From: Hymenobacter sp. DG25B | GTDB lineage: Bacteria > Bacteroidota > Bacteroidia > Cytophagales > Hymenobacteraceae | Direction of reading: 5' to 3' | NCBI RefSeq assembly: GCF_000801315.1 | Contig: NZ_CP010054.1 | Span: 1,488,001-1,552,000 of the forward strand | Length of the DNA: 64,000 bases | Shown here: piece after piece, positions 1 through 64,000 of the stretch | How the letters are laid out: every line of letters begins with the position of its first letter | How positions within the stretch are numbered: position 1 is the first letter of the stretch | The notes under the pieces: model-generated | What the model was told of the DNA's origin: nothing | What the model saw: only the letters and a program-made list of their open reading frames with translations | Databases searched by the model: none | Position numbers and translations under genes: made by a program

Positions 1-401
1 CGGAACGCCGAGCCAATGGCCCGGGAAATCAGGAAAAACAGCGCCCCGGTTTTGTAGCTCCAGAAGCCAAACCGCTGCTCCAGATAAGTGTAGATAGACA
101 CCAGCTGCAGGCGGTAATACAGTGGCATTAGCACCAGCCCAATCACCAGATACCCTACCAGATACCCAAACACCACTGCCATGTAGCTCCAGGACTGCGA
201 CTGCACCATGCCCGGCACCGAAATAAAGGTGACGCCCGACAGCGAGGTGCCAATCATGGCAAAGGCCACCATGTACCACGGCGCGTTGCGGTTGGCAATG
301 AAAAACGACTCGCTGGTGGCTTTGCGGGAGGTGAGCACCGCAATGATGATGAGAACAGTGAAGTAGCCCGCAATCAGGCTCAGAATCAGGGTGGGAGACA
401 T
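1..401 (-). CDS. Sodium:solute symporter (SSS family), N-terminal part only
   Basis: The reverse strand is open from an ATG at 401 to the window edge, giving 133 codons of the N-terminus. It would import an unidentified small solute with Na+ across the inner membrane. The start reads MSPTLILSLIAGYF, a hydrophobic first helix, followed by SRKATSESFFIANRNAPW and GTSLSGVTFISVPG, which match the conserved first and second helices of SSS transporters. Two further helices follow before the sequence is cut. The substrate cannot be told from this fragment. The next gene is divergent, with about 380 bp between. Confidence 0.85.
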   Translation of the reverse strand, partial: MSPTLILSLIAGYFTVLIIIAVLTSRKATSESFFIANRNAPWYMVAFAMIGTSLSGVTFISVPGMVQSQSWSYMAVVFGYLVGYLVIGLVLMPLYYRLQLVSIYTYLEQRFGFWSYKTGALFFLISRAIGSAF

Positions 402-778
402 TCTTGGTGGTTGCGTAATCGTTGTTGGGGAGTGGGCGAGTTGAAAAGGACTGGCCTTACCTGAAAAAAATAGGGGCTAGAAAGTCAAAACTAACCGCTT
501 TCTACTTGCTCATCGCCTTATCAGGCAAAGGTCAGAAAAGAAGCACACAAACCGGCCGACGCTTGGGTACTCATTAGGTCAGGCCAGTGTATTTCTTTTG
601 TAACAAACCGTAGAGCGTGTAACAAGGCATAATGGATAAATTTGAGAAACAGATAGCTTAAATAGTTAAATATTGCCGATAAACCCCCAATTTTAGAACC
701 GAATTGCTAACCTGTCTGAATTGTAATTATAGTTGGTTAGTGCAGCAATTTTACGGTGTGCCATTTATTAAAAACTAC
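402..778. other. Divergent intergenic region, 377 bp
   Basis: This gap lies between the start of the symporter on the minus strand and the start of the T9SS-exported protein on the plus strand, so it should hold promoters for both. It is AT-richer than its surroundings from about 470 on. I see no exact TAnnTTTG box, no strong hairpin and no convincing small ORF. An ATG-like extension of the downstream frame at 704 is possible but would put extra residues before a good signal peptide. Confidence 0.4.
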
Positions 779-2218
779 ATGATCAAACACTTTTACACTC
801 TTTTACTGGCGTTGCTGCCGGCCACAGTATTCGCACAGTCAACGTTTACGCGCCCGGATCGGAGTTTTCTGCATCCTGAGTCAGCTGAAAAAGCAATTGC
901 TCAAACTGCCAAGGCCCGTCCCACGGCTACCAAGCGTGTAGCCCGCATCCGTACGGTATATAATTGGAATACTTCTACCGGGAAGTGGTCTGAAACAGGT
1001 ACGAAATACACGACAACCTATAATAGCGCCGGTCGGCCTGAGAATACCTTAGCCCTCGACTCGGCTACCAGTAAACCAGTTTCCCAGACACAATTAACCT
1101 TTAATACAGCTGGGTATGTGACGAGTTACCTGCTGGAAACCTGGAATGGAAGCAATTGGCAAAATTCCCTGCGCTATACCGCTAGCTATAATGATAATAA
1201 CCTTGAAACCGATTTTCTGCAACAAGTATGGGAGAATGGTGCTTGGGTCAATGACTATCAAGACAAAATTACCTACGATTCTTACGGCAACGTCACGGAG
1301 GAAATATATTATGACAGAACTCTAGCGGTAAATGCTAATTGGCTGCCAACGCATCACGCCAGGTATACCTACACCTATACTAGCGCCGGTGTAATAAGTG
1401 AGAAAGTAGTAGAGGCGGCATCAAACAATGACCCTCTGACACTAAATGGCCGTTACTTGTACACCTTTCCCAGCACTACTTCGAAGTTCTTCTCTAGTTA
1501 TCTTTATCAGCGTTGGGAAAACGGTACCTATGTTGATAATCTAAAATGTGATGGTATCCAGCGAGATTCAAAAAACCGGATTACACAACAAGTATTCTCC
1601 TTTTTGAATAATGGAGTTTGGGAAATTACTTTACGCACGCTCACTACGTATTCCGGGGACTACGGAAGTGAAATTGTCGATCAAGCGCTTAATGGCAATG
1701 TCTGGGTAGATATGAGTCGTATGGTTTCTAGCTATGACAGCTACAATAACCATTTAGGAACCACTTTTGCAGATTGGAAAAACAATATATGGGCTACTAC
1801 AGCGGGCACTAGCTATCAACTCAGCTACACCGATAATGCAGAAATAAAATCCCGTATTTACAAACTGTTTAATGTGGCGGCAAACCAGTTCGTCAATAAA
1901 ACTAAAACTTATTATAAGGACTTCGCAGCCGTGATTTTGGCTGCCAAGAACACACAGCAGCTTAATAAACTGTTGCAATTGGCTCCTAATCCGGCATCAG
2001 ACCAGATAATTTTCAAGCTAGCCGGCCTGCCCATGCACGAGCTACTTACAGTTGAGGTGTTTAACAGTCTGGGCCAATCGATACAGAGCTTCCGCCTATC
2101 GCCCCAGAAAGCAAATCAAGGCCATATACTGGATGTAAGTAACCTGAAGGCCGGCGTATACAGCCTGCGGCTGCTAACTTCGGAAGGTCCCATTACCCAG
2201 CGCTTTGTACGGGAGTAA
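779..2218 (+). CDS. Secreted repeat protein with type IX secretion (Por) C-terminal sorting domain
   Basis: I chose the ATG at 779 because it opens a clean signal peptide (MIKHFYTLLLALLPATVFAQ), whereas an upstream in-frame start at 704 would place 25 mostly polar residues before it. The mature part, about residues 70-390, holds roughly six degenerate repeats of about 45 residues. Each begins with W-(E/N/K)-N-G-x-W and continues with Tyr/Thr-rich strands such as ITYDSYGN, reminiscent of YD/RHS-type strand repeats. The last 80 residues start with LAPNPASD and end in RFVRE, the usual type A sorting domain that directs export and surface anchoring by the T9SS. The ligand and function of the repeats are unknown. 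The gene is less GC-rich than its neighbours. Confidence 0.8.
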   Translation: MIKHFYTLLLALLPATVFAQSTFTRPDRSFLHPESAEKAIAQTAKARPTATKRVARIRTVYNWNTSTGKWSETGTKYTTTYNSAGRPENTLALDSATSKPVSQTQLTFNTAGYVTSYLLETWNGSNWQNSLRYTASYNDNNLETDFLQQVWENGAWVNDYQDKITYDSYGNVTEEIYYDRTLAVNANWLPTHHARYTYTYTSAGVISEKVVEAASNNDPLTLNGRYLYTFPSTTSKFFSSYLYQRWENGTYVDNLKCDGIQRDSKNRITQQVFSFLNNGVWEITLRTLTTYSGDYGSEIVDQALNGNVWVDMSRMVSSYDSYNNHLGTTFADWKNNIWATTAGTSYQLSYTDNAEIKSRIYKLFNVAANQFVNKTKTYYKDFAAVILAAKNTQQLNKLLQLAPNPASDQIIFKLAGLPMHELLTVEVFNSLGQSIQSFRLSPQKANQGHILDVSNLKAGVYSLRLLTSEGPITQRFVRE

Positions 2219-2246
2219 TTCGGGAACATATAACTTGAAAATGGGA

Positions 2247-2272
2247 CAGGCACCTTCTACCGAAGGTGCCTG
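2247..2272. terminator. Hairpin terminator between convergent genes
   Basis: A perfect 11-bp stem (CAGGCACCTTC / GAAGGTGCCTG) with a TACC loop lies just after the stop of the T9SS protein and is followed by TTTCGTT. It sits between two convergent genes and could end transcription from the plus strand. Confidence 0.7.
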
Positions 2273-2283
2273 TTTCGTTATGT

Positions 2284-3303
2284 TTACTCCCACTCATTCC
2301 AGCGCAGCACTTCGCCTACGGCGGGTGCGTGCAGTTCGGCGCGCAGCATACCGCCGGCGGCCACTTCCTGCAGCGTGCGCAGGGGCTCAGAGGCAGGCTC
2401 ATCGCTCAAATCAAAGGTGCCGTAGTGCATGGGCACCACGTGGCCAGCGCGCAGCACGTTGGCGGCTTTAGCGGCTTCGTGCGGGTTCACGTGGCTTAGC
2501 TGCATCATAAAAGCCGGCTTGTAGGCCCCAATGGGCAGGAGGCAGACATCCACGGGGCCAAAGTGCTTTTCGATTTCCTCAAAATGGCCATCAAAAGCAG
2601 TGTCTCCAGTGAAGAAAATCAGCCGCCCATCCGGTGTGCGAATCATAAAGCTGCCCCAGAGCACCTTGTTCATATCCGTGAGGCCGCGGCGGTGCCAGTG
2701 AGCGGCGGGCAGGTAGAAAATTTCCAGTGGCACCTCGGGGCCCAGGTCAAACTGCTGCCACCAGCCGGCTTCCTGCACGCGGAGAGTGGGCACCATTTTC
2801 TGTAGCAGCGGCTGCATACGCAGCGAGGAGAGGACCTGCATCTGCGGATTCTGAGCCGCCAGGAGTTTCACGGATTGCTCGTCGAGATGGTCACGGTGGC
2901 CGTGGCTGAGCAGCAGGTAATCAATGCCGACAATGTCCTCCGGGCGGCAGGGCAGGGGGTGGCGCCGGCGCAGAAACGGGGAATCAAACAGCACCGGGTC
3001 GAAGAGCAGGGTAGTGCCGGCCACGCGCAGCAGGAAGGTGGCGTGGCCCAGCCACACCAGCGCATCATCAGAGGAAGTAAAGCAGTCGGCGCAGGGTACT
3101 ACGGCCGGGGCCCAGGTATCCTGCTTTTTCTCCTCTTTTTGCGGGTTTTCGGTGAGGAGCTTCCAGCGAATAACGTTGCTGAAATCGGGGTTGTAGAGCT
3201 TTTCGCCGTTGGCGAACTGCTGGCCGAAGAGCTTGTTGCCGGGGTAGTTGGGCCTGATGGTGGGCAGCTGCTCGTTGCGCGCGTAGGAAATTCGTTCAGC
3301 CAT
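2284..3303 (-). CDS. MBL-fold metal-dependent hydrolase (UlaG / NAPE-PLD-like)
   Basis: This is a metallo-beta-lactamase-fold hydrolase of about 339 residues. The zinc motif H134-x-H136-x-D138-H139 is visible in SHGHRDHLD, a metal-bridging aspartate in FFTGDTAFDGHF, and a late histidine in PMHYGTFDLSDEP. The Trp-rich AHWHRRGL region and the overall layout resemble the NAPE-PLD/UlaG branch rather than glyoxalases. The substrate is unknown, perhaps a phosphodiester or lactone. I chose the ATG at 3303; the frame extends to a TTG at 3372. No signal peptide is seen, so it is probably cytoplasmic. It is convergent with the upstream-coordinate gene, sharing the hairpin at 2247. Confidence 0.85.
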   Translation of the reverse strand: MAERISYARNEQLPTIRPNYPGNKLFGQQFANGEKLYNPDFSNVIRWKLLTENPQKEEKKQDTWAPAVVPCADCFTSSDDALVWLGHATFLLRVAGTTLLFDPVLFDSPFLRRRHPLPCRPEDIVGIDYLLLSHGHRDHLDEQSVKLLAAQNPQMQVLSSLRMQPLLQKMVPTLRVQEAGWWQQFDLGPEVPLEIFYLPAAHWHRRGLTDMNKVLWGSFMIRTPDGRLIFFTGDTAFDGHFEEIEKHFGPVDVCLLPIGAYKPAFMMQLSHVNPHEAAKAANVLRAGHVVPMHYGTFDLSDEPASEPLRTLQEVAAGGMLRAELHAPAVGEVLRWNEWE

Positions 3304-3423
3304 AAAGAAGTGGCGGGTGTAACTGGAAAAGCCGGCGGCGGGCGCGGGCTTAGAAATATCAGCGTAAAGCAAAGCTCCCTGAAAACCGATTCCAGAGAGC
3401 TTCAGCTGTAATAAAGGAGCAGA

Positions 3424-4023
3424 TTAATAGCCCAGAGGCTGCCCCGATGCCGGGCCGTAGTACATACCATTGCCCGGCGCGGTGCCGGAGGAAACCCGAA
3501 CGCCGCCGGAAATGGAAACATTCTCCGAAATCTGGAAATCGGCCCGCAGATTTACGCCCGAGCCCGGGGTGTTAAAGCCCGCGTAGGGGTTCACCACGGG
3601 CCGGCCACCCACGGTTGGCGTCAGGTCTTTCCAGGCCGTTCCAGTCAGCGACAAGCGCGGTGACACGGCATAGATTCCGCCAGCCTGCACCAGATAATGA
3701 TTGGTGCCTAATAGCCCCGGGCGGGAGCCGCCGTTTTCGGCGGTGGAAGCATACGCTGCCCCCGGCATAGTGCGCAGGTAGGTAACGCCCCCAAACACGG
3801 AAAAACGGGGTGCCAGCCGGTATACCACCGAAGGGCTGAGGTAGGAAGCTGAGCCATAGCGACCCGCAAACATAGCACCGGCCGTGAGGCTATAGGAAGC
3901 CCGCCCGCCCAGCAAACCGGGAACCGGCCGCGTAGCCGTGGCGGCGCCGCTGGTCATTACCTGCGCCGAGGCGGAGCTGGCCAGCAGGCTTAAAGCAGCG
4001 AAAAGAGCACCAAATCGGAACAT
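3424..4023 (-). CDS. Predicted outer-membrane or periplasmic protein, unknown function
   Basis: The ATG at 4023 begins a typical signal peptide (MFRFGALFAALSLLASSASAQ). The mature protein of about 178 residues is rich in Gly, Ser, Ala and Tyr, with alternating patterns such as YSLTAGAMFAGRYGSASY and NVSISGGVRVSS that suggest short beta-strands of a small beta-barrel or porin-like fold. I do not recognise a named family. An extension of the frame to 4065 lacks any signal-peptide logic, so I left it out. It is followed on the same strand by the MBL hydrolase 120 bp downstream, which may be cotranscribed. Confidence 0.65.
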   Translation of the reverse strand: MFRFGALFAALSLLASSASAQVMTSGAATATRPVPGLLGGRASYSLTAGAMFAGRYGSASYLSPSVVYRLAPRFSVFGGVTYLRTMPGAAYASTAENGGSRPGLLGTNHYLVQAGGIYAVSPRLSLTGTAWKDLTPTVGGRPVVNPYAGFNTPGSGVNLRADFQISENVSISGGVRVSSGTAPGNGMYYGPASGQPLGY

Positions 4024-4199
4024 AGAAGACGAGTGGCAAGGTGGAAATCCTATGCTAAGATACACAACATACCCTGCAGGGTTGTAACGGTAGTGGCTGG
4101 GGAAGAATAAAACCGGAAACGCCGCGTGGTGCTGTCGTGCTAATCCGGTATTTTGGACGGCTAATCCACGTTTTTTACTTTTTAACCTTTACCTGTTTT

Positions 4200-4934
4200 A
4201 TGGAAGAATTTGTACCCGAGGAAATCAATGAGCAGCCCCAGCTGATGCTGTCAGCGGAGGAAGCTTCGCAGGTTGTCTCCGGTTATATGCGCCAGGTATA
4301 TACCTGGATGACGGTGGCGCTGGCCCTCACGGGCGGCGTGGCCTTGTTTGTGGGAGCCTCGCCGGCGGTGCAGCAGCTGGTATTTGGCAACCGCCTGGTA
4401 TTTATTGGCCTGCTGCTGCTGGAGCTGGTGGTGGTGGGGTTCCTGTCGCGCAAGGCCTTCGACTGGACGATTACCCAGACGCAGGCGGCGTTTGTGGGCT
4501 ACGCCCTGCTGAATGGTCTTACGCTGGGTGTGGTGTTTATGGTCTATACTGCCGACTCTATTGCCTCCACGTTTTTCGTAACGGCCGGCACGTTTGGCGT
4601 CATGAGCCTCTACGGCTACTTCACCCGCACCGACCTCACGCGTTGGGGCAACCTGCTGCTCATGGGCGTCATTGGGCTCATCATTGCCTCCGTTGTGAAC
4701 ATGTTCTTGCTAAACTCCATGCTCTACACCATCTGCTCCTTCGTAGGGGTGTTGCTCTTCGTTGGGCTCACGGCCTACGACACCCAGAAGCTGAAAATGA
4801 TGGCCTTTATGGGCTATGGCGAAGAGGACACCACCATCAACCAGAAGGCCGCCGTACTGGGTGCCCTGACGCTGTATCTGGACTTCGTGAACCTGTTCCT
4901 GTACATTCTGCGTCTGTTCGGCCGGCGTAAGTAG
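4200..4934 (+). CDS. Bax inhibitor-1 / YccA family membrane protein
   Basis: This inner-membrane protein of 244 residues has seven predicted helices, a length and layout typical of the BI-1/YccA (UPF0005) family. Members act as pH-sensitive Ca2+ leak channels or modulate FtsH proteolysis in other bacteria. Diagnostic segments are SGYMRQVYTWMTVALALTG at the first helix, LLFVGLTAYDTQKLK with the conserved DTQ, and LYLDFVNLFLYILRLFG at the C-terminus. The ATG at 4200 starts an acidic cytoplasmic leader (MEEFVPEE). A longer frame from 4137 is hydrophobic and unlikely. A strong hairpin terminator follows. Confidence 0.92.
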   Translation: MEEFVPEEINEQPQLMLSAEEASQVVSGYMRQVYTWMTVALALTGGVALFVGASPAVQQLVFGNRLVFIGLLLLELVVVGFLSRKAFDWTITQTQAAFVGYALLNGLTLGVVFMVYTADSIASTFFVTAGTFGVMSLYGYFTRTDLTRWGNLLLMGVIGLIIASVVNMFLLNSMLYTICSFVGVLLFVGLTAYDTQKLKMMAFMGYGEEDTTINQKAAVLGALTLYLDFVNLFLYILRLFGRRK

Positions 4935-4952
4935 GCCAAGTTTCAACGCATA

Positions 4953-4988
4953 AAAAAAGCGGCCTCCAATTCCTGGAGGCCGCTTTTT
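4953..4988. terminator. Bidirectional rho-independent terminator
   Basis: The stem is AAGCGGCCTCCA / TGGAGGCCGCTT with a five-base loop and is flanked by A and T runs on both sides. It lies between the BI-1 gene and the convergent M61 peptidase gene and can serve both strands. Confidence 0.9.
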
Positions 4989-5015
4989 CTTTTAAAGCAG
5001 AAGCCGAAAATGAGC

Positions 5016-6851
5016 TTACTTGGCCTTGCTGTCCAGCCAGGCGGCCCGGAATGCCAGCTGCTCGGGCGTGGGCTGCTGGCCGGCTTTTTCCAGTGTTACC
5101 ACTTCCAGCTCGATATCCTCCTGCAGCGTTACCGGCACGGTGCGTACCTGCCCGCGCGAGCGGGCTTCCAGCTGCACTACGTCCCCCGGCTTGTGCTTGC
5201 TCAGCAGCTTGTCAAAGGTCTTCTGATCTTTCAATTCTTTACCGTCCAGCTTGAGGAGCTGGTCGCCGCGGTCGAGGCCGGCGTTGTACAGGGCATCGTT
5301 GCGGAAAGTAGCGGAGCTGATGGTCAGGACTTTGTTGTCAAATCTGAGCCCACTGTTGCCCAGCGTGGCTTGGCCGGCGTGGGCCTTGCGCACCACCATT
5401 CCGGCGGGGGCCAGCAGACTCGTGAAATCGGGGAGAGTATGGCCGGCAATGTGCTGCCGGAAAAACTGTCCGGCAAAGGCCGTATCGTGTGTTACCTCGC
5501 CCAGCACCCGCTGCCAGTCGGCCAGGGTGTAGGGTTTTTCCGGGGCGTAGTCGCGCTGGAGCTTGCCGTGCTGCTGCCACATGGCGCGCATAAAGGCATC
5601 CAGGTCGGTTTTATACTTCTGACGCAGCTCCAGGTCCAGCGCCAAGGCATTGGCCCCGCCGATAATGTAGTAGGAGAGGTAGGTATTGCCGCGGTTGTTG
5701 GGGTCTATGCTGACGGCGGCATCCACAAACGGCGCCTGCTGGCTCATGTGCACCGGCGAGTAAAGCTTAGCCCCGGGCGCATTCAGCATGGCATTCACCA
5801 GGCCGCTCACGGCTATGGCCGCGTACTGATCCGTAGAATACGCTCCGGACCGACGCAGGAGCAGGTCGCCGAAATACTGGGTAAAGCCTTCGGCAAACCA
5901 AAGGTTGCTGCTCATGTTGGCCCGGCTGAAATCAAACGGCTCCAGGTCGCGGGGGCGCAGCCGCTCCACGTTCCAGCTGTGGAAAAACTCGTGCGAAACC
6001 GTGCTCAGGTTACGTAAGGCATCGGCCCCCTTTAAGGAGCGGGAGCTGGTAACGGAGGTGGAGTTGCGGTGCTCCATACCGTCGCCGCTGGCCTGGGGTA
6101 GATAATCGGCCACGAACGTGTAGCGGCCAAAATCATACTTCGGCAGCTCGCCAAATATGGCTGCGGCCTCTTTTACTACCTTTTTGGTCTGCTCGGTGTA
6201 GGCATCCAGCTCGGCGTCGGTGTCGGCGTGCAATACTTTCAGCTCAATGGTCTGGCCCTGTTCCTGCCAGGTGCGCACCTGCTGATTGCCCAGGGAAGTG
6301 GGGCTGTCCATGAGGTACTGCATGTGGGGCGCCGAGTAAGTGTTCGGGGCCGTTTCCGGGCGCAGCTGCGTGGCAATCTGCCAGCCGGCGGGCGCATCAA
6401 ACTTCACTTCCACGGGCCGCTGTTCCTGTCCCTGGGCGTAGGCCAGCGTGGCGGGCATATTCAGGTGGGCGTGCTGGGCATCAATACCGGCATAGGTGCC
6501 ATCGGTCCGGTCGCCGAACAGGGTATAGGTAAAGCGCACCGTGCCATCGTGGCCCGTTACGGCCCAGCCATACGGGTCGGGATGGGAGATGTTGAGGGCT
6601 TTTCCTTTGGAGTCGGTGGCCTGCACGTCATACACGTTCTTGGCAAACTCATGCAGGGCATAGCGGCCGGGCGAGCTGCGGGCCATCCGTACCTGCAGCG
6701 GTCCGGAAGGAATTTCAGAGAAAGTAACGGTTACCTGGGCCTCGTGGTGTACAGCATTGGGAAAAGCCACCTGGTAGCGCACGGGGGCCTGCGCCAGGGC
6801 CGAGAGAGGCAGCGCCAGGGCAAAAAGAAGAGAGGCGGTAGAATGCCGCAT
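5016..6851 (-). CDS. M61 family metallopeptidase with C-terminal PDZ domain
   Basis: This exported peptidase of 611 residues begins at an ATG at 6851 with a signal peptide ending ALAQA. It has an N-terminal beta-domain, then the zinc motif HEFFHSWNV at residues 287-295, as in glycyl aminopeptidases of family M61, and a downstream WFAEGFTQYFGDL segment holding the third metal ligand. About residues 500-590 form a PDZ-like domain (GLDRGDQLLKLDGKEL) that probably positions the C-terminal ends of substrates. It should act in the periplasm. The frame stays open upstream across the spacer into the methyltransferase, but this is caused by a frameshift there and is not a fusion. Confidence 0.93.
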   Translation of the reverse strand: MRHSTASLLFALALPLSALAQAPVRYQVAFPNAVHHEAQVTVTFSEIPSGPLQVRMARSSPGRYALHEFAKNVYDVQATDSKGKALNISHPDPYGWAVTGHDGTVRFTYTLFGDRTDGTYAGIDAQHAHLNMPATLAYAQGQEQRPVEVKFDAPAGWQIATQLRPETAPNTYSAPHMQYLMDSPTSLGNQQVRTWQEQGQTIELKVLHADTDAELDAYTEQTKKVVKEAAAIFGELPKYDFGRYTFVADYLPQASGDGMEHRNSTSVTSSRSLKGADALRNLSTVSHEFFHSWNVERLRPRDLEPFDFSRANMSSNLWFAEGFTQYFGDLLLRRSGAYSTDQYAAIAVSGLVNAMLNAPGAKLYSPVHMSQQAPFVDAAVSIDPNNRGNTYLSYYIIGGANALALDLELRQKYKTDLDAFMRAMWQQHGKLQRDYAPEKPYTLADWQRVLGEVTHDTAFAGQFFRQHIAGHTLPDFTSLLAPAGMVVRKAHAGQATLGNSGLRFDNKVLTISSATFRNDALYNAGLDRGDQLLKLDGKELKDQKTFDKLLSKHKPGDVVQLEARSRGQVRTVPVTLQEDIELEVVTLEKAGQQPTPEQLAFRAAWLDSKAK

Positions 6852-7002
6852 AGGAGGGGGAGGGCTGAGTAATGAAGGAATGCGGCTTGAAAATACACGC
6901 CTTATGTTTAACACGGCGGTATTTATGCTGCGGCCGCCGGGAGAATGGCCAATAAACAGGCAAGTAGGTTCGAGAATAATGGATTTGCGTTGCCGTGGCC
7001 CT

Positions 7003-7649
7003 CTAACCCCTTTCCTGGAAAACCACCGCCTCGGCCATGCCGCCAAACACGGTGTGGCGCGTGGTGGGGAACAGCCCCACCCGCGCCAGCTCCTCCCGGA
7101 TGGGCGGCAGCTCCCGGCCCTGCACTCCGGCCGTGAGTCCAAAAAACCGGTACATGGCCGCCAGCAGCAGCTGTTGCCAGGCGGTGCGCGGGGCGCAAAA
7201 TCGGCCAGCAGCCACGGGGCCCGGGGCTGGCGTACGGCGGCCAGCCGGCTTACAATATGGCGCAGCCGGGCCGCCGGAAATAAATCGAGAAAAAAGAAAG
7301 TAACGATAACGTCGAAAGCCTCCGCGGGCAGCAAAGAGTCCTCGGTGCCCAGGCGGAATTCTACCTGCGGCAGTTGGCCGGGGCAGTCTTGTTGCAATGT
7401 TTGCTCGGCCCGGCGCAGCATGGCCGGTGAAGCCTCTACGTATGAAATTTGTGCGGCGGGCCGCCGTTGCAGCACCTCCCGCAGCACCCCGCCCGAGCCG
7501 CCGCCAATAATGAGCACCCGTGGCGCGCCGGCCGGCAGGCCTGCCAGGGCCATTTGCTGGGCCCGCAGCAGGCTGCGCCCAAACACCAGCCGCGCCAGCG
7601 GATCATAAAAGGCAGCAACCCGGTCGAAGCCGGCATCAGGCAAAGTCAT
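7003..7649 (-). pseudogene. Class I SAM-dependent methyltransferase, frameshifted
   Basis: The ATG at 7649 starts MTLPDAGFDRVAAFYDPLA. SAM-binding motif I is visible as VLIIGGGSGG and motif II as YVEASPAMLRRAE, followed by FDVIVTFFFLDLFP. The frame breaks after WLLADFAP. The expected continuation (TAWQQLLLAAMYRFFG ... GGMAEAVVFQERG) is read in another frame and ends at 7003. Adding one G to the GGGG at 7190-7193 restores a single protein of about 215 residues, a normal length for such enzymes. The substrate is unknown. Whether the break is real or a base-calling error cannot be decided here. It is divergent from the PAP2 gene, with starts only 85 bp apart. Confidence 0.75.
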
Positions 7650-7734
7650 GCGTAAAGATGCGGGGCGCGGCGCAATATCCTTTCCGGCGCGGCTTTCGTT
7701 TGCAACCTGCGCCCTCACCGTCTTTCCCGAGCCT

Positions 7735-8454
7735 ATGACCTCTCATCTTCGCCGCCTGCTGGCGGAAGTCGTGCTGTTCATCACTGAGTTTGCCATTGTG
7801 CTGGCCGTTGGGGTGCTGGGTGTAGCGGGTTTTCTGTTCATCAGCCGGGAAGTGTTTGATCAGGATGCCGCCACCTTTGATGCCGATGCTTTCCGCTGGA
7901 CGCAGCGCCTGTTTGGGGCCGGGCGGCAGCAGTGGGTGGAAGCCATTACATTTCTGGCCTCCCGCAATTTCATTGTAGTGGCGGCCCTTAGTGTTATTGT
8001 GTACTTTCTGGTGGTGCGCAAACACCGCTGGTATACGCTCATGGTGCCGGTGGTGGCTCTGGGCGGCATCACGCTCAACGTGGTGCTAAAAGGTATTTAC
8101 CAGCGCCCCCGGCCGCTGCTGCCGCTCACCTCGGCCTCGGGCCTGAGTTTTCCTAGTGGCCATGCCATGATCAGTGCTTGTTTTTACGGCTTACTTATCT
8201 ACTTGGTATACACGCATGTGCGACGCCATAAAGTCTGGCGCTGGGTGCTCATTGTCGCGCTAGCGCTGCTTATTCTGCTGATTGGCATTACCCGCGTATA
8301 CCTGCGGGTGCACTATGCCACTGATGTAATGGCGGGCATTCTGGCCGGCATTTCCTGGCTGCTGATTGCCATTCCGCTGTTGCGACGCTTAGAAGGAGTG
8401 ATAAAAAAACGCTTCCGCAACGATCCGCAATTAGCTGAAAAACAGGCCTTGTAG
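7735..8454 (+). CDS. PAP2 superfamily phosphatase, membrane-bound (copy 1)
   Basis: This 239-residue inner-membrane protein carries the three PAP2 signatures: KGIYQRPRP (Lys at about residue 119), PSGHAM (His at about 143) and TRVYLRVHYATDV with the catalytic His and Asp. About six transmembrane helices are visible. Members dephosphorylate lipid phosphates such as phosphatidate, undecaprenyl pyrophosphate or phosphatidylglycerophosphate, and the exact substrate is not predictable. The ATG at 7735 is chosen because upstream codons overlap the divergent methyltransferase start. A second PAP2 gene lies just beyond the tRNA gene, suggesting an old duplication. Confidence 0.9.
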   Translation: MTSHLRRLLAEVVLFITEFAIVLAVGVLGVAGFLFISREVFDQDAATFDADAFRWTQRLFGAGRQQWVEAITFLASRNFIVVAALSVIVYFLVVRKHRWYTLMVPVVALGGITLNVVLKGIYQRPRPLLPLTSASGLSFPSGHAMISACFYGLLIYLVYTHVRRHKVWRWVLIVALALLILLIGITRVYLRVHYATDVMAGILAGISWLLIAIPLLRRLEGVIKKRFRNDPQLAEKQAL

Positions 8455-8495
8455 CCTGATTTCGCAATTTATTTCGGAAAAATGTTGCGCCCGGC

Positions 8496-8527
8496 TTGAC
8501 ACAAGTTCAATTCAGCGTGTATCTTTG
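8496..8527 (+). promoter_or_regulatory. Bacteroidota-type promoter for tRNA-Leu
   Basis: A TTG at 8496-8498 is followed 21 bases later by TATCTTTG at 8520-8527, matching the Bacteroidota -33 (TTG) and -7 (TAnnTTTG) elements. The mature tRNA begins 50 bp downstream. Confidence 0.8.
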
Positions 8528-8576
8528 CAGCGTCAAAAACACCTCCACACGGGAGTTTAAGCTTTTGACCTACGAT

Positions 8577-8661
8577 GCGCTTGTGGCGAAATTGGTAGAC
8601 GCGCTGTCTTCAGGCGGCAGTTCCGAAAGGTGTGAGAGTTCGAGTCTCTCCGAGCGCACCA
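8577..8661 (+). tRNA. tRNA-Leu (anticodon CAG), CCA encoded
   Basis: The 85-base sequence folds as a class II tRNA. The acceptor stem is GCGCTTG / CGAGCGC, the D-loop region has GGTAGACGC, the anticodon stem is CTGTC / GGCAG around the loop TTCAGGC (anticodon CAG), and a variable arm and GTTCGAGTC T-loop follow. ACCA is encoded at the 3' end. It reads CTG leucine codons, which are abundant in the genes of this window. Confidence 0.96.
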
Positions 8662-8662
8662 C

Positions 8663-8695
8663 AAAAGCCGGTTCCTTTGGGAGCCGGCTTTTTTT
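8663..8695 (+). terminator. Rho-independent terminator of tRNA-Leu
   Basis: The stem AAAAGCCGGTTCC / GGAGCCGGCTTTT around TTTG is followed by a run of T directly after the CCA end. Confidence 0.9.
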
Positions 8696-8773
8696 GTTTT
8701 TCAGGCTTTTGCATCTTGGGTCCGTTTGCCAACGAAGACTGCCGGTTTGCGTTTGGCCAAGAAACGGAAGCCC

Positions 8774-9469
8774 ATGAAAGCCTTCACTGCCCGTCTGCTG
8801 GCCCGCTTATCGTTAATTACCACGGAAGCGCTGGTGGTAGGGGTGCTTTTGTGGGCGGCGTTGGTGGTGTTTTTCTACCTCACCCGCGTGGTTTTCGTCA
8901 ATAAGTCCGCCACGTTCGACTGGTGGGCTTTTTCCACTTTGGATACGCTGCGCTTTGCCTATCCCGGGCTTACCTCCGGGGTTCTGGTGGTTACGTTTTT
9001 CGCTTCCATGCCTTTTCTGGTGGCTGCCGGCATCCTGGCCCCCGCCGGACTGCTATGGCGCGGGTACAAGCGCGAGGCCTGGGAGCTGCTCTGGGCCGTG
9101 GCCGGGGGCTCCATCCTGAATCAGCTGCTCAAAATCCATTATGAGCGTCTCCGCCCCGATACTGCCTTACTACCGCAAGCTGGGCTGAGCTTTCCCAGCG
9201 GCCACGCCATGATTGGCATGACGCTGTATGGCTGTGTGGCCTGGCTGCTCTGGCGGCACGGCCACCACCCCGCCTGGGCGGCCGCCCTACTATTCTGGAC
9301 GTTCCTGATTGGCTGCTCCCGCGTGTATCTGCACGTGCACTACGCCACTGATGTGCTGGCCGGCTTTGCCGCCGGTTTGGTCTGGCTGATACTGCTACGC
9401 TTTGCCCTGCACCTTTGGGAGCGGATTGTGGGTGTTACGATTAAAGATGAGGTAGAAGCTGGTAAATAG
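8774..9469 (+). CDS. PAP2 superfamily phosphatase, membrane-bound (copy 2)
   Basis: This 231-residue membrane protein is a paralogue of the gene on the other side of the tRNA. It shares the KIHYERLRP, PSGHAMIG and SRVYLHVHYATDVLAG motifs at matching positions, the same helix order and similar flanking residues. The role should be dephosphorylation of a lipid-linked phosphate at the outer face of the inner membrane. The ATG at 8774 gives a start (MKAFTARLLARL) similar to copy 1; an upstream start at 8726 lies in the tRNA trailer. It probably depends on its own promoter, since a terminator lies between it and the tRNA. Confidence 0.88.
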   Translation: MKAFTARLLARLSLITTEALVVGVLLWAALVVFFYLTRVVFVNKSATFDWWAFSTLDTLRFAYPGLTSGVLVVTFFASMPFLVAAGILAPAGLLWRGYKREAWELLWAVAGGSILNQLLKIHYERLRPDTALLPQAGLSFPSGHAMIGMTLYGCVAWLLWRHGHHPAWAAALLFWTFLIGCSRVYLHVHYATDVLAGFAAGLVWLILLRFALHLWERIVGVTIKDEVEAGK

Positions 9470-9483
9470 AGTTAAAGCTAATA

Positions 9484-9617
9484 CTAGTTCCCCTCCTCAG
9501 ATGAGGAGGGGTTAGGGGTGGTTGAAACGGTGGTACGTGTTTTAGAACTAGTGCTAATTGGTCGTTCCACGAAGGTCAACCACCCCTAGCCCCTCCTCAT
9601 CTGAGGAGGGGAATTAG
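9484..9617. repeat. Family A inverted-repeat element, copy 1
   Basis: Two arms of about 50 and 42 bases form an inverted repeat around a loop of about 40 bases. Each arm itself contains a small palindrome of the type CCCCTCCTCA-GA-TGAGGAGGGG and a GGGGTGGTTGA segment. It fills the gap between convergent genes. Further copies lie at 26019, 45564 (collapsed) and 46492. Confidence 0.92.
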
Positions 9618-9655
9618 CTTTCTAGCTTTTACCTCCTGTCTCCTGGCTTCTCACC

Positions 9656-11986
9656 TTATAGCTTCACTTTCACCCGTAGCGCCAGCAGGCCTTTTACGCC
9701 TTGTAGCTCTTCCAGCTCCAGTTCTTCTACCTCCGGCTCCAGCAGATTGCGGTCCTGGAGGTAGTCAATATACTCCATGTACTCGGTAGCTTCCCGTAGC
9801 TGAGTGTACACCAGGGCCAGCTGGCCGGGCTGCGTCAGCCGTTCCCCGGTACCCAGAATGGTGGCTTTGTCGATGCGCTTCTTGATGATTTCGTAGCGGA
9901 TGTTGTAGGTGCCGTCTACATCAAACTGGCGCTCATCCTGCCGGAAGCGGATGCTCAGCGGCTGGCTGTGTACCAGCACCAGCTGGGTGGTTTCCAGCGG
10001 CATGGGCAATTCATTCTTGAGGGCGGCGGTTCGGCGCGTTATTTCCACCATGGTCAGGAGCTGCCACAGGCGGAGGTTTTTCAGAAAAATGAGGTCGAAG
10101 GGCTTATTTTCTACCAGCGCCCCACCCACGTAAATGTTGTACTCCACGCCATCGGTTTTGAAGCGCTGGAAGTAGTGCGGGAACATCTGCTGGGCCTTTT
10201 CTTCCTCTTCGTCCAGGTAGTCGCTCACGGCATCGTTCAGGCGGGTTACGCTTTGCTCAAAGGCTTTGCGCCGCTTGTAGAGAATGCCCAGATCGGGGTC
10301 AATATTGTCCCAGTATTCCGTGAGGATGGTGCGCAGCTCGGGCGTGTTGGTGCCCAGGTACTCAAACAGGGGCTCCACTTCCGTCTTTATTGACTCCAGA
10401 ATGTTGACTTCATCCCCCGTAATAATGCCCTGGCGCAGGCGGCGCAGGTTTTTATTCACGTAGAACTTCAGTTCATCCAGAATAGGCAGCGCCTGAAACT
10501 CAGAAGCTTTTTTCAGCACCTTATTCGCCAGGGATAAATGCTCAATTAAGTCGCCCTGAATGGCCTCGTTGCGGGCGGTGCTGCTGCCCCGGATGTCGGA
10601 AGAGCCATGCAGCGGATACACGTCGTGGAACACAATGGGCTCCATTTCGGCGTTTTTGTTGCCGTCCTCAATCTTCTCCAGCAGGTTCAGGGCGGCATCG
10701 GTAAAGCGCCATTCCATGGTCGGATGGATGGCGGTAAACTTCTCCTTGATAATGGCCTGCACCCGCGTCTGAATATCCTCGGCGTTGCGCTTCACGGCCA
10801 CCGCGAACAAGGGAATAAAGGGGTTCACTTTTTCCAGGCTGAACTCGTCCAGGTCGCCCACGTTGGGGGAGCCCAGCTCCAGCAGGCCCACGGTGTCGTC
10901 GCCGTAAGGCAAAAGGGCTAAAATGGCGCTCCGGATGCCAATACCGAGGATTTGCTGGCGCAGGTCTTCGGGAATATCGGCGGTTTCTACATTTTCCAGC
11001 ACCACGGGCTGCCGTTCCAGCATCAGGCGGGCATATATCTGCCGAAAGCCCGAGCTAACCTCTTGGTTTTGCAGCTGCTTGGTAAGGAAGCTGTGGTTTA
11101 TCTTTCGGCCGAAATCCACGAAAGCGCGCTTCTTCTCATCGTAGGCGGCAATACCCAGCTGCAGGAAGGGGCGGCCAAACAGCACGCGCAGCTTTTCCTG
11201 AATCTGTTCCAGGCGGTCGGAGGCCTGCAGCACGTCGCGCTCCAGCAGGTCGTATTTCAGTTCGGAGAGGATTTCCTGGTCCGTTACATCTACTAGGTGC
11301 ACAATGTTGAAGCCATGCAGCTCAAATAGCTCCGGCGGCAGCATTTCTTTCCAGATATCCAGGCGGTGCAGGTTATGCCCCAGATTTTCAATCTGCTCGG
11401 GGGTAAGCGGAGGGGCTTCGCCTACTACCCGCACCTCAATAAACGACGAGTTTAACTCTACGCCGTAGTGCCGGTACAGGCCAATGCTGTAGTCGGGTAC
11501 AGTGAAGATGACGGTGCTGTTAAGGGGCAGCCGGACACCATATACTTTTTCCAGAATGAGCAGATAGGCAACCCGCGTCATGTACACCTCCATAGTGGAC
11601 GCGTCTATATTCAGCGGCTGTTTTACCGTGTGGTTGGGGTTAAGCAGTACCTCGGCAAAGCGGGGCGTATGGTAAAAGCTGAACCGGGCAAAAGGAGGAG
11701 TCGCGCCGCTGATATCGGCCTGAAAGGAAGCGGGAGGAAACACCGCCAGCATCAGGGTTTCCACCAGGTCGCAGCCACATTCCAGGGCTACCATATCGGT
11801 AATAGCCCCCCGGCTCCAGGCTTCGTTCTGTACCTGGTCCATAATGGCCTGCGCCAGGGCGGCGGTACCTTTATTGGTGTCGTGCACCCGCTCCTGCCAA
11901 TAGGCTATGAGGGGTTCCAGACTAAGGGAAGTAATGAAGGGAAATATCCCGGCCGAGGCCGGTTTTTCTAGAGTCTTAAGCTGCAT
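9656..11986 (-). CDS. Large GAF-domain protein, cytoplasmic, function unknown
   Basis: This protein of 776 residues has no signal peptide or membrane helix. A GAF-like sensor domain lies about residues 290-410 (RQPVVLENVETADIPEDL, AILALLPYGDDTVGLLELGSP). The regions before and after are mixed alpha/beta with long helices, including an acidic helical stretch near DYLDEEEEKAQQMFPHYFQRF. No histidine kinase, GGDEF or DNA-binding domain is visible, so its output is unclear. I recall similar long GAF proteins in Hymenobacter and related genera but no known role. On the minus strand, TACCTTTA at 12031-12038 may be its -7 box. It stands alone, convergent with PAP2 copy 2. Confidence 0.75.
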   Translation of the reverse strand: MQLKTLEKPASAGIFPFITSLSLEPLIAYWQERVHDTNKGTAALAQAIMDQVQNEAWSRGAITDMVALECGCDLVETLMLAVFPPASFQADISGATPPFARFSFYHTPRFAEVLLNPNHTVKQPLNIDASTMEVYMTRVAYLLILEKVYGVRLPLNSTVIFTVPDYSIGLYRHYGVELNSSFIEVRVVGEAPPLTPEQIENLGHNLHRLDIWKEMLPPELFELHGFNIVHLVDVTDQEILSELKYDLLERDVLQASDRLEQIQEKLRVLFGRPFLQLGIAAYDEKKRAFVDFGRKINHSFLTKQLQNQEVSSGFRQIYARLMLERQPVVLENVETADIPEDLRQQILGIGIRSAILALLPYGDDTVGLLELGSPNVGDLDEFSLEKVNPFIPLFAVAVKRNAEDIQTRVQAIIKEKFTAIHPTMEWRFTDAALNLLEKIEDGNKNAEMEPIVFHDVYPLHGSSDIRGSSTARNEAIQGDLIEHLSLANKVLKKASEFQALPILDELKFYVNKNLRRLRQGIITGDEVNILESIKTEVEPLFEYLGTNTPELRTILTEYWDNIDPDLGILYKRRKAFEQSVTRLNDAVSDYLDEEEEKAQQMFPHYFQRFKTDGVEYNIYVGGALVENKPFDLIFLKNLRLWQLLTMVEITRRTAALKNELPMPLETTQLVLVHSQPLSIRFRQDERQFDVDGTYNIRYEIIKKRIDKATILGTGERLTQPGQLALVYTQLREATEYMEYIDYLQDRNLLEPEVEELELEELQGVKGLLALRVKVKL

Positions 11987-12066
11987 ACAGGTAGTGTCCG
12001 GAGCAGACCAACAGGGCCCGCCGAGGCAGATAAAGGTATATACGCAGCCCGGTTCGCGGCGGCTGC

Positions 12067-12624
12067 CTACCGGCTCAGCACCACCGGCTTTTCCTCCGGG
12101 TGGTTAGTAGATGAATATACATCAACCGGCGTGCCGTTTACCAGCAGTTTTTTTCGGCGGTTACGGTAGCAGGTCACGCAGCCATCGGCCTCAAAGTCGC
12201 CGGCAATGTCCAGTTCCGTCAGCTCGTAGCGCAGCTTCTCCTGGCTGTTAGGCAGATACACCGTGTAGTCATAGTCGGGCAGCCGGCGGAGCCCTTTTCG
12301 GGTGAAGGGAGCAGTCTGTTCCAGGAGAATAAAGTCAGCTACAGACGTGGGCAGCCGCACTATCCGTACCGTATCAGGCGCCAGGCGGGCGGTATCAGGA
12401 GAAGTATAGGTAGCCGTTCTGGCCCGGGTCTTCCGAATCAGTAGCACGCTGTCGATTTCCCGGGCCCGAAACCCTTTGCCACTGGCGGAGTCCGTCAGGT
12501 TAAAGCGCAGGTACAGGCTGTCGGCATAGGCATCCTGGCAGTCGACGGCCGAGTTGCCGCAGCAGGCGGCTACCAGCAGCATCAACAGCAATACAAAAGA
12601 AGCGGAGGCAAGGCGGGAAATCAT
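12067..12624 (-). CDS. Predicted lipoprotein, unknown function
   Basis: A 185-residue protein starts with a lipoprotein signal peptide whose lipobox is LVAACC, so it should be anchored in the inner or outer membrane. The mature part contains a charged segment (GKGFRAREIDSVLLIRKT), a pair of cysteines in CVTCYRNRRKK near the C-terminus and no family I recognise. It starts about 100 bp downstream of the T9SS cargo gene on the same strand, with a strong hairpin between them, and is likely a separate unit. Confidence 0.6.
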   Translation of the reverse strand: MISRLASASFVLLLMLLVAACCGNSAVDCQDAYADSLYLRFNLTDSASGKGFRAREIDSVLLIRKTRARTATYTSPDTARLAPDTVRIVRLPTSVADFILLEQTAPFTRKGLRRLPDYDYTVYLPNSQEKLRYELTELDIAGDFEADGCVTCYRNRRKKLLVNGTPVDVYSSTNHPEEKPVVLSR

Positions 12625-12677
12625 CAGCGGTAAAGATAGGGATATGCGCCGGGCCTGCCGGCAGGCACTTATAACAC

Positions 12678-12713
12678 CAGCAGCGCCGGCCCTTTACGGA
12701 GCCGGCGCTGCTG
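12678..12713 (-). terminator. Strong hairpin, probable terminator
   Basis: A perfect 13-bp stem (CAGCAGCGCCGGC / GCCGGCGCTGCTG) with a ten-base loop follows the stop of the gene at 12732 on the minus strand. There is no T run after it, so it may instead slow polymerase or stabilise the mRNA end. Confidence 0.5.
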
Positions 12714-12731
12714 TTACCTGCAAAATGGTGG

Positions 12732-13625
12732 CTATTGTTTCACAAACCGCTTGGTTTCTACTCCACTGCGGGTGGTTATCTTAAAGAAATAAGTGCCACG
12801 CGCCAGATCATCCACCTGCACCGCCTGCGAATAGGTGCCTTTGTTCTGCTTTTGATTGACTACGGTGCGCAGGGCGCTGCCGCGACCATCCAGCAGCTCC
12901 ACGGTTACCGGGCCGGCTTTTTTCACCTCGTAGGTCAGCTGGCTGGTAGCCGCCACCGGGTTAGGATATACGGATGCCTCGTCGCCCACGGCTGGCTGCT
13001 GCTTGTCGTGCCGGGAATGGGTGGGGGCGTTAGGGTTGAGCAGCAGAAAGGAAACAGGCTGGAAGTAGCGGCGCTGCCCACTGTGCTTACGGCCAGCCTT
13101 AGCAGGCGCGTTTTCCGGGGTAGCGGCGGGGTACTTGGCCCGAATAGCCTGCATATCAGTCTGCCACTGGACTTGCTGGGGCTGTACCTCAGCGGCCAGC
13201 TGGCTGATAGCAGCCTGGTACTTCTGCGCCAGGGGCTTTACTTGCTCCAGTATGGCGCGGCGTTGCGTGCGCAGTGCTTTCAGCTGCTCTTTCTGGGCAT
13301 CGGTAAGCGTAACTTTTGCCTGGCCCTGAACCTGCTGGGGCTGGTTAGCAGCCCGGAAGCTACGGCGCAGCTGTTTATCCTGCTTACGCATTGCCTGCAG
13401 CTGCCCGCGGTAGGCGGTAAGCTGGGTTTTATCAGTGGCTGAAAGCTGGGTCTCCAGCTTCTGGCGCTGCTGGCGCACCACGGGCATTACCGTTTGCTGC
13501 AGGTAAGCGTGCATTTCCTGGCGGGCCGGCGACTTGGCCGGGCGGCGGTTTTGGGCAAACGAGGCCGTGGTCAGCAGCAGCACGGCCAGGGCTACCAGCA
13601 GGGACCGAAGGGAGAATGTGTTCAT
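12732..13625 (-). CDS. Secreted helical protein with T9SS type A sorting domain
   Basis: This 297-residue exported protein starts at an ATG at 13625 with a signal peptide ending SFAQ. Residues about 25-150 are long charged and Gln-rich helices, likely a coiled coil, with repeated LKALR and AILEQVK patterns somewhat like CpxP/Spy periplasmic proteins. A basic linker rich in His, Arg and Pro follows. The C-terminus (VYPNPVAATSQLTYEV ... GTYFFKITTRSG ... RFVKQ) is a type A sorting domain for the type IX secretion system. The role of the helical part is unknown. An in-frame ATG five codons upstream is also possible. Confidence 0.75.
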   Translation of the reverse strand: MNTFSLRSLLVALAVLLLTTASFAQNRRPAKSPARQEMHAYLQQTVMPVVRQQRQKLETQLSATDKTQLTAYRGQLQAMRKQDKQLRRSFRAANQPQQVQGQAKVTLTDAQKEQLKALRTQRRAILEQVKPLAQKYQAAISQLAAEVQPQQVQWQTDMQAIRAKYPAATPENAPAKAGRKHSGQRRYFQPVSFLLLNPNAPTHSRHDKQQPAVGDEASVYPNPVAATSQLTYEVKKAGPVTVELLDGRGSALRTVVNQKQNKGTYSQAVQVDDLARGTYFFKITTRSGVETKRFVKQ

Positions 13626-13706
13626 ACTAGGGAAGGGCAAAATGATAAAGTATCGGGTTATGCCCTATAGAGGGAGGAAGCGGGCGTAGGTTTAACCGCC
13701 GGTCAG

Positions 13707-13741
13707 AAAAAAACCGCTACAGAATGCTCTGTAGCGGTTTT
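13707..13741 (-). terminator. Bidirectional rho-independent terminator
   Basis: The stem AAAACCGCTACAGA / TCTGTAGCGGTTTT with an ATGC loop lies downstream of the lipoprotein gene at 13789 on the minus strand, with A and T runs on both flanks. Confidence 0.88.
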
Positions 13742-13788
13742 CCTATATAGCCAGGCTTAAATTCCTGTTGTTGCTGCTGGCTGACTTT

Positions 13789-14493
13789 TTATTCCTCATC
13801 ATCTGCAGCCGGAGTGGCCGGGGCCGGGGTGGGAGCTGCCTCGTACAGGCTGCCCGTGGCTACTTCCTGTTCTTCATCGCCCAACTGCCCGGTATTCAGC
13901 AGGCGGGTGCGCAACAGGGTAGAAGCCGTATCCAGCTGCGTTTTAATTTTAGCCAGCGCGCTTTTCAGGGCTTCCGTATCGGCCAGGCGCGGGCCCATGC
14001 TCTGCGAGTAGCCGTGGTACATAGCCACTTTAATATTAGAGTCGCCGGTACCTTCGTAGGTGCCCAGTACTTCGCCCTTGGCATCTACTACCTGCAGCTG
14101 CGCCCGCACGTGGGTGCGGAAAAACTCCAGGGGTACGCCAAACAGGCTCGGCGTCAGGAAGCCTACCATCTGAATGGCGTGCAGGGCTTTGCCGTGCCGG
14201 CTGGCTTTGGCTTCCAGAATCTGCAGCTTCAGGTAGCCAAACCGCGCGCTGCTATCGTTGCTTTCCAGCAGGTTCTGGGTGGCTTCGCGCTTAAACAGCT
14301 GCGCCGGATCTTCGGGCAGGGAGCCTTCTGTTTTGTCCATGGGCCCGTTTTCTACTCTTACTTCCATCTCCGGGAGCTTAGTGCTCAGCGCCAGCGGCGA
14401 AGGCTGATATAAAAGCTTACTGCCGGAATGGCATCCGCCCAGCATCAACAAAGAAACACTCAATAGCAGGAGTAGAGGTTGGGCCAGGCGCAT
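13789..14493 (-). CDS. Predicted lipoprotein, unknown function
   Basis: This 234-residue protein has a lipoprotein signal peptide with lipobox LGGC. The body is mixed alpha/beta, with FGYLKLQILEAKAS and VVDAKGEVLGTYEGTGDSN suggesting a beta-rich periplasmic domain, then a helical stretch and an Ala/Pro-rich acidic tail ending DDEE. I do not assign a family. It lies alone between two terminators. The AT-rich stretch upstream presumably carries its promoter. Confidence 0.6.
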   Translation of the reverse strand: MRLAQPLLLLLSVSLLMLGGCHSGSKLLYQPSPLALSTKLPEMEVRVENGPMDKTEGSLPEDPAQLFKREATQNLLESNDSSARFGYLKLQILEAKASRHGKALHAIQMVGFLTPSLFGVPLEFFRTHVRAQLQVVDAKGEVLGTYEGTGDSNIKVAMYHGYSQSMGPRLADTEALKSALAKIKTQLDTASTLLRTRLLNTGQLGDEEQEVATGSLYEAAPTPAPATPAADDEE

Positions 14494-14729
14494 GGAGGAT
14501 AGCAGAGTAGAGGTGGCGAAAAAAAGATTTCGAAGTTAACACACTGCCTGCCAGATAGGTGCTGCACAAAATTGTAAAATTTTGGTGTGCTATATAATTA
14601 TAATAACAATTTTAATATTTTTATAAATAATGCCAAATTGATTCACATAAATAGGATATAACTTATTTTTGATTGTTGAGGCTGCCTGTCTTTCCGCCCG
14701 AATTCTATAACACCTGCTCCTAAAATGCA
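14494..14729. other. AT-rich intergenic stretch
   Basis: From about 14560 to 14670 the sequence is nearly all A and T, in sharp contrast with both flanking genes. It lies between the start of the lipoprotein gene and the end of the symporter gene, both on the minus strand. I see no ORF or clear box, and it probably holds the lipoprotein promoter or a UP-like element. Confidence 0.4.
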
Positions 14730-14764
14730 GAATCCCGGCCCTGCATAACGCGGGACCGGGATTC
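14730..14764 (-). terminator. Probable terminator of the dicarboxylate symporter gene
   Basis: The arms GAATCCCGG and CCGGGATTC flank a 17-base loop just downstream of the symporter stop. No long T run follows on the minus strand. Confidence 0.55.
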
Positions 14765-14785
14765 GGAGGTAAGCGGTGGCTAAGA

Positions 14786-16222
14786 CTAGCTTACGTGCTG
14801 CACCAAAGTGCTGTCGGCTTCGGCCAGATCGGTGATGGGCGCCGCGTGGTAGTTGTCTACAAACTCGCCTTCCCACCGCGCAATTACGGCCGAGGCCAGG
14901 CAATTGCCGATGACGTTAACAGCGGTGCGGGCCATATCCATCAGCGCATCAATACCCAGAATAATGAACACCGGCCAGGACGGCAGATTAAATGAAGACA
15001 CGGTAGCCAGCAGAATCACCAGCGAAGCGCGGGGTACGCCGGCCACACCCTTGGAGGTGAGCATCAGCGTGAACACCATGACCAGCTGCTGTCCGAAGCT
15101 GAGCGGCACCCCCGCGGCCTGGGCCACAAAAATGGCGGCCAGTGAGAGGTATAGCGTGGTGCCGTCAAGGTTAAAGGAGTAGCCTGTAGGCATCACGAAG
15201 GCCACCACGCGGCGCGGCACGCCAATACTTTCCATGGCCTCCATGGCCCTGGGCAGCGCCGCCTCCGACGAGGTAGTGGCGAAGGCAATACTCACCGGCT
15301 CGGCAATGGCCTGCACAAAGCGCTTGATGGGAATGCGGGCAATCAGCGCCACCGGCAGCAGAATCAGCAGAATAAAGGCAATGAGTGCGCCGTAGAGCGT
15401 GAGCAGCAGCTGCAAAGCGTTGAGCAGGGGCGCGAAACCCATTTTGCCTACAGTATAGGCAATGGCGCCGCCCACGCCCAGCGGGGCGAAGAACATGACC
15501 ACGTTGGTGAACTTAAACATCACCTCCGAGAGGCTTTCCGACCACTCCAGCATAGGCCGGCGAAACTTGTCCGACACCATAGCCAGGCCAATAGCGAAGA
15601 TGATGGCGAAAACCACCACTTGCAATACCTGTCCGTCAGCTACCGATTTAGCAATGTTTTCGGGGAAGATGTGGGTAATGATGTCGGCTGCGGTCTGCTT
15701 GGGTGCAGTGGCAATGGCGTCATTGGTAGTATTGCCGGCCCGGGCAGCGGCCAGTACTGCGGGGTCCAGCTTGCCGGCCTGCGTGAGGTTAATAGCTGCC
15801 AGCCCGATGAAGAGCGCAAACGTGGTGACAATCTCAAAATATACCAGTGCCTTAACCCCCATGCGGCCTACCTTTTTCAGGTCAGCATGGCCGGCAATAC
15901 CCACCACCAGCGTGGCAAATACCAGCGGCGCAATAATAGTTTTCACCAGGCGCAGAAACACGTCAGACAATACCTTCAGGTTCTGCGCGCCTTCCGGAAA
16001 GTCGGCTCCGGCTTCGGCCCCCACCAGCATGCTGGTTACAATCCAGAACGTGAGGGAGCGGCGTTGCATGGCATAGGCAACGACGGCGGCCAACGCTACC
16101 CAACGGGCGGCCATCGGCAAAGAATCGGGGAGGGTAGCAAGCTGGTACTGATGCAGCAGCGTGATAACTGCGGCCACTAGTAATAAAACGAGAGCCAGAA
16201 GAGCGAGTCGGGAAAACTTCAT
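14786..16222 (-). CDS. Dicarboxylate/amino acid:cation symporter (DAACS family)
   Basis: This 478-residue inner-membrane carrier belongs to the GltP/DctA/EAAT-type family. It shows the reentrant-loop motif FATTSSEAALP, the TM7 motif around PTGYSFNLDGTTLY and the TM8 segment DALMDMARTAVNVIGN, where the conserved Asp, Arg and Asn bind substrate carboxylates. It should import C4-dicarboxylates or acidic amino acids with H+ or Na+. MDMARTAVNVIGN could fit either group. The start at 16222 (MKFSRLALL) is preferred over 16261. A TATCTTTG box lies 37 bp upstream. The gene stands alone. Confidence 0.93.
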   Translation of the reverse strand: MKFSRLALLALVLLLVAAVITLLHQYQLATLPDSLPMAARWVALAAVVAYAMQRRSLTFWIVTSMLVGAEAGADFPEGAQNLKVLSDVFLRLVKTIIAPLVFATLVVGIAGHADLKKVGRMGVKALVYFEIVTTFALFIGLAAINLTQAGKLDPAVLAAARAGNTTNDAIATAPKQTAADIITHIFPENIAKSVADGQVLQVVVFAIIFAIGLAMVSDKFRRPMLEWSESLSEVMFKFTNVVMFFAPLGVGGAIAYTVGKMGFAPLLNALQLLLTLYGALIAFILLILLPVALIARIPIKRFVQAIAEPVSIAFATTSSEAALPRAMEAMESIGVPRRVVAFVMPTGYSFNLDGTTLYLSLAAIFVAQAAGVPLSFGQQLVMVFTLMLTSKGVAGVPRASLVILLATVSSFNLPSWPVFIILGIDALMDMARTAVNVIGNCLASAVIARWEGEFVDNYHAAPITDLAEADSTLVQHVS

Positions 16223-16258
16223 GCGGGCAAATAAGGGACAAACTGGGGGGAATGTCAG

Positions 16259-16266
16259 CAAAGATA
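16259..16266 (-). promoter_or_regulatory. Putative -7 box for the symporter gene
   Basis: Read on the minus strand the sequence is TATCTTTG, 36 bases before the ATG at 16222. A -33 element is not obvious. Confidence 0.5.
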
Positions 16267-16385
16267 GGTTTTTGGGCTAGGTAAGCGTAGCTTCTGCTGC
16301 AACAGAAGCTGCCACCGGCTTTTCCCCTCGGTCTATTTCCGCGTTATTTGATGCCCAATGCCCGGCTCTTTTTCCGGCTGCCTTT

Positions 16386-17441
16386 ATGCTTCACTGGTCT
16401 TTGCACCCCCGCACGCTGCCGCTGCGCTATACCTGGAAAATATCCCGCAACGCCTCCACTGAGAAGGTAAATCTGCTGGTGCGCGTGGGGCGGGAGGGCA
16501 ATGGCGGGCCCGCCGGCTGGGGCGAGGCGGCCCCCAACGTGCGCTACGGGGAAACGCCGGAAAGCCTGCAGGCCGATTTTGCCCGACTGCTGACGGCCGG
16601 CCTGCCGCACGTAGAAGATGAGCAGGACTTGCAGGAGCTGCTGCACACGCAGCAGCCCGCCCACGCGCTGCGCTTTGCCCTGGAATCAGCTTTTATTCAC
16701 TACGCCGCCGCCCGGCTGGGGCAGTCAGTAGGAAAGTACCTGGGCGTGCAGGCGGCGCCGGGCCCGGTGCCCACGGCCTTTTCACTGCCCATTATGGAGC
16801 CCGGCGCGGTGCCGGAGTTTGTGCGCACGCATGCGGTAGCCCGCTTTCCGCTGCTTAAGCTGAAGGTGAACCAGGAAAGCGGCTATGCCTTGCTGCAGGC
16901 CCTGACCCAATGCCTGCCCGGCCACCCGCTCCTGATTGATGGCAACGAAGCCTGGCAGGAGCCCGACAGCCTGCTGCAATTTCTGGAGCAGACCCAAACG
17001 CTGCCCGGCCTGCAGGTGCGCCTGCTGGAGCAACCCCTGCCCGCCGCCTGCACCGATGCCTACCGCTACCTGCGCCCGCGCAGCCCGTTCCCGGTTTTTG
17101 CCGATGAGTCAGTAACGGATACGGCCGAATTTGCCGAAGTAGCACGGCAGTTTCATGGCGTGAACATGAAACTAATGAAGGCCGGCGGATACCGCAACGG
17201 CCTTCATATTCTAAAGCAAACCCGTGCCCACGGGCTGCAAACCATGCTGGGCTGCATGGTAGAAACTTCCCTGGGTATCTGGTCGGCGCTGCAGGTAAGC
17301 CCGCTGGCCCAGGTCTGCGACCTGGACGGGTTCCTGATTGTGCGCGACGAGCCATTTGGCCTGGTGCAGGAAAACCAAGGGTTGCTCACCGCCCAGGCGG
17401 CGCTGCCTGCCCTGCACCAGGTGCCCCCAACCGTTATTTAA
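16386..17441 (+). CDS. Dipeptide epimerase (L-Ala-D/L-Glu epimerase type), enolase superfamily
   Basis: This 351-residue enzyme has the enolase-superfamily layout. A capping domain is followed by a barrel bearing the KLKVN lysine motif, three metal-binding acidic positions in DGNEAW, EQPL and ADES, and the second lysine in MKLMKAGG. The GCMVETSLG segment near the C-terminus is typical of dipeptide epimerases, which recycle murein peptides by epimerising L-Ala-D-Glu. The substrate could be another dipeptide. The last eight bases overlap the end of the convergent DUF6799-type gene. Confidence 0.88.
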   Translation: MLHWSLHPRTLPLRYTWKISRNASTEKVNLLVRVGREGNGGPAGWGEAAPNVRYGETPESLQADFARLLTAGLPHVEDEQDLQELLHTQQPAHALRFALESAFIHYAAARLGQSVGKYLGVQAAPGPVPTAFSLPIMEPGAVPEFVRTHAVARFPLLKLKVNQESGYALLQALTQCLPGHPLLIDGNEAWQEPDSLLQFLEQTQTLPGLQVRLLEQPLPAACTDAYRYLRPRSPFPVFADESVTDTAEFAEVARQFHGVNMKLMKAGGYRNGLHILKQTRAHGLQTMLGCMVETSLGIWSALQVSPLAQVCDLDGFLIVRDEPFGLVQENQGLLTAQAALPALHQVPPTVI

Positions 17442-18012
17442 TATTCCTGATCTGCTCTTCCAGCGCCTGAATCTGCTGGTCCAGCTGCGCGGTATCGGTG
17501 GGGCGCTGGGCATTCACGCTCAGCAGGCTGATTTTCTGATTCAGCAGCTGAATTTTCTGGGCCATCAGGTCCAGGCGGGTGTTCAGCGTAGTCAGGCGCG
17601 CATCAAACGTCTCGGGCGAAATAGCGGCGCCTTTTTCCACGTAGCGGTCAAACTGCGCATCGGCAGGGGCTTTTTCGCCGCGGGCGGCGGCGGCGCTGCC
17701 GGGCGTGGCAAACACAATATCTCCTTTCGCGGTTACGTAGTCGCCTTCGCGCAGGGTGGTCATTTTGCCCCCGGGCAGCTCTACAATGCCACTTTTATAG
17801 TTGATTTTGGTGCCATTGGCCAGGCGGATGTTTTGCGTGAGGCCGGTGTTCTGGTTGCCCTGGCGCAGCACTACGGTGCCGTTCTGCATCACGTATTGCG
17901 CGTTGGCGCTCACGGTTTGCCTGGTTTGCGGCGTGGTTTTAGCTTGGGCCGCCGCTGCCAGAGGTGCCAAAAGGGTAAAGCTGAGCAGTAGGGTAGGGAA
18001 GAAGCGTTTCAT
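17434..18012 (-). CDS. DUF6799-type exported protein with coiled-coil tail
   Basis: The ATG at 18012 starts a signal peptide (MKRFFPTLLL ... AAAQA). The central part, about residues 35-90, contains short repeats such as VMQNGTVVLRQG, RLANGTKINYKSG and TLREGDYVTAKGDIV, the pattern I associate with DUF6799 proteins of Hymenobacter. Residues about 120-190 are a leucine- and glutamine-rich coiled coil (LMAQKIQLLNQKISLL, QIQALEEQIRNIK). It probably acts in the periplasm or outer membrane, with unknown function. The 3' end overlaps the convergent epimerase gene by eight bases. Confidence 0.7.
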   Translation of the reverse strand: MKRFFPTLLLSFTLLAPLAAAAQAKTTPQTRQTVSANAQYVMQNGTVVLRQGNQNTGLTQNIRLANGTKINYKSGIVELPGGKMTTLREGDYVTAKGDIVFATPGSAAAARGEKAPADAQFDRYVEKGAAISPETFDARLTTLNTRLDLMAQKIQLLNQKISLLSVNAQRPTDTAQLDQQIQALEEQIRNIK

Positions 18013-18114
18013 GGGAGTTTTTCTTCGGTGAATTCGGCCTTCATACGCAGCCCTGCCGGAGAAGGTCGAAGGCAGAGCACCTATCTTAAAAATTTCAGAA
18101 AGTTGTGAACTGTG

Positions 18115-18145
18115 TTTGTACATTAAATGTATATACATATATTTG
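18115..18145 (+). promoter_or_regulatory. Consensus promoter with overlapping palindromes for the MarR-YceI operon
   Basis: TTTG at 18115-18118 and TATATTTG at 18138-18145 are separated by exactly 19 bases, the Bacteroidota consensus. The spacer holds TACATT-A-AATGTA (18119-18131) and TGTATATACA (18129-18138), overlapping palindromes of the kind bound by MarR dimers. Autoregulation by the MarR product is likely. Confidence 0.82.
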
Positions 18146-18176
18146 CAACGAATTCCTGATGAATCTGTCTGGCTGC

Positions 18177-18626
18177 ATGAAAATTGAAGACGAAATCCAG
18201 CAACGCACTTTCCAGAGCGAGTACCATAAGCTGCACATCAACCTGGTGTTTACGGCAAACTGGTTGCAGTTCCGGCAAAGTGTGGCTTTTAAGGAGTTTG
18301 GTCTCACGCTGCCCCAGTTTAACGTGCTGCGCATTCTGCGGGGCCAGCACCCTAAGCCGGCTACCGTAAACCTGCTCATTGAGCGCATGCTGGATAAAAC
18401 CAGCAACGCCTCCCGCATTGTGGACAAGCTGGAAGCCAAGGCTCTGGTTACCCGCACCGTGTGCCCCAGCAACCGCCGGGCCGTGGATATCCTCATTACC
18501 GAGGCCGGGCTGGCTCTGCTCCAGCGCATGGATGCCGTGGTGTCTGATGCAACCCTGGGCCTGCAAAATCTGACCGAACAAGAAGCTGCTCAACTCAACG
18601 CGCTGCTGGATAAGCTGCGCGGCTAA
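18177..18626 (+). CDS. MarR family transcriptional regulator
   Basis: A winged-helix regulator of about 149 residues. The recognition region is LTLPQFNVLRILRGQ, followed by MLDKTSNASRIVDKLEAKALVTR and a wing with CPSNRRAVDILITEAG, all characteristic of MarR. I chose the ATG at 18177 (MKIEDEIQQ); an ATG at 18159 is also downstream of the promoter. An upstream start at 18105 would lie before the -7 box and is ruled out. The yceI-like gene follows after 39 bp on the same strand, so the regulator probably controls itself and that gene through palindromes in the promoter. The inducing ligand is unknown. Confidence 0.92.
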   Translation: MKIEDEIQQRTFQSEYHKLHINLVFTANWLQFRQSVAFKEFGLTLPQFNVLRILRGQHPKPATVNLLIERMLDKTSNASRIVDKLEAKALVTRTVCPSNRRAVDILITEAGLALLQRMDAVVSDATLGLQNLTEQEAAQLNALLDKLRG

Positions 18627-18665
18627 TTAATACATACACTTCTCTTTTCCTTTTTTCTGTCTGTT

Positions 18666-19328
18666 ATGAAAAAGTTCTTTTTTCCCGCTTTGCTGGCCTT
18701 CACGCTCCTGGCGGCTCCTTCCTTCGCTCAGTCTCCGATGGCTAACTCGGCCGGCACCAGCGCCCCCCGCGCTGCCAAAGCGGCTAAAGCTTCGGCCGCC
18801 GTTTACAAGCTGCAGCCGCAGCTGAGTACCTTGGGCTGGTTGGGTAAAAAAGTAGCTGGCCAGCACAATGGCACGGCGCAGTTCCAGCAGGGCGACCTGC
18901 TCGTGCGCGGCAATAAGCTGGTAGGCGGCACCGTAACGGTGGACATGAACTCCATCAAAAACGAAGACCTGAAAGACGCGGAGTACAATGGCAAGCTCAT
19001 GGGCCACCTGCGTTCCGATGACTTCTTCAGCGTGGAGAAGCACCCCACCGCTACCCTGAAAATCACCAGCCTGGCCCCCATTAAGGCCGATGCTCAGGGC
19101 AACAACATGCGTATCACCGGCGACCTGACCATTAAAGGCATCACCAAGCCCGTTACCTTCCCCGCTAAAGTAGGCGTGAAGAACGGCGTAGCAGCTGCCA
19201 GCGGCACGGCCATCATCGACCGCACTAACTACGACATTAAGTATGGCTCAACCCTGTTTGGCGCTGCTGCCGACAAAGCCATTGACAATGAGTTTGCGTT
19301 GAGCTTCAACGTAATTGCCAAGAAGTAA
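18666..19328 (+). CDS. YceI family periplasmic lipid-binding protein
   Basis: This 220-residue exported protein starts with MKKFFFPALLAFTLLAAPSFAQ. The YceI lipocalin-like barrel runs from about residue 55: STLGWLGKK, GGTVTVDMNSIKNEDL, HLRSDDFFSVEKHPTATLKI, GDLTIKGITKPVTFP. Family members bind isoprenoid or amphiphilic ligands such as polyprenyl chains. Here Val/Thr replaces some usual positions (GWLGKKVAGQHNG), a variant I have seen in Bacteroidota. It forms an operon with the MarR gene upstream and ends at a strong terminator. Induction under lipid or solvent stress is a reasonable but untested guess. Confidence 0.93.
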   Translation: MKKFFFPALLAFTLLAAPSFAQSPMANSAGTSAPRAAKAAKASAAVYKLQPQLSTLGWLGKKVAGQHNGTAQFQQGDLLVRGNKLVGGTVTVDMNSIKNEDLKDAEYNGKLMGHLRSDDFFSVEKHPTATLKITSLAPIKADAQGNNMRITGDLTIKGITKPVTFPAKVGVKNGVAAASGTAIIDRTNYDIKYGSTLFGAAADKAIDNEFALSFNVIAKK

Positions 19329-19360
19329 GCAGCCCGGCTGCTACCTTTCAGCAACGCTGT

Positions 19361-19397
19361 AAAAAGCCCCGGATACTGCGGTATCCGGGGCTTTTTT
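19361..19397. terminator. Bidirectional rho-independent terminator
   Basis: AAAAAGCCCCGGATAC / GTATCCGGGGCTTTTTT with loop TGCG lies between the yceI-like gene and the convergent gene at 19416 and serves both. Confidence 0.93.
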
Positions 19398-19415
19398 GTG
19401 CCATGAGCGGCGGGA

Positions 19416-19973
19416 TTAATCCGGTAGAGGCAATTCCCGCGGCAGCTCAAACTTAAGGTTGCGGCTCTTGGTGCGGGCGTGCAGCTGGGTCAGAAAATCA
19501 TCCAGCTCGGCTTTATACTCCAGCCACAAATCCTCGTGCAGGTTGTTCAGAATCAGCAAGGTGGTGCGGGCGGCCAGGCGGGCGGTGCCCACATAAAAGC
19601 CGTTATAGGGGCTTTCAAACTGGCCCGTGTAGTTGTCAAATATCAGCCGGAGCGTGTACAGGTTCAGATCTACCTCCAGCTTTTTGTCTTTGGTCACGCG
19701 GCGGGCGCGGGCTACTTCCTTGGTGGCTTTTTGCAGGGCTTTGGTCAGGCTGCGGTTGAGCAGCCGGCCCGTTACGGCCACATTAAACAGCTCATGGATG
19801 CGGTCAGCGGCTTCTTCATACACGGTGTCCACGGTCACCTCGAGCATCAACTCAAAGCTGAGGGTATCATACAGCTCGGCGTCCCGGCGCACGGCGCGCA
19901 GCAGCAGGGCTTCCTTCTCTTTATCAGAGAGGCGCTTCAGGGCTTTTTTGAAGTCGGTGGAGGGAACAGGCAT
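19416..19973 (-). CDS. Conserved helical protein, unknown function
   Basis: A cytoplasmic protein of 185 residues, predicted almost all helical, starting MPVPSTDFKKALKRLSDKEK. It contains charged heptad-like stretches (ALQKATKEVARARRVTKDKK) and a hydrophobic segment LAARTTLLILNNLHEDLWLEYK. I do not recognise a named domain. A longer frame reaches 20072 but its extra residues look non-coding (Cys/Pro/Phe mix). The next gene, clpS, is divergent, with about 340 bp between. Confidence 0.65.
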   Translation of the reverse strand: MPVPSTDFKKALKRLSDKEKEALLLRAVRRDAELYDTLSFELMLEVTVDTVYEEAADRIHELFNVAVTGRLLNRSLTKALQKATKEVARARRVTKDKKLEVDLNLYTLRLIFDNYTGQFESPYNGFYVGTARLAARTTLLILNNLHEDLWLEYKAELDDFLTQLHARTKSRNLKFELPRELPLPD

Positions 19974-20300
19974 AAGCGAAGCGGCCGGAGTTAGCGGAAC
20001 GAAAAAGGCAGGCGGGGCTCCCGCACAACCGGCAAAGAAAGCAACTCCCGGCCAGCGGTGCCATAGCTGCACTGGTACTGCCGCCAGGGCGCAAAGGTTC
20101 TGGCCGGCAGCGCCCGTTACCGGGGTGAAAGGCCCGGTTTACCCGCGAGTGCGGCCGCCGGCAGGTCCTGGCCAGGGCGGCCGGATACGCCGGAATCGAC
20201 CCCGGTTTTTCCGGGCTTTTCCGCGAAACGATTCTGCCCGCCAAGGGGTTATAGTACTCTCAATAACACATGGCAACGCGCTTTTTTGGCCGTTTTTTCG
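19974..20300. other. Divergent intergenic region before clpS
   Basis: About 330 bp with no supported ORF. GC content is high until about 20250 and drops just before the clpS promoter. I found no strong hairpin. Promoters for both divergent genes should be here. Confidence 0.4.
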
Positions 20301-20308
20301 TATTTTTG
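20301..20308 (+). promoter_or_regulatory. -7 box of clpS, four bases before the start codon
   Basis: TATTTTTG matches TAnnTTTG. Only four bases (CCCC) separate it from the ATG, so transcription would start at or next to the A of the start codon. No convincing -33 element is present. Confidence 0.55.
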
Positions 20309-20312
20309 CCCC

Positions 20313-20594
20313 ATGAATACCAACCCGCAAATCAATTACGACGAGGACGTACTGCTGCTGGAGGAAACCATCGATGTGCGCGACCTGATTGTGTACAACG
20401 ACGATGTGAATACCTTCGACCACGTCATTAAAACCCTCATTGATGTATGCGGCCACGAGCCTGAGCAGGCCGAGCAATGCACCCTGCTGATTCACTACAA
20501 AGGGCAGTGTACCGTTAAGCATGGTGCCTTTGATGAGCTGGCCGGCATGTGCACCGCCATCCACGACCGCGGCATTTCGGCGGACATTTTATAA
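20313..20594 (+). CDS. clpS: ATP-dependent Clp protease adaptor protein ClpS
   Basis: A 93-residue adaptor that binds the N-terminal domain of the ClpA/ClpC unfoldase and delivers N-degron substrates. The motif DLIVYNDDVNTFDHVIKTL carries the conserved N-D-x-x-T-F-x-x-V signature, followed by the Cys/His-bearing segment of the N-degron pocket. The acidic N-terminus (NYDEDVLLLEETID) is extended as in other Bacteroidota. The ATG at 20313 lies four bases after a TATTTTTG box, hinting at a leaderless mRNA. recR follows on the same strand after a repeat-filled spacer. Confidence 0.93.
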   Translation: MNTNPQINYDEDVLLLEETIDVRDLIVYNDDVNTFDHVIKTLIDVCGHEPEQAEQCTLLIHYKGQCTVKHGAFDELAGMCTAIHDRGISADIL

Positions 20595-20596
20595 AT

Positions 20597-20690
20597 GAGC
20601 TGTTGGCCGTTGGCTATTAGCTGTTGGCTTTCGTCGCTGTGTCTGGCGTAAGCAAACAGGCTATCAGCCATGAGCTATCGGCTATCAGCT
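20597..20690. repeat. Family E inverted repeat (AGCTNTTGGC-type)
   Basis: Tandem-like words GAGCTGTTGGC/TGGCTATTAGC occur on the left (20597-20629) and their complements on the right (20659-20690). The element fills nearly the whole clpS-recR spacer. Confidence 0.75.
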
Positions 20691-20696
20691 AAACTC

Positions 20697-21311
20697 ATGG
20701 AATTCCCCTCCAAACTGATAGAAAACGCCGTGGGCGAGCTGGCGAAGCTGCCCGGTATCGGCAAAAAAACCGCTCTGCGGCTGGCCCTGCACCTGCTGAA
20801 GGCAGAAACCGACGCTACGGCTTCCCTGGCTGAAGCGCTGGCTAAAATGCGCTTCGATATTCGCTACTGCGACACCTGCCACAACATCTCCGACACGGAG
20901 AAATGCGGCATCTGCGCCAACCCGCTCCGCGACCATAGCACCGTGTGCGTGGTGTCGGATATTCGGGATGTCATTGCCATTGAAAACACCGGCCAGTACC
21001 AGGGTACCTACCACGTGCTGGGCGGCGTTATTTCGCCTATTGAAGGCATTGGCCCCAGCGACCTGCAGATTGAGTCTTTGGTAGAGCGTTTGGGCGAGCC
21101 GGAGTCGGAGGTGAAGGAAGTAATCCTGGCCATTAGCCCCACCATGGAGGGCGACACCACCGCCTTCTTTCTGTCCCGCAAGCTGCGCGACTTCCCGCAG
21201 GTGCACATCAGCACCATTGCCCGCGGCGTGCCTATGGGCGGCGAGCTGGAATACGCCGATGAAATTACGCTGGGCCGCTCCATTGTAGAGCGCCAGCGCC
21301 AAGCTAAATAG
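20697..21311 (+). CDS. recR: Recombination mediator protein RecR
   Basis: This 204-residue protein works with RecO (and RecF) to load RecA on gapped DNA. The N-terminus has the helix-hairpin-helix [20 protein letters not shown]. The four-cysteine zinc site is in [17 protein letters not shown], and the Toprim domain follows ([35 protein letters not shown]). The C-terminal [19 protein letters not shown] is standard. The start at 20697 is chosen because an upstream ATG at 20670 lies in the repeat. It ends at a good terminator, and clpS precedes it. Confidence 0.97.
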
Positions 21312-21354
21312 CCGCGGCTGCTGAGGCCGCTAAAGCCATAAATTATTGATCCTG

Positions 21355-21391
21355 AAAAGCCCTGATGTACGCTCGTACGCCGGGGCTTTTT
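21355..21391 (+). terminator. Rho-independent terminator of recR
   Basis: AAAAGCCC ... GGGGCTTTTT with an inner GTACG/CGTAC pairing follows the recR stop by about 45 bases. Confidence 0.85.
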
Positions 21392-21485
21392 GCTGGAATA
21401 AAAAGCCGTACCCACTTTCCCTGGCGCACAGTACGCAAGTCTGCTTACCTTTCGTGACTGTTCGATTTCTGCCCCCGTCGCGCCC

Positions 21486-23468
21486 GTGAAGCTTTCCGTC
21501 GTTATTGTCAACTACAACGTCTGCTATTTCCTGGAGCAGGCGCTGTTGTCGGTACGCAAGGCCGTGGCCAGGCTGGGGGAGCCGGCGGAAGTGTTTGTGG
21601 TGGATAATAACTCCGTGGATGGCTCCGTGGCCATGGTGCGGGCCCGCTTTCCGGAGGTTATTCTCCTCGAGAATAAAAACAACCCCGGCTTCAGCAAAGC
21701 CAACAACCAGGCTCTGCGCGTGGCCCGCGGCCAGTACGTGCTCCTGCTGAACCCCGACACCGTGGTGGAAGAGGATACTTTCCGGCTGTGTTGCGCCTTT
21801 ATGGATGCCCACCCCGCTGCCGGAGGGCTGGGCGTGAAGATGCTGGATGGGCAGGGCCGCTTTCTGCCGGAAAGCAAGCGGGGTCTTCCCACGCCCCGCG
21901 TGGCGTTTTATAAGATATTCGGGCTGGCGCAGCTGTTTCCCCGCTCGCGCACGTTTGGGCGCTACCACCTGGGGTACCTCGACAAAGAACAGACCCACGA
22001 AATTGAAGTGCTCAGCGGCGCTTTTATGCTGATGCGCCGCCAAGCGCTGGACCAGGTGGGCCTGCTGGACGAGGATTATTTTATGTACGGCGAGGACATT
22101 GACCTCTCGTACCGACTCACGCGCGGCGGCTGGAAAAACTATTATTTCCCGGGCACCCGCATCATCCATTACAAAGGCGAAAGTACCCGGCGCACCAGCG
22201 TAAACTATGTGTTTGTATTCTATCGGGCCATGGTCATTTTTGCCCGCAAGCACTTTGCGCCCGAGCGGGCCGGCCTGTTTGCGCTGCTGATTAATCTGGC
22301 CATCTGGCTGCGGGCCGGGGCGGCGGTAGCGCATCGCCTGCTCACGCAGGCCGCCCCCATGCTGCTGGACGCCGCCCTGATTTTGGTAGGTATGTATTTC
22401 CTGACGGGGTACTGGGAAAACAACTACAAATACGTGCCCACGCCATTTCCGCCGCAGTTCCTGCTGGTGGCAGTACCGGTTTACACTGCAGTGTGGCTGG
22501 CCACCGCCTATTTCAGTGGGGCCTACGATAAACCAGTGCGTACCGTGCGTACCGTGCGCATTGTGCGGGGCATCTTCTTCGGCACTGTTCTGATTTCAGC
22601 CGCTTCCAACTTTTTTGATGCCTGGCGCTTTTCCAAGGCGCTTATTATTCTGGGTGGCGTTTGGGCCGTAGCGGCCCTGCTGCTGCGCCGCCTGCTCACA
22701 CATTACCTCCGCCACCGCAACTTCAGCCTGTCAAAAGACAAGCAGAAGAACATTGCTATTGTGGGCTCGGAGGCAGAAAGCCGGCGGGTACGTTTCCTAC
22801 TGCAAAATGCCGGGGTACGGGCCCGTATTATGGGTTACGTAAGCCCGGTGGCGCCGGCCGCGCCGGCCGCGCCCAGTGGCCTGCTGGGCGAAGTGCGCCA
22901 AATGGAGGAAATCATTCAAATCCACGGAATTGATGAAGTAATTTTCTGCGGGAAAGATTTGTCGGCCAGTGAGATAATGGCCCTCATGGTCAACCTGCCC
23001 CAGCGGCGCCAGTGCCCGGTGAGCTATAAAATCCTGCCCGAAGACAGCCAGTACATCATTGGCAGCTCCAGCAAAGATTCCCCCGGCGACTATTATACCC
23101 TGGATATTGCCCTGAACCTGTTTCAGCCCCGGTGCATTCGCAATAAGCGCTTGCTGGATGTGCTGAGTAGCGTGGCGTTGCTGCTGGCCGCTCCGCTGTT
23201 GGTGTGGCTGGTAGAGCAAAAGGAGGGTTTTCTGCGCAATTGTCTGCGGGTTCTCTCTGGGCAGCGCACCTGGGTGGGACTGCGCTACGCCGCTGGCCCC
23301 CGCCGCATGACCCAGGCCATTCTTTCCCCCGCCGATGCCGGCGAATCCCAAACCCCGCTATCCGAAGCTACTAAACAGCGGCTGGAGCTGCTGTATGCCC
23401 GGGACTATACCACCGGCACCGATCTGAGCCTTTTGCTGCGGTGCTTTCGGTGGCTGGGGCAGGAGTAA
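21486..23468 (+). CDS. GT2 glycosyltransferase fused to a CoA-binding-like domain and a reduced sugar-transferase tail
   Basis: This 660-residue protein starts with a family 2 glycosyltransferase (residues 1-240): SVVIVNYNVCYFL, VVDNNSVDGSVAMV, NPGFSKANN, LLLNPDTVVEED, LLDEDYFMYGEDIDLSYR. About 260-410 carries several membrane helices. A Rossmann-like segment at about 420-520 (NIAIVGSEAESRRVRFLL, GIDEVIFCGKDLS) resembles the CoA-binding domain of polyprenyl glycosylphosphotransferases. The last 120 residues (RNKRLLDVLSSVALLLAAPLL ... YARDYTTGTDLSLLLRCF) recall the sugar-transferase domain but lack its usual catalytic core, so that part may be inactive. A role in surface polysaccharide or rhamnan-type assembly is likely. 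It has its own promoter-like TACCTTTC near 21448. Confidence 0.85.
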   Translation: MKLSVVIVNYNVCYFLEQALLSVRKAVARLGEPAEVFVVDNNSVDGSVAMVRARFPEVILLENKNNPGFSKANNQALRVARGQYVLLLNPDTVVEEDTFRLCCAFMDAHPAAGGLGVKMLDGQGRFLPESKRGLPTPRVAFYKIFGLAQLFPRSRTFGRYHLGYLDKEQTHEIEVLSGAFMLMRRQALDQVGLLDEDYFMYGEDIDLSYRLTRGGWKNYYFPGTRIIHYKGESTRRTSVNYVFVFYRAMVIFARKHFAPERAGLFALLINLAIWLRAGAAVAHRLLTQAAPMLLDAALILVGMYFLTGYWENNYKYVPTPFPPQFLLVAVPVYTAVWLATAYFSGAYDKPVRTVRTVRIVRGIFFGTVLISAASNFFDAWRFSKALIILGGVWAVAALLLRRLLTHYLRHRNFSLSKDKQKNIAIVGSEAESRRVRFLLQNAGVRARIMGYVSPVAPAAPAAPSGLLGEVRQMEEIIQIHGIDEVIFCGKDLSASEIMALMVNLPQRRQCPVSYKILPEDSQYIIGSSSKDSPGDYYTLDIALNLFQPRCIRNKRLLDVLSSVALLLAAPLLVWLVEQKEGFLRNCLRVLSGQRTWVGLRYAAGPRRMTQAILSPADAGESQTPLSEATKQRLELLYARDYTTGTDLSLLLRCFRWLGQE

Positions 23469-23551
23469 TGCCTTTTGGTTGCTGCGCCTGAGTCCGTACA
23501 TTCCCGTACTTTTAGCCCGTCTTTCCCCACCCACCCATTTGCCTTGTTGCC

Positions 23552-24784
23552 ATGTCACAAACTGTTGACTCGCTCGCTCCTTCGCCAACCCCCGTTCTGT
23601 CAGACCGCATCAACACCATGCAGGAGTCGCAGACTATTGCCATGGCCAAAAAAGGCCGCGAGCTGGCCGCACAGGGCATCGATATTATTAGCCTGAGCTT
23701 TGGCGAGCCTGATTTTCAGACTCCGCAATACATTAAGGATGCCGCCAAAAAGGCCATTGACGAAGGCTACACCTTCTACACGCCCGTGCCCGGCTACCCC
23801 GAGCTGCGCCAGGCCATCTGCGACAAGCTCCTGCGCGAAAATCAGCTGAGCTTTAAGCCCGACAACATTGTGGTGAGCACCGGCGCCAAGCAGGCCCTGG
23901 CCAACGCCGTGCTCAGCCTGGTAAACCCCGGCGACGAGGTCATTGTATTTGCCCCGTACTGGGTAAGCTACGAGGAGATGGTGAAGCTGGCAGAAGGTAC
24001 CCCTGTTACGCTGATGGGCACGCTGGAAAACGGCTATAAAGTAACGGCCGCGCAGCTGGAGCAGGCCATTACGCCCCGTACCAAGCTCATCATGTACTCC
24101 TCGCCGTGTAACCCCACCGGCGCCGTTTTCAGCCGGGAAGAGCTAGCCGAAATTGCCGCCGTGGTAGCCCGCCACCCGCAGGTGCACGTGCTGGCCGATG
24201 AGATTTACGAGTACATCAATTTTGTGGGCGAGCATGTGAGCATGGCGCAGTTTGCGGAAATCAAGGACCGCGTAATTACGGTCAATGGCTTCTCGAAAGG
24301 CTATGCCATGACGGGCTGGCGCGTAGGCTACCTGGCGGCCCGTAAGGAAATTGCCAGCGCCTGCGAGAAAATGCAGAGCCAGATTACCTCCGGTACCTGC
24401 TCCATTGCCCAGCGCGCGGCCCTGGCGGCCCTGCAGGGCGGGCGCACTTCCGCCGATGAGATGGTAACAGCCTACCGCCGCCGCCGCGACCTGGTGTTGG
24501 AGCTAGTGAAAGACATCCCCGGTTTCCGCACGCCCACGCCCAGCGGCGCTTTCTATGTATTCCCGGATGTGAGCGGCTATTTCGGGAAAATGATGCCCGA
24601 TGGCAGCGTTATCCAAAACGCCACGGATCTGGCCATGTACATGCTCAACGACGGCCACGTAGCCGCCGTGAGCGGCGACGCATTTGGGGCGCCCAACTGC
24701 ATTCGTTTCAGCACGGCAGCCGCCGATGAGAAGCTGCGCGAAGCTTTCACCCGCATCAAAAATAGCCTGGCTAAACTGGTTTAA
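23552..24784 (+). CDS. PLP-dependent aminotransferase, aspartate aminotransferase type (class I)
   Basis: A 410-residue fold-type I aminotransferase. Key segments are VSTGAKQALANAVLSLVNPGDEV, SSPCNPTGAVFS with the conserved NPTG, ADEIYEYI with the PLP aspartate-tyrosine pair, NGFSKGYAMTGWRVGY with the Schiff-base lysine, and the substrate-carboxylate arginine in IRFSTA. It most likely transfers amino groups between aspartate and 2-oxoglutarate; prephenate or aromatic activity cannot be excluded. The first 15 residues before SDRINTMQESQT may be variable. It is followed by an inverted-repeat element and then the heptose kinase gene. Confidence 0.93.
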   Translation: MSQTVDSLAPSPTPVLSDRINTMQESQTIAMAKKGRELAAQGIDIISLSFGEPDFQTPQYIKDAAKKAIDEGYTFYTPVPGYPELRQAICDKLLRENQLSFKPDNIVVSTGAKQALANAVLSLVNPGDEVIVFAPYWVSYEEMVKLAEGTPVTLMGTLENGYKVTAAQLEQAITPRTKLIMYSSPCNPTGAVFSREELAEIAAVVARHPQVHVLADEIYEYINFVGEHVSMAQFAEIKDRVITVNGFSKGYAMTGWRVGYLAARKEIASACEKMQSQITSGTCSIAQRAALAALQGGRTSADEMVTAYRRRRDLVLELVKDIPGFRTPTPSGAFYVFPDVSGYFGKMMPDGSVIQNATDLAMYMLNDGHVAAVSGDAFGAPNCIRFSTAAADEKLREAFTRIKNSLAKLV

Positions 24785-24788
24785 AGTA

Positions 24789-24902
24789 GTAGTGCGAAGC
24801 TCCGGCATCGCGCACGAGCAACGCGAGTAGCAGGCGTGGGCACAAACCGCGCGATTCCAACTACTCGCTCCGCTCGTGTGCGAAGCCGGAGCTTCGCGCT
24901 AC
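24789..24902. repeat. Family C inverted-repeat element, copy 1
   Basis: The left arm begins GTAGTGCGAAGCTCCGGC and the right arm ends GCCGGAGCTTCGCGCTAC, with further pairing CACGAGC...GCTCGTG. The element sits between the aminotransferase stop and the hldE promoter. Copies at 37263 and 54568. Confidence 0.9.
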
Positions 24903-24930
24903 TGGCAGCCGGAGCTACAGCGCAACTTCC

Positions 24931-24938
24931 TACCTTTG
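24931..24938 (+). promoter_or_regulatory. Putative -7 box for the heptose kinase gene
   Basis: TACCTTTG, 27 bases before the ATG at 24966 and just after the family C repeat. The -33 region is unclear. Confidence 0.5.
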
Positions 24939-24965
24939 CGGCTTCATTTTTCTGAATTTGTTGTG

Positions 24966-25982
24966 ATGCCCGCTGCCTCCGTACCGCCTGCTTCCCTTGC
25001 TGAGTTATTTGATGCGTTCAACCACCTGACCGTGCTCATTGTGGGCGACGTGATGATGGATGCCTACGTGTGGGGAAAGGCCGGGCGGCTGTCGCCGGAA
25101 GCGCCGGTGCCGGTAGTAAATGTAAGCCGCACAGAGCAGCGCCTGGGCGGCGCCGCTAACGTAGCCCTAAACGTGCAGGCCCTGGGTGCCACGCCGCTGC
25201 TGTGCGCCGTAATAGGGGAGGACCAAGGCGGCAACCAAATGCTGGATCTGCTGCGTGAAAACAACCTTTCCGCCGAAGGCATTGTGCGCAGCCCGCACCG
25301 GCCCACTACCGTAAAGCAGCGCATTCTGGCCCACGGTCAGCAGCTCCTGCGCATCGATTCCGAAGTAGAGCACAACCTCAACCAGGAAGAAAATGCTGCC
25401 CTCACGGCGCGCTACGCCGCCCTGCTGGACCGCGCCGACGTCGTGATTTTTGAAGACTACGACAAGGGCGTGCTCGGCGAGGCCAGCATTACCCGCTTTA
25501 TCGAGCTAGCCCGGGAACGGGGCATTCCCACTGTAGTAGATCCTAAGAAGAAGAACTTCCTGGCCTACCGCCACTGCACCCTGTTCAAGCCCAACCTGAA
25601 AGAGCTACGCGAGGGCCTGAAGCTGGAGTTTGAAGATACCGATGCCGCCCGCCCGCAGTTTGAGGCCGCTGTAGACCGCCTGCGCGAGCTTTTACTACCA
25701 GAAATTGTGCTGGTAACCCTCTCTGAGCGGGGCGTTTTTGTGGAAGATGGTGCCACCCAACGCACCTACATTCCCGCCCACCTGCGCAGCATTTCGGACG
25801 TTTCCGGCGCCGGCGACACCGTAATAAGTATTGCTGCGCTGTGCGTAGCGCTGGGAATGGCCCCGCCCGTTACCGCTGCGCTGGCCAATCTAGGTGGCGG
25901 GCTGGTGTGCGAGCAGATAGGCGTAGTGCCCATTGAAAAACAACTGCTCCTGGCTGAAGCCCAGGAAAATAGGGTGTTTTAA
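24966..25982 (+). CDS. hldA: PfkB-type kinase, D-glycero-beta-D-manno-heptose-7-phosphate kinase (HldE domain I)
   Basis: A 338-residue carbohydrate kinase of the PfkB/ribokinase fold, matching the kinase half of HldE/RfaE, which adds the 1-phosphate to heptose-7-phosphate in LPS core heptose synthesis. Visible features are VLIVGDVMMDAYVWGKAGRLSPEAPVPVV, RLGGAANVALNVQALGA, VVIFEDYDKGVLG, VVDPKKKNFLAYR, FKPNLKELREG and the catalytic DVSGAGDT near the C-terminus. No adenylyltransferase domain is attached, so a separate HldC would be needed elsewhere. The ATG at 24966 is preferred over 24876, which falls in the repeat. Confidence 0.88.
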   Translation: MPAASVPPASLAELFDAFNHLTVLIVGDVMMDAYVWGKAGRLSPEAPVPVVNVSRTEQRLGGAANVALNVQALGATPLLCAVIGEDQGGNQMLDLLRENNLSAEGIVRSPHRPTTVKQRILAHGQQLLRIDSEVEHNLNQEENAALTARYAALLDRADVVIFEDYDKGVLGEASITRFIELARERGIPTVVDPKKKNFLAYRHCTLFKPNLKELREGLKLEFEDTDAARPQFEAAVDRLRELLLPEIVLVTLSERGVFVEDGATQRTYIPAHLRSISDVSGAGDTVISIAALCVALGMAPPVTAALANLGGGLVCEQIGVVPIEKQLLLAEAQENRVF

Positions 25983-26018
25983 CTCCCCGGTATTTTATTA
26001 GGCTAAAAGCTAGAAAAA

Positions 26019-26146
26019 CTAGTTCCCCTCCTCAGATGAGGAGGGGTTAGGGGTGGTTGACCGTCGTTGAACGATAGGCTAAGTTTAGTTTTAGCTCTAG
26101 TTTTTCAACCACCCCTAGCCCCTCCTCATCTGAGGAGGGGAACTAG
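26019..26146. repeat. Family A inverted-repeat element, copy 2
   Basis: The arms CTAGTTCCCCTCCTCAGATG... and its complement flank a loop of about 45 bases. The right arm ends three bases before the hemE stop codon, and the element lies between the convergent hldA and hemE genes. Confidence 0.92.
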
Positions 26147-26149
26147 TTT

Positions 26150-27184
26150 TTAGTGGCGCATCTTAACGCTGTATTCCTTCACCGTGTCAATAAACACACG
26201 CACGTTGTCGGGGTCGGTGTCGGGGTATACGCCGTGGCCCAGGTTGGCAATGTGGTGGTAGGGGCCAAACTGGTCCAGCATCTGAATGGTAGCCTGGCGC
26301 ACCTGCTCGCGGGTGCCGTAGAGGGCGCAGGGGTCCAGGTTGCCCTGCAGGGTTTTGTCGCCTACCAGGGGGCGCACTGCGCGCGGGTCCTGGTTCCAGT
26401 CCAACCCAATAGTGCGGCAGGGCAGCTGGGCGAAGTCGCCCACGGCCCAGAAAGCGCCTTTGGCAAACACGGTAACCGGTACTTCCGGAATAGCCGCACA
26501 AATTTCGGCAATGTAGCGGGTGCTGAACTCCGCATAATGCGCGGGCGGCAGAATACCGGCCCACGAATCAAATACCTGAATGAGGTTAGCGCCGGCCTGC
26601 ACCTGGGCGCGCAGGTACGCAATGGTGGTATCGGTAATTTTGCGCAGCAGCTCGTGGGCCAAGGCCGGATTGGTGTAGAGCAGGCGGCGGGCTTTGCTGA
26701 AGGTTTTGGAGCCGTGGCCTTCTACCATATAAGCCAGAATGGTCCAGGGGGCGCCGGCAAACCCAATGAGCGGCACGCGGCCGTTCAGGGCGCGTTTGGT
26801 TACCCGAATGGCTTCCAGCACGTAACCCAGGTGCTCTTCGGGGTCGGCCACGCGCATGCGGGCCACGTCCTGCGCGGTTTTAATGGTTTCGGGGAAGAGG
26901 GGGCCGCGCGCCTCAATCATTTCATAGGTGAGGCCCATGGCTTCGGGCACCACCAGAATATCCGAAAAGATGATGGCAGCGTCCACGTCCAGGGCATCCA
27001 CGGGCTGAATAGTGACTTCCGCAGCCAGATCCGGCGTTTCTACCAGCTCTTTGAAGCCACTGAGGCGGGCGCGCAGGGCACGATACTCGGGCAGGATACG
27101 GCCCGCCTGGCGCATCAGCCACACGGGGGTACGTTCAGTCTGTTCGCCGCGGGCGGCACGGAGGAGGAGGTCGTTCTTCAGCAT
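26150..27184 (-). CDS. hemE: Uroporphyrinogen decarboxylase HemE
   Basis: This 344-residue enzyme decarboxylates the four acetate side chains of uroporphyrinogen III to make coproporphyrinogen III in heme synthesis. Signatures are [18 protein letters not shown] at the N-terminus, [14 protein letters not shown] with the catalytic aspartate, [46 protein letters not shown] and [16 protein letters not shown]. Length and order are normal. A TACCTTTG box precedes the start. The gene ends against a family A repeat, and a family F repeat lies upstream. Confidence 0.97.
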
Positions 27185-27192
27185 AGAGGCTG

Positions 27193-27200
27193 CAAAGGTA
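27193..27200 (-). promoter_or_regulatory. Putative -7 box of hemE
   Basis: Read on the minus strand this is TACCTTTG, eight bases before the hemE ATG. The -33 position falls at the edge of the family F repeat. Confidence 0.5.
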
Positions 27201-27202
27201 CA

Positions 27203-27308
27203 AATGGCGAAATGGTAAAGTGGTGAAATTGTGAGTGACGTTCACGCCACGCGCAATAACATGCCGCCAGAATCGCAAACTCACCACTTCACCATTTCAC
27301 CGCTCACC
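27203..27308. repeat. Family F inverted repeat (TTCACCATTTC-type)
   Basis: AATGGCGAAATGG...GTGGTGAAATTGTGAGT on the left pairs with ACTCACCACTTCACCATTTC on the right. The right end overlaps the marC stop codon at 27304-27306. Confidence 0.75.
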
Positions 27309-27930
27309 GCGAAAGCCCCGGAAACAGCGCCACAATAGCTGTAGCCAGGAAATTGACGCCAATAGCCAGGGTCAGGAAACCCATAATGCGCGCCAGCGCG
27401 GCCATGCCTGGGCGGCCCAAGAACTTGGTAAGCCGCAACGACGACATCAGAATCAGGTAGCTGGCCAGGGCCACCAGCACAAAGCCCAGAATAATCAGGC
27501 CCATATCGGCAAAAGAGAGCTTCTCAGCAAATAAGCCAATGCACACCGCCATGGAGCCCGGCCCCGAAAGCATGGGCATGGCCAGCGGCGTAAAGGAAAT
27601 ATCATCCTTGTGCATACTTTCCTCCAGCGTGGCTTCCGAGACCTTGGCGCGGTTGCCACCGGGCGTCAGTAAATCAAAGGCCGAACGCATGAGCAAAATA
27701 CCGCCCGCGATACGCAAATGGTGAATATTGATACCGAAGAAATTGAGCACATACTGCCCGGCAAAAAACGATACCGTCAGCACCCCAATCATATACAGGC
27801 AGGCGCGGAGCGCCACGCCGGCCCGGTGCGCGGCGGAATCTTCCTGCGTGAGCGTTAGAAATACCGGCATGGCCCCAAAGGGGTTCACAACCGAAAACAG
27901 CGTGGTAAAGGTGGCGAGCAGTATTTCCAT
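27304..27930 (-). CDS. MarC family integral membrane protein
   Basis: A 208-residue inner-membrane protein with six predicted helices. The N-terminus MEILLATFTTLFSVVNPFGAMPVF, the segment LRIAGGILLMRSAFDLL and LAMPMLSGPGSMAVCIGLFA are the conserved MarC/UPF0056 motifs. The family was once linked to multiple antibiotic resistance, but no transport activity is established. I chose the ATG at 27930; a longer frame to 28080 adds residues that overlap the divergent purE gene and lack conservation features. The stop codon lies in the family F repeat. Confidence 0.9.
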   Translation of the reverse strand: MEILLATFTTLFSVVNPFGAMPVFLTLTQEDSAAHRAGVALRACLYMIGVLTVSFFAGQYVLNFFGINIHHLRIAGGILLMRSAFDLLTPGGNRAKVSEATLEESMHKDDISFTPLAMPMLSGPGSMAVCIGLFAEKLSFADMGLIILGFVLVALASYLILMSSLRLTKFLGRPGMAALARIMGFLTLAIGVNFLATAIVALFPGLSR

Positions 27931-28074
27931 ACAACGGGCAGAAGGGGAATGGGCTAAAGGTACGAGGGAATAAGAAGCAGCAAAGGGGGAAAATGCTATG
28001 TTTGGTAATCCAACTGTTACAGCGAATAGCCGTAGAATTCTGCGGACAGCCTTCCTACGGTCCAATTCTCCCTT

Positions 28075-28635
28075 ATGCATACTCCTTCTACCGCCCCCGC
28101 CGCCACCCCCGACGAATCCCGGGATGTAACTCCGTTGGTGGGTATCATTATGGGTTCCCAGTCGGACCTGAAGGTAATGACCGGCGCTGCTGAGCTGCTG
28201 CGCCAGTTTGGCGTGCCCTATGAAATTACTTTAGTGTCGCCGCACCGCACGCCGCACCGGCTGGTGGAGTACGCGGAAAACGCCCGTAAGCGCGGTTTGC
28301 GTGTTATTATTGCCGGTGGGGGCGGGGCGGCCCATTTGCCGGGTATGGTGGCGGCTTTTACTACGCTACCGGTTATTGGGGTGCCTATTAATTCCTCGGC
28401 CTCCATTCGCGGGCTGGATTCGGTGCTGTCTATGCTACAGATGCCCGTGGGCGTGCCCGTGGCTACCGTTGCTATTGACAGCGCCCCCAACGCGGCAGTG
28501 CTGGCCACTCAAATGCTGGGTATCACGAATGCCCGCCTGGTAGATGTCTTGGAAAAATACCGTAACTCACTAAAAGATAAAGTGATGCGTACTATTGAAG
28601 AGATGCGTAAAGGCGGATACAATGATGATATTTAA
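28075..28635 (+). CDS. purE: 5-(carboxyamino)imidazole ribonucleotide mutase PurE
   Basis: A 186-residue class I PurE that converts N5-CAIR to CAIR in purine synthesis. Diagnostic motifs are GIIMGSQSDLKVM with the catalytic Ser-Asp, VSPHRTPHRLVEY with the catalytic His, IIAGGGGAAHLPGMVAA and GVPINSSASIRGLDSVLS with the active-site loop. The N-terminal 20 residues (PSTAPAATPDES) are a variable extension. No purK is adjacent. A TATGTTTG at 27997-28004 may be its -7 box. An EEP-family gene follows on the same strand after 59 bp. Confidence 0.96.
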   Translation: MHTPSTAPAATPDESRDVTPLVGIIMGSQSDLKVMTGAAELLRQFGVPYEITLVSPHRTPHRLVEYAENARKRGLRVIIAGGGGAAHLPGMVAAFTTLPVIGVPINSSASIRGLDSVLSMLQMPVGVPVATVAIDSAPNAAVLATQMLGITNARLVDVLEKYRNSLKDKVMRTIEEMRKGGYNDDI

Positions 28636-28694
28636 CCGAACTTGCTGCTTCCGCTAATCAGCCTCCTTTTCCCCACCCCTAATGAGCTTTTCAC

Positions 28695-29855
28695 TTGCCT
28701 GATTTAGACGCACCGATTTGGCTGCTGATTGTGCACGGTCTTACGCTGCTGTTCGCAATTGCTTCTCTCGTAGCCACCCTGCTGCCATTGCTGAAAGAAG
28801 AAGCCTGGTGGATCCGGGTATTTGACTTCCCGCGTCTGCAAATAGTATTTGTGGCCATGGCCACCCTGGGCGTCGGCTTTGTGCTGGGCTGGCATCAGCT
28901 GCCCGGCTACTGGGGCCTGGGTGTGCTGGGGGCGCTGGCCGTTGCTATCCTGTACCAGCTCTTCCGCATTGTTCCCTATACCCCCATTGTGCGTAAGCAG
29001 GTAGGCGACAGCACCCTGAAAGATGCCCGGCGCCATATGAGCCTGGCCGTGATGAATGTGCTGCAGTATAACAAGCAGGCGCCCAAAGCCCTGCAGGTGC
29101 TGCAGGAAACCGACCCCGACCTCATTATTGCGGTAGAAACCGATAGGTGGTGGCAGGAGCAGCTGCGCCCGCTGGAGGAAACGCACCCCTATATCTGCCA
29201 CGAGCCGCTGGACAACACCTACGGCATGCTGTTCTACTCGCGCCTGCCCCTGCGCGATGCCCAGATCAAGTACCTGCTCGACGACGATATTCCTTCCCTG
29301 CACACCTACGTGCAGCTCCCCGATGGTCACAGCTGGATTCGGCTGTTTGGGCTGCACCCCAAGCCCCCGGCGCCGCAGGAAGCCGAAACCAGTACCCGCC
29401 GCGACGCTGAGCTACTGATTGTAGGCAAAGAAATTGAGAGCAAAAATGAGCCAACCATCGTGTTCGGCGACATGAATGATGTGGCCTGGTCGCACACTAG
29501 TGAGCTGTTTAGGCGCGTTAGCGGCCTGCTGGACCCCCGCGTAGGGCGCGGCCTGCTCCCCACGTTTCATGCCGAGTATACCCTGATGCGCTGGCCCCTG
29601 GACCACGTTTTTGTGTCCCCACACTTTAAGGTAGATGCCATAGAGCGCCTGCCCTACGTGGGTTCCGACCACTTCCCCATCTACATCAAGGTGAGCTACG
29701 AGCCCCACGACAAGGCGGAGCAGGAGGAAAACCAGGAGCAGGCCGACGCCGAGGACCACCAGGAAGCCACAGAAAAAATTCAGAAAGGCTTTCAAGAGGA
29801 AGCCGAAGAAGAGCACAAGGAGCGCCAGGAGAAACAGGAGGCCACTTCTTCGTAA
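28695..29855 (+). CDS. Membrane-anchored endonuclease/exonuclease/phosphatase (EEP) family protein
   Basis: A 386-residue protein with three N-terminal membrane helices (residues 8-90) followed by an EEP catalytic domain of about 230 residues: MNVLQYNKQAPKALQVLQ, LIIAVETDRWW, FGLHPKPPAP, IVFGDMNDVAW and YVGSDHFPIYIKVS hold the expected Asn, Glu, Asp-x-Asn and Asp-His positions. Mg2+-dependent phosphodiesterase or phosphatase activity facing the periplasm is likely. The last 50 residues are an unusual Glu/Gln/Lys-rich tail. The only upstream start in this frame is TTG at 28695. An ATG at 28682 is out of frame and soon stops. Confidence 0.82.
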   Translation: MPDLDAPIWLLIVHGLTLLFAIASLVATLLPLLKEEAWWIRVFDFPRLQIVFVAMATLGVGFVLGWHQLPGYWGLGVLGALAVAILYQLFRIVPYTPIVRKQVGDSTLKDARRHMSLAVMNVLQYNKQAPKALQVLQETDPDLIIAVETDRWWQEQLRPLEETHPYICHEPLDNTYGMLFYSRLPLRDAQIKYLLDDDIPSLHTYVQLPDGHSWIRLFGLHPKPPAPQEAETSTRRDAELLIVGKEIESKNEPTIVFGDMNDVAWSHTSELFRRVSGLLDPRVGRGLLPTFHAEYTLMRWPLDHVFVSPHFKVDAIERLPYVGSDHFPIYIKVSYEPHDKAEQEENQEQADAEDHQEATEKIQKGFQEEAEEEHKERQEKQEATSS

Positions 29856-29916
29856 GCCAGCTTCTATCCCTTCATGCAGAGTACAGCATCTCACGTGATG
29901 ACGTTATTAGAAAACA

Positions 29917-30120
29917 GACCGTCATGTCGAGCGTAGCCGAGACATCTCGCGTGCTGATGGTGTGGTGCTATAGTCATGCTGAGCGTAGTCGAAGCATCTC
30001 TACCACGCCATTGGAGTCGTCAGCAAACGAAGCGGTAGAGATGCTTCGACCAGCTCAGCATGACTATAGCACCACACCATCAGCACGCGAGATGTCTCGG
30101 CTACGCTCGACATGACGGTC
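29917..30120. repeat. Family B inverted-repeat element, copy 1 (about 87-bp arms)
   Basis: Two nearly perfect arms of about 87 bases flank a loop of about 30. Each arm carries the words GTCATGTCGAGCGTAGCCGA and GTCATGCTGAGCG followed by GAAGCATCTC. A degraded copy precedes it (about 29873) and a partial copy follows (30145-30175). It lies between two convergent genes. Confidence 0.92.
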
Positions 30121-30124
30121 TTTA

Positions 30125-31318
30125 TCAACAACCGCATACCGGGAGAAGATTTGACTGAGCGCAGCATGACGGTCTTTTCGCTCTTTTTGTAATTTTAGCA
30201 AACCCCGGGGGGTAGGCAGGTATAAACCGCCGGATACCCTCCGCTACTTCCGCCACCTGGGCTTCCGTCATGCCCGGCCATAGCGGCAGGCTAAGGCTAG
30301 TGGCGGCCAGGCGCTCGGCTATGGGAAACTGCCCGGCCGTAAAGCCCAGCGGCTGGTAAGCCGGCTGCAAATGCGGTGGCACCGGGTAGTGAACAACCGT
30401 GCCAATGCCTTGGGTGGATAAATGCCGTTGCAGCGCATCCCGATGCGGCGTGCGTACCACGTACAAATGATAAACGTGGGTGGAGGTAGACAACTGTTGC
30501 GGCCGTTGTAGCCAGGTAATATCAGCCAGATACCCGTCATACCAGGCCGCCAGCTGTTGACGCTGCTGCGTCCAGAAGGGCATATGCGGCAGTTTCACGC
30601 GCAGAATGGCGGCCTGCAGTTCATCCAGGCGGGCATTGAAACCGATGACTTCGTTCTGGTATTTCTGCCGCGAGCCATAGTTGCGAAGCACTTTTAATTG
30701 CTCGGCTAGCTCGGCACTTGCCGTGGTAATGGCCCCGGCGTCGCCCAATGCGCCCAGGTTTTTGGTGGGGTAGAAGCTGGTGGCATTCGCCTCTCCGAAG
30801 CTGCCCGTCGGCAGGCCGTGGCTGGCGGCGCCCTGGGCCTGGGCGTTGTCCTCAATCACCAGCAAATTATGCCGCCGGGCCACGGCCATAATAGCGGCCA
30901 TATCACAGGCTTGGCCGAAGAAATGCACCGGCAGAATAGCGCGCGTGCGGGGTGTTATGGCTGCTTCCAGCCGTTGCGCATCCAGGTTAAAAGTAGCTTC
31001 ATCCGGCTCCACCGGCACCAGCGTGGCGCCAACGTAAGATACCGCCAGCCAGGTAGCCACGTAGCTATTGCTGGGTACCAGCACCTCGTCGCCGGGTCTA
31101 ATGCCCAGCGCTATCAGGGCCAGATGCAGGGCCGATAAACCACTGCTCGCACCCACACAATGCGGCACTTGATTGAACGCCGCGTATTCAGCCTCAAACT
31201 GCCGCACTTCCTCACCCAGAATATATTGCTGCGCGTCAAATACGCGCATGGTAGCCGCCTGCACAGCCGCGCGGATGCGCTCATTCTGCGCGGCAAAGGA
31301 GAGAAAGGGAACGGGCAT
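30125..31318 (-). CDS. DegT/DnrJ/EryC1/StrS family sugar aminotransferase with repeat-derived C-terminus
   Basis: This PLP enzyme of 397 residues probably aminates a nucleotide-linked keto-sugar for surface polysaccharide synthesis. The N-terminus [14 protein letters not shown], the [18 protein letters not shown] region, [10 protein letters not shown] and the Schiff-base lysine in [15 protein letters not shown] are typical, as is [22 protein letters not shown]. The natural family end is near [10 protein letters not shown]. The last 25 or so residues, with the Cys-rich end [13 protein letters not shown], are encoded by a partial family B repeat and are probably not functional. Start at 31318. 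Confidence 0.88.
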
Positions 31319-31383
31319 TGGGGCGGAGAGAAGGACGTATCAACAAAGAAACAGCTTTAGCGGCCGCCGGACAAAAGCCTGCC

Positions 31384-32531
31384 CTATGCCGGCTCATACA
31401 ACCAAGCCATTTGCTTCATACTGATGGCATCGGGCACTAGGCGCATACCCATATTACGCAGCTTTATCTGCCACGGCTTTTCCAGCTGCGCCAGCCGGCC
31501 CAGCTGCCAGGAAGTGTTTACAATGCGCGTGGTGCGGGGCAAACGGCGCTGCTCAAACCGCTGAAAGGCAGCCGGAATAGTGGTTTCGGCCGCAACACAT
31601 TCCGTTAGCACCAGCGCATCCTCAATGGCCATACCCGCGCCCTGGCCCATATTGGGCGTGGTGGCGTGGCCGGCATCACCCAGCAAAAGCACCCGTTCGA
31701 AAGCCAGCTGGGTAAGGGGTTTCAGGTCGAGGATATCGTTCCACAGCACGCTTTCATCGGAGGTCAGCGCCAGCAGTTCCGGCACCGGCGCAGCGAAGCC
31801 GGCAAATTCCCGGCGCAGGTCGGCCAGCTGGTAGCGGCTGAAGTGCGGGCTGTTTACCTGGCCGCAGTTCAGGCAGGCAAACCAGTACACGCGGCCTTCG
31901 CCCACGGGCACGTAGCCAAAGCGTCGCCCGCCCGTGCCCCATACTTCGCTGGACTCACCGATTGGCAGCTTCAATTGGGCGGCATCTACCACGGCCCGCC
32001 AGCAGGTATAGCCTGCGTAGCGCGGCTTGGCCGGGGGCACCAGCTGCCGCCGCACGCGGGACCGAAGTCCATCGGCCCCAATCAGGGCATCGGCGGTAAG
32101 GGAGGTGCCGTTGGCCAGGTGCGCCCGCACACCGGTGGCGGTTTGCTCAAACCGCTCAAACGGAATGCCCAGCTGCACGGCATCGGGGGCAGGCCTTGCA
32201 GCAGCGCCTTTTGCAGGGCGGCACGGTGAATGCCCAGGTTGGGAAAGCCCAGCTGCCGGGTGAATTCCGAGGTATCCACGGTCTGCAGCACGCCACCTTG
32301 CTCATCGCGCAGCTGAATTTTGGTGATGGGTGTGCCATGCGCCTGTATGGTTTCCTGTAGGCCCAGCTTGCTTAGGGCCTGCATAGCATTAGCGCCCAAT
32401 ACCACACCCGCGCCAATTTCCCGCAGTTCCGGCGCGGCTTCAATTACCTGCACCGTGTGTCCCTGCTGCAAAAGCCCATGGGCCGTGGCAAGGCCGCCAA
32501 TGCCCGCCCCGATAATGAGAAAATGTGCCAT
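31384..32531 (-). pseudogene. FAD-dependent monooxygenase (PHBH/UbiH type), frameshifted
   Basis: The N-terminus from 32531 is a clear FAD-binding fold (FLIIGAGIGGLATAHGLLQQG, then GAGVVLGANAMQALSKLG). The frame is lost after LLQGLPP. The rest is read in another frame: LIGADGLRSRVRR, FERVLLLGDAGHATTPNMGQGAGMAIEDA (second FAD motif) and a normal C-terminus ending at 31384. Adding one G to the GGGGG at 32185-32189 joins the halves into about 382 residues, the normal length for aromatic or phenolic hydroxylases of this group. The substrate is unknown. It lies downstream of the dnaK terminator on the same strand. Confidence 0.82.
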
Positions 32532-32574
32532 GTGCGAAAGGTAATAGTTGAACAGTTACGAGCCGCCCTAACGC

Positions 32575-32610
32575 AAAAAAGGCCGGCAGCATATAGCTAC
32601 CGGCCTTTTT
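32575..32610 (-). terminator. Rho-independent terminator of dnaK
   Basis: AAAAAAGGCCGG / CCGGCCTTTTT with a 13-base loop lies just after the dnaK stop on the minus strand, with A and T runs on both flanks. Confidence 0.9.
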
Positions 32611-32628
32611 GTTCTAATAAGCCAACAA

Positions 32629-34575
32629 TTACTTGTTGCCGTCTACTTCTTCGTAGTCCACGTCCGTCACGTTGTCGTGTGCGGCACCGCCCTGGCCGTT
32701 GCCGCCGGGCTGCTGGCCTTCAGCACCCCCGAAAGGGTTGCCGCCTTCCGCACCGCCGGGCTGACCGCCCTGGTTGTACATCTCCGTAGAAGCTGCCTGC
32801 CAGGCGGCGTTGATAGCCTCCATAGCTTTGTCGATGGCGGCAATATCCTTGCTTTCGTGGGCCGATTTAAGGTCGGCCAGCGCGCTTTCCACAGCGGTTT
32901 TGTTGCCGCCGCTCAGCTTGTCGCCGTACTCTTTCAGCTGCTTCTCGGTCTGGAAAATCATCGAGTCAGCGGCATTCATCTTCGAGATGCGCTCCACTTC
33001 GGCTTTGTCCGACTCGGCGTTGGCTGCCGCTTCCTGACGCATCCGCTCAATGTCCGCATCCGACAGGCCCGAAGAGGCTTCGATGCGGATTTTCTGCTCT
33101 TTACCGGTGCCTTTGTCCTTGGCCGATACGTGCAGGATACCGTTGGCGTCGATGTCGAAGGTTACCTCGATCTGCGGAACGCCGCGAGGTGCTGGTGGAA
33201 TATCGGCGAGGTGGAAGCGGCCAATCGTGCGGTTCTGCGAAGCCATCGGACGCTCGCCCTGCAACACGTGGATTTCCACCGAAGGCTGGTTATCCGAAGC
33301 CGTAGAGAAGGTTTCCGACTTCTTGGTCGGGATGGTGGTGTTCGACTCGATAAGCTTGGTCATTACGCCGCCCATCGTCTCAATACCCAGCGAAAGCGGG
33401 GTCACGTCCAGCAGGAGCACGTCCTTTACTTCACCGGTCAGTACACCGCCCTGAATGGCAGCGCCCACGGCTACTACTTCGTCGGGGTTAACCCCCTTGG
33501 AAGGCTTCTTGCCAAAGAACTTCTCTACTTCCTCCTGAATGCGGGGAATACGGGTTGAACCACCCACCAGAATTACTTCATCGATGTCGGAAGTGCTCAG
33601 GCCGGCATCCTGCAGGGCCTTTTTGCAAGGCTCCATAGAGCGGCGCACCAGGCTGTCGGCGAGCTGCTCAAACTTAGCGCGGCTCAGCTTTACCACCAGG
33701 TGCTTGGGACCCGAGGCGGTAGCCGTAACGTAGGGCAGGTTGATTTCCGTCTCCGTGGAAGACGACAGCTCTACTTTGGCTTTCTCAGCGGCTTCTTTCA
33801 AACGCTGGAGCGCCATGGCGTCCTTGCGCAGGTCGAGGCCTTCATTTTCGCTGGCGAACTGATCGGCCAGGAAGTTGATGATTACCTGGTCGAAGTCGTC
33901 GCCGCCGAGGTGGGTATCACCGTTGGTAGACAGTACTTCGAACACACCGTCACCCAGCTCGAGGATGGAGATATCGAAGGTACCACCGCCCAGGTCGTAC
34001 ACAGCAATTTTCTGGTCTTTGTGCTTCTTATCGAGGCCGTACGCCAGAGCAGCGGCGGTAGGCTCGTTGATGATGCGCTTCACATCGAGGCCGGCAATGG
34101 CACCGGCTTCTTTGGTGGCTTGGCGCTGGGCGTCGTTGAAGTAAGCGGGCACCGTAATAACGGCTTCCGTTACGGGCTGACCCAGATAATCCTCCGCCGT
34201 CTGCTTCATTTTCTGCAGTACCATGGCCGAAATTTCCTGCGGCGTGTACTTCCGGTCGCCGATTTGCACAGCTACCGTGTTGTTAGGACCGGCCACCAGC
34301 TCGTAGGAAACGTGCTTGGCTTCTTCGGTTACTTCGCCGAAGCTGCGACCCATGAAGCGCTTAATCGACTGAATCGTGTTCTTGGGGTTGGTAATGGCCT
34401 GACGCTTGGCGGGGTCACCGACTTTACGCTCGCCTTTACCGTTATCGAGGAACGCTACAATAGAGGGGGTGGTGCGGCGGCCTTCGCTGTTTGGAATCAC
34501 CACCGGCTCGTTGCCTTCCATTACGGCCACGCACGAGTTGGTGGTGCCGAGGTCAATACCGATTATTTTGCCCAT
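32629..34575 (-). CDS. dnaK: Molecular chaperone DnaK (Hsp70)
   Basis: A 648-residue Hsp70. The ATPase domain shows [68 protein letters not shown] and [13 protein letters not shown]. The substrate-binding domain has [18 protein letters not shown] and [20 protein letters not shown]. The C-terminus is a Gly/Gln-rich linker with the usual acidic end [12 protein letters not shown], close to the EEVD-like end that binds DnaJ. dnaJ and grpE are not nearby. I found no CIRCE element upstream, so control is probably by a heat-shock sigma factor or another repressor. Confidence 0.98.
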
Positions 34576-34804
34576 GTGGATGGTTATCGTTTAGGAGTTG
34601 AGGTGTCAGAGGATAATTGCGAATCACTCGCAAAAGGAGGATTACAAGCAGCGTACCAGCCCGCTCGTAGGGCTTTTCCTGTGACAACTTGTCATTTTTA
34701 CGGGACGCATGCCGCCGTTTCCCGCCGCTCTGACCTTCTCTGGCACTCCTAATCCCGATTTCCCTGCCAGCCGGGCAGGATGGCTGGGTAAACAATGTTA
34801 CCAA

Positions 34805-35398
34805 TTACCTTTTGACTGGAGCTACTAAAAAAGTGCGTAGAATATTGTCTGCTGCTTGATAGACGTAGGGTTCGACATGGTCTCCTATCAAATAATCAGT
34901 TCCAAGTTCCGAAAGTGAATTTCCTAACTCGCTAAATAAGTTAAGGTCGGCATCAGTACCCCATTCATAAGAAAACCTATTAGTATCAGCAATATTGCAA
35001 ACCTCTATTGTAGATTCAGACAGCATTTTACCCTCCGCTTTTAGCCACAATCTATTCTCGTAGCCGCGTACAGGCAGGTGTAATTCAATGGTGCAATCGG
35101 GGTCAATGTGTGCGGGCAAGAAGGTGTCGAGAAAGTAAATCAAGATTTCAGTAAGATTTTCTGGGCCTCCGCTACCTCTAAAAACAGCTTCCTTAACTGA
35201 ATAGCCTACCCAGTTGGTAGGTGTTCTTTCAATTATGGGATAATCGAAGCTCACATTTTTAATGCAAGTTTCATTAAGGTCAATGTTGACTTTCCAGCCT
35301 GGGTTGTCAATATTAGTTATTGAAATACCATAGGAGTGCTCCCAATCACCGTTACAATTGATGGTGTACCAGCGTTGAATTCGTTGCAGCAGTTCCAT
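34805..35398 (-). CDS. Imm53-like immunity protein with extra C-terminal domain
   Basis: This 197-residue cytoplasmic protein begins LLQRIQRWYTINCNGDWEHSYG, then NIDNPGWKVNIDL and RGSGGPENLTEILIYFLDTF, which match the Imm53 immunity domain as I remember it (about residues 1-95). Imm53 proteins protect cells from polymorphic toxins. The remaining 100 residues form a second domain that I cannot name. No toxin gene is nearby, so it looks like an orphan immunity gene. It is AT-rich compared with the neighbours and its first 47 bases overlap the 3' end of the upstream hydrolase gene, consistent with recent acquisition and tight coupling. Confidence 0.72.
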   Translation of the reverse strand: MELLQRIQRWYTINCNGDWEHSYGISITNIDNPGWKVNIDLNETCIKNVSFDYPIIERTPTNWVGYSVKEAVFRGSGGPENLTEILIYFLDTFLPAHIDPDCTIELHLPVRGYENRLWLKAEGKMLSESTIEVCNIADTNRFSYEWGTDADLNLFSELGNSLSELGTDYLIGDHVEPYVYQAADNILRTFLVAPVKR

Positions 35399-36356
35399 TG
35401 GCTATGGTTTGATGTGAATACTTATCGGCAAACTCCATCACTTTCCATTCCCACCGCGCCTTGTGGCGCTTCCAATAGGGCTCATGACCAGAGCCGGCAA
35501 AATCCTGTCGTTGCTTTGGCCCCCGCAGGTTCTGGAAAATAGCATCGGTTTCCTCACGGGTTACGCGCGGATCTGCTTCGCCCCACATTAGTAGGGTAGG
35601 CGTGGTGATATGGCTGGCAAACTGGGTAGCATCCAGGTCAAAGGCCCAGAAGCCATTTTGTACGCCACCCCAGAAAACCAACAACTGAGCCATTGGGAAA
35701 TCAGGCAGGTGCATGGCGGCGAAGCGGTTTCGCGCCGTTTGAAGCATGCTACCGTAAGGGCATTCCAGAATGTTTGCCTGGGCCGATACTCCCAGCTCAC
35801 TCTCAGCTCTTAAAATAGCTTCGGCACCCATACTCACACCATAGAGAATAACTGGCTGCCCGGGCTGATTCCGGCGCACCCAGTTAAAAGCCGTGCGTAC
35901 GTCTTCTGCTTCCCGGTATCCTACGGTGCAGGTGTAGCCGGCGGAGCCACCGTTACCAGCAAAATCAGTCAGCAAAACATTAAATCCCAGGCTGCGGAAA
36001 TAAGCGGCTTCCGGAAGTAGTGCGGCTTTATTGCTGGTGTAGCCATGAAAAAGGGCCACGGTGCCCTGGGCATTGGGCACTGTGCTATACCACGCTTCCA
36101 GGCGCCCGTTGGGGCTGGATAAAAAGTGATTGGTGTAGGGAAAATCTGGCAGGGCCAGGCTGTGCGGCTTCGGGTTAGATACGCCCGTGAGCAGCACGCC
36201 CAGCTTGCGCCAGCCGGCCAGCCGCTCCGGATTACTGGTGCGCACGGTGGCGGCAGGGGAGAAATGGGTGAAGCGCCAGGCATGGAAAAAGGCCACGGTG
36301 TTTAACACTACCGTGGCTAATACTAAGAGCAGCGTAAGAAGGCACCTAAGCTTCAT
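35352..36356 (-). CDS. Alpha/beta hydrolase with N-terminal membrane anchor
   Basis: A 334-residue protein with a hydrophobic N-terminus (LLTLLLVLATVVLNTVAFF) that anchors or exports it. The hydrolase core shows VALFHGYTSNKAALLPEA, TDFAGNGGSAG, the nucleophile elbow YGVSMGAE (GxSxG), LMWGEADPRVT with the acid, and GSGHEPYWKR with the catalytic His. It is probably an esterase or lipase-like serine hydrolase of unknown substrate. The start codon overlaps the pseudouridine synthase stop by four bases (ATGA-type), indicating translational coupling. The last 47 bases overlap the Imm53-like gene. Confidence 0.85.
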   Translation of the reverse strand: MKLRCLLTLLLVLATVVLNTVAFFHAWRFTHFSPAATVRTSNPERLAGWRKLGVLLTGVSNPKPHSLALPDFPYTNHFLSSPNGRLEAWYSTVPNAQGTVALFHGYTSNKAALLPEAAYFRSLGFNVLLTDFAGNGGSAGYTCTVGYREAEDVRTAFNWVRRNQPGQPVILYGVSMGAEAILRAESELGVSAQANILECPYGSMLQTARNRFAAMHLPDFPMAQLLVFWGGVQNGFWAFDLDATQFASHITTPTLLMWGEADPRVTREETDAIFQNLRGPKQRQDFAGSGHEPYWKRHKARWEWKVMEFADKYSHQTIANGTAATNSTLVHHQL

Positions 36357-37222
36357 CGGCCGGACTTGCGCCCGCCGCCCGTTGGCCGGTCGGAGCCCGG
36401 TTTGCGGCCGGCGCCACCCCGGCTGGGGCCGCCGGCGGGTTTGCCTTTTCCCTTGCCCTGGGCCGGGCCACCGGCGCTACGGCCGGTTTTGGATTTACTG
36501 CCAGCTCCGGGCTTGGCGCCAAAGCCGCCCCGGTTATAGCCACCGGCGCTGTTCTGGCCGGGCTTTTCACTGGTCGGACGAATGCCGCCGGGCCAATAGC
36601 CACTGTCTGATTTGCTGGCCGGCTTAAAGGTGCCGGCGGCCAGCGTTTGAGCCGCCATATCATCCGTCAGCGCTTTTACCTCATCAGTCGTCAGCTCACG
36701 CCACTGGCCGGGCTGCAGGTTGCCTACCGGAATGCCAGCGAGGCGGGCGCGCACCAGGCGCAGCGTAGGAAAGCCTACGGCCGCCGTCATTTTGCGCACC
36801 TGGCGGTTCATGCCCTGCGAAATGGTAATCTGAATCCAGGAAGTAGGAATAGCGGCCCGGAAACGCACAGGCTTGCTCCGGTCCCAGATTTGGGGTTCTT
36901 CAGTCAATAATTCTACCTCGGCGGGGGTAGTGAAGCCGGTTTTCAGGTCTACGCCACGGCGCAGGGTTTCCAGCGCTTCGGGCGTGGGAATGCCTTCCAC
37001 CTGCACCCAATAGGTTTTCGGCACTTTAAAGCGCGGCTCGGAGAGGCGGTGCTGCAGCTGCTTGTCATCGGTGAGCAGCACCAGGCCTTCGGAGTCATAA
37101 TCCAGGCGGCCTACGGGGTAAATGTTGGGGATATTAACGAAATCCTTGAGCGTGGCGCGGCCATTCTCGTCGGTAAACTGGGTGAGGACTTCGTAGGGTT
37201 TGTTGACGAGGATGTAATGCAT
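36353..37222 (-). CDS. RsuA/RluE family rRNA pseudouridine synthase with Gly/Lys/Arg-rich tail
   Basis: Residues 1-185 form the catalytic domain. NKPYEVLTQFTDENGRATL opens it, the motif PVGRLDYDSEGLVLLTDD holds the catalytic aspartate, and ISQGMNRQVRKMTAAVGFPTLRLVRARLAG is the conserved C-terminal motif. This short form without an S4 domain is closest to RluE, which modifies 23S rRNA. Residues about 200-289 are a disordered basic tail rich in Gly, Lys, Pro and Arg (GKGKGKPAGGPSRGG), likely an RNA-binding extension. The ATG at 37222 lies four bases after a TACCTTTG box. Confidence 0.9.
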   Translation of the reverse strand: MHYILVNKPYEVLTQFTDENGRATLKDFVNIPNIYPVGRLDYDSEGLVLLTDDKQLQHRLSEPRFKVPKTYWVQVEGIPTPEALETLRRGVDLKTGFTTPAEVELLTEEPQIWDRSKPVRFRAAIPTSWIQITISQGMNRQVRKMTAAVGFPTLRLVRARLAGIPVGNLQPGQWRELTTDEVKALTDDMAAQTLAAGTFKPASKSDSGYWPGGIRPTSEKPGQNSAGGYNRGGFGAKPGAGSKSKTGRSAGGPAQGKGKGKPAGGPSRGGAGRKPGSDRPTGGGRKSGR

Positions 37223-37226
37223 GGTG

Positions 37227-37234
37227 CAAAGGTA
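37227..37234 (-). promoter_or_regulatory. -7 box of the pseudouridine synthase gene, four bases before the start codon
   Basis: On the minus strand the order is TACCTTTG, CACC, ATG, the same four-base spacing as clpS. This suggests a leaderless mRNA. The -33 region is taken up by the edge of the family C repeat and no TTG is seen. Confidence 0.6.
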
Positions 37235-37262
37235 GCAGGAAGCACGCATCGTAGCGCGCATT

Positions 37263-37377
37263 GTAGCGCGAAGCTCCGGCTTCGCGCACGAGTGAAGCGA
37301 GTGGTCGGAAATGCGCCGCTTGTAACAATGCTTAGGAACTCGCGCTGCTCGTGCGCGAAGCCGGAGCTTCGCGCTAC
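37263..37377. repeat. Family C inverted-repeat element, copy 2
   Basis: Left arm GTAGCGCGAAGCTCCGGC and right arm GCCGGAGCTTCGCGCTAC flank a loop of about 50 bases. The right end holds the TAG stop codon of the VWA-type gene (37374-37376). Confidence 0.92.
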
Positions 37378-39449
37378 ACTACACCCGAGTACTTCCGTAT
37401 GGCCCATTCCGCCGAAATTAAAGCCAGAATCAGGAAAAACAGCCATTTCATATCGATGAGCTCTTTCAGCTTTTCCTCGGAGTAGATAACCGGCTTGTAG
37501 TTAGCCTTCTCAATGTCCTGGGTGAGCTGGGCGAACTGCTGCGGATAGTAAAGGCGCTGGCCGCTGCGGCGGGAGAGCTGGTAGAGCAGGTTATGGTCGG
37601 CGCGGGCATCCAGGGCTTCCAGCTGCTGCTCCTGCACCAGCAGCTCGCCGCGGTCCTGCTGGGGCTGGCCGCCCAGCGTGGCGCGGGCGGTGTAGCGGTA
37701 GAGGCCGCCGGGCAATGCGCCCAGGTGCAGCGGCGCGCCGTCCTCGGTATTAGTATAGCTGAAGGTGCGCGTCTTCTGCTTTTCGTCGGTGAGGGTAAGG
37801 GTGATTTTCTGGTTGTAGATGCGCTCAAATACTGCGTTGTAGGTTTCGATGCCGAACGTCACGTCGTCCTGCGAAGAAAAGGCGTCCTGCGTAGGGTATA
37901 CATCGAGGCGCTTTTTGTTGGCGTTTTGCGTGAGCAACTGCAGCGTGCGAATAATCATCCGGTCGTAGGCTTCGGGGCGGTCTTCGTGCTCCGTGGCTTC
38001 CTGCAGGCGCCACTGCCAGCTGCCATCCGTGAGCAGGGTAGCCTGGCGCTGGGCTGCCGAGCCGCCAAAAACCAGCAGCGGGCGCTGGGTTTTCAGGCGG
38101 CCTACCTGCTGAAATAAGGCCACTTCGGCGCCGCCATTCAGGCGCAGACTGCCAAAAGGAACCGGGGCGGGCGAATACGCCGCAAACCGCCGGGCAGCGT
38201 CTTCTTCAAAGGAAAAGCGCGCAAATGCTGGGTTGGGCACTGGCGTTACATCATCCGTCTGAGCGCCGCGCGGCTGCACCGTGAGGCCCGCTCCCAAGCG
38301 GTTGTAGGCATCAAAATCAGATTGGGCTCCCAGGATATAGAAGGCCGGAATCCGGCGCTGCCGTACCTGGGCCACTACTTCGCTGCCCAGGCCGCCACGG
38401 GCCGGGAGCTGGTGCAGAATGGCTACATCATAGTCCTGGGCCTTCAGGGGACTGATGCCGGGCAGGTAGGTAACTAGGTCGAAGTTGTCATTTTGCTGAA
38501 TGGCGGCGCGCAGGGCTTTCAGGTCGGGGTGGGGGGCGGCGCCGGCCAGCAGCACCTTCAGCTTGCCTTTTACCACATCCACGTAAGCAAATTTGCTGTT
38601 GTTGAGCAGGGTAAATTCGCCGGGCTGCTTTTCCACTACCACCTCATAGCGCCGCTTGCCGGGGGCCGGCGCCATCACCAGAAAAGTGGTTTTCTGGCGG
38701 CGCTGACCGGCCGGCAGTTTCACCTGCTTGGTTTGCAGCACGCGGCCGTTTTCGCGCAGCTGCACCGTGGCGGTGCTGCCGGCGTAGCCATCGTAGCCAA
38801 TTTCCGCCTCAACCGGGAAACGGTTGCCGCTGAAGGCTACCCGGTTGTAGTTGAGCGCCGGAATGCTCAAATCTTTCTTAGGCACCGTGTCGCCTACAGC
38901 CATGCCGTAAATGGGAAAGCGGTACTCCGAATACTGCGGTGCCCGGCCCTGGTTCACAATGCCATCAGACACCAATACCACGCCGGCCAGGTTGCGGCCT
39001 TCATACGCCTCGCTCACGGCGGAAAGCATACCATCCAGATCAGTAGCGGCGGCTGTGAAGCGCAGCGAATCGGGGCGGACGGCGCGTGTGCCGGGGGTAA
39101 GCGTCTGGGTTTCGACGGTAAAGCCTTTGGCCTGCAGGTCGGTGGTGAGCTGGCGCAGGCCCTGGGTGGTTTGCTGCAGGAGCGGAGCCGGTGTAAACAG
39201 CCCTACCGACTGTGAATTATCCACGGCCAGCACAATGGTGGGCTTCTCGGTGGTGCTGGTGGTGGTTTTGATGAAGGGGGAAAGCAGCAGAAAACACAGC
39301 AAGCTCACCACCAGAAAACGCAGGGCCGCCAGCCCGAGATTCAGCGCCCGGCTCCAGGGCGCTTTGGCCGAGTAGAGCAGGGCCGCGTAGCCCGCGCCCA
39401 CGGCCAGGCACAGCAGAATAAACCAGGGAGAAGCGGCGAAGGATATCAA
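37374..39449 (-). CDS. Membrane protein with von Willebrand factor A-like domain
   Basis: A protein of about 691 residues. Two N-terminal helices (WFILLCLAVGAGYAALLYS, LRFLVVSLLCFLLLSPF) precede a VWA-like fold: TIVLAVDNSQSVG (MIDAS-like DxSxS), ATDLDGMLSAV and AGVVLVSDGIVNQG. A large beta-rich periplasmic region follows, and one C-terminal helix (WLFFLILALISAEWAIRKYSG) ends it. This layout resembles the VWA membrane proteins of aerotolerance-type or unknown systems in Bacteroidota. No good ATG is present; TTG at 39449 is the most plausible start. The stop codon falls in a family C repeat. Confidence 0.78.
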   Translation of the reverse strand: MISFAASPWFILLCLAVGAGYAALLYSAKAPWSRALNLGLAALRFLVVSLLCFLLLSPFIKTTTSTTEKPTIVLAVDNSQSVGLFTPAPLLQQTTQGLRQLTTDLQAKGFTVETQTLTPGTRAVRPDSLRFTAAATDLDGMLSAVSEAYEGRNLAGVVLVSDGIVNQGRAPQYSEYRFPIYGMAVGDTVPKKDLSIPALNYNRVAFSGNRFPVEAEIGYDGYAGSTATVQLRENGRVLQTKQVKLPAGQRRQKTTFLVMAPAPGKRRYEVVVEKQPGEFTLLNNSKFAYVDVVKGKLKVLLAGAAPHPDLKALRAAIQQNDNFDLVTYLPGISPLKAQDYDVAILHQLPARGGLGSEVVAQVRQRRIPAFYILGAQSDFDAYNRLGAGLTVQPRGAQTDDVTPVPNPAFARFSFEEDAARRFAAYSPAPVPFGSLRLNGGAEVALFQQVGRLKTQRPLLVFGGSAAQRQATLLTDGSWQWRLQEATEHEDRPEAYDRMIIRTLQLLTQNANKKRLDVYPTQDAFSSQDDVTFGIETYNAVFERIYNQKITLTLTDEKQKTRTFSYTNTEDGAPLHLGALPGGLYRYTARATLGGQPQQDRGELLVQEQQLEALDARADHNLLYQLSRRSGQRLYYPQQFAQLTQDIEKANYKPVIYSEEKLKELIDMKWLFFLILALISAEWAIRKYSGVV

Positions 39450-39725
39450 CGGCGGAAATACGTGAAGAGAGCACCAATAACTCCAAAGCAACCGAAACGG
39501 TTGCCTGGGCTGATCAGAGGAATAGGATACAGAATAAGGAAGGCAGGCGAAGTTAAGAGTTCTGGAAAGGGATGCTGCGGTTTGTTGCCATCTCTTACAA
39601 CCGACATGCTCAGCAGGACGGCAAATTGTTGGGCGATATGAGCCAAACGCTGGCGGCGTTTGTTGTGCGAAGGTAGCCGTAGAAAGTACGGCATTAGCCT
39701 CTCGCAAACTCATTTCCTCCTGCAC

Positions 39726-40517
39726 ATGGACTTACAACTTGACCAAAAAACCGTTCTGGTTACCGCTTCTACCGGCGGCATCGGCCTGGAAATAGCCCGC
39801 TCCTTTGCCCGCGAAGGGGCCATAGTTATCATCAACGGCCGCACAGCCGCCAGCGTGCAGCAGGCCATTGCGCAACTGCGGCAGGAGTTTCCTGAAGCCG
39901 AACTGCTGCCGCTGGTGGCAGACAATGGCACCGCCGAAGGAGCCGCCCAAACCATACACAAGTACCCGGAGGTGGATGTGCTGGTAAATAACCTGGGTAT
40001 CTATGAGGCCACCGAGTTCTTTGATACCACCGATGAATCCTGGCTGCGGCTGTTTGAGGTGAACATTATGAGTGGCGTGCGCCTCAGCCGCCATTACCTG
40101 CGCGGTATGCTGGCCCGCACCACCGGGCGCATCATCTTCATCAGCAGCGAATCGGCGATGAACCCGGCCCCGGAAATGGCCCACTACAGCGCCACCAAGC
40201 TGATGCAGCTTTCCATTTCCCGAAGCCTAGCCGAAATGACGAAAGGCTCCAACGTCACCGTAAATGCCCTGATGCCGGGCTCCACGCATACCCCCGGGGT
40301 AGAGGAATTTATCCGACAGGTATTTCCCGATGAAAAAGATTACGCCACGGCGGAGCGGCGCTTTATGGCCGAAAACCGCCCAACCTCCCTTATCAGCCGC
40401 CTGATTCAACCCCGGGAAATTGCCGATTTCACCGTATTCGTAGCCAGCCCCCTGGCCGGCGCCATCAACGGAGCCAGCCTGCGCGTAGATGGCGGCATTG
40501 TGCGCAGCGCCGTGTAA
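39726..40517 (+). CDS. SDR family oxidoreductase
   Basis: A 263-residue short-chain dehydrogenase/reductase. The NAD(P) motif is [16 protein letters not shown] (TGxxxGxG variant with Ser/Thr), NNLGIYE replaces the usual [12 protein letters not shown] supplies the catalytic Ser and HYSATK the YxxxK pair. The C-terminal [17 protein letters not shown] is classic. The substrate is unknown. The ATG at 39726 gives the usual N-terminus; the frame extends to 39660. It is divergent from the VWA gene and followed by a family B repeat, convergent with ackA. Confidence 0.9.
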
Positions 40518-40545
40518 AAGGAAGGGTGTTAGTTAATATTCCTAA

Positions 40546-40693
40546 CCGTCATGCAGAGCAGAGCGAAGCATCTCGCGTGCTGACTATTTTGGGAAAATAA
40601 CGGTCATGCTGAGCGGAGTCGAAGCATCTCGCCCGCTTCGTTGCAGTGGTATACCACACTAGCGAGATGCTTCGACTCCGCTCAGCATGACCC
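40546..40693. repeat. Family B inverted-repeat element, copy 2
   Basis: An inner inverted repeat (40601-40632 and 40662-40692) carries GGTCATGCTGAGCGGAGTCG and its complement, preceded by a second unit CCGTCATGCAGAGCAGAGCG. It lies between the convergent SDR and ackA genes. Confidence 0.9.
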
Positions 40694-40746
40694 GTTCTTT
40701 TAGTGTGTATTTCTACTTGGTGTGTATTGCATTTAGATATCTATTA

Positions 40747-41949
40747 CTAAGCCTGCATCACCAAATCTGCGCACTGGCGGGCAATTTCCAGCTCCTCGTT
40801 GGTCGGAATCACCAGCACTTTTACGCGGGAGCCCGGGGCCGACAGGTCACGAAGGCCGGGGGAGCGCCGCTGATTTTCGCTGGTTTCCAGCGTGATGCCG
40901 AAAAAATCGAGGTTGCGGCAGGTTAGCTCCCGTACGCGGGCGTCGTTTTCGCCTACGCCGCCGGTGAATACAATGGCTTCGGCGCCATTGAGAACCGCCA
41001 GAAAACTGCCGATGTATTTCTTGATGCGGTAGGCGTAGAGGTCGTAGGCCAGCCGGGCGCGCTCGTCGCCGTGCTCCAGGGCGTGGGTCACGTCGCGCAT
41101 GTCGCTGTGGCCGGTGAGACCCAGCATGCCGCTTTCCTTGTTCAGCAGGTTTTGTACCTGGCTGGCGGTGTAGCCCAGGTGCTCGATAAGGTGAAAAATA
41201 ACGGCCTGGTCGGTGTCGCCGGCTCGGGTGCCCATCACCAAGCCGTTCATGGGGCCAAAGCCCATGCTGGTATCCACGGAATGGCCGGCGGCGGTGGCTG
41301 TCATGCTGCAGCCATTGCCCAGGTGAATGGTGATAACGCGCGCCTCCGGGTTTTCTAAATAGCGCAGTGCCTCGCCGGCCACAAACTTATGGCTGGTGCC
41401 GTGAAAGCCATAGGCCCGGAAACCGTGCTCGGTGTACAGCTTTTCGGGCAGGGCAAAGCGGTAGGCGTGGGGCGGCAGCGTGTGGTGAAATGCCGTATCG
41501 AATACGGCTATTTGCCGGGCCTGCGGAAACAGCTGCTCGGCTACCTCCATGCCCAGCAAATTGGGGGGGTTATGCAGCGGGGCAAGGGAAAACAGCTGCC
41601 GGATTTTGTCTTTTACCTCCGCCGTAATGAGCGTAGTGTCGCGGAACTGCTCGCCGCCGTGCACGGCGCGGTGGCCCACCACCGCAATTTCATCCGGGTT
41701 CTGGATAACGCCGATTTCAGCATCGGTGAGCAGGCGCATGGCTTCTTCCAGCCCGGCGCGGTGGTCGGGAATGGGGAGGGTGCGCCGTACCGTATGCTCC
41801 TGGCCATCTACCAGCGCGTGGTGCGTGAGCAGCCCGTCCGTCAGGCCAATTCGCTCAATCAGGCCCCGGCTAACGGGCTGCTCCTGGGGCCAGCGGAAGA
41901 GTTGGTACTTGAGGGAGCTGCTGCCGGAGTTGATAACGAAGATGTTCAT
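40747..41949 (-). CDS. ackA: Acetate kinase AckA
   Basis: A 400-residue acetate kinase that interconverts acetyl phosphate and acetate with ATP formation. Diagnostic segments are IFVINSGSSSLKYQLF, VVGHRAVHGGEQF, AVFDTAFHHTLPPHAY, YGFHGTSHKFVAGEA, ITIHLGNGCSMTA, DTSMGFGPMNGLVMGTRAGD and VFTGGVGENDARVRE. It works with Pta encoded upstream on the same strand, but an AT-rich two-gene island on the other strand separates them. It is not clear whether ackA still shares a transcript with pta. Confidence 0.97.
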   Translation of the reverse strand: MNIFVINSGSSSLKYQLFRWPQEQPVSRGLIERIGLTDGLLTHHALVDGQEHTVRRTLPIPDHRAGLEEAMRLLTDAEIGVIQNPDEIAVVGHRAVHGGEQFRDTTLITAEVKDKIRQLFSLAPLHNPPNLLGMEVAEQLFPQARQIAVFDTAFHHTLPPHAYRFALPEKLYTEHGFRAYGFHGTSHKFVAGEALRYLENPEARVITIHLGNGCSMTATAAGHSVDTSMGFGPMNGLVMGTRAGDTDQAVIFHLIEHLGYTASQVQNLLNKESGMLGLTGHSDMRDVTHALEHGDERARLAYDLYAYRIKKYIGSFLAVLNGAEAIVFTGGVGENDARVRELTCRNLDFFGITLETSENQRRSPGLRDLSAPGSRVKVLVIPTNEELEIARQCADLVMQA

Positions 41950-42205
41950 AGGGCGGTGAAGGTAAAGACGCGCCCCGAAAGTACGGATGGATGAGTAGTA
42001 TCTGTAGGCCTGCTCTGCGCAAGCTAATCAACTGCTTATTATCGAGACATTCAACTCTATTAACCAAGACTCACAGGGACATCTCAGCTACAAGGCTAGG
42101 GAAGTTTGGTGCTGTGCGTCAACCAACATACATTGCGCAAGATGGCGCTGGCGCTTTGCGAAATAAGAAAATTTCGCCCCAAGAAGTGAGAACTTAAATG
42201 GGGAT

Positions 42206-42238
42206 TTTGCGGCTTTTTTAAAATGATAAATAACTTTG
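42206..42238 (+). promoter_or_regulatory. Promoter of the AT-rich island genes
   Basis: TTTG at 42206-42209 and TAACTTTG at 42231-42238 are 21 bases apart. The TTG start codon at 42243 follows after just four bases (TATT), matching the clpS and pseudouridine synthase arrangement. Confidence 0.6.
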
Positions 42239-42242
42239 TATT

Positions 42243-42821
42243 TTGAAAAATAATAGACTATTAATTACGATAATAGTATTCTTTGTATTAGTAAATTCCG
42301 CCTATTTTTGGGAAGGGCAGCTTAGGATTTTGACTTTTCCAGTCTATTTAATCTTGTTTTTTGTTTATTTATGGCTTATTGTAGTTCTTTTCCGACAGTT
42401 TTACTTAGCATATAAGGAAAAGTTTAATACTAGAAAACGACTCTTGATCTTAAGTCTTCTGACATTTGTGATACTTATGACATTCCTCAGGCCTTATGGG
42501 TTTATAGACTTTGACAAGTTAGCAGGGGTAGATTTGTTGATTGCAGAAAGAGAAGGTAGTGGAGGTTGTGGAACATCTATAAAATTTAAAGATAATTTTA
42601 AGTTTTCTCAAAGAAATGTCTGCTTTGGTGTTGAAGAGATAAGAGGAACTTATAAATTGAAAAACGATACAATTTTCTTTAACAATGAGAAACATTTGAA
42701 ATTTGGGTTGGTAAAACCATCTTCTTATGAAAAGGATTTAAAATCATTGTATTTATTCACTGAAGCTAATGATACAACTGGATTTGAGCTTGAAATAACA
42801 AAAAATGACTTAGTTATGTAG
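42243..42821 (+). CDS. Membrane protein of unknown function, AT-rich island
   Basis: A 192-residue protein starting at TTG 42243, four bases after a TAACTTTG box. Three N-terminal membrane helices (residues 5-85) are followed by a soluble domain of about 100 residues with GSGGCGTSIKFKDNF, QRNVCFGVEEIRGTYKLKND, a pattern of two cysteines in short beta-strands that I have seen in uncharacterised Bacteroidota proteins. Function unknown. Codon use is AT-rich, unlike ackA and pta on either side, which indicates horizontal acquisition. The next gene follows after 27 bases on the same strand and is probably in the same operon. Confidence 0.65.
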   Translation: MKNNRLLITIIVFFVLVNSAYFWEGQLRILTFPVYLILFFVYLWLIVVLFRQFYLAYKEKFNTRKRLLILSLLTFVILMTFLRPYGFIDFDKLAGVDLLIAEREGSGGCGTSIKFKDNFKFSQRNVCFGVEEIRGTYKLKNDTIFFNNEKHLKFGLVKPSSYEKDLKSLYLFTEANDTTGFELEITKNDLVM

Positions 42822-42848
42822 AAAAAATAAAATTCAAAGGTTATTGCA

Positions 42849-43325
42849 ATGAGGGAAAATTCAGAACTTAACGGAAGCCGATACGCAATGCTAGCGGTAA
42901 TTATAGCAATAGGACTTGTATTGTTTATTATATTTTTAATAAATTTAACTATAAATCCGAACGTAGTGGAAAAGATTAATAATGATATTAATAACTTCTA
43001 TTTTCCTGTTATAATCGGTATCTTATCTCTTTTTGTATCTGCCAATTACTTTGGTAGGAAAGCAGGTGTTAAAATCAATAAAGATACTAATGCTCAAAGT
43101 TCAGGTGGCTTTGTTGCTGCCCTGCAAGTATTAATTATATCAGCATTAACTGTTTCTTTGGCCGAAGTAATTCAGATAAGTTGGATTGAGGGTTTTGACG
43201 TCTTTATAGCATTTTATTTCCTGCTGAGAATAGCGGTGGCAATGTTCCTACTAGGCTTTCCTTTTGCATTGCTATTAGGATATGGTTTTGAATATCTACT
43301 GATTAAGAAACTGAAAAAGCCATAA
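42849..43325 (+). CDS. Small integral membrane protein of unknown function, AT-rich island
   Basis: A 158-residue protein starting at ATG 42849 with four predicted helices: IGLVLFIIFLINLTI, FYFPVIIGILSLFVSANYFG, AALQVLIISALTVSLAEV and IAFYFLLRIAVAMFLLGFPFALLLGYG. A hydrophilic loop (KAGVKINKDTNAQSSGG) lies between helices two and three. I recognise no family. It follows the previous membrane protein by 27 bases and shares its AT-rich composition, so the two likely moved together. It is convergent with pta. Confidence 0.65.
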   Translation: MRENSELNGSRYAMLAVIIAIGLVLFIIFLINLTINPNVVEKINNDINNFYFPVIIGILSLFVSANYFGRKAGVKINKDTNAQSSGGFVAALQVLIISALTVSLAEVIQISWIEGFDVFIAFYFLLRIAVAMFLLGFPFALLLGYGFEYLLIKKLKKP

Positions 43326-43370
43326 ACTCGGTTAATTCCCAGAAACGGCTTCTTTACTTCCACCTGATTA

Positions 43371-45461
43371 TTACCCCTGCGCCTGAATAGCCGTCAGCAG
43401 CACCGTGTTATAAATATCATCCACGGTACAACCGCGGCTTAAATCATTGACCGGCTTATTCAGCCCCTGCAACATCGGGCCAATAGCCAGCGCGCCTGTT
43501 TCGCGCTGCACGGCTTTGTATGTGTTGTTGCCGGTGTTCAGATCGGGGAAGATGAGCACGCTGGCCTGGCCGGCTACCGGCGAGCCGGGGAGCTTCTGCT
43601 GGCCGATGGCGGGGTCCACAGCGGCATCGTACTGAATGGGGCCTTCCACTAGCAAATCGGGGCGGAGCTGGTGCACGATTTGCGTAGCCTGGCGCACCTT
43701 GTCCACGTCGGCGCCCTCACCGGAAGTGCCGGAGGAGTAGGAGAGCATAGCCACGCGCGGCTCAATGCCAAAGCGCCGACTGCTGTCGGCGGAGGAAATG
43801 GCAATTTCGGCCAGCTGCTCGGCGGTGGGGTTGGGGTTCACGGCGCAGTCGCCGAACACGGCCACGCGGTCCGGCAAACACATAAAGAACACCGACGACA
43901 CCACCGATACGCCCGGCTTGGTTTTGATGAACTGCAAGGCCGGCCGAATGGTGTGCTGCGTGGTGTGCACCGCGCCGGATACCATGCCATCGGCCAGGCC
44001 CTTATACACCATCATGGAGCCGAAATACGACACGTCCGTCATCAGGTCGCGGGCCATTTCCAGGGTTACGCCTTTGGCTTTGCGCAGCTCATAGAGGGTT
44101 TCGGCGAAGTCGTTGAACAGCTCGGATTTGGTGGGGTCCAGGAGCTGCACACGGGCGGGGTCCAGGGGGCGGCTCAGGCGCTTGGCAGCGGCCATAATCT
44201 GCTGCGGGTCGCCGAGGATGGTGAGGTTAACCACGTCCTGCTCCAGCAGGCGGGCGGCGGCGCGCAGAATCCGGTCGTCGTTGCCTTCGGGCAGCACAAT
44301 GTGCTTGCGCTGGCTGCGGGCCCACTGCAGCAGCTGGTACTGGAACATGTGCGGTGTCATGCCCTCAGGCCGGAACGTGGCCAGCTGATCCAGCAGCGGG
44401 GCCGTGTCTACGTAGCGCTCAAAGGTTTGAATAGCCAGCCGGATTTTTTTGGCGTGGCCCGGACCAATGCGCGACTGTATGGCACCCACGCGGGTGGTGG
44501 TCAGGAAGGTGCCGGTGTCCACCAGAATAATGGGCACGGTGGTCTGCAGGCCTTCAATCAGGCGCAGCACGGAGTCCTCGGGCATGTAGCCGCTGGTGAG
44601 CACCAGCCCCGCCACCTTGGGGTAGTTCGCCGACATATTGGCCTGCAGCGTGCTCAGAATAAGGTCTGATCGGTCGCCGGGGGTTACCACCAGCACGTTC
44701 TCCTCTATGCGCCGCAGGAAGTTGGGCACGTGCATGGAGCCGTTAATGAAATGGTCGACGGTGTTGGTGAGCTGCTCTTCGCCAAACAGCAGCTGCCCAC
44801 CCAGCTGGTCATAAATTTCCTGCATGGAGGGGTTGCGCAGGTCCTTGCTTTCGGGAATTACGGTGAGCAGCGTGTCGGGCGGCAGCTGGTCTTTCACCAG
44901 CTGGTGTACTTCCACCACCTGCTCGGGGGCCACGCGGTTGAGTACCAGCGCCAGCACCTGCACCTCCCGGTCGTGAGCGGTGCGCCGGATGGAAAGGGCC
45001 GAGTTGACTACCTCTTCCACCGTTTTAGTGACCCCGGAAATCACCAGAATAACCGGAATACTCAGATTACGCGCCACCGACCAGTTAATATCCAGCTCCA
45101 GGGCCGTGCTGGTGCCCACAAAGTCGGTGCCCTCCACCACCACAAAGTCATGCTGGGCCTCCATTTTTTTAAATTTATGGATGATGGTATCCAGCAGCTC
45201 GCCCTGCTGGCCATTTTCCATCAGGCGCAAGGCTTCGTGGCCGCGGAAGGCAAAGGTATCGGAGTAGGCGAGGGGTAGGTTGAAGTGCTGCAGCACCGTT
45301 TCAATGTGCAGGTCGTTCTGATTAGGGGTAACGGGAGTAATAATCGGCTTGAAATAGCCCACTTTCTGCGCCTTACCCAGCAGCAGGTTCACCAGTCCCA
45401 GCGTCACTACCGATTTGCCACTGTACGGCTCCGCCGTTGCAATAAATACTGCCTTGCTCAT
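43371..45461 (-). CDS. pta: Phosphate acetyltransferase Pta (long form)
   Basis: A 696-residue long-form Pta that makes acetyl phosphate from acetyl-CoA. The N-terminal BioD-like P-loop domain reads FIATAEPYSGKSVVTLGLVN; a DRTGG-like regulatory domain occupies about residues 215-325 (VTPGDRSDLILSTLQAN, GLVLTSGYMPEDSVLR). The catalytic domain from about 370 shows IVLPEGNDDRILRAA, VSYFGSMMVYKGLADGMVSGAVHTT, MLSYSSGTSGEGADVDKV, GPIQYDAAVDPAIGQQK and FPDLNTGNNTYKAVQR. The start at 45461 is supported by the P-loop position. ackA lies downstream on the same strand beyond an inserted AT-rich island. Confidence 0.96.
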   Translation of the reverse strand: MSKAVFIATAEPYSGKSVVTLGLVNLLLGKAQKVGYFKPIITPVTPNQNDLHIETVLQHFNLPLAYSDTFAFRGHEALRLMENGQQGELLDTIIHKFKKMEAQHDFVVVEGTDFVGTSTALELDINWSVARNLSIPVILVISGVTKTVEEVVNSALSIRRTAHDREVQVLALVLNRVAPEQVVEVHQLVKDQLPPDTLLTVIPESKDLRNPSMQEIYDQLGGQLLFGEEQLTNTVDHFINGSMHVPNFLRRIEENVLVVTPGDRSDLILSTLQANMSANYPKVAGLVLTSGYMPEDSVLRLIEGLQTTVPIILVDTGTFLTTTRVGAIQSRIGPGHAKKIRLAIQTFERYVDTAPLLDQLATFRPEGMTPHMFQYQLLQWARSQRKHIVLPEGNDDRILRAAARLLEQDVVNLTILGDPQQIMAAAKRLSRPLDPARVQLLDPTKSELFNDFAETLYELRKAKGVTLEMARDLMTDVSYFGSMMVYKGLADGMVSGAVHTTQHTIRPALQFIKTKPGVSVVSSVFFMCLPDRVAVFGDCAVNPNPTAEQLAEIAISSADSSRRFGIEPRVAMLSYSSGTSGEGADVDKVRQATQIVHQLRPDLLVEGPIQYDAAVDPAIGQQKLPGSPVAGQASVLIFPDLNTGNNTYKAVQRETGALAIGPMLQGLNKPVNDLSRGCTVDDIYNTVLLTAIQAQG

Positions 45462-45563
45462 ATGCTTCAGTCCGGTTGCGTGTGGTAGCAACTACGGAGA
45501 AGCGCAAGTTAGGTGGTAGGCAGGCTATGGACGATCTGAAAAAGAAGCTGTGGAATAAAAGTT

Positions 45564-45625
45564 ATTAGCTAGAAAAGCTAGTTCCCCTCCTCAGCTGAGG
45601 AGGGGAACTAGCTTTTCTAGCTAAT
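45564..45625. repeat. Perfect 62-bp palindrome, collapsed family A element
   Basis: The sequence is symmetric without mismatch around 45594/45595 (TCAG|CTGA), with ends ATTAGCTAG and CTAGCTAAT. It keeps the outer arms CTAGTTCCCCTCCTCAG of family A but lacks the GGGGTGGTTGA segments and the loop. It lies between pta and fabG, and can form a hairpin with a 31-bp stem. Confidence 0.92.
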
Positions 45626-45634
45626 TTGATATCC

Positions 45635-46384
45635 TTACGTCAGCATGCCGCCATCTACCTGCAGCACCTGTCCGGTAATGTAGGAAGAGTTGTCTGAGGC
45701 CAGGAAAGCCGTGGCTTTGGCCACATCCTCAGGCGAGCCGCCGCGCTTCAGCGGAATAGCCTTGCGCCATTCATCCACCTGCTTGGGGTCCAGGGCATCG
45801 GTCATTTCGGTTTCAATGAAACCGGGCGCAATGGCGTTGCAGCGGATGTTGCGTGAGCCCAGCTCCAGGGCCACCGATTTGGTGAAGCCAATGATGCCCG
45901 CTTTCGAAGCGGCGTAGTTGCTCTGGCCGGCGTTGCCTTTAATGCCCACTACGGAGGTCATATTGATGATGGAGCCGGCTTTGGCACGCATCATGGGCTT
46001 GGTAGCGGCCTTAGTCAGGTTGAATACGGACTTCAGGTTCACGGCCAGCACCTGGTCCCACTGCTGCTCGCTCATGCGCATCAGCAGGCCATCCTGCGTA
46101 ATACCGGCGTTGTTCACCAGAATATCCAGCTTGCCAAACTCCGCTACCACATCTTCCACCAGCTTTTCGGCTTGGGCGTAATCGGAGGCGTCGGAGCGGA
46201 AGCCTTTCACTTTGGTGCCGTACGCGCCGAGCTCCTGCTCCAGCTGCTGGCCCTTCTCCACGCTGGAGAGGTACGTGAAAGCTACCTGAGCGCCCAGCTG
46301 GGCAAAATGCACCGCAATGGCGCGGCCAATACCTTTAGATGCACCCGTAATGAGGGCTACTTTTCCGTCGAGCAGTTTTGTCAT
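45635..46384 (-). CDS. fabG: 3-oxoacyl-[acyl-carrier-protein] reductase FabG
   Basis: A 249-residue SDR that reduces 3-oxoacyl-ACP with NADPH in fatty-acid synthesis. It shows ALITGASKGIGRAIAVHFAQ, VNNAGITQDGLLMRMSEQQW (the DGLLMRM stretch is FabG-specific), MTSVVGIKGNAGQSNYAASKAG with the catalytic Ser and YxxxK, APGFIETEMTDAL and GQVLQVDGGM at the end. The ATG at 46384 fits the family start. A TACCTTCG box lies five bases before the ATG. Family A repeats flank it on both sides (45564 and 46492). Confidence 0.95.
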   Translation of the reverse strand: MTKLLDGKVALITGASKGIGRAIAVHFAQLGAQVAFTYLSSVEKGQQLEQELGAYGTKVKGFRSDASDYAQAEKLVEDVVAEFGKLDILVNNAGITQDGLLMRMSEQQWDQVLAVNLKSVFNLTKAATKPMMRAKAGSIINMTSVVGIKGNAGQSNYAASKAGIIGFTKSVALELGSRNIRCNAIAPGFIETEMTDALDPKQVDEWRKAIPLKRGGSPEDVAKATAFLASDNSSYITGQVLQVDGGMLT

Positions 46385-46491
46385 GGGGACGAAGGTAGGC
46401 GAAGCCGCAAAACCCGGCAAGCCTGAGCAGGTATCGGCCCCAATTTTCTGCAATCGGGAAAAACTAAGAATGGTTAAGCTAGAGCTAGAAG

Positions 46492-46622
46492 CTAGTTCCC
46501 CTCCTCAGCTGAGGAGGGGCTAGGGGTGGTTGAAGAACTAGAGTTAGATAATTAGAACTAGTTGGTCGTTCAACAAGTGGTCAACCACCCCTAACCCCTC
46601 CTCAGTTGAGGAGGGGAACTAG
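46492..46622. repeat. Family A inverted-repeat element, copy 4
   Basis: Arms beginning CTAGTTCCCCTCCTCAGCTG and ending in the complement flank a loop holding TTGGTCGTTCAAC, a word shared with the copy at 9484. It occupies most of the gap of 311 bp between fabG and the TPR lipoprotein gene. Confidence 0.92.
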
Positions 46623-46695
46623 TCTTTTAATTCTAATATACACGTGCATATCGTTCTGAATGCACCGCTCGGTATAATAGGCCGCGTTTAGCGCT

Positions 46696-47436
46696 CTAAT
46701 CCTTCACATACTTGCGCAGGCTCTTAGCGGCGGCCGGGTTTAAGGCGGCGGCGCGCTGCAGGTCTTTCTTGGCTTCTTTGGGTTTGTTAATGGAGGCATA
46801 GGAAATGCCACGGTATTCAAAGGCATCGGCGTAAGCAGAGTCCAGGGCAATGGCCTTGGTGAAATCCGGAATAGCACTGCGGAAATTCTGGGTCTGCATT
46901 TTGGCCACGCCCCGCCCAAAAAGGGCTTCTTTATCGTCGGGCCGATATTTCAGGGCCTTGGTAAAGTCGCTGATGGCGGGCGTGTAGGCTTCCGTTTTCA
47001 GGCGGGCCAGACCCCGGTTGTAGTACGCTTCGGCGTTGGTGGGCTTCAGGCGCAACGCCGAGTTGTAATCCAGAATGGCCGTTTTGTAATCCTTGAGCTC
47101 AATCCGGGCTTTGGCCCGCTCCATCAGCGCATCGGCATTGCGCGGATTGGTTTTCAGGGATGCGTCTGCCGCCTTCACCTGGGCTTTGTAATCGGCATTA
47201 GTCAGCTTTTTGGCTACCGGTGCCGCTGGCGTAGCCGGGGCCGGTGTAGTAACAGCACCCAGCACGGCGTCCTGCGCAGAAGAATCCGTAGAAGGAGCAG
47301 TTACGGACGTAGTGGAAGAAGCAGGGGAGGAAGCCACTGCCCCCGGCGACTCATTTTCCTTGGGCGCGGTGGCACATTGGGTAATAAAACCCAGCAGCGA
47401 AGCCCCCAGGCAATAACGTAGTAATACTTTTTTCAT
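46696..47436 (-). CDS. TPR-repeat lipoprotein
   Basis: A 245-residue protein whose signal peptide ends with lipobox ITQC at about residue 20, predicting a lipid anchor. A Ser/Thr/Ala/Pro-rich linker (residues 25-85) leads to about four tetratricopeptide repeats (NADALMERAKARIELKDYKTA, NAEAYYNRGLARLKTEAYTPA, DKEALFGRGVAKMQTQNFRSA, YADAFEYRGISYASINKPKEA). TPRs hold protein partners, so a scaffold in the periplasm or outer membrane is likely. It is a close paralogue of the gene at 49030, and both flank the FAD reductase gene. I chose the ATG at 47436. Confidence 0.82.
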   Translation of the reverse strand: MKKVLLRYCLGASLLGFITQCATAPKENESPGAVASSPASSTTSVTAPSTDSSAQDAVLGAVTTPAPATPAAPVAKKLTNADYKAQVKAADASLKTNPRNADALMERAKARIELKDYKTAILDYNSALRLKPTNAEAYYNRGLARLKTEAYTPAISDFTKALKYRPDDKEALFGRGVAKMQTQNFRSAIPDFTKAIALDSAYADAFEYRGISYASINKPKEAKKDLQRAAALNPAAAKSLRKYVKD

Positions 47437-47584
47437 GGGTAAAATATTGCGGATGAAGCAAATGATGGAAGAAAGCGTAACGCTTTTCCTTACGGAAGGC
47501 ACCGCTTTCCGGTCGATTTTCTGCCAACTTTACACGCATACGGTGCGCTCCTAAGTCCTTACCTTCGCCCGGTAAGCCTATTTC

Positions 47585-48826
47585 ATGCTCGAAACCGATA
47601 TCTGTATTCTGGGCGCCGGGCCGGGTGGCGCCTCGGCCGCCATTCACCTGGCCAATGCCGGGCAGCGTTGCCTGCTGCTGGACCGTGCTACCTTCCCCCG
47701 CGACAAAGTGTGCGGCGATGCCCTCAGCGGCAAAGTATTATCGGAGCTGCGCCGCCTGGGCCTGGACTTGCCCGCCCGCCTGGAAGCTGCTCCCATACAG
47801 CTGCCCAGCTGGGGCATCGATTTCTACGCGCCCAACGGCCGCCGCCTGGCCGTGCCCTTCCGGCCCCGCTATAACTCCCGTACCGACCAGGCCGCCGGCC
47901 ACATTGCCAAGCGCCTCGATTTCGATAATTTTCTAATTGAAGAAGTGCGCCGCCGCCCCGAAATTAACCTGCGCGAAGGTGTAGATGTAGCCCAGCACGA
48001 ACAGCAGCCCGATGGCCGCTGGCTGCTGAAAGCTACCGATGGCACACCTATAGCCTTAACGAAATTGCTGCTCGTCGCCAACGGCGCCCAGTCAGCGTTT
48101 GCGCGCCAGATTGGCGGCCACCAGCTGGAGCCCAACCACCACTGTGCCGGTCTGCGCGCCTACTACCGCGGCGTGCAGGGCCTGCACCCCGATAATTTCA
48201 TTGAGCTGCACTTCATCAAGGATTTTCTGCCCGGCTACCTCTGGGTATTTCCGCTGCCGAACGGCGAGGCAAACGTGGGCGTGGGCATGCTCACCAGCGC
48301 CGTATCGAAGAAAAAAGTAAACCTGCGCGAGCGGCTGGCCGACATGCTGGCCACCCACCCCGTGCTAAAAGAACGGTTTGCCACTGCCGAGCGCCTGGGG
48401 CCGGTGCGCGGCTTTGGCCTGCCGCTGGGCTCCAAGCGCCGCTCCTTGTCCGGTGCGGGCTACCTACTGCTCGGCGACGCGGGCTCCCTTATCGACCCTT
48501 TCAGCGGCGAAGGTATCAGTCACGCCATGGTGAGCGGCCGCCACGCCGCCGACTGGGCCACCAAAGCCTTAGTGGCCGGGAATACCTCCGCCGAGTTTCT
48601 GAAGCAGTACGATGCGGCCGTGTACCGCCGCCTGTGGCAGGAGCTGCGCCTGAGCCGCACCATGCAGCGCCTGCTGCAATTCCCCAGCCTGTTCAACTTT
48701 GTGGCCAACCGCGCTGCCAATAATCCTACCCTGGCCGAAACTCTGTCCAGCATGTTCATGGATATCGACCTGCGGGAGCGTCTGCGCCAGCCTGGCTTCT
48801 ATATGAAGCTGCTGTTTGGCCGGTAA
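47585..48826 (+). CDS. Geranylgeranyl reductase family FAD-dependent oxidoreductase
   Basis: A 413-residue flavoprotein. The FAD motif is DICILGAGPGGASAAIHLANAGQ, followed by RDKVCGDALSGKVL with the conserved C-G-D/E, and the second motif is YLLLGDAGSLIDPFSGEGISHAMVSG. These match the geranylgeranyl reductase group of the PHBH fold, which reduces isoprenoid side chains; other members modify menaquinone or carotenoid precursors. C-terminal hydrophobic segments may touch the membrane. A TACCTTCG box lies about 15 bp upstream of the ATG at 47585. It is divergent from one TPR gene and convergent with its paralogue. Confidence 0.85.
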   Translation: MLETDICILGAGPGGASAAIHLANAGQRCLLLDRATFPRDKVCGDALSGKVLSELRRLGLDLPARLEAAPIQLPSWGIDFYAPNGRRLAVPFRPRYNSRTDQAAGHIAKRLDFDNFLIEEVRRRPEINLREGVDVAQHEQQPDGRWLLKATDGTPIALTKLLLVANGAQSAFARQIGGHQLEPNHHCAGLRAYYRGVQGLHPDNFIELHFIKDFLPGYLWVFPLPNGEANVGVGMLTSAVSKKKVNLRERLADMLATHPVLKERFATAERLGPVRGFGLPLGSKRRSLSGAGYLLLGDAGSLIDPFSGEGISHAMVSGRHAADWATKALVAGNTSAEFLKQYDAAVYRRLWQELRLSRTMQRLLQFPSLFNFVANRAANNPTLAETLSSMFMDIDLRERLRQPGFYMKLLFGR

Positions 48827-48835
48827 AGAGTAAGC

Positions 48836-49016
48836 GTGTCCTTGCAAGGCACCCTGTGTCCTTGCAAGGACGAAGGACGAAGCAATCCGTCCCCTGCGAA
48901 GTAGGAAACTCTCTTTCACCAGAAAGCCCTTGACGTGAGGTACGTCAAGGGCTTTACACATTTCAGGGGTTTCTACATTTCAGAGGACGGATTGCTTCGC
49001 TTCGCTCGCAAAGACA
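48836..49016. repeat. Family D inverted-repeat element, copy 1, with central terminator hairpin
   Basis: Outer arms of the type TCCTTGCAAGGACGAAGG and GACGAAGCAATCCGTCC pair with GGACGGATTGCTTCG at the right end. The centre (48922-48955) is a 14-bp hairpin, AAAGCCCTTGACGT / ACGTCAAGGGCTTT. It lies between two convergent genes and could stop transcription from both. Confidence 0.9.
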
Positions 49017-49029
49017 CTCGTCGGCTGAA

Positions 49030-49710
49030 TTACTTCTTGCCGTATTTGCGCAGGCTTTTGGCGGCTGCCGGGTTCAGCTGTACTGCTTTTTCCAGATCTT
49101 TCTGGGCTTCTTTGGGCTTGTTGATGGAGGCATAGCAAATACCGCGGTACTCATACGCATCGGCGTAGTTAGGATCCAGGGTAATCACTTTGGCAAAGTC
49201 GCCCAGCGCCGATTTGTTGTTGCTCATCTGCATCTTGGCTACTCCACGGGCAAAAAACGCCTCTTTATCATCGGGGCGCAGTCGAATTACCTTGCTCAGG
49301 TCGCCAATGGCGGGCGTTATCTCCTCATTCTTCAGGTGGGCCAGGCCCCGGTTGTAGTAGGCATCCGTGTTGGTGGGGTTCAGCTTAATGGCCGCATTGT
49401 AGTCCTTAATGGCGTCCGGGTAGTCCTTCAGCTGCAGATGCGCTTTGGCACGCGCCAGCAGAGCCTCTTCATTTTTTGGATTGCCGGCCAGCACTTTGTC
49501 AGAGGTCTGTACCTGCAGCTTATAATCAGCGGCGGTCATTTTCTTGGGAGGCAATACGGCCGCCTCCACTTTAACAGGCGCGGCCGCAGTCTGCTCCTGC
49601 GCGGGTGAAGTGGTAGCAGGGGCTGCCGGAACCGCTGTTTGCGCCGAGGCTGTGTAGGCCAGGGAAACAGTTAAAATACCGGCTGCCAGCAAAGAGAAGC
49701 AGTGTTTCAT
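49030..49710 (-). CDS. Exported TPR-repeat protein
   Basis: A 226-residue protein with a cleavable signal peptide (MKHCFSLLAAGILTVSLAYT ... ASAQT) instead of a lipobox. After a Pro/Ala/Thr linker it has the same four TPR units as the gene at 46696 (EEALLARAKAHLQLKDYPDA, TDAYYNRGLAHLKNEEITPA, DKEAFFARGVAKMQMSNNKSA, YADAYEYRGICYASINKPKEA) and the same end KSLRKYGKK. It is therefore a soluble periplasmic sister of the lipoprotein. The start at 49710 is set by the signal peptide. It is divergent from lpdA. Confidence 0.82.
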   Translation of the reverse strand: MKHCFSLLAAGILTVSLAYTASAQTAVPAAPATTSPAQEQTAAAPVKVEAAVLPPKKMTAADYKLQVQTSDKVLAGNPKNEEALLARAKAHLQLKDYPDAIKDYNAAIKLNPTNTDAYYNRGLAHLKNEEITPAIGDLSKVIRLRPDDKEAFFARGVAKMQMSNNKSALGDFAKVITLDPNYADAYEYRGICYASINKPKEAQKDLEKAVQLNPAAAKSLRKYGKK

Positions 49711-49822
49711 GAGACTTATAAAAATTAGATTGTTGAAAAAGGTGGGGGCGGAACGCGGGTGAAAAAGGATAGACAATATCCGGGCCAGCTATTTGCCTTT
49801 CGCCTCATTCGGAACTGATTGA

Positions 49823-51347
<1,525 letters not shown>

Positions 51348-51369
51348 TTAATTCAGCTTCGACTGATGC

Positions 51370-51404
51370 AAAAAGCCCCTGCCAGCAATGGCAGGGGCTT
51401 TTTT
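51370..51404 (+). terminator. Rho-independent terminator of lpdA
   Basis: AAAAAGCCCCTGCCA / TGGCAGGGGCTTTTTT with loop GCAA follows the lpdA stop by about 20 bases. Confidence 0.93.
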
Positions 51405-51429
51405 AATGAAATTTAAGTGAGCTGAAAAG

Positions 51430-51615
51430 AACGTCATGTCGAGCGAAGTCGAGACATCTCGCGTGCTGACGTTGTTGGAAAAGGAACGTCATGCTGAGCG
51501 TAGCCGAAGCATCTCTGCCGCTTCATTAAACCTCATCCCCTATCCATGAAGGGAGGGGCTTTATATTACTCTGGCAACATCAGCACGCGAGATGACTTGA
51601 CCAGCTCGCCATGAC
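51430..51615. repeat. Family B inverted-repeat element, copy 3
   Basis: Two left units (CGTCATGTCGAGCGAAGTCG and CGTCATGCTGAGCGTAGCCG) pair with a shorter right arm (CAGCACGCGAGATG ... CCATGAC). A block around 51525-51560 (CTCATCCCCTATCCATGAAG) seems to be inserted in the centre. It fills the 330-bp gap between the convergent lpdA and DUF5996 genes together with the terminator. Confidence 0.85.
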
Positions 51616-51677
51616 TAGTTTATGCTCAGCAGATATCTGTTTGCACCTTCACCTTTGCGACACCTGGCGGCTGATAT

Positions 51678-52616
51678 TTATGTCGTTACAGTTGCTTCCC
51701 GTTCCAGCGCTACCCGGTCCCAGTGGCCCAGTGAGGCGGCGGCGGCGTACGTGCTTTCCAGGAACTCCAGTAGTAGTTTCTCGGGGTTAGGTGCGGTGCG
51801 TACGGCTTCGTAGGGCAGGATAAATTCACCGAGGTCCTTGTCGTAGTAGGCGGGGGCGGGGACTTTGGCCTGGGCAAAGTCGCTGGGCTGGGGGTACACG
51901 TAGCTGTAGTAGGATGCCTCGTAGCCCGCGCCGCCGGGCCACCAGCCGGCGCTGCTCACCTCGTGCGAGTAGGCCTCCTGCATCACCCATTGGCCCAGGT
52001 GGGGCGCCCCGCCGGGGTGCGGTGGCGCCGGCCGGCCGGAAAAGCGCGACACGGCCAGATCAAAGCTGCCCCAGAAGAAATGCACCGGGCTGCTTTTGCC
52101 AATAAACCGGCCGCGGAACTCGCCCAGCACCCTGGCCGATTCCAGCAGAATGCGCCAGCAGCGGTGCACGGCATCAGCATCGTACGCTACGGACTCGGTC
52201 TGCTCATCAAAGGGCGTGTTTAGCTCGGCCACTTCTACGGGCATAATCCAGAGGTGGACCTGCACGCCCAGTTCGGTCAGGGCTTTCTGGTACTGCTCGT
52301 AAAAATCGGCCACCGATTTCATTTCGGGCAGGCGAAGGGTACGGGTGTCGCCGTTGCAGGTGAACAGGCGCAGCTCGTGGTCGTGGAAATCGAACAGGGC
52401 TTCCAGGCTGCCCCCGGCGTAGGGCATGGCGGAGGTGGTGAGGCCGCGCGGCGTAACGTAAAACGGCACCTGCCACCAGTGGTTAACCAGGGGACTAAGC
52501 GTGAGGCGGGTTTTGCCCACAATCTGCAGGTACATGTGCAGGGCGCGGCGCGTTGGTTCCCAGTCGGCGGCGGGCAGGGCGGGCCAGCGCTCAGCGGTAG
52601 TTAGCGGGGTTGGCAT
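51678..52616 (-). CDS. DUF5996 family protein
   Basis: A 312-residue cytoplasmic protein matching DUF5996 as I recall it: WPALPAADWEPTRRALHMYLQIVGKTRL at the N-terminus, NHWWQVPFYVTPRGLTTS, FDFHDHELRLFTCNG, HRCWRILLESARVLGEFRGRF, KSSPVHFFWGSFDLAVSRFSGR and QEAYSHEVSSAGWWPGG. The Trp, His and Gly pattern suggests a conserved binding pocket or enzyme, but no function is known. It has no signal peptide. It is convergent with lpdA and followed at its start side by an AT-rich, cassette-like locus. Confidence 0.82.
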   Translation of the reverse strand: MPTPLTTAERWPALPAADWEPTRRALHMYLQIVGKTRLTLSPLVNHWWQVPFYVTPRGLTTSAMPYAGGSLEALFDFHDHELRLFTCNGDTRTLRLPEMKSVADFYEQYQKALTELGVQVHLWIMPVEVAELNTPFDEQTESVAYDADAVHRCWRILLESARVLGEFRGRFIGKSSPVHFFWGSFDLAVSRFSGRPAPPHPGGAPHLGQWVMQEAYSHEVSSAGWWPGGAGYEASYYSYVYPQPSDFAQAKVPAPAYYDKDLGEFILPYEAVRTAPNPEKLLLEFLESTYAAAASLGHWDRVALEREATVTT

Positions 52617-52735
52617 AAGCGGCAGAAGTCCGGGGAATATCAGCCGGGGCCTTCGCCGGATAAGTTACGGAGTATGCCGGGTTTACTAGTGGCTTAGCCT
52701 ATGCGAGTAATCAGAAAGCAATAAACTGATTTTGC

Positions 52736-52866
52736 TAACGTTTTGGCGCTTGGCGAAGAAGCGGATTTCGAAGCACTGAACTATCTGCCAGCACTGAACT
52801 TGATACGAAGTACAAAGCTTCATTTAAGCACTGAACCCGCTTTTTTGCCAAACGCCTGTTATGGGC
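52736..52866 (-). other. attC-like imperfect palindrome beside the DUF4738 pseudogene
   Basis: The left arm GGCGCTTGGCGAAGAAGCGG (52745-52764) and right arm CCCGCTTTTTTGCCAAACGC (52836-52855) pair imperfectly. They are bounded by CTAACG (52735-52740) and GTTATGGGC (52858-52866). The interior has three copies of AGCACTGAAC. A GCCCATAAC box recurs upstream of the gene (53446-53454 on the plus strand). The layout recalls attC sites of gene cassettes, but the core boxes do not fully match integron consensus. Confidence 0.5.
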
Positions 52867-52873
52867 TGCTTTT

Positions 52874-53428
52874 TTATTCTTCATCGTCAGTATGTTCAAC
52901 AAAATTTAGTTTTCTATTTGTCAAGTCGAAGTAGTGATAAAAGGCAAGTGTATAGTCTGTTTCAGGTTTGCTAATAACTCCAAAGAGTTCTATTTTGTCT
53001 TTGTCTACCTTGTTAAACCAATAGTTGTGAAAAATTGCGATGTCCATAAAATCATTGTCAGCATATTGTGAAAACTGCTTTTTTCTAAATACAGTGTCCA
53101 AAAGTGTTTGTGACTTTTGTTTGATTGTCAATGTTATTTCAGCGTCTCTATATTTGTCAATTTGCTTTTTTCCATTGTCATCGTATTCATTTGTAACATA
53201 GCTGTCTAGGTCTGTCTTTATGATTGTAACTTGTAATTGTTTGTCGGCTAATAGGGTGTCGAATTTTACAGTTTCTTTATTCTATGGGAAAAATCTTTCT
53301 GATTTGATATTTGTCGAAGTAACTGTTGTACTGTCGGTTGTTTCAACTACTGTCGATTTCTTTTCTGTCTTTGCATTACAAGCAAAAAGCAAAAGCGTTA
53401 AAGTCGAAATTATTATGCTATTCTTCAT
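52874..53428 (-). pseudogene. DUF4738-type lipoprotein gene with an internal stop codon
   Basis: From ATG 53428 the frame encodes a lipoprotein signal (lipobox LFAC at residues 14-17), then a Ser/Thr-rich linker. Codon 49 is TAG (53282-53284). The rest continues in the same frame to 52874 with VKFDTLLADKQLQVTI, DLDSYVTNEYDDNGKKQID, FRKKQFSQYADNDFMDIAIFHNYWF and PETDYTLAFYHYFDLTNR, which I associate with DUF4738. So one nonsense codon breaks an otherwise intact 185-codon gene. It is AT-rich, unlike all neighbours, and lies next to an attC-like palindrome. Confidence 0.75.
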
Positions 53429-53590
53429 TATGTGTCGTCCCTTTAAAGTTGCCCATAACATCTGTGTTTACGAAAGTATTCTGGCCTCAGAGTTTCGGGA
53501 ACCGACGTTCTGTACGAAGCTAACTTTCGGGAAGCATACTATTATTTGAATGCTTCCCGAAACCGGAAGCCCCAAGGTAGTTACTCCATT

Positions 53591-54535
53591 TCAATCCTGC
53601 ACCGGCTCCAGTGGCACCGGTTCCACACCCTCCGGCAGCACCTCTTTCGGCCGGCGGCTCACCAGCCACACGCCCGCAAAAATCAGCAGCGCCTGTAGGA
53701 ATTTACCCCAGGTAAATACATCCTTGCCCAGTAAAATGGCAATGACAGCGGCCAGTACCGGCTGCAGATACACGTACACGCCCAGCAGGGCAGGGGAGGC
53801 ATATTTCAGCGCCCAATTGTTGAGTAGGTAGGCCAGAATGGTGAGAAACACCACCATGTACACCAGCTCAGCCCAGATAAACAGCGGCAAGCGGGCGTAT
53901 TCAATAGCGGTTACCTGCTGCCAGCCCACTGGCACCGCCACCACCGCGCCCACCAGAAAAATGCGCGACAGCACCGTAAACGGGTGGTATTTCCGCATCA
54001 GCGGCGTCACAATAACCAGGTAAATACCAAAGGCCGTGGCATTGAGCAGAATAAATACGTTGCCCAGCGTGCCATCCTGCCCCGGCACGGTGGCCGCGCC
54101 GTGGCCCCGCCCCAGAATAATAAGCGCGGCACCCACGGCCGCCAGCAAAATGCCCAGCGTCCGTGTGGGCGTAATTTTCTCGCCCAGCAGCACCGCCGAA
54201 GCCAGCACCACCACAATGGGCGCCACCGTCTGAATAAGCGAGGCATTGATAGGCGAGGTAAGATTGAGGCCCGCGAAAAACAGCAGCTGGTTCAGCCCAA
54301 TGCCGATGATGCCGCACAAAATAGAGCGCACAGTATCGGCGCGGCCCCGGATGCGGTCCTGCGTCACCAGGCGACTCAACACGCCAAAGAACAGCGCTGC
54401 GCCCGCAATGCGCAGCGCTACCACACCAAACGGCCCGGCATAGCGCGGCATAATGTCTTTGGAAAGACTGTACGCCGCAGCGTATATCAACGTAACAAAC
54501 AGCAGCGCGGCGTGCACGCGGAAAGAGTTTTTCAT
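53591..54535 (-). CDS. EamA/DMT family transporter
   Basis: A 314-residue inner-membrane protein with ten predicted helices in two EamA repeats. The first begins AALLFVTLIYAAAYSLSKDI and includes FAGLNLTSPINASLIQTVAPIVVVLAS. The second includes NWALKYASPALLGVYVYLQPVLAAVIA, a very typical EamA segment. Family members export metabolites such as amino acids, and the substrate is unknown. The C-terminus ends in a short polar tail. The start at 54535 fits the family. A family C repeat separates it from the divergent rarA gene. Confidence 0.92.
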   Translation of the reverse strand: MKNSFRVHAALLFVTLIYAAAYSLSKDIMPRYAGPFGVVALRIAGAALFFGVLSRLVTQDRIRGRADTVRSILCGIIGIGLNQLLFFAGLNLTSPINASLIQTVAPIVVVLASAVLLGEKITPTRTLGILLAAVGAALIILGRGHGAATVPGQDGTLGNVFILLNATAFGIYLVIVTPLMRKYHPFTVLSRIFLVGAVVAVPVGWQQVTAIEYARLPLFIWAELVYMVVFLTILAYLLNNWALKYASPALLGVYVYLQPVLAAVIAILLGKDVFTWGKFLQALLIFAGVWLVSRRPKEVLPEGVEPVPLEPVQD

Positions 54536-54567
54536 GCCCGGCGAAGATAAGCTGATGTAGAAGGAAT

Positions 54568-54670
54568 GTAGCGCGAAGCTCCGGCTTCGCGTACGAGCGG
54601 AGCGAGTGCTAACGTATGCACACGCCTGCTACTCGCGTTGCTCGTGCGCGAAGCCGGAGCTTCGCGCTAC
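54568..54670. repeat. Family C inverted-repeat element, copy 3
   Basis: Left arm GTAGCGCGAAGCTCCGGC, right arm GCCGGAGCTTCGCGCTAC, inner words GTACGAGCGGAGCGAGT and ACTCGCGTTGCTCG. This is the only repeat of the window lying between two divergent starts (EamA and rarA). Confidence 0.92.
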
Positions 54671-54705
54671 TTCCTTCCGTACCTTTCCTGACTCAATTCT
54701 TTCGC

Positions 54706-56037
54706 ATGGCTACCGGCTCCCTTTTCGATACTGATTCTCCCGTACCACAACCGTACACCCCACGCCCCGGGGCGCCGCTGGCGGAGCGCATGCGCCCGCG
54801 TACCCTGGAGGAATATGCCGGGCAGCAGCATTTGGTAGGGCCGGAGGGCGTGCTGCGGCGGTATTTAAATGCGGGCCGCCTGCCTTCCCTGATTCTGTGG
54901 GGGCCGCCCGGCGTAGGCAAAACCACGCTGGCCAATTTGCTTGCCCAGGAGTTGGGGCAGCCCTTCGCCTCGCTCAGCGCCGTGAATGCCGGCGTGAAAG
55001 ACGTGCGAGAGGTAATTGAGCGGGCCAAAAAGCAGCGTGGCACGGTGCTGTTTATTGATGAGATTCACCGCTTCAGCAAAAGCCAGCAGGATGCGCTGCT
55101 GGGCGCCGTGGAGCAGGGCATTGTTACGCTGATTGGCGCCACCACCGAAAACCCCTCGTTTGAAGTAATTCCGGCCGTGCTCAGTCGGGCACAGGTGTAC
55201 GTGCTGGAGCCGCTGGACAAGGAAATTCTGACCGGCTTAGTTGACAAGGCTCTGGCTGAAGACGAGATTCTGAAGCAGAAAAAAGTGCGGGTGCAGGAGT
55301 ACAACGCCCTGCTCACCATATCGGGAGGTGATGCGCGCAAGCTGCTCAACCTGCTGGATATTGTGGTGGAAGCCAGCCGCCCGGACCCCAAAACCGGCGA
55401 AATCATCATCACCGATGAAGGCGTGCAGCAGCTGGCCCAGCAGCACCTGGCGCGCTACGATAAAGGCGGCGAGATGCACTACGACGTCATTTCGGCCTTC
55501 ATTAAAAGCATCCGCGGCTCCGACCCCAACGCGGCGCTCTACTACCTGGCCGTGATGCTGGAAGGCGGCGAGGATGTGAAGTTTATTGCCCGCCGCCTGC
55601 TCATTCTGGCTTCCGAGGACGTGGGTAACGCCAACCCGAACGCCCTGCTGCTGGCCCAAAGCTGCTTTCAGGCCGTTACGGTCATCGGCATGCCGGAGTC
55701 AGATATTATTCTGGGGCAATGCGTGGTGTACCTGGCCACTTCGCCTAAGAGCAACGCCAGCTATAAAGCCATTCGGGAGGCGCGGGCGCTGGTGCGGCAG
55801 CAAGGCGTAGAGCCGGTGCCCATTCCGCTGCGCAACGCGCCCACCAAGCTCATGAAGCAGCTCGGCTACGGTACGGAGTACCAATACTCCCACGACTACC
55901 CCGGCAACTTTGCCTATCAGGAATTTATGCCCGAAAAGCTCAGTGGCACAGTATTTTATCAGCCTGGTCAGAACTCCGCCGAAGACAAAATACGGGAGCG
56001 AATGCGCCAGCTTTGGGGCGAGAAGTACGGGTATTAA
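54706..56037 (+). CDS. rarA: Replication-associated recombination protein A (RarA/MgsA)
   Basis: A 443-residue AAA+ ATPase acting at stalled replication forks. It has PLAERMRPRTLEEYAGQQHL at the N-terminus, Walker A GPPGVGKTTLA, Walker B VLFIDEIHRFSKSQQDALL, sensor 1 LIGATTENPSFEV and sensor 2 GDARKLLNLL, then the tetramerisation domain (HYDVISAFIKSIRGSDPNAALYY, LASEDVGNANPNALLLA). The ATG at 54706 is right after a TACCTTTC box near 54680; an upstream start at 54616 lies within the family C repeat. A family D repeat follows. Confidence 0.96.
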   Translation: MATGSLFDTDSPVPQPYTPRPGAPLAERMRPRTLEEYAGQQHLVGPEGVLRRYLNAGRLPSLILWGPPGVGKTTLANLLAQELGQPFASLSAVNAGVKDVREVIERAKKQRGTVLFIDEIHRFSKSQQDALLGAVEQGIVTLIGATTENPSFEVIPAVLSRAQVYVLEPLDKEILTGLVDKALAEDEILKQKKVRVQEYNALLTISGGDARKLLNLLDIVVEASRPDPKTGEIIITDEGVQQLAQQHLARYDKGGEMHYDVISAFIKSIRGSDPNAALYYLAVMLEGGEDVKFIARRLLILASEDVGNANPNALLLAQSCFQAVTVIGMPESDIILGQCVVYLATSPKSNASYKAIREARALVRQQGVEPVPIPLRNAPTKLMKQLGYGTEYQYSHDYPGNFAYQEFMPEKLSGTVFYQPGQNSAEDKIRERMRQLWGEKYGY

Positions 56038-56062
56038 GGAAGTGAGAAGAGGAGGCGAGAAA

Positions 56063-56230
56063 GTGTCATTGCGATGAGACCACGACGAAGCAATCCGTCC
56101 TCTGAAATGTAGAAACGCTCGAGCTGTGAAAAGCCCTTTTCCGTTGCTGACGGGAAAGGGCTTTCTGGTAAAAGGGCGTGTCTGGCTGCGGAGAGGACGG
56201 ATTGCTTCGTCGTGCCTCCTCGCAAGGACA
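56063..56230. repeat. Family D inverted-repeat element, copy 2, with central terminator hairpin
   Basis: GTCATTGCGATGAG...GACGAAGCAATCCGTCCTCT pairs with AGAGGACGGATTGCTTCGTC...CCTCGCAAGGAC. The centre is a hairpin, AAAGCCCTTTTCCGT / ACGGGAAAGGGCTTT, whose stem sequence differs from that of copy 1 though the plan is the same. It follows rarA. Confidence 0.9.
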
Positions 56231-56286
56231 TGGAACCACGCAACCAACTGTCAAAAACCCACTCTCTAACAATGCCGAAAGCCCGT

Positions 56287-56294
56287 TACCTTTG
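56287..56294 (+). promoter_or_regulatory. Putative -7 box of sppA
   Basis: TACCTTTG lies 32 bases before the sppA ATG. No clear -33 TTG is seen. Confidence 0.5.
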
Positions 56295-56326
56295 TTAGGT
56301 AGCGGATATCCTTTTTTCTTTACCCA

Positions 56327-58081
56327 ATGAGACAATTCTTGAAATACGTGCTGGCTTCGTTTGTGGGGCTGCTACTGTTTGCCTTAGTAGGTTTTGTGCT
56401 GCTGATAGGGCTGATTGCAGGAGTAGCCTCCGCGGGCGAAGACGTGGAGGTGGCCAGCAACTCCGTTCTGGAAATTAAGCTGGACAAGCCCGTAGCCGAA
56501 CGGGAAAGCAAGGATTCGTTTGCTTCTATGCTCACCAACCGGGCCGATAACATTGGGCTGGATGAAATTAAGGCCAGCATCCGGCGGGCCAAAACGGACG
56601 ACGACATTAAGGGCATTTTCCTGAATGTGGAGCTGGTGCAGGCCGGTATGGCCTCGCTGGAGGAAATCCGCGACGCCCTGCTCGATTTCAAGAAATCGGG
56701 CAAGTTTGTGGTGGCTTATAATGATATGGCTTCCGAGAAAAGCTACTATCTGGCTTCCGTAGCCAACCGGATTTACCTTAACCCGCAGGGCACGCTGGAA
56801 TTCAATGGCCTGAGCTCGGAGACGTTCTACTACAAAAACCTGTTTGAGAAGGCCGGTATCGAGCCCTATATTTTTCGGGTAGGCTCGTTTAAAAGCGCCG
56901 TAGAGCCGTTTTTCCGCGAGAACATGTCGGACTCGGCGCGCCTGCAAACCAGCTCCTTCCTCAACTCCATCAACAACTTCACCCTCAGCCACGTGGCCGC
57001 CGCCCGTGGTATTGAGCCCGCGCGCCTCAAAGTCATCAGCGACTCCATGCTGGTGCACAATGCCGAAGACGCCAAGCGCCTGGGCCTGGTAACCCACCTG
57101 GGCTACTACGATGAGGCTTCTGACTACATGAAGGGCAAGCTGAAGCTGGATAAAAAGGAAAAGCTGAGTTTGGTGCCCCTGTCCGACTATGCTAAAAACG
57201 ACGATGAGGAGAAAAGCAGCGGCAACCGCATTGCCGTGATTTATGCCGAGGGCGACATTGTGACGGGTAAGGGCGGCAACAGCAGCATCGGCAGCACGCG
57301 CTTCGCCGAAGCCATCCGCAAAGCCCGCCTCGATGATAAAGTGAAGGCCGTGGTGCTGCGCGTGAACTCGCCCGGCGGCTCCTCGCTGGCGTCAGACATT
57401 ATTTACCGCGAGGTGGTGCTCACCAAGAAAGTGAAACCTATTGTGTGCTCCATGTCGGACGTTGCGGCTTCCGGCGGCTATTTCATTGCCATGGCCTGCG
57501 ACACCATTGTGGCGCACCCCAACACCATTACGGGCAGCATTGGCGTGTTCGGCATTCTGCCCAACATTCAGCCCATGCTGCGCGATAAGCTCGGCATCAC
57601 CACCGACCGGGTAACCACCGGCAAGTTCTCCGACTTGCCCACCATCACGCGGCCCCTCACGGCTTACGAGAAGGCGCAATTGCAGAAAGAGGTGGACCGC
57701 ATCTACGCCGACTTCACGACCAAAGCCGCCCAGGGCCGCCATATGCCCGTAGAGCGCCTGCGCCGGTACGCCTCCGGCCGGGTATGGTCGGGCACGGAAG
57801 CCAAGCAGCGGGGCCTGGTAGATGTGCTGGGCTCTTTTGAAGATGCCATGCAGATTGCCGCCCGCCGCGCCGGCCTCTCTAAAGGCGACTACCGCGTGCA
57901 GGTGCTGCCCCGCCAGAAGTCGTTCATGGAATCCATGTTCAGCAACTTCAATGAGGAAATCCGCCTGCACCTGGTGCGCGAGGAAATGGGCCCCATGTAC
58001 CCCGTGTACGAGCAGTATAAGAAGCTCTCCGAGATGAGCGGCGTACAGGCCCGCATGCCGTTTGAGCTGAATATTCAATAG
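56327..58081 (+). CDS. sppA: Signal peptide peptidase SppA, 67K type
   Basis: A 584-residue membrane-anchored serine protease of the S49 family that degrades cleaved signal peptides. One N-terminal helix (LASFVGLLLFALVGFVLLIG) anchors it. The two tandem S49 halves are visible. The first contains ASEKSYYLASVAN with the probable catalytic lysine and GTLEFNGLSSETFY. The second contains VLRVNSPGGSSLASD and CSMSDVAASGGYFIAMACD with the catalytic Ser in SGG, then TITGSIGVFG. Length is normal for the tandem form. The family B' repeat and purine nucleoside phosphorylase gene follow. Confidence 0.95.
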   Translation: MRQFLKYVLASFVGLLLFALVGFVLLIGLIAGVASAGEDVEVASNSVLEIKLDKPVAERESKDSFASMLTNRADNIGLDEIKASIRRAKTDDDIKGIFLNVELVQAGMASLEEIRDALLDFKKSGKFVVAYNDMASEKSYYLASVANRIYLNPQGTLEFNGLSSETFYYKNLFEKAGIEPYIFRVGSFKSAVEPFFRENMSDSARLQTSSFLNSINNFTLSHVAAARGIEPARLKVISDSMLVHNAEDAKRLGLVTHLGYYDEASDYMKGKLKLDKKEKLSLVPLSDYAKNDDEEKSSGNRIAVIYAEGDIVTGKGGNSSIGSTRFAEAIRKARLDDKVKAVVLRVNSPGGSSLASDIIYREVVLTKKVKPIVCSMSDVAASGGYFIAMACDTIVAHPNTITGSIGVFGILPNIQPMLRDKLGITTDRVTTGKFSDLPTITRPLTAYEKAQLQKEVDRIYADFTTKAAQGRHMPVERLRRYASGRVWSGTEAKQRGLVDVLGSFEDAMQIAARRAGLSKGDYRVQVLPRQKSFMESMFSNFNEEIRLHLVREEMGPMYPVYEQYKKLSEMSGVQARMPFELNIQ

Positions 58082-58091
58082 CCACCCTTAT

Positions 58092-58194
58092 TTGTCATCC
58101 TGAGCTTGCGAAGGACCTTCTCACGGCTGAACTACTCGCGTAACAACGACTCGTTCTAGCGAGAGAAGGTCCTTCGCGAAGCTCAGGATGACAA
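58092..58194. repeat. Family B' inverted-repeat element (GTCATCCTGAGC type)
   Basis: TTGTCATCCTGAGCTTGCG...AAGGACCTTCTC pairs with GAGAAGGTCCTTCGCGAAGC...TCAGGATGACAA. It fills almost all of the 120-bp gap between sppA and the phosphorylase gene, ending eight bases before the ATG. Confidence 0.9.
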
Positions 58195-58201
58195 CTTTTT
58201 T

Positions 58202-59041
58202 ATGAGCACATCAACTCCTGCTATGCAGCACCTGCGCGAAGCCGCCGCCTATATCCGCCAGCAGCTTGGCGACTTTCAACCGGAATTCGGCATTATCCTC
58301 GGCACCGGGCTGGGGGCTTTGGTGCACGAAATTGATGTTCTCCATAAGCTGCCTTACGCCGGCATCCCACATTTTCCGGTTTCTACCGTGGAAAGCCACT
58401 CGGGCAATTTGCTGGCCGGCACGCTGGCCGGGCGGCGGGTGCTGGTGATGCAGGGTCGCTTTCACTTCTACGAAGGCTACACCATGGACCAGGTAGTGCT
58501 GCCCGTGCGCGTGATGAAGCTACTGGGCATTCAGAAGCTGTTTGTGAGTAACGCCAGCGGCGGCCTGCACCCGGATATGGACTATTCTGACCTGATGCTG
58601 ATTGACGACCACATCAACCTGCAGCCCCTAAACCCGCTCATCGGCAAAAACCTGGACGAGCTGGGCGAACGGTTCCCCGACATGATGGAGCCCTACGACC
58701 TGGGCCTGCTGGCACAAGCGGAAGCTGCTGCCGAAGAATTAGGATTTGCCGATAAAGTGCGGCGAGGCGTGTACGCCAGCCTGCCCGGCCCCATGCTGGA
58801 AACCCCCGCCGAATACCGTTATCTGCGCACCATTGGTGCCGATGCCGTGGGCATGAGCACCGTGCCCGAAGTTATAGCCGCCCGCCACATGGGCCTGCCC
58901 GTGCTGGCCGTATCCGTTATTACCGACCTCTGCTCACCCGGCAAGCTGAAACACGTAGCCCTGGCCGATATTCTGCGGGTGGCCGCCGTAGCGGAGCCGC
59001 GTTTAACGGCGCTGCTGAAGACCGTTATTGAGCGGCAGTAA
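58202..59041 (+). CDS. Purine-nucleoside phosphorylase (trimeric, PNP type)
   Basis: A 279-residue enzyme that splits inosine and guanosine with phosphate in purine salvage. It shows FGIILGTGLGALVHEI, VSTVESHSGNLLAGTLAGRRVLVMQGRFHFYEGY, LFVSNASGGLHPDM, YASLPGPMLETPAEYRYLRTIGADAVGMSTVPEVIAARHMGLPVLAVSVITDLC, which includes the Glu and Asn-equivalent base-binding positions of the low-mass trimeric group. The ATG at 58202 is eight bases after a repeat, so the 5' region is repeat-derived. It is probably read through from sppA or from the repeat. Confidence 0.95.
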   Translation: MSTSTPAMQHLREAAAYIRQQLGDFQPEFGIILGTGLGALVHEIDVLHKLPYAGIPHFPVSTVESHSGNLLAGTLAGRRVLVMQGRFHFYEGYTMDQVVLPVRVMKLLGIQKLFVSNASGGLHPDMDYSDLMLIDDHINLQPLNPLIGKNLDELGERFPDMMEPYDLGLLAQAEAAAEELGFADKVRRGVYASLPGPMLETPAEYRYLRTIGADAVGMSTVPEVIAARHMGLPVLAVSVITDLCSPGKLKHVALADILRVAAVAEPRLTALLKTVIERQ

Positions 59042-59059
59042 CTTTAATAGTGGCGCCAT

Positions 59060-59096
59060 AAAGAAGCCCGCTGCATTTTGTGCACCGGGCTTCTTT
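59060..59096. terminator. Bidirectional rho-independent terminator
   Basis: AAAGAAGCCCG / CGGGCTTCTTT with an inner TGCA pairing lies between the phosphorylase gene and the convergent DUF4249 gene, whose stop codon it overlaps. Confidence 0.9.
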
Positions 59097-59951
59097 ATTT
59101 CACAATAACAGTGCGCCGTTCGTAGCTCAGCACGGTAAACACGCCCAGCCCGCCCTGCACCGTGGATTTTATAGCCGCAGGCTGCGCAAACGGATTACCG
59201 TTCGCACTGCGCGCATCCTGCACCGACTGCTGAAACTGATAATAAGGCCGGTCGAGGTGGAAAAGGCTGACCACCAGCGTATCATTCGGCTCGAAATCGT
59301 AGCTGGTGCCCAGGGTGAATTCCTGGCCATTGTTGAGGCGGTCTTCGGGGTATAATCTACTTCCGGTTCCCGGGAAACCCGGTTGCGATGCACCTGAAAG
59401 CGGTAATAGTCGCCGGGGGTGGCGGGGTCGTGAAAGCGGACCAGCACGTAGGCACGGCGCTGGTCATCGGGCTTGTCGTTGAATTTCCACTCTACGGTAT
59501 CAATGGGAACCAGCGCGGGCATGGTGGCCGTGCCGGTTACGTGGCGCCCTTTAGTATCGGTTACGTCCAGCGTAAAAGTGTCGCCGGGGCGGGCCTGGAC
59601 GGGCCGGGTGCCGCGGTGCGTGAAGGCCTTTTGCATTAGAGAGTCATAGGCGGGGGCAAACGGAATGGTATCGGTGAGGCCGCCGGGGCCGGAAAGCACC
59701 ACGCGCACATCCCGGGGCACGGCGGGGGTGGGGGAGGCCAGGTACTCGGTGCTTTCCGTAACGGTGAGCTGTGGCACCTGCCCCGGGGTGAGGTAAAACT
59801 CTACCACCAGCTGGGCAGGGTAGGCCGGCAGCTCCACATCAATATCTTTCTGCAGCCCGCAGCCCGCCAGTAACGTGGCCAGCAGGCCGGAAAGCAGATA
59901 GAATCCGCTTCTGGCCCGGGGCTGGCCGGAGGTGTTCCGGGTACGTTTCAT
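59095..59951 (-). pseudogene. DUF4249 lipoprotein, frameshifted at a G run
   Basis: From ATG 59951 the protein has a lipobox LAGC and a beta-rich DUF4249 body (VELPAYPAQLVVEFYLTPGQ, VPRDVRVVLSGPGGLTDTI, YYRFQVHRNRVSREPEVDY). Adding one G to the GGGG at 59347-59350 restores the expected end (EDRLNNGQEFTLGTSYDF ... VLSYERRTVIVK) and a stop at 59095, total about 285 residues. The unshifted frame instead runs to 59169 with atypical residues. DUF4249 lipoproteins work with a TonB receptor, and that receptor gene lies directly upstream, 27 bp away. Confidence 0.85.
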
Positions 59952-59978
59952 CCGTTCAGAATCCGTTTGCATCAGCGG

Positions 59979-62321
59979 TTAAAACTTGAAATTGTACGTT
60001 ACCGAAGGGATAACCGGAAACAGCGAAACCTGCCGGGCCCGGTAGCCGGTTACCTCGCTTTTATCCTCGTTTTTCACCTGGTCGAAATACACGAAGTAGG
60101 GGTTGCGGCGGTTGTAGGCATTGTATACGCTGAAAGTCAGGTCCGACTCCGGGAACCAGCGCGTGGGCAGTAGCTTCCAGACCAGGCCCAGATCGAGGCG
60201 GTGGTAGGGCGCCAGGCGGTAGCCGTTGCGGTTCGGGTAAACGGGCACCGGGTCGGCATCGGCCCCGTAGATATCCTGAAAAACAAAGCGTGCCAGGGGC
60301 AGCGTGGTAGGATTACCGGAGCTGAAGGTGAGGGCGCCCGTTAGGTTTACGCGCTTGGAAAGCTGGTGCAGGCCCACCACCGTCAGGCTATGGCGCCGGT
60401 CGTAGGTGGGGTAAAACAGCTCGCCATTGTTGATGCCGGAGGTGCCGCGCTGGGCCGGGAAGCGGCGCTTGGTCCAGGCCAGCGTGTAGCCAATCCAGCC
60501 GGTGGTGCGGCCCGTTTTCTTTTCCAGGTACAGCTCATTGCCGTAGGCGAAGCCCTTCCCAAACAGGAATTCCGCATCCAGCTCGGGGTTCACGAACAGC
60601 TGGGCCCCGTCCCGAAAGTCCACCTGATTGCGGGACCATTTGTAATACACTTCATCAGACAGCAGATAAGTGCCGCCGCCAAACAGAAAGCTAAGCCCGG
60701 TAGAAACCTGCTGGCTGCGCTGGGGCTTCACCGAGAGCCGCGAAGGGTACCAGATATCCGTGGGCAGGGAGGCGCCGGAGTTAGTAACCAGGTGCAGGTA
60801 TTGGTACATCAGCGCGTAGCTGCCTTTCAGGGCAAGCTTGGGCGAAAGGGTATAGCGGGCCGATAGGCGCGGCTCCAGCCCGCCGTAAGCTTCGGTGCCG
60901 CTCCGGAAGCCTGTCAGGCGCAGGCCATATTCCAGCTGCCACCGGTCCGAGGCCCGGAAATTATCCGTGGCATACAGCCCGCCTTCCTGCCCCGAGTAGG
61001 TTACATCCTGCCCAAAATTCAGGCGCCCATCGGTAGAGCCGGCTTTCAGGCGGCCCACCCCAAAGTGGTGCTGCGTGCCCATGGCCCCAAACCGGATAGT
61101 ATGCCGCTCCGAGGGCGTGTACTCAAAGTCCGTTTTCAGGGAGTAGTCCTGAATGGTGGAGGCCAGGTTGAAGCTGAACTGGTCCAGCTTGTTGGTAATG
61201 CTGTACTGGTAGTGCGTGAAAGCGGCCGTGGTATTGGCATACAGCCGCTTGTTGAACACGTGGTTCCAGCGGGTGGCAGCCACCCCGTTGCCCCAGTTAA
61301 AATTGAAGTTGAAGCCGTTGGTGGAGTTGAAGCCAAACTTATCCTGCCCGTAGTAGCCCGTGAGATACACCCGATCCTTCTCGCCCAGGGTGTAGTTGGC
61401 CTTGGCGTTGAAATCGTAGAAATAATAATCCGGAATAGGGTTGAAGTCGGGGTCGTCGGCGTTGGCTTTGTTGATCTGGCGGGTGAAGATGTCGAAGTAA
61501 GTGCGGCGGCCGGAGAGCAGAAAGGAGCCTTTGTTCTTGACAATGGGCGCTTCCACCGTCAGGCGGGAGGAAATCAGCCCCAGGCCGCCCGTTACGCTGG
61601 GCTTCTGGTTGTTGCCCTCGCGCAGCTTGACATCCACTACGGAGGAAAGCCGACCGCCGTACTGGGCTGGAAAGCCGCCTTTGTACAGGTCCACACTTTG
61701 CACGGCATCCGAATTAAACACCGAAAACAGCCCGAACAGGTGATTGGGGTTGTACACCACCGCATCATCCAGCAAAACCAGGTTCTGGTCAGGGGAGCCG
61801 CCGCGCACAAACAGGCCGGAGGTACCTTCGCCGCCGTTCTGCACGCCGGGTTTCAGCTGCAGCGTTTTCAGGATATCCACCTCGCCAAACAGGGCCGGCA
61901 GCAGCTTGGCTTCCTTGGCCGTGAGGCGCTCCACGCTCATCTGGGTGGTTTGCAGCTTCTGCTCCAGCGTACCCGATGACTCTACTATCACCTCGCCCAG
62001 CTCATTGCCGGCCAGGGCCAGCTGCAGATTCAGCTGCTGGTCGGCCCGCAGGTTCACGGTGCGCGTCAGGGTTTGATAGCCGATAAAGGAAACCACCAGC
62101 TCGTGGCGGCCGGCCGGCAGCACCAATAGATACTTGCCGTTAGCATCGGCCGTAACGCCGGTGTTTAGCGCCGGCACAGCTACGGAGGCGCCCGGCAGGG
62201 TTTCAGCATTGCTGAGCACCTTGCCTTGCAGCGTGTAGGTGCGCTGTTGGGCCAGCACAAAAAAGGGAAGCAGCCAAATCCCACAGGCCACCCATAAACA
62301 TCGAAACACGGAAACAGGCAT
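59979..62321 (-). CDS. TonB-dependent receptor with N-terminal carboxypeptidase-like domain
   Basis: A 780-residue outer-membrane receptor. A signal peptide (residues 1-24) is followed by a carboxypeptidase regulatory-like domain (TLQGKVLSNAETLPGASVAVP, FIGYQTLTRTV). The plug domain then shows LPALFGEVDILKTLQLKPGVQ, GTSGLFVRGGSPDQNLVLLDDAVVYNP and the FPAQYGGRLSSVVDV region, and a beta-barrel ends VSLFPVIPSVTYNFKF. It probably imports an unidentified ligand with help from the DUF4249 lipoprotein just downstream. I chose the ATG at 62321; GTG 62330 is an alternative. Thioredoxin lies upstream on the same strand. Confidence 0.9.
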   Translation of the reverse strand: MPVSVFRCLWVACGIWLLPFFVLAQQRTYTLQGKVLSNAETLPGASVAVPALNTGVTADANGKYLLVLPAGRHELVVSFIGYQTLTRTVNLRADQQLNLQLALAGNELGEVIVESSGTLEQKLQTTQMSVERLTAKEAKLLPALFGEVDILKTLQLKPGVQNGGEGTSGLFVRGGSPDQNLVLLDDAVVYNPNHLFGLFSVFNSDAVQSVDLYKGGFPAQYGGRLSSVVDVKLREGNNQKPSVTGGLGLISSRLTVEAPIVKNKGSFLLSGRRTYFDIFTRQINKANADDPDFNPIPDYYFYDFNAKANYTLGEKDRVYLTGYYGQDKFGFNSTNGFNFNFNWGNGVAATRWNHVFNKRLYANTTAAFTHYQYSITNKLDQFSFNLASTIQDYSLKTDFEYTPSERHTIRFGAMGTQHHFGVGRLKAGSTDGRLNFGQDVTYSGQEGGLYATDNFRASDRWQLEYGLRLTGFRSGTEAYGGLEPRLSARYTLSPKLALKGSYALMYQYLHLVTNSGASLPTDIWYPSRLSVKPQRSQQVSTGLSFLFGGGTYLLSDEVYYKWSRNQVDFRDGAQLFVNPELDAEFLFGKGFAYGNELYLEKKTGRTTGWIGYTLAWTKRRFPAQRGTSGINNGELFYPTYDRRHSLTVVGLHQLSKRVNLTGALTFSSGNPTTLPLARFVFQDIYGADADPVPVYPNRNGYRLAPYHRLDLGLVWKLLPTRWFPESDLTFSVYNAYNRRNPYFVYFDQVKNEDKSEVTGYRARQVSLFPVIPSVTYNFKF

Positions 62322-62421
62322 CAGCAGCACGGTATATCACAAAGCACCGCAAAGGTAGCCGAAAGGCTTTACCCAGGGTGGTCCTCTGTGAAATGCTGGC
62401 AGCGCCCGAATGTTTTCAAAT

Positions 62422-62736
62422 TTAGCCGGCCTGCATATAGGGCTGCACCACCTGCGCCAATTGCTGCGCCGGCACCACGCCCGCCTGCCGCCACACCGGC
62501 TGCCCTTTATGAAACAGAATCAGGGTGGGAATACTCTGCACCCGGAACTGCTGGGCCGCCGCCTGGTTGCGGTCTACATCCACTTTTATCACCTTCAGCT
62601 TGCCCTGGTGCTGGGCCGCTACCTGCTGCAGAATGGGCGCCATGGTTTTGCAGGGGCCGCACCAATCGGCATAAAAATCGACTAGGACCGGCATGCCGGG
62701 GCTATTGATGAGTTCGGAGAATGATTTCTTAGGCAT
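62422..62736 (-). CDS. Thioredoxin
   Basis: A 104-residue cytoplasmic thioredoxin. The active site is FYADWCGPCKTMAPIL, the cis-proline lies in VQSIPTLILFHKGQ and the C-terminal helix matches the fold. It reduces protein disulfides, probably with a thioredoxin reductase encoded elsewhere. The trxA name is not certain because the genus encodes several. The start at 62736 gives MPKKSFSELI. It is about 100 bp upstream of the TonB receptor gene on the same strand. Confidence 0.95.
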   Translation of the reverse strand: MPKKSFSELINSPGMPVLVDFYADWCGPCKTMAPILQQVAAQHQGKLKVIKVDVDRNQAAAQQFRVQSIPTLILFHKGQPVWRQAGVVPAQQLAQVVQPYMQAG

Positions 62737-62795
62737 GGCGGCTACTATTTACAAGGCGAATACTGGGTACTGGCTCGGCAGGGAGCCACGGGCAC

Positions 62796-62833
62796 AAAAA
62801 AAGCGTCCGGAACTCTCTGGCTCCAGACGCTTT
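62796..62833 (-). terminator. Rho-independent terminator of the gene at 62854
   Basis: On the minus strand the stem AAAGCGTCTGGA / TCCGGACGCTTT is followed by TTTTTTT, a strong terminator for the exported protein gene upstream. Confidence 0.9.
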
Positions 62834-62853
62834 ATACGGGTATTCTGAAAAAG

Positions 62854-63303
62854 CTACTTGCCCTTCTTTTCCACTACGGTCACTTCGTTGCCGGTTTCGG
62901 GGAATTGAAAGCGGCCCCCCACTACTTTTTTGCCGGCCACCTGGCACTCCCAGGTATAGCGGCCGGGCGTAGTGCGGGCGGCCTCATTGTTGTCTGACTT
63001 GAAGTAGTCGCCGTTCAGAGGGTCGGCGGGGTACATCACGTCCACGCCATTCTGGCCCTTTTCAATGTCTTTTACCAGGATGTACTGTTTGCCGTTATCA
63101 TTGGTCACGATAAACTTGGCGGTATAGGTACCCAGCTGGCCGTATTTATCCATTACACCCAGCTTAATGTAGGCGTCCGTGGATACCATCCAGGTTTGTG
63201 CCTGGGCGCTGGTGGCGCGGAAAGCCAGCAGCAGCAGCAGCAGGCCAGCTACGCGCAGCACACGGGTTAAGGATGAGGAATTGTTGCGGGTAGAAGTTTG
63301 CAT
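62854..63303 (-). CDS. Exported small protein, unknown function
   Basis: A 149-residue protein starting at ATG 63303 with a long N-region and signal peptide (LLLLLLAFRATSAQAQ). The mature part is beta-rich: WMVSTDAYIKLGVMDKYGQLG, AKFIVTNDNGKQYILVKDIEKG, YTWECQVAGKKVVGGRF. It ends VVEKKGK. I recognise no family. Such small secreted proteins are common in Hymenobacter. A frame extension to 63414 adds residues before the signal peptide and is unlikely. It stands alone, with a terminator after it. Confidence 0.65.
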   Translation of the reverse strand: MQTSTRNNSSSLTRVLRVAGLLLLLLAFRATSAQAQTWMVSTDAYIKLGVMDKYGQLGTYTAKFIVTNDNGKQYILVKDIEKGQNGVDVMYPADPLNGDYFKSDNNEAARTTPGRYTWECQVAGKKVVGGRFQFPETGNEVTVVEKKGK

Positions 63304-63723
63304 GGTGCGAGTAAATAAGAGTGTGACAAGCGGAAGCGGCAGGACGCCAGAAGAGCAATTAAAAGCTGGCTGAAGCATGAGAATGCGAAGCAAATACATA
63401 CTCTGGCCAACCAAATATAAAAAGCCAACTCAGTAATTCACAATGATTTCAATGGAATTTTTTTGACATGCTACTAAATCTGTAATATTTGCTATCAGCC
63501 TGATAATCTGCTTTAAGACGTTTTTTTGCCTGATAATCTGGGTTGGCTACCGGAAATCGGGCAAAGCGACACGCAGGCGGTTTTTGTCTGATTTCTACAA
63601 AAGTCCTACTTCCGGCCGCACAGCGTACAGCTAGGGTGCCTCATCGGCCAACCGACATTTCTGAAACCGGAGGCAGGCGGTTGTAGCTTTGCCGCCACCG
63701 GTACTTCGCCTGAACCATTTGCT
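63304..63723. other. Divergent intergenic region with two direct repeats
   Basis: About 420 bp with no supported ORF. GCCTGATAATCTG occurs twice in the same orientation (63498-63510 and 63528-63540), 30 bp apart start to start. A TAGCTTTG box at 63684-63691 may be the promoter of the last gene. The first half, upstream of the exported protein gene, is AT-rich. Confidence 0.5.
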
Positions 63724-64000
63724 ATGAGCCGCACCTTCGTGCCTTTTGCCCAACTTCGCCGGCAGCTTACTATTGTAGTGGATAGCGTAGGCCTCGGCGC
63801 GGCCCTCACGCTGGCGCACTGGCGCGGAGCCGCTACTCCAGAGGCCCTGCGCGATGATACCAGCGCCGGCTCCGTGCTGCGGGCCCTGCACGAGCCTGCC
63901 ACGCCGGAACTGGCGGCCGCCGCCGTAACGGCCAATCATTTTGATGTGGATGGCTTTGTAGGCGTGTGGAGCCTGCTGCATCCGGAGCTGGCCCTCCGGC
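63724..64000 (+). CDS. DUF6687-like protein, N-terminal part
   Basis: The ATG at 63724 opens 92 codons to the window edge: MSRTFVPFAQL, then VVDSVGLGAALTLAHWRGAA, TPEALRDDTSAGSVLRALHE and AAVTANHFDVDGFVGVWSLL. The NHFDVDG motif and its position fit DUF6687 proteins, as I recall them, and DHH-like ligands are possible for the His and Asp residues. Function is unknown. A TAGCTTTG box lies about 33 bp upstream. The C-terminal part is missing from the window. Confidence 0.7.
   Translation, partial: MSRTFVPFAQLRRQLTIVVDSVGLGAALTLAHWRGAATPEALRDDTSAGSVLRALHEPATPELAAAAVTANHFDVDGFVGVWSLLHPELALR

Follow-up and report, generated by a model that had tools for sequence, protein, structure and literature searches.

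Inverted-repeat elements of different families occupy the same orthologous gene-end gaps in Hymenobacter

REPs in general favour positions past genes, and both GTAG-tagged and CGTC-tagged REPs have already been published together with that location (PMC3733652). The CGTC group lacks a transposase: as far as the accessible text of that survey goes, CGTC repeats were not found to flank any transposase gene, and their mover was still an open question in 2013 (PMC3733652). Our literature search retrieved no later answer on the mover of CGTC-type repeats. RAYT subclasses have also been described in the Bacteroidetes (PMC6006769). Template switching between the arms of an inverted repeat leaves alike arms together with an inverted spacer (PMC8604942).

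The window considered here is the whole 64-kb stretch G000:C1:1488001-1552000 of Hymenobacter sp. DG25B (G000; 4.36 Mb in 4 contigs). Gap coordinates outside 1-64000 count from its start, and genes were called with a simple dicodon script and no annotation program. A sequence-only reading had listed 15 inverted-repeat elements in the window, and all 15 are present where it placed them, only element E being weak. Among the 25 longest of 32 inverted-repeat pairs are those of family A (starting at 9484, 26014, 45564 and 46492), B (29916, 40602, 51448 and 58092), C (24788, 37262 and 54568), D (48878 and 56081) and F (27206). E was absent from these 25 pairs and was also missed by a separate repeat finder. 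RNA folding of 10 of the 15 (A1, A2, A3, B2, B4, C1-C3 and the cores of D1 and D2) gave z values of -5.6 to -17.3, and for each of them 0 of 200 shuffles reached the native stability. An Rfam scan of the window returned a tRNA as its sole match at the gathering score.

No strand is assigned to any element. Family A consists of A1 (9484..9617), a palindromic dimer in a convergent gap that holds a short terminator-like hairpin instead in the relatives G062 and G015; A2 (26014..26151, convergent gap); A3 (45564..45625), a single hairpin in a tandem gap; and A4 (46492..46622, tandem gap). The gaps of A2, A3 and A4 each hold a B-type element in G062. Core hits for family A number 37 in G000, 7 in G062 and 5 in G015 (controls 0). 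In G002 and G080 (L131, L138) the A2 slot, 25983-26149, carries a GC-rich hairpin with CCCTAAG-type tandem repeats instead. E (20597..20690) reads as a degenerate inverted repeat in a tandem gap, and the orthologous gap in G062 and G015 has a different, clean inverted repeat. F (27206..27301), a GGTGAAATGG-type inverted repeat, also lies in a tandem gap, and the 675-bp gap of G062 is without it. The GTAG-tagged elements are C1 (24788..24903, tandem gap), C2 (37262..37378, tandem gap, overlapping a stop codon by 5 bp) and C3 (54568..54670, divergent gap). G062 has C in the gaps of C1 and C3 and the same element in that of C2, and in G002 and G080 the C1 gap holds GTAGCGCGAACTTTG-type repeats and the C2 gap other GTAG-type repeats.

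Convergent gaps hold B1 (29916..30121), a dimer with a GTC stem enclosing a second dimer with a GCT stem (69-nt arms, 100%), B2 (40546..40692), a GCT-stem dimer with an extra outer unit and an orthologous copy in G062, and B3 (51430..51616), a composite of GTC and GCT units. B4 (58092..58194), a CCT-stem dimer, lies in a tandem gap that carries a B-type element, of the same or another subtype, in 5 of the 5 relatives compared. D1 (48836..49012, convergent gap; D in G062 as well) and D2 (56063..56231, tandem gap; B-type in G062) are dimers with a terminator-like hairpin in the spacer, that of D2 having another upper stem with its pairing kept. B units nested in or beside other B units were seen at 29916-30121 and 51430-51616, and our sample contains 10 same-direction B neighbours, which lie mostly 41-55 bp apart and may reflect a favoured landing site within B elements. 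A4 and D1 adjoin ORFs 46696-47502 and 49030-49776, apparently paralogues lying 2.3 kb apart, which have in common an 80% direct repeat of 108 nt.

The sequence-only reading had proposed at least six families. Several do stand, although not as fully separate ones: B and D form one CGTC-like class, in which variable stem pairs lie between invariant AT and GA positions. The B unit reads GTCAT-NNN-GA...GA-NNN'-AT with covarying triplets, and D keeps this plan with TGC/GCA (9 units). Across the class, exact complementarity holds for 86 of 99 landmark pairs, as opposed to a mean of 33.6 and a maximum of 48 in shuffles. B has 303 core hits in G000, 350 in G062 and 110 in G015 (controls 3, 5 and 2), and the exact D pattern occurs at 15 places in G000, 5 in G062 and none in G015, G002 or G080. 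The D spacer hairpin, AAAGCCCTT...AAGGGCTTT, is found in all 20 pattern-matched copies (16 read at full length, 4 in part). It has a strong stem followed by only 3-4 T and goes unlisted by a terminator scan. B and D show the CGTC or TGTC tag, the AT pairs at the stem foot and the facing dimers by which CGTC REPs are defined. The combination of an unbroken stem of 8-9 bp, a loop of 4-5 and a mostly CCA tail that marks families CGTC-1 to CGTC-4 is not found in them, the stem consisting of five pairs followed by GA opposite GA and the tail being CTC, CTT or CCG. Because of these differences in stem and tail we call them CGTC-like and place them outside the four families.

The loop of B varies between elements and is nevertheless identical in both arms of 34 of the 54 dimers examined, which belong to four subtypes: CCT (15 of 22; 1.95 in shuffles), GCT (12 of 20; 4.0), GTC (4 of 6; 1.2) and TCC (3 of 6; 0.7), the best shuffles reaching the GTC and TCC counts. 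In family C the variable tail matches between arms in 0 of 11 cases and the hairpin core in 7 of 13 (3.9 in shuffles). Arms are identical in 4 of 5 elements of the GTAG family R2 (2.0 in shuffles) and in 3 of 5 of family A (1.0). Since R2 and the C core also have alike arms, the contrast is with the C tail rather than with RAYT families at large. Between G000 and G062, orthologous B elements provided 324 arm pairs with 17 paired and 34 one-sided changes, where about 1.2 paired changes would be expected under independence (hand arithmetic); four of the 17 represent one subtype switch. The C orthologues gave 2 paired and 4 one-sided changes in 125 arm pairs, the same ratio as in B from few events, and a second species pair, G002/G080, gave 1 paired and 26 one-sided changes in 209 B arm pairs. 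By their paired arm changes, B elements consequently cannot be told from C, nor does the G002/G080 pair repeat the pattern. At gap 222148 the spacer has been inverted in place (score 0.96 inverted, 0.25 direct, 0.74 for the best other copy). Candidate spacer inversions at D1 and at gap -105994 were dropped, other copies matching as well.

The alike arms of B and the inverted spacer could have arisen by template switching between arms, a mechanism to which the observed pattern points. Not quite an even chance must be given to the replacement of whole elements, or gene conversion between copies, in place of any exchange within the element. Such replacement would account for gap 70689-70865 (G000:C1 about 1558689), where the B stem is GTC in G000 and GCT in G062, differing at all four stem places between matching flanks. 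It fits less well with the orthologues whose matching flanks enclose paired changes (155374, -127850 and 222148), and with the inverted spacer at 222148, which resembles its own orthologue more than any other copy.

As for placement, the statement that 14 of the 15 elements adjoin a gene 3' end, the one at 54568 lying between divergent genes, was confirmed: 6 lie in convergent gaps, 8 in tandem gaps and 1 in a divergent gap. The 3'-end bias that it suggested does not follow from this count, which is not significant (P 0.08) because 36 of the 48 window gaps contain a 3' end; it does appear in a larger sample. In 464 kb of G000 we found 48 inverted repeats (arms of at least 20, span of at least 55), including a few long terminator-like hairpins. 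The 44 intergenic ones fall into 13 convergent, 29 tandem and 2 divergent gaps, the expectations being 5.3, 24.1 and 14.6 per pre-insertion base (2 or fewer divergent in 0 of 5000 simulations) and 7.7, 25.4 and 10.9 per gap (1 of 5000). In tandem gaps 25 of the 29 lie closer to the stop. The bias is therefore real as a depletion between divergent genes (2 of 44 against 14.6 expected), and this orientation test does reveal an excess at 3' ends, whose absence would have told against the sequence-only reading. Inverted repeats are about 2.3 times denser in the window (13 in 64 kb) than in the other sample (35 in 400 kb).

G062 and G015 are both colinear with the window. Orthologous gaps of G000 and G062 were compared over 464 kb, and of the 262 matched, 15 hold the same named family, 6 different families and 5 another B subtype, 12 are occupied in G000 only (at least two of these, -197833 and -30552, having an orthologous G062 element missed by the finder or the labels), 1 in G062 only and 223 in neither. 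The G000 elements of the E gap and of gap 58082, missed or cut by the finder, were entered into the gap tables by hand, and the P values treat gaps as exchangeable. Without the 15 same-family gaps, 11 gaps are shared where 1.12 would be expected (P 4e-12). With the B-subtype swaps also left out, six strict family swaps remain against 0.52 expected in 242 gaps (P 5e-7), and against 0.92 expected (P 1.3e-5) within 3' gaps of at least 90 bp. Five of them, A2, A3, A4, D2 and E, belong to the window, and the sixth is an A element beyond it. The window alone has 7 shared gaps versus 1.7 expected (P 3e-6), or 5 versus 1.0 without subtype swaps. Outside it there are 5 versus 0.62 expected, made up of one strict swap, three subtype swaps and one doubtful case, and at one of the five, 158189, the G062 repeat looks like a terminator. 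Among the more distant relatives, and counting all inverted repeats, sharing is also weakly raised with G002 (8 versus 3.6 expected, P 0.005; named families only, P 0.06) and G080 (7 versus 3.1, P 0.006; named families only, P 0.025). With G015, several of whose corresponding gaps have a short terminator-like hairpin or nothing, it is not significant (P 0.09 for all inverted repeats, 0.24 for named families). Elements thus turn over at fixed addresses, a gap that holds A or D in one species holding B in its sister. That sister species carry different families at the same orthologous gap is new here: our literature search, which covered few subscription papers, turned up no description of orthologous gene ends where unrelated families replace one another, nor of a REP dimer with a terminator-like hairpin.

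An mRNA-end function, as the sequence-only reading had envisaged, gains from this gap re-use, weakly from the scarcity of other terminators, and not from the T-run test. For A, B, C and other inverted repeats pooled, 63 exit sides have 4.19 T per 14 positions against a background of 3.90 (P 0.34), 41 non-exit sides have 4.12, and a run of at least 4 T occurs on 9 of the 63 exit sides; this test gave no sign of the elements being standard terminators. A separate terminator was detected in 1 of 13 convergent gaps with an element and in 34 of 55 without, and likewise in 1 of 37 tandem gaps with an element and in 40 of 235 without. This exclusion is significant but confounded by leftover length, the median residue of element gaps being 52 bp and element-free convergent gaps having a terminator in 1 of 8 cases at 20-60 bp and in 22 of 29 at 60-90 bp (one terminator-like G062 repeat, 93267, being counted as an element in this check).

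Tolerance alone might explain the re-use, undamageable 3' gaps collecting decaying elements with no use for a hairpin, and we regard this as a serious possibility, if a little short of an even chance. It predicts the depletion seen between divergent genes, and the nested B units (B1 and the 10 same-direction neighbours) and the missing T-run agree with it. It is at odds with the high sharing that persists within 3' gaps of at least 90 bp and with the rarity of separate terminators in convergent element gaps, part of which leftover length explains. On balance we lean towards gene ends at which a hairpin, regardless of its sequence, is either tolerated or put to use.

A common mobiliser, for instance a TnpA-REP-like transposase, had also been proposed from the sequence alone, and this part of the idea holds for family C. 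G000 encodes two Y1_Tnp genes, scoring 92.9 and 84.1 against the cut-off of 80 of the NCBIfam REP-associated transposase family NF047646, and the search with that family yielded no third RAYT in this genome. The first RAYT ORF (L001:1240-1845) lies between two complete C dimers, 1098-1221 and 1850-1966, as does its orthologue in G062. Family C has GTAGCGCGAAGCTCCGGCTTCGCG on both arms, with the GTAG tag at the hairpin foot and the two units facing each other, and its core gives 49 hits in G000, 36 in G062 and 1 in G015 (controls 0). G015 had no match to either transposase family in the Y1_Tnp and NCBIfam RAYT searches. Judged by its tag, facing dimer and flanked RAYT gene, family C has the anatomy of a REPIN with its cognate RAYT, which would be responsible for its transposition. 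The second RAYT (L002:1240-1824; G000:C1 near 2879133) has on both sides a GCGTTTCTAACGCG-type repeat that is outside the window's families; a RAYT-like gene of G091 (L087) is flanked by this repeat as well. RAYT-like genes that lie between repeats of their own occur in several relatives. G080 has two such genes at 53.1 and 52.5 bits, below the cut-off and one of them in a split frame, and the repeats at both have the same core as the G080 occupants of gaps C1 and C2. No RAYT orthologue with swapped repeats was seen among the loci compared, where the C locus is common only to G062. In Anaerolineae, Saprospiraceae and Ignavibacteria MAG records (L259, L262, L263), inverted repeats lie close to RAYT relatives, either on one side or on both.

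For A, B, D, E and F the same idea was not supported. None of them stood on both sides, within 400 bp, at any Y1_Tnp gene among the 92 loci searched in the genus, these loci being the 2 of G000, the 30 best matches in 101 genus genomes (7 of which score like IS200) and 60 weaker ones picked from among the matches listed. No CGTC core adjoins any of 14 RAYT relatives from named records, one lying about 1 kb away on one side. In 1.18 Mb, a search for genes enclosed by two elements of family B, A, D, C, T or F gave five, all with B and all host-type by Pfam, and no transposase was found between A, B or D copies. As regards insertion-sequence ends or MITEs, seven filled/empty alignments were too diverged for target-site duplications to be read. 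That a single RAYT-type mechanism moved all families, A, B, D, E and F being REPINs whose RAYT was lost or acts in trans, is consequently improbable, even though all share the facing-dimer layout, a Y1_Tnp match exists in 73 of the 101 genus genomes and several relatives carry RAYT-like genes flanked by repeats of their own. Against it stand the 0 of 92 loci, the two RAYTs of G000, the 14 relatives, the abundance of B in G015, where neither search found a RAYT beside 110 B-type and 1 C core hits, and the accessible text of the earlier survey, which likewise has no CGTC-flanked transposase gene (PMC3733652). That the elements are ordinary host terminators of chance likeness and not mobile DNA is hardly credible, the positions past gene ends and the hairpin of all 20 D copies speaking for it and the dispersed near-identical copies, the C elements around a RAYT and the background T content speaking against it.

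Taken as a whole, the 15 elements are probably palindromic dimers of the REP type, diverse in origin and retained, for the most part, immediately beyond the ends of genes. C would have been spread by the RAYT encoded between two of its copies. For B and D, we suppose another enzyme or a replication-based process, because no RAYT was tied to either in the loci searched, with template switching between arms as a candidate for making the arms of B alike. A, E and F would be untagged palindromes, and the gaps may persist because a hairpin, from whichever family, is tolerated or required where the gene ends. A bolder version, which we put forward as a rather doubtful conjecture, is that many gene ends of the genus need a hairpin and none in particular, so that RAYT-borne REPINs, CGTC-like dimers and family A, all of them unrelated selfish palindromes, interchange with one another and with short terminators at fixed addresses, the CGTC-like class staying palindromic by arm template switching without a dedicated transposase and its D form bringing its own terminator-like hairpin. 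Besides the family exchanges, also new here are the terminator-like hairpin in 20 of 20 D copies, the single loop variant in both arms of 34 of 54 B dimers and one in-place inversion of a spacer. Sister genomes, colinear over hundreds of kilobases, show that at fixed places such repeats have exchanged their family, their arm loop and, in one case, the direction of the spacer. Since the same genome also contains a family associated with a RAYT, which serves as an internal control, spread, upkeep and gene-end use become directly testable.

With REPIN/RAYT systems, family C shares the GTAG outer tag, the facing dimer and a RAYT between two complete copies, whereas A, B, D, E and F have no RAYT among the loci searched, so that only C fits. 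B and D resemble the CGTC-tagged REPs, as described in the accessible text of PMC3733652, in the GTC tag (CGTC or TGTC), the AT stem foot, the facing dimers, the lack of a transposase gene and Bacteroidetes among the hosts. They differ by the GA-broken stem and the CTC, CTT or CCG tail, and D by its spacer hairpin as well. Arms made alike and an inverted spacer also characterise template switching, in what the available text of PMC8604942 describes in yeast; here one clear inversion, together with the alike loops, leads us to suppose it for repeats dispersed in a bacterial genome. Finally, the REP orthogroups of Pseudomonas and Stenotrophomonas, so far as the accessible text goes (PMC3686654), also present different REP classes at one syntenic place, but these surround orthologous RAYT genes, whereas in Hymenobacter the exchanges take place at ordinary gene-end gaps and between unrelated kinds of palindrome.
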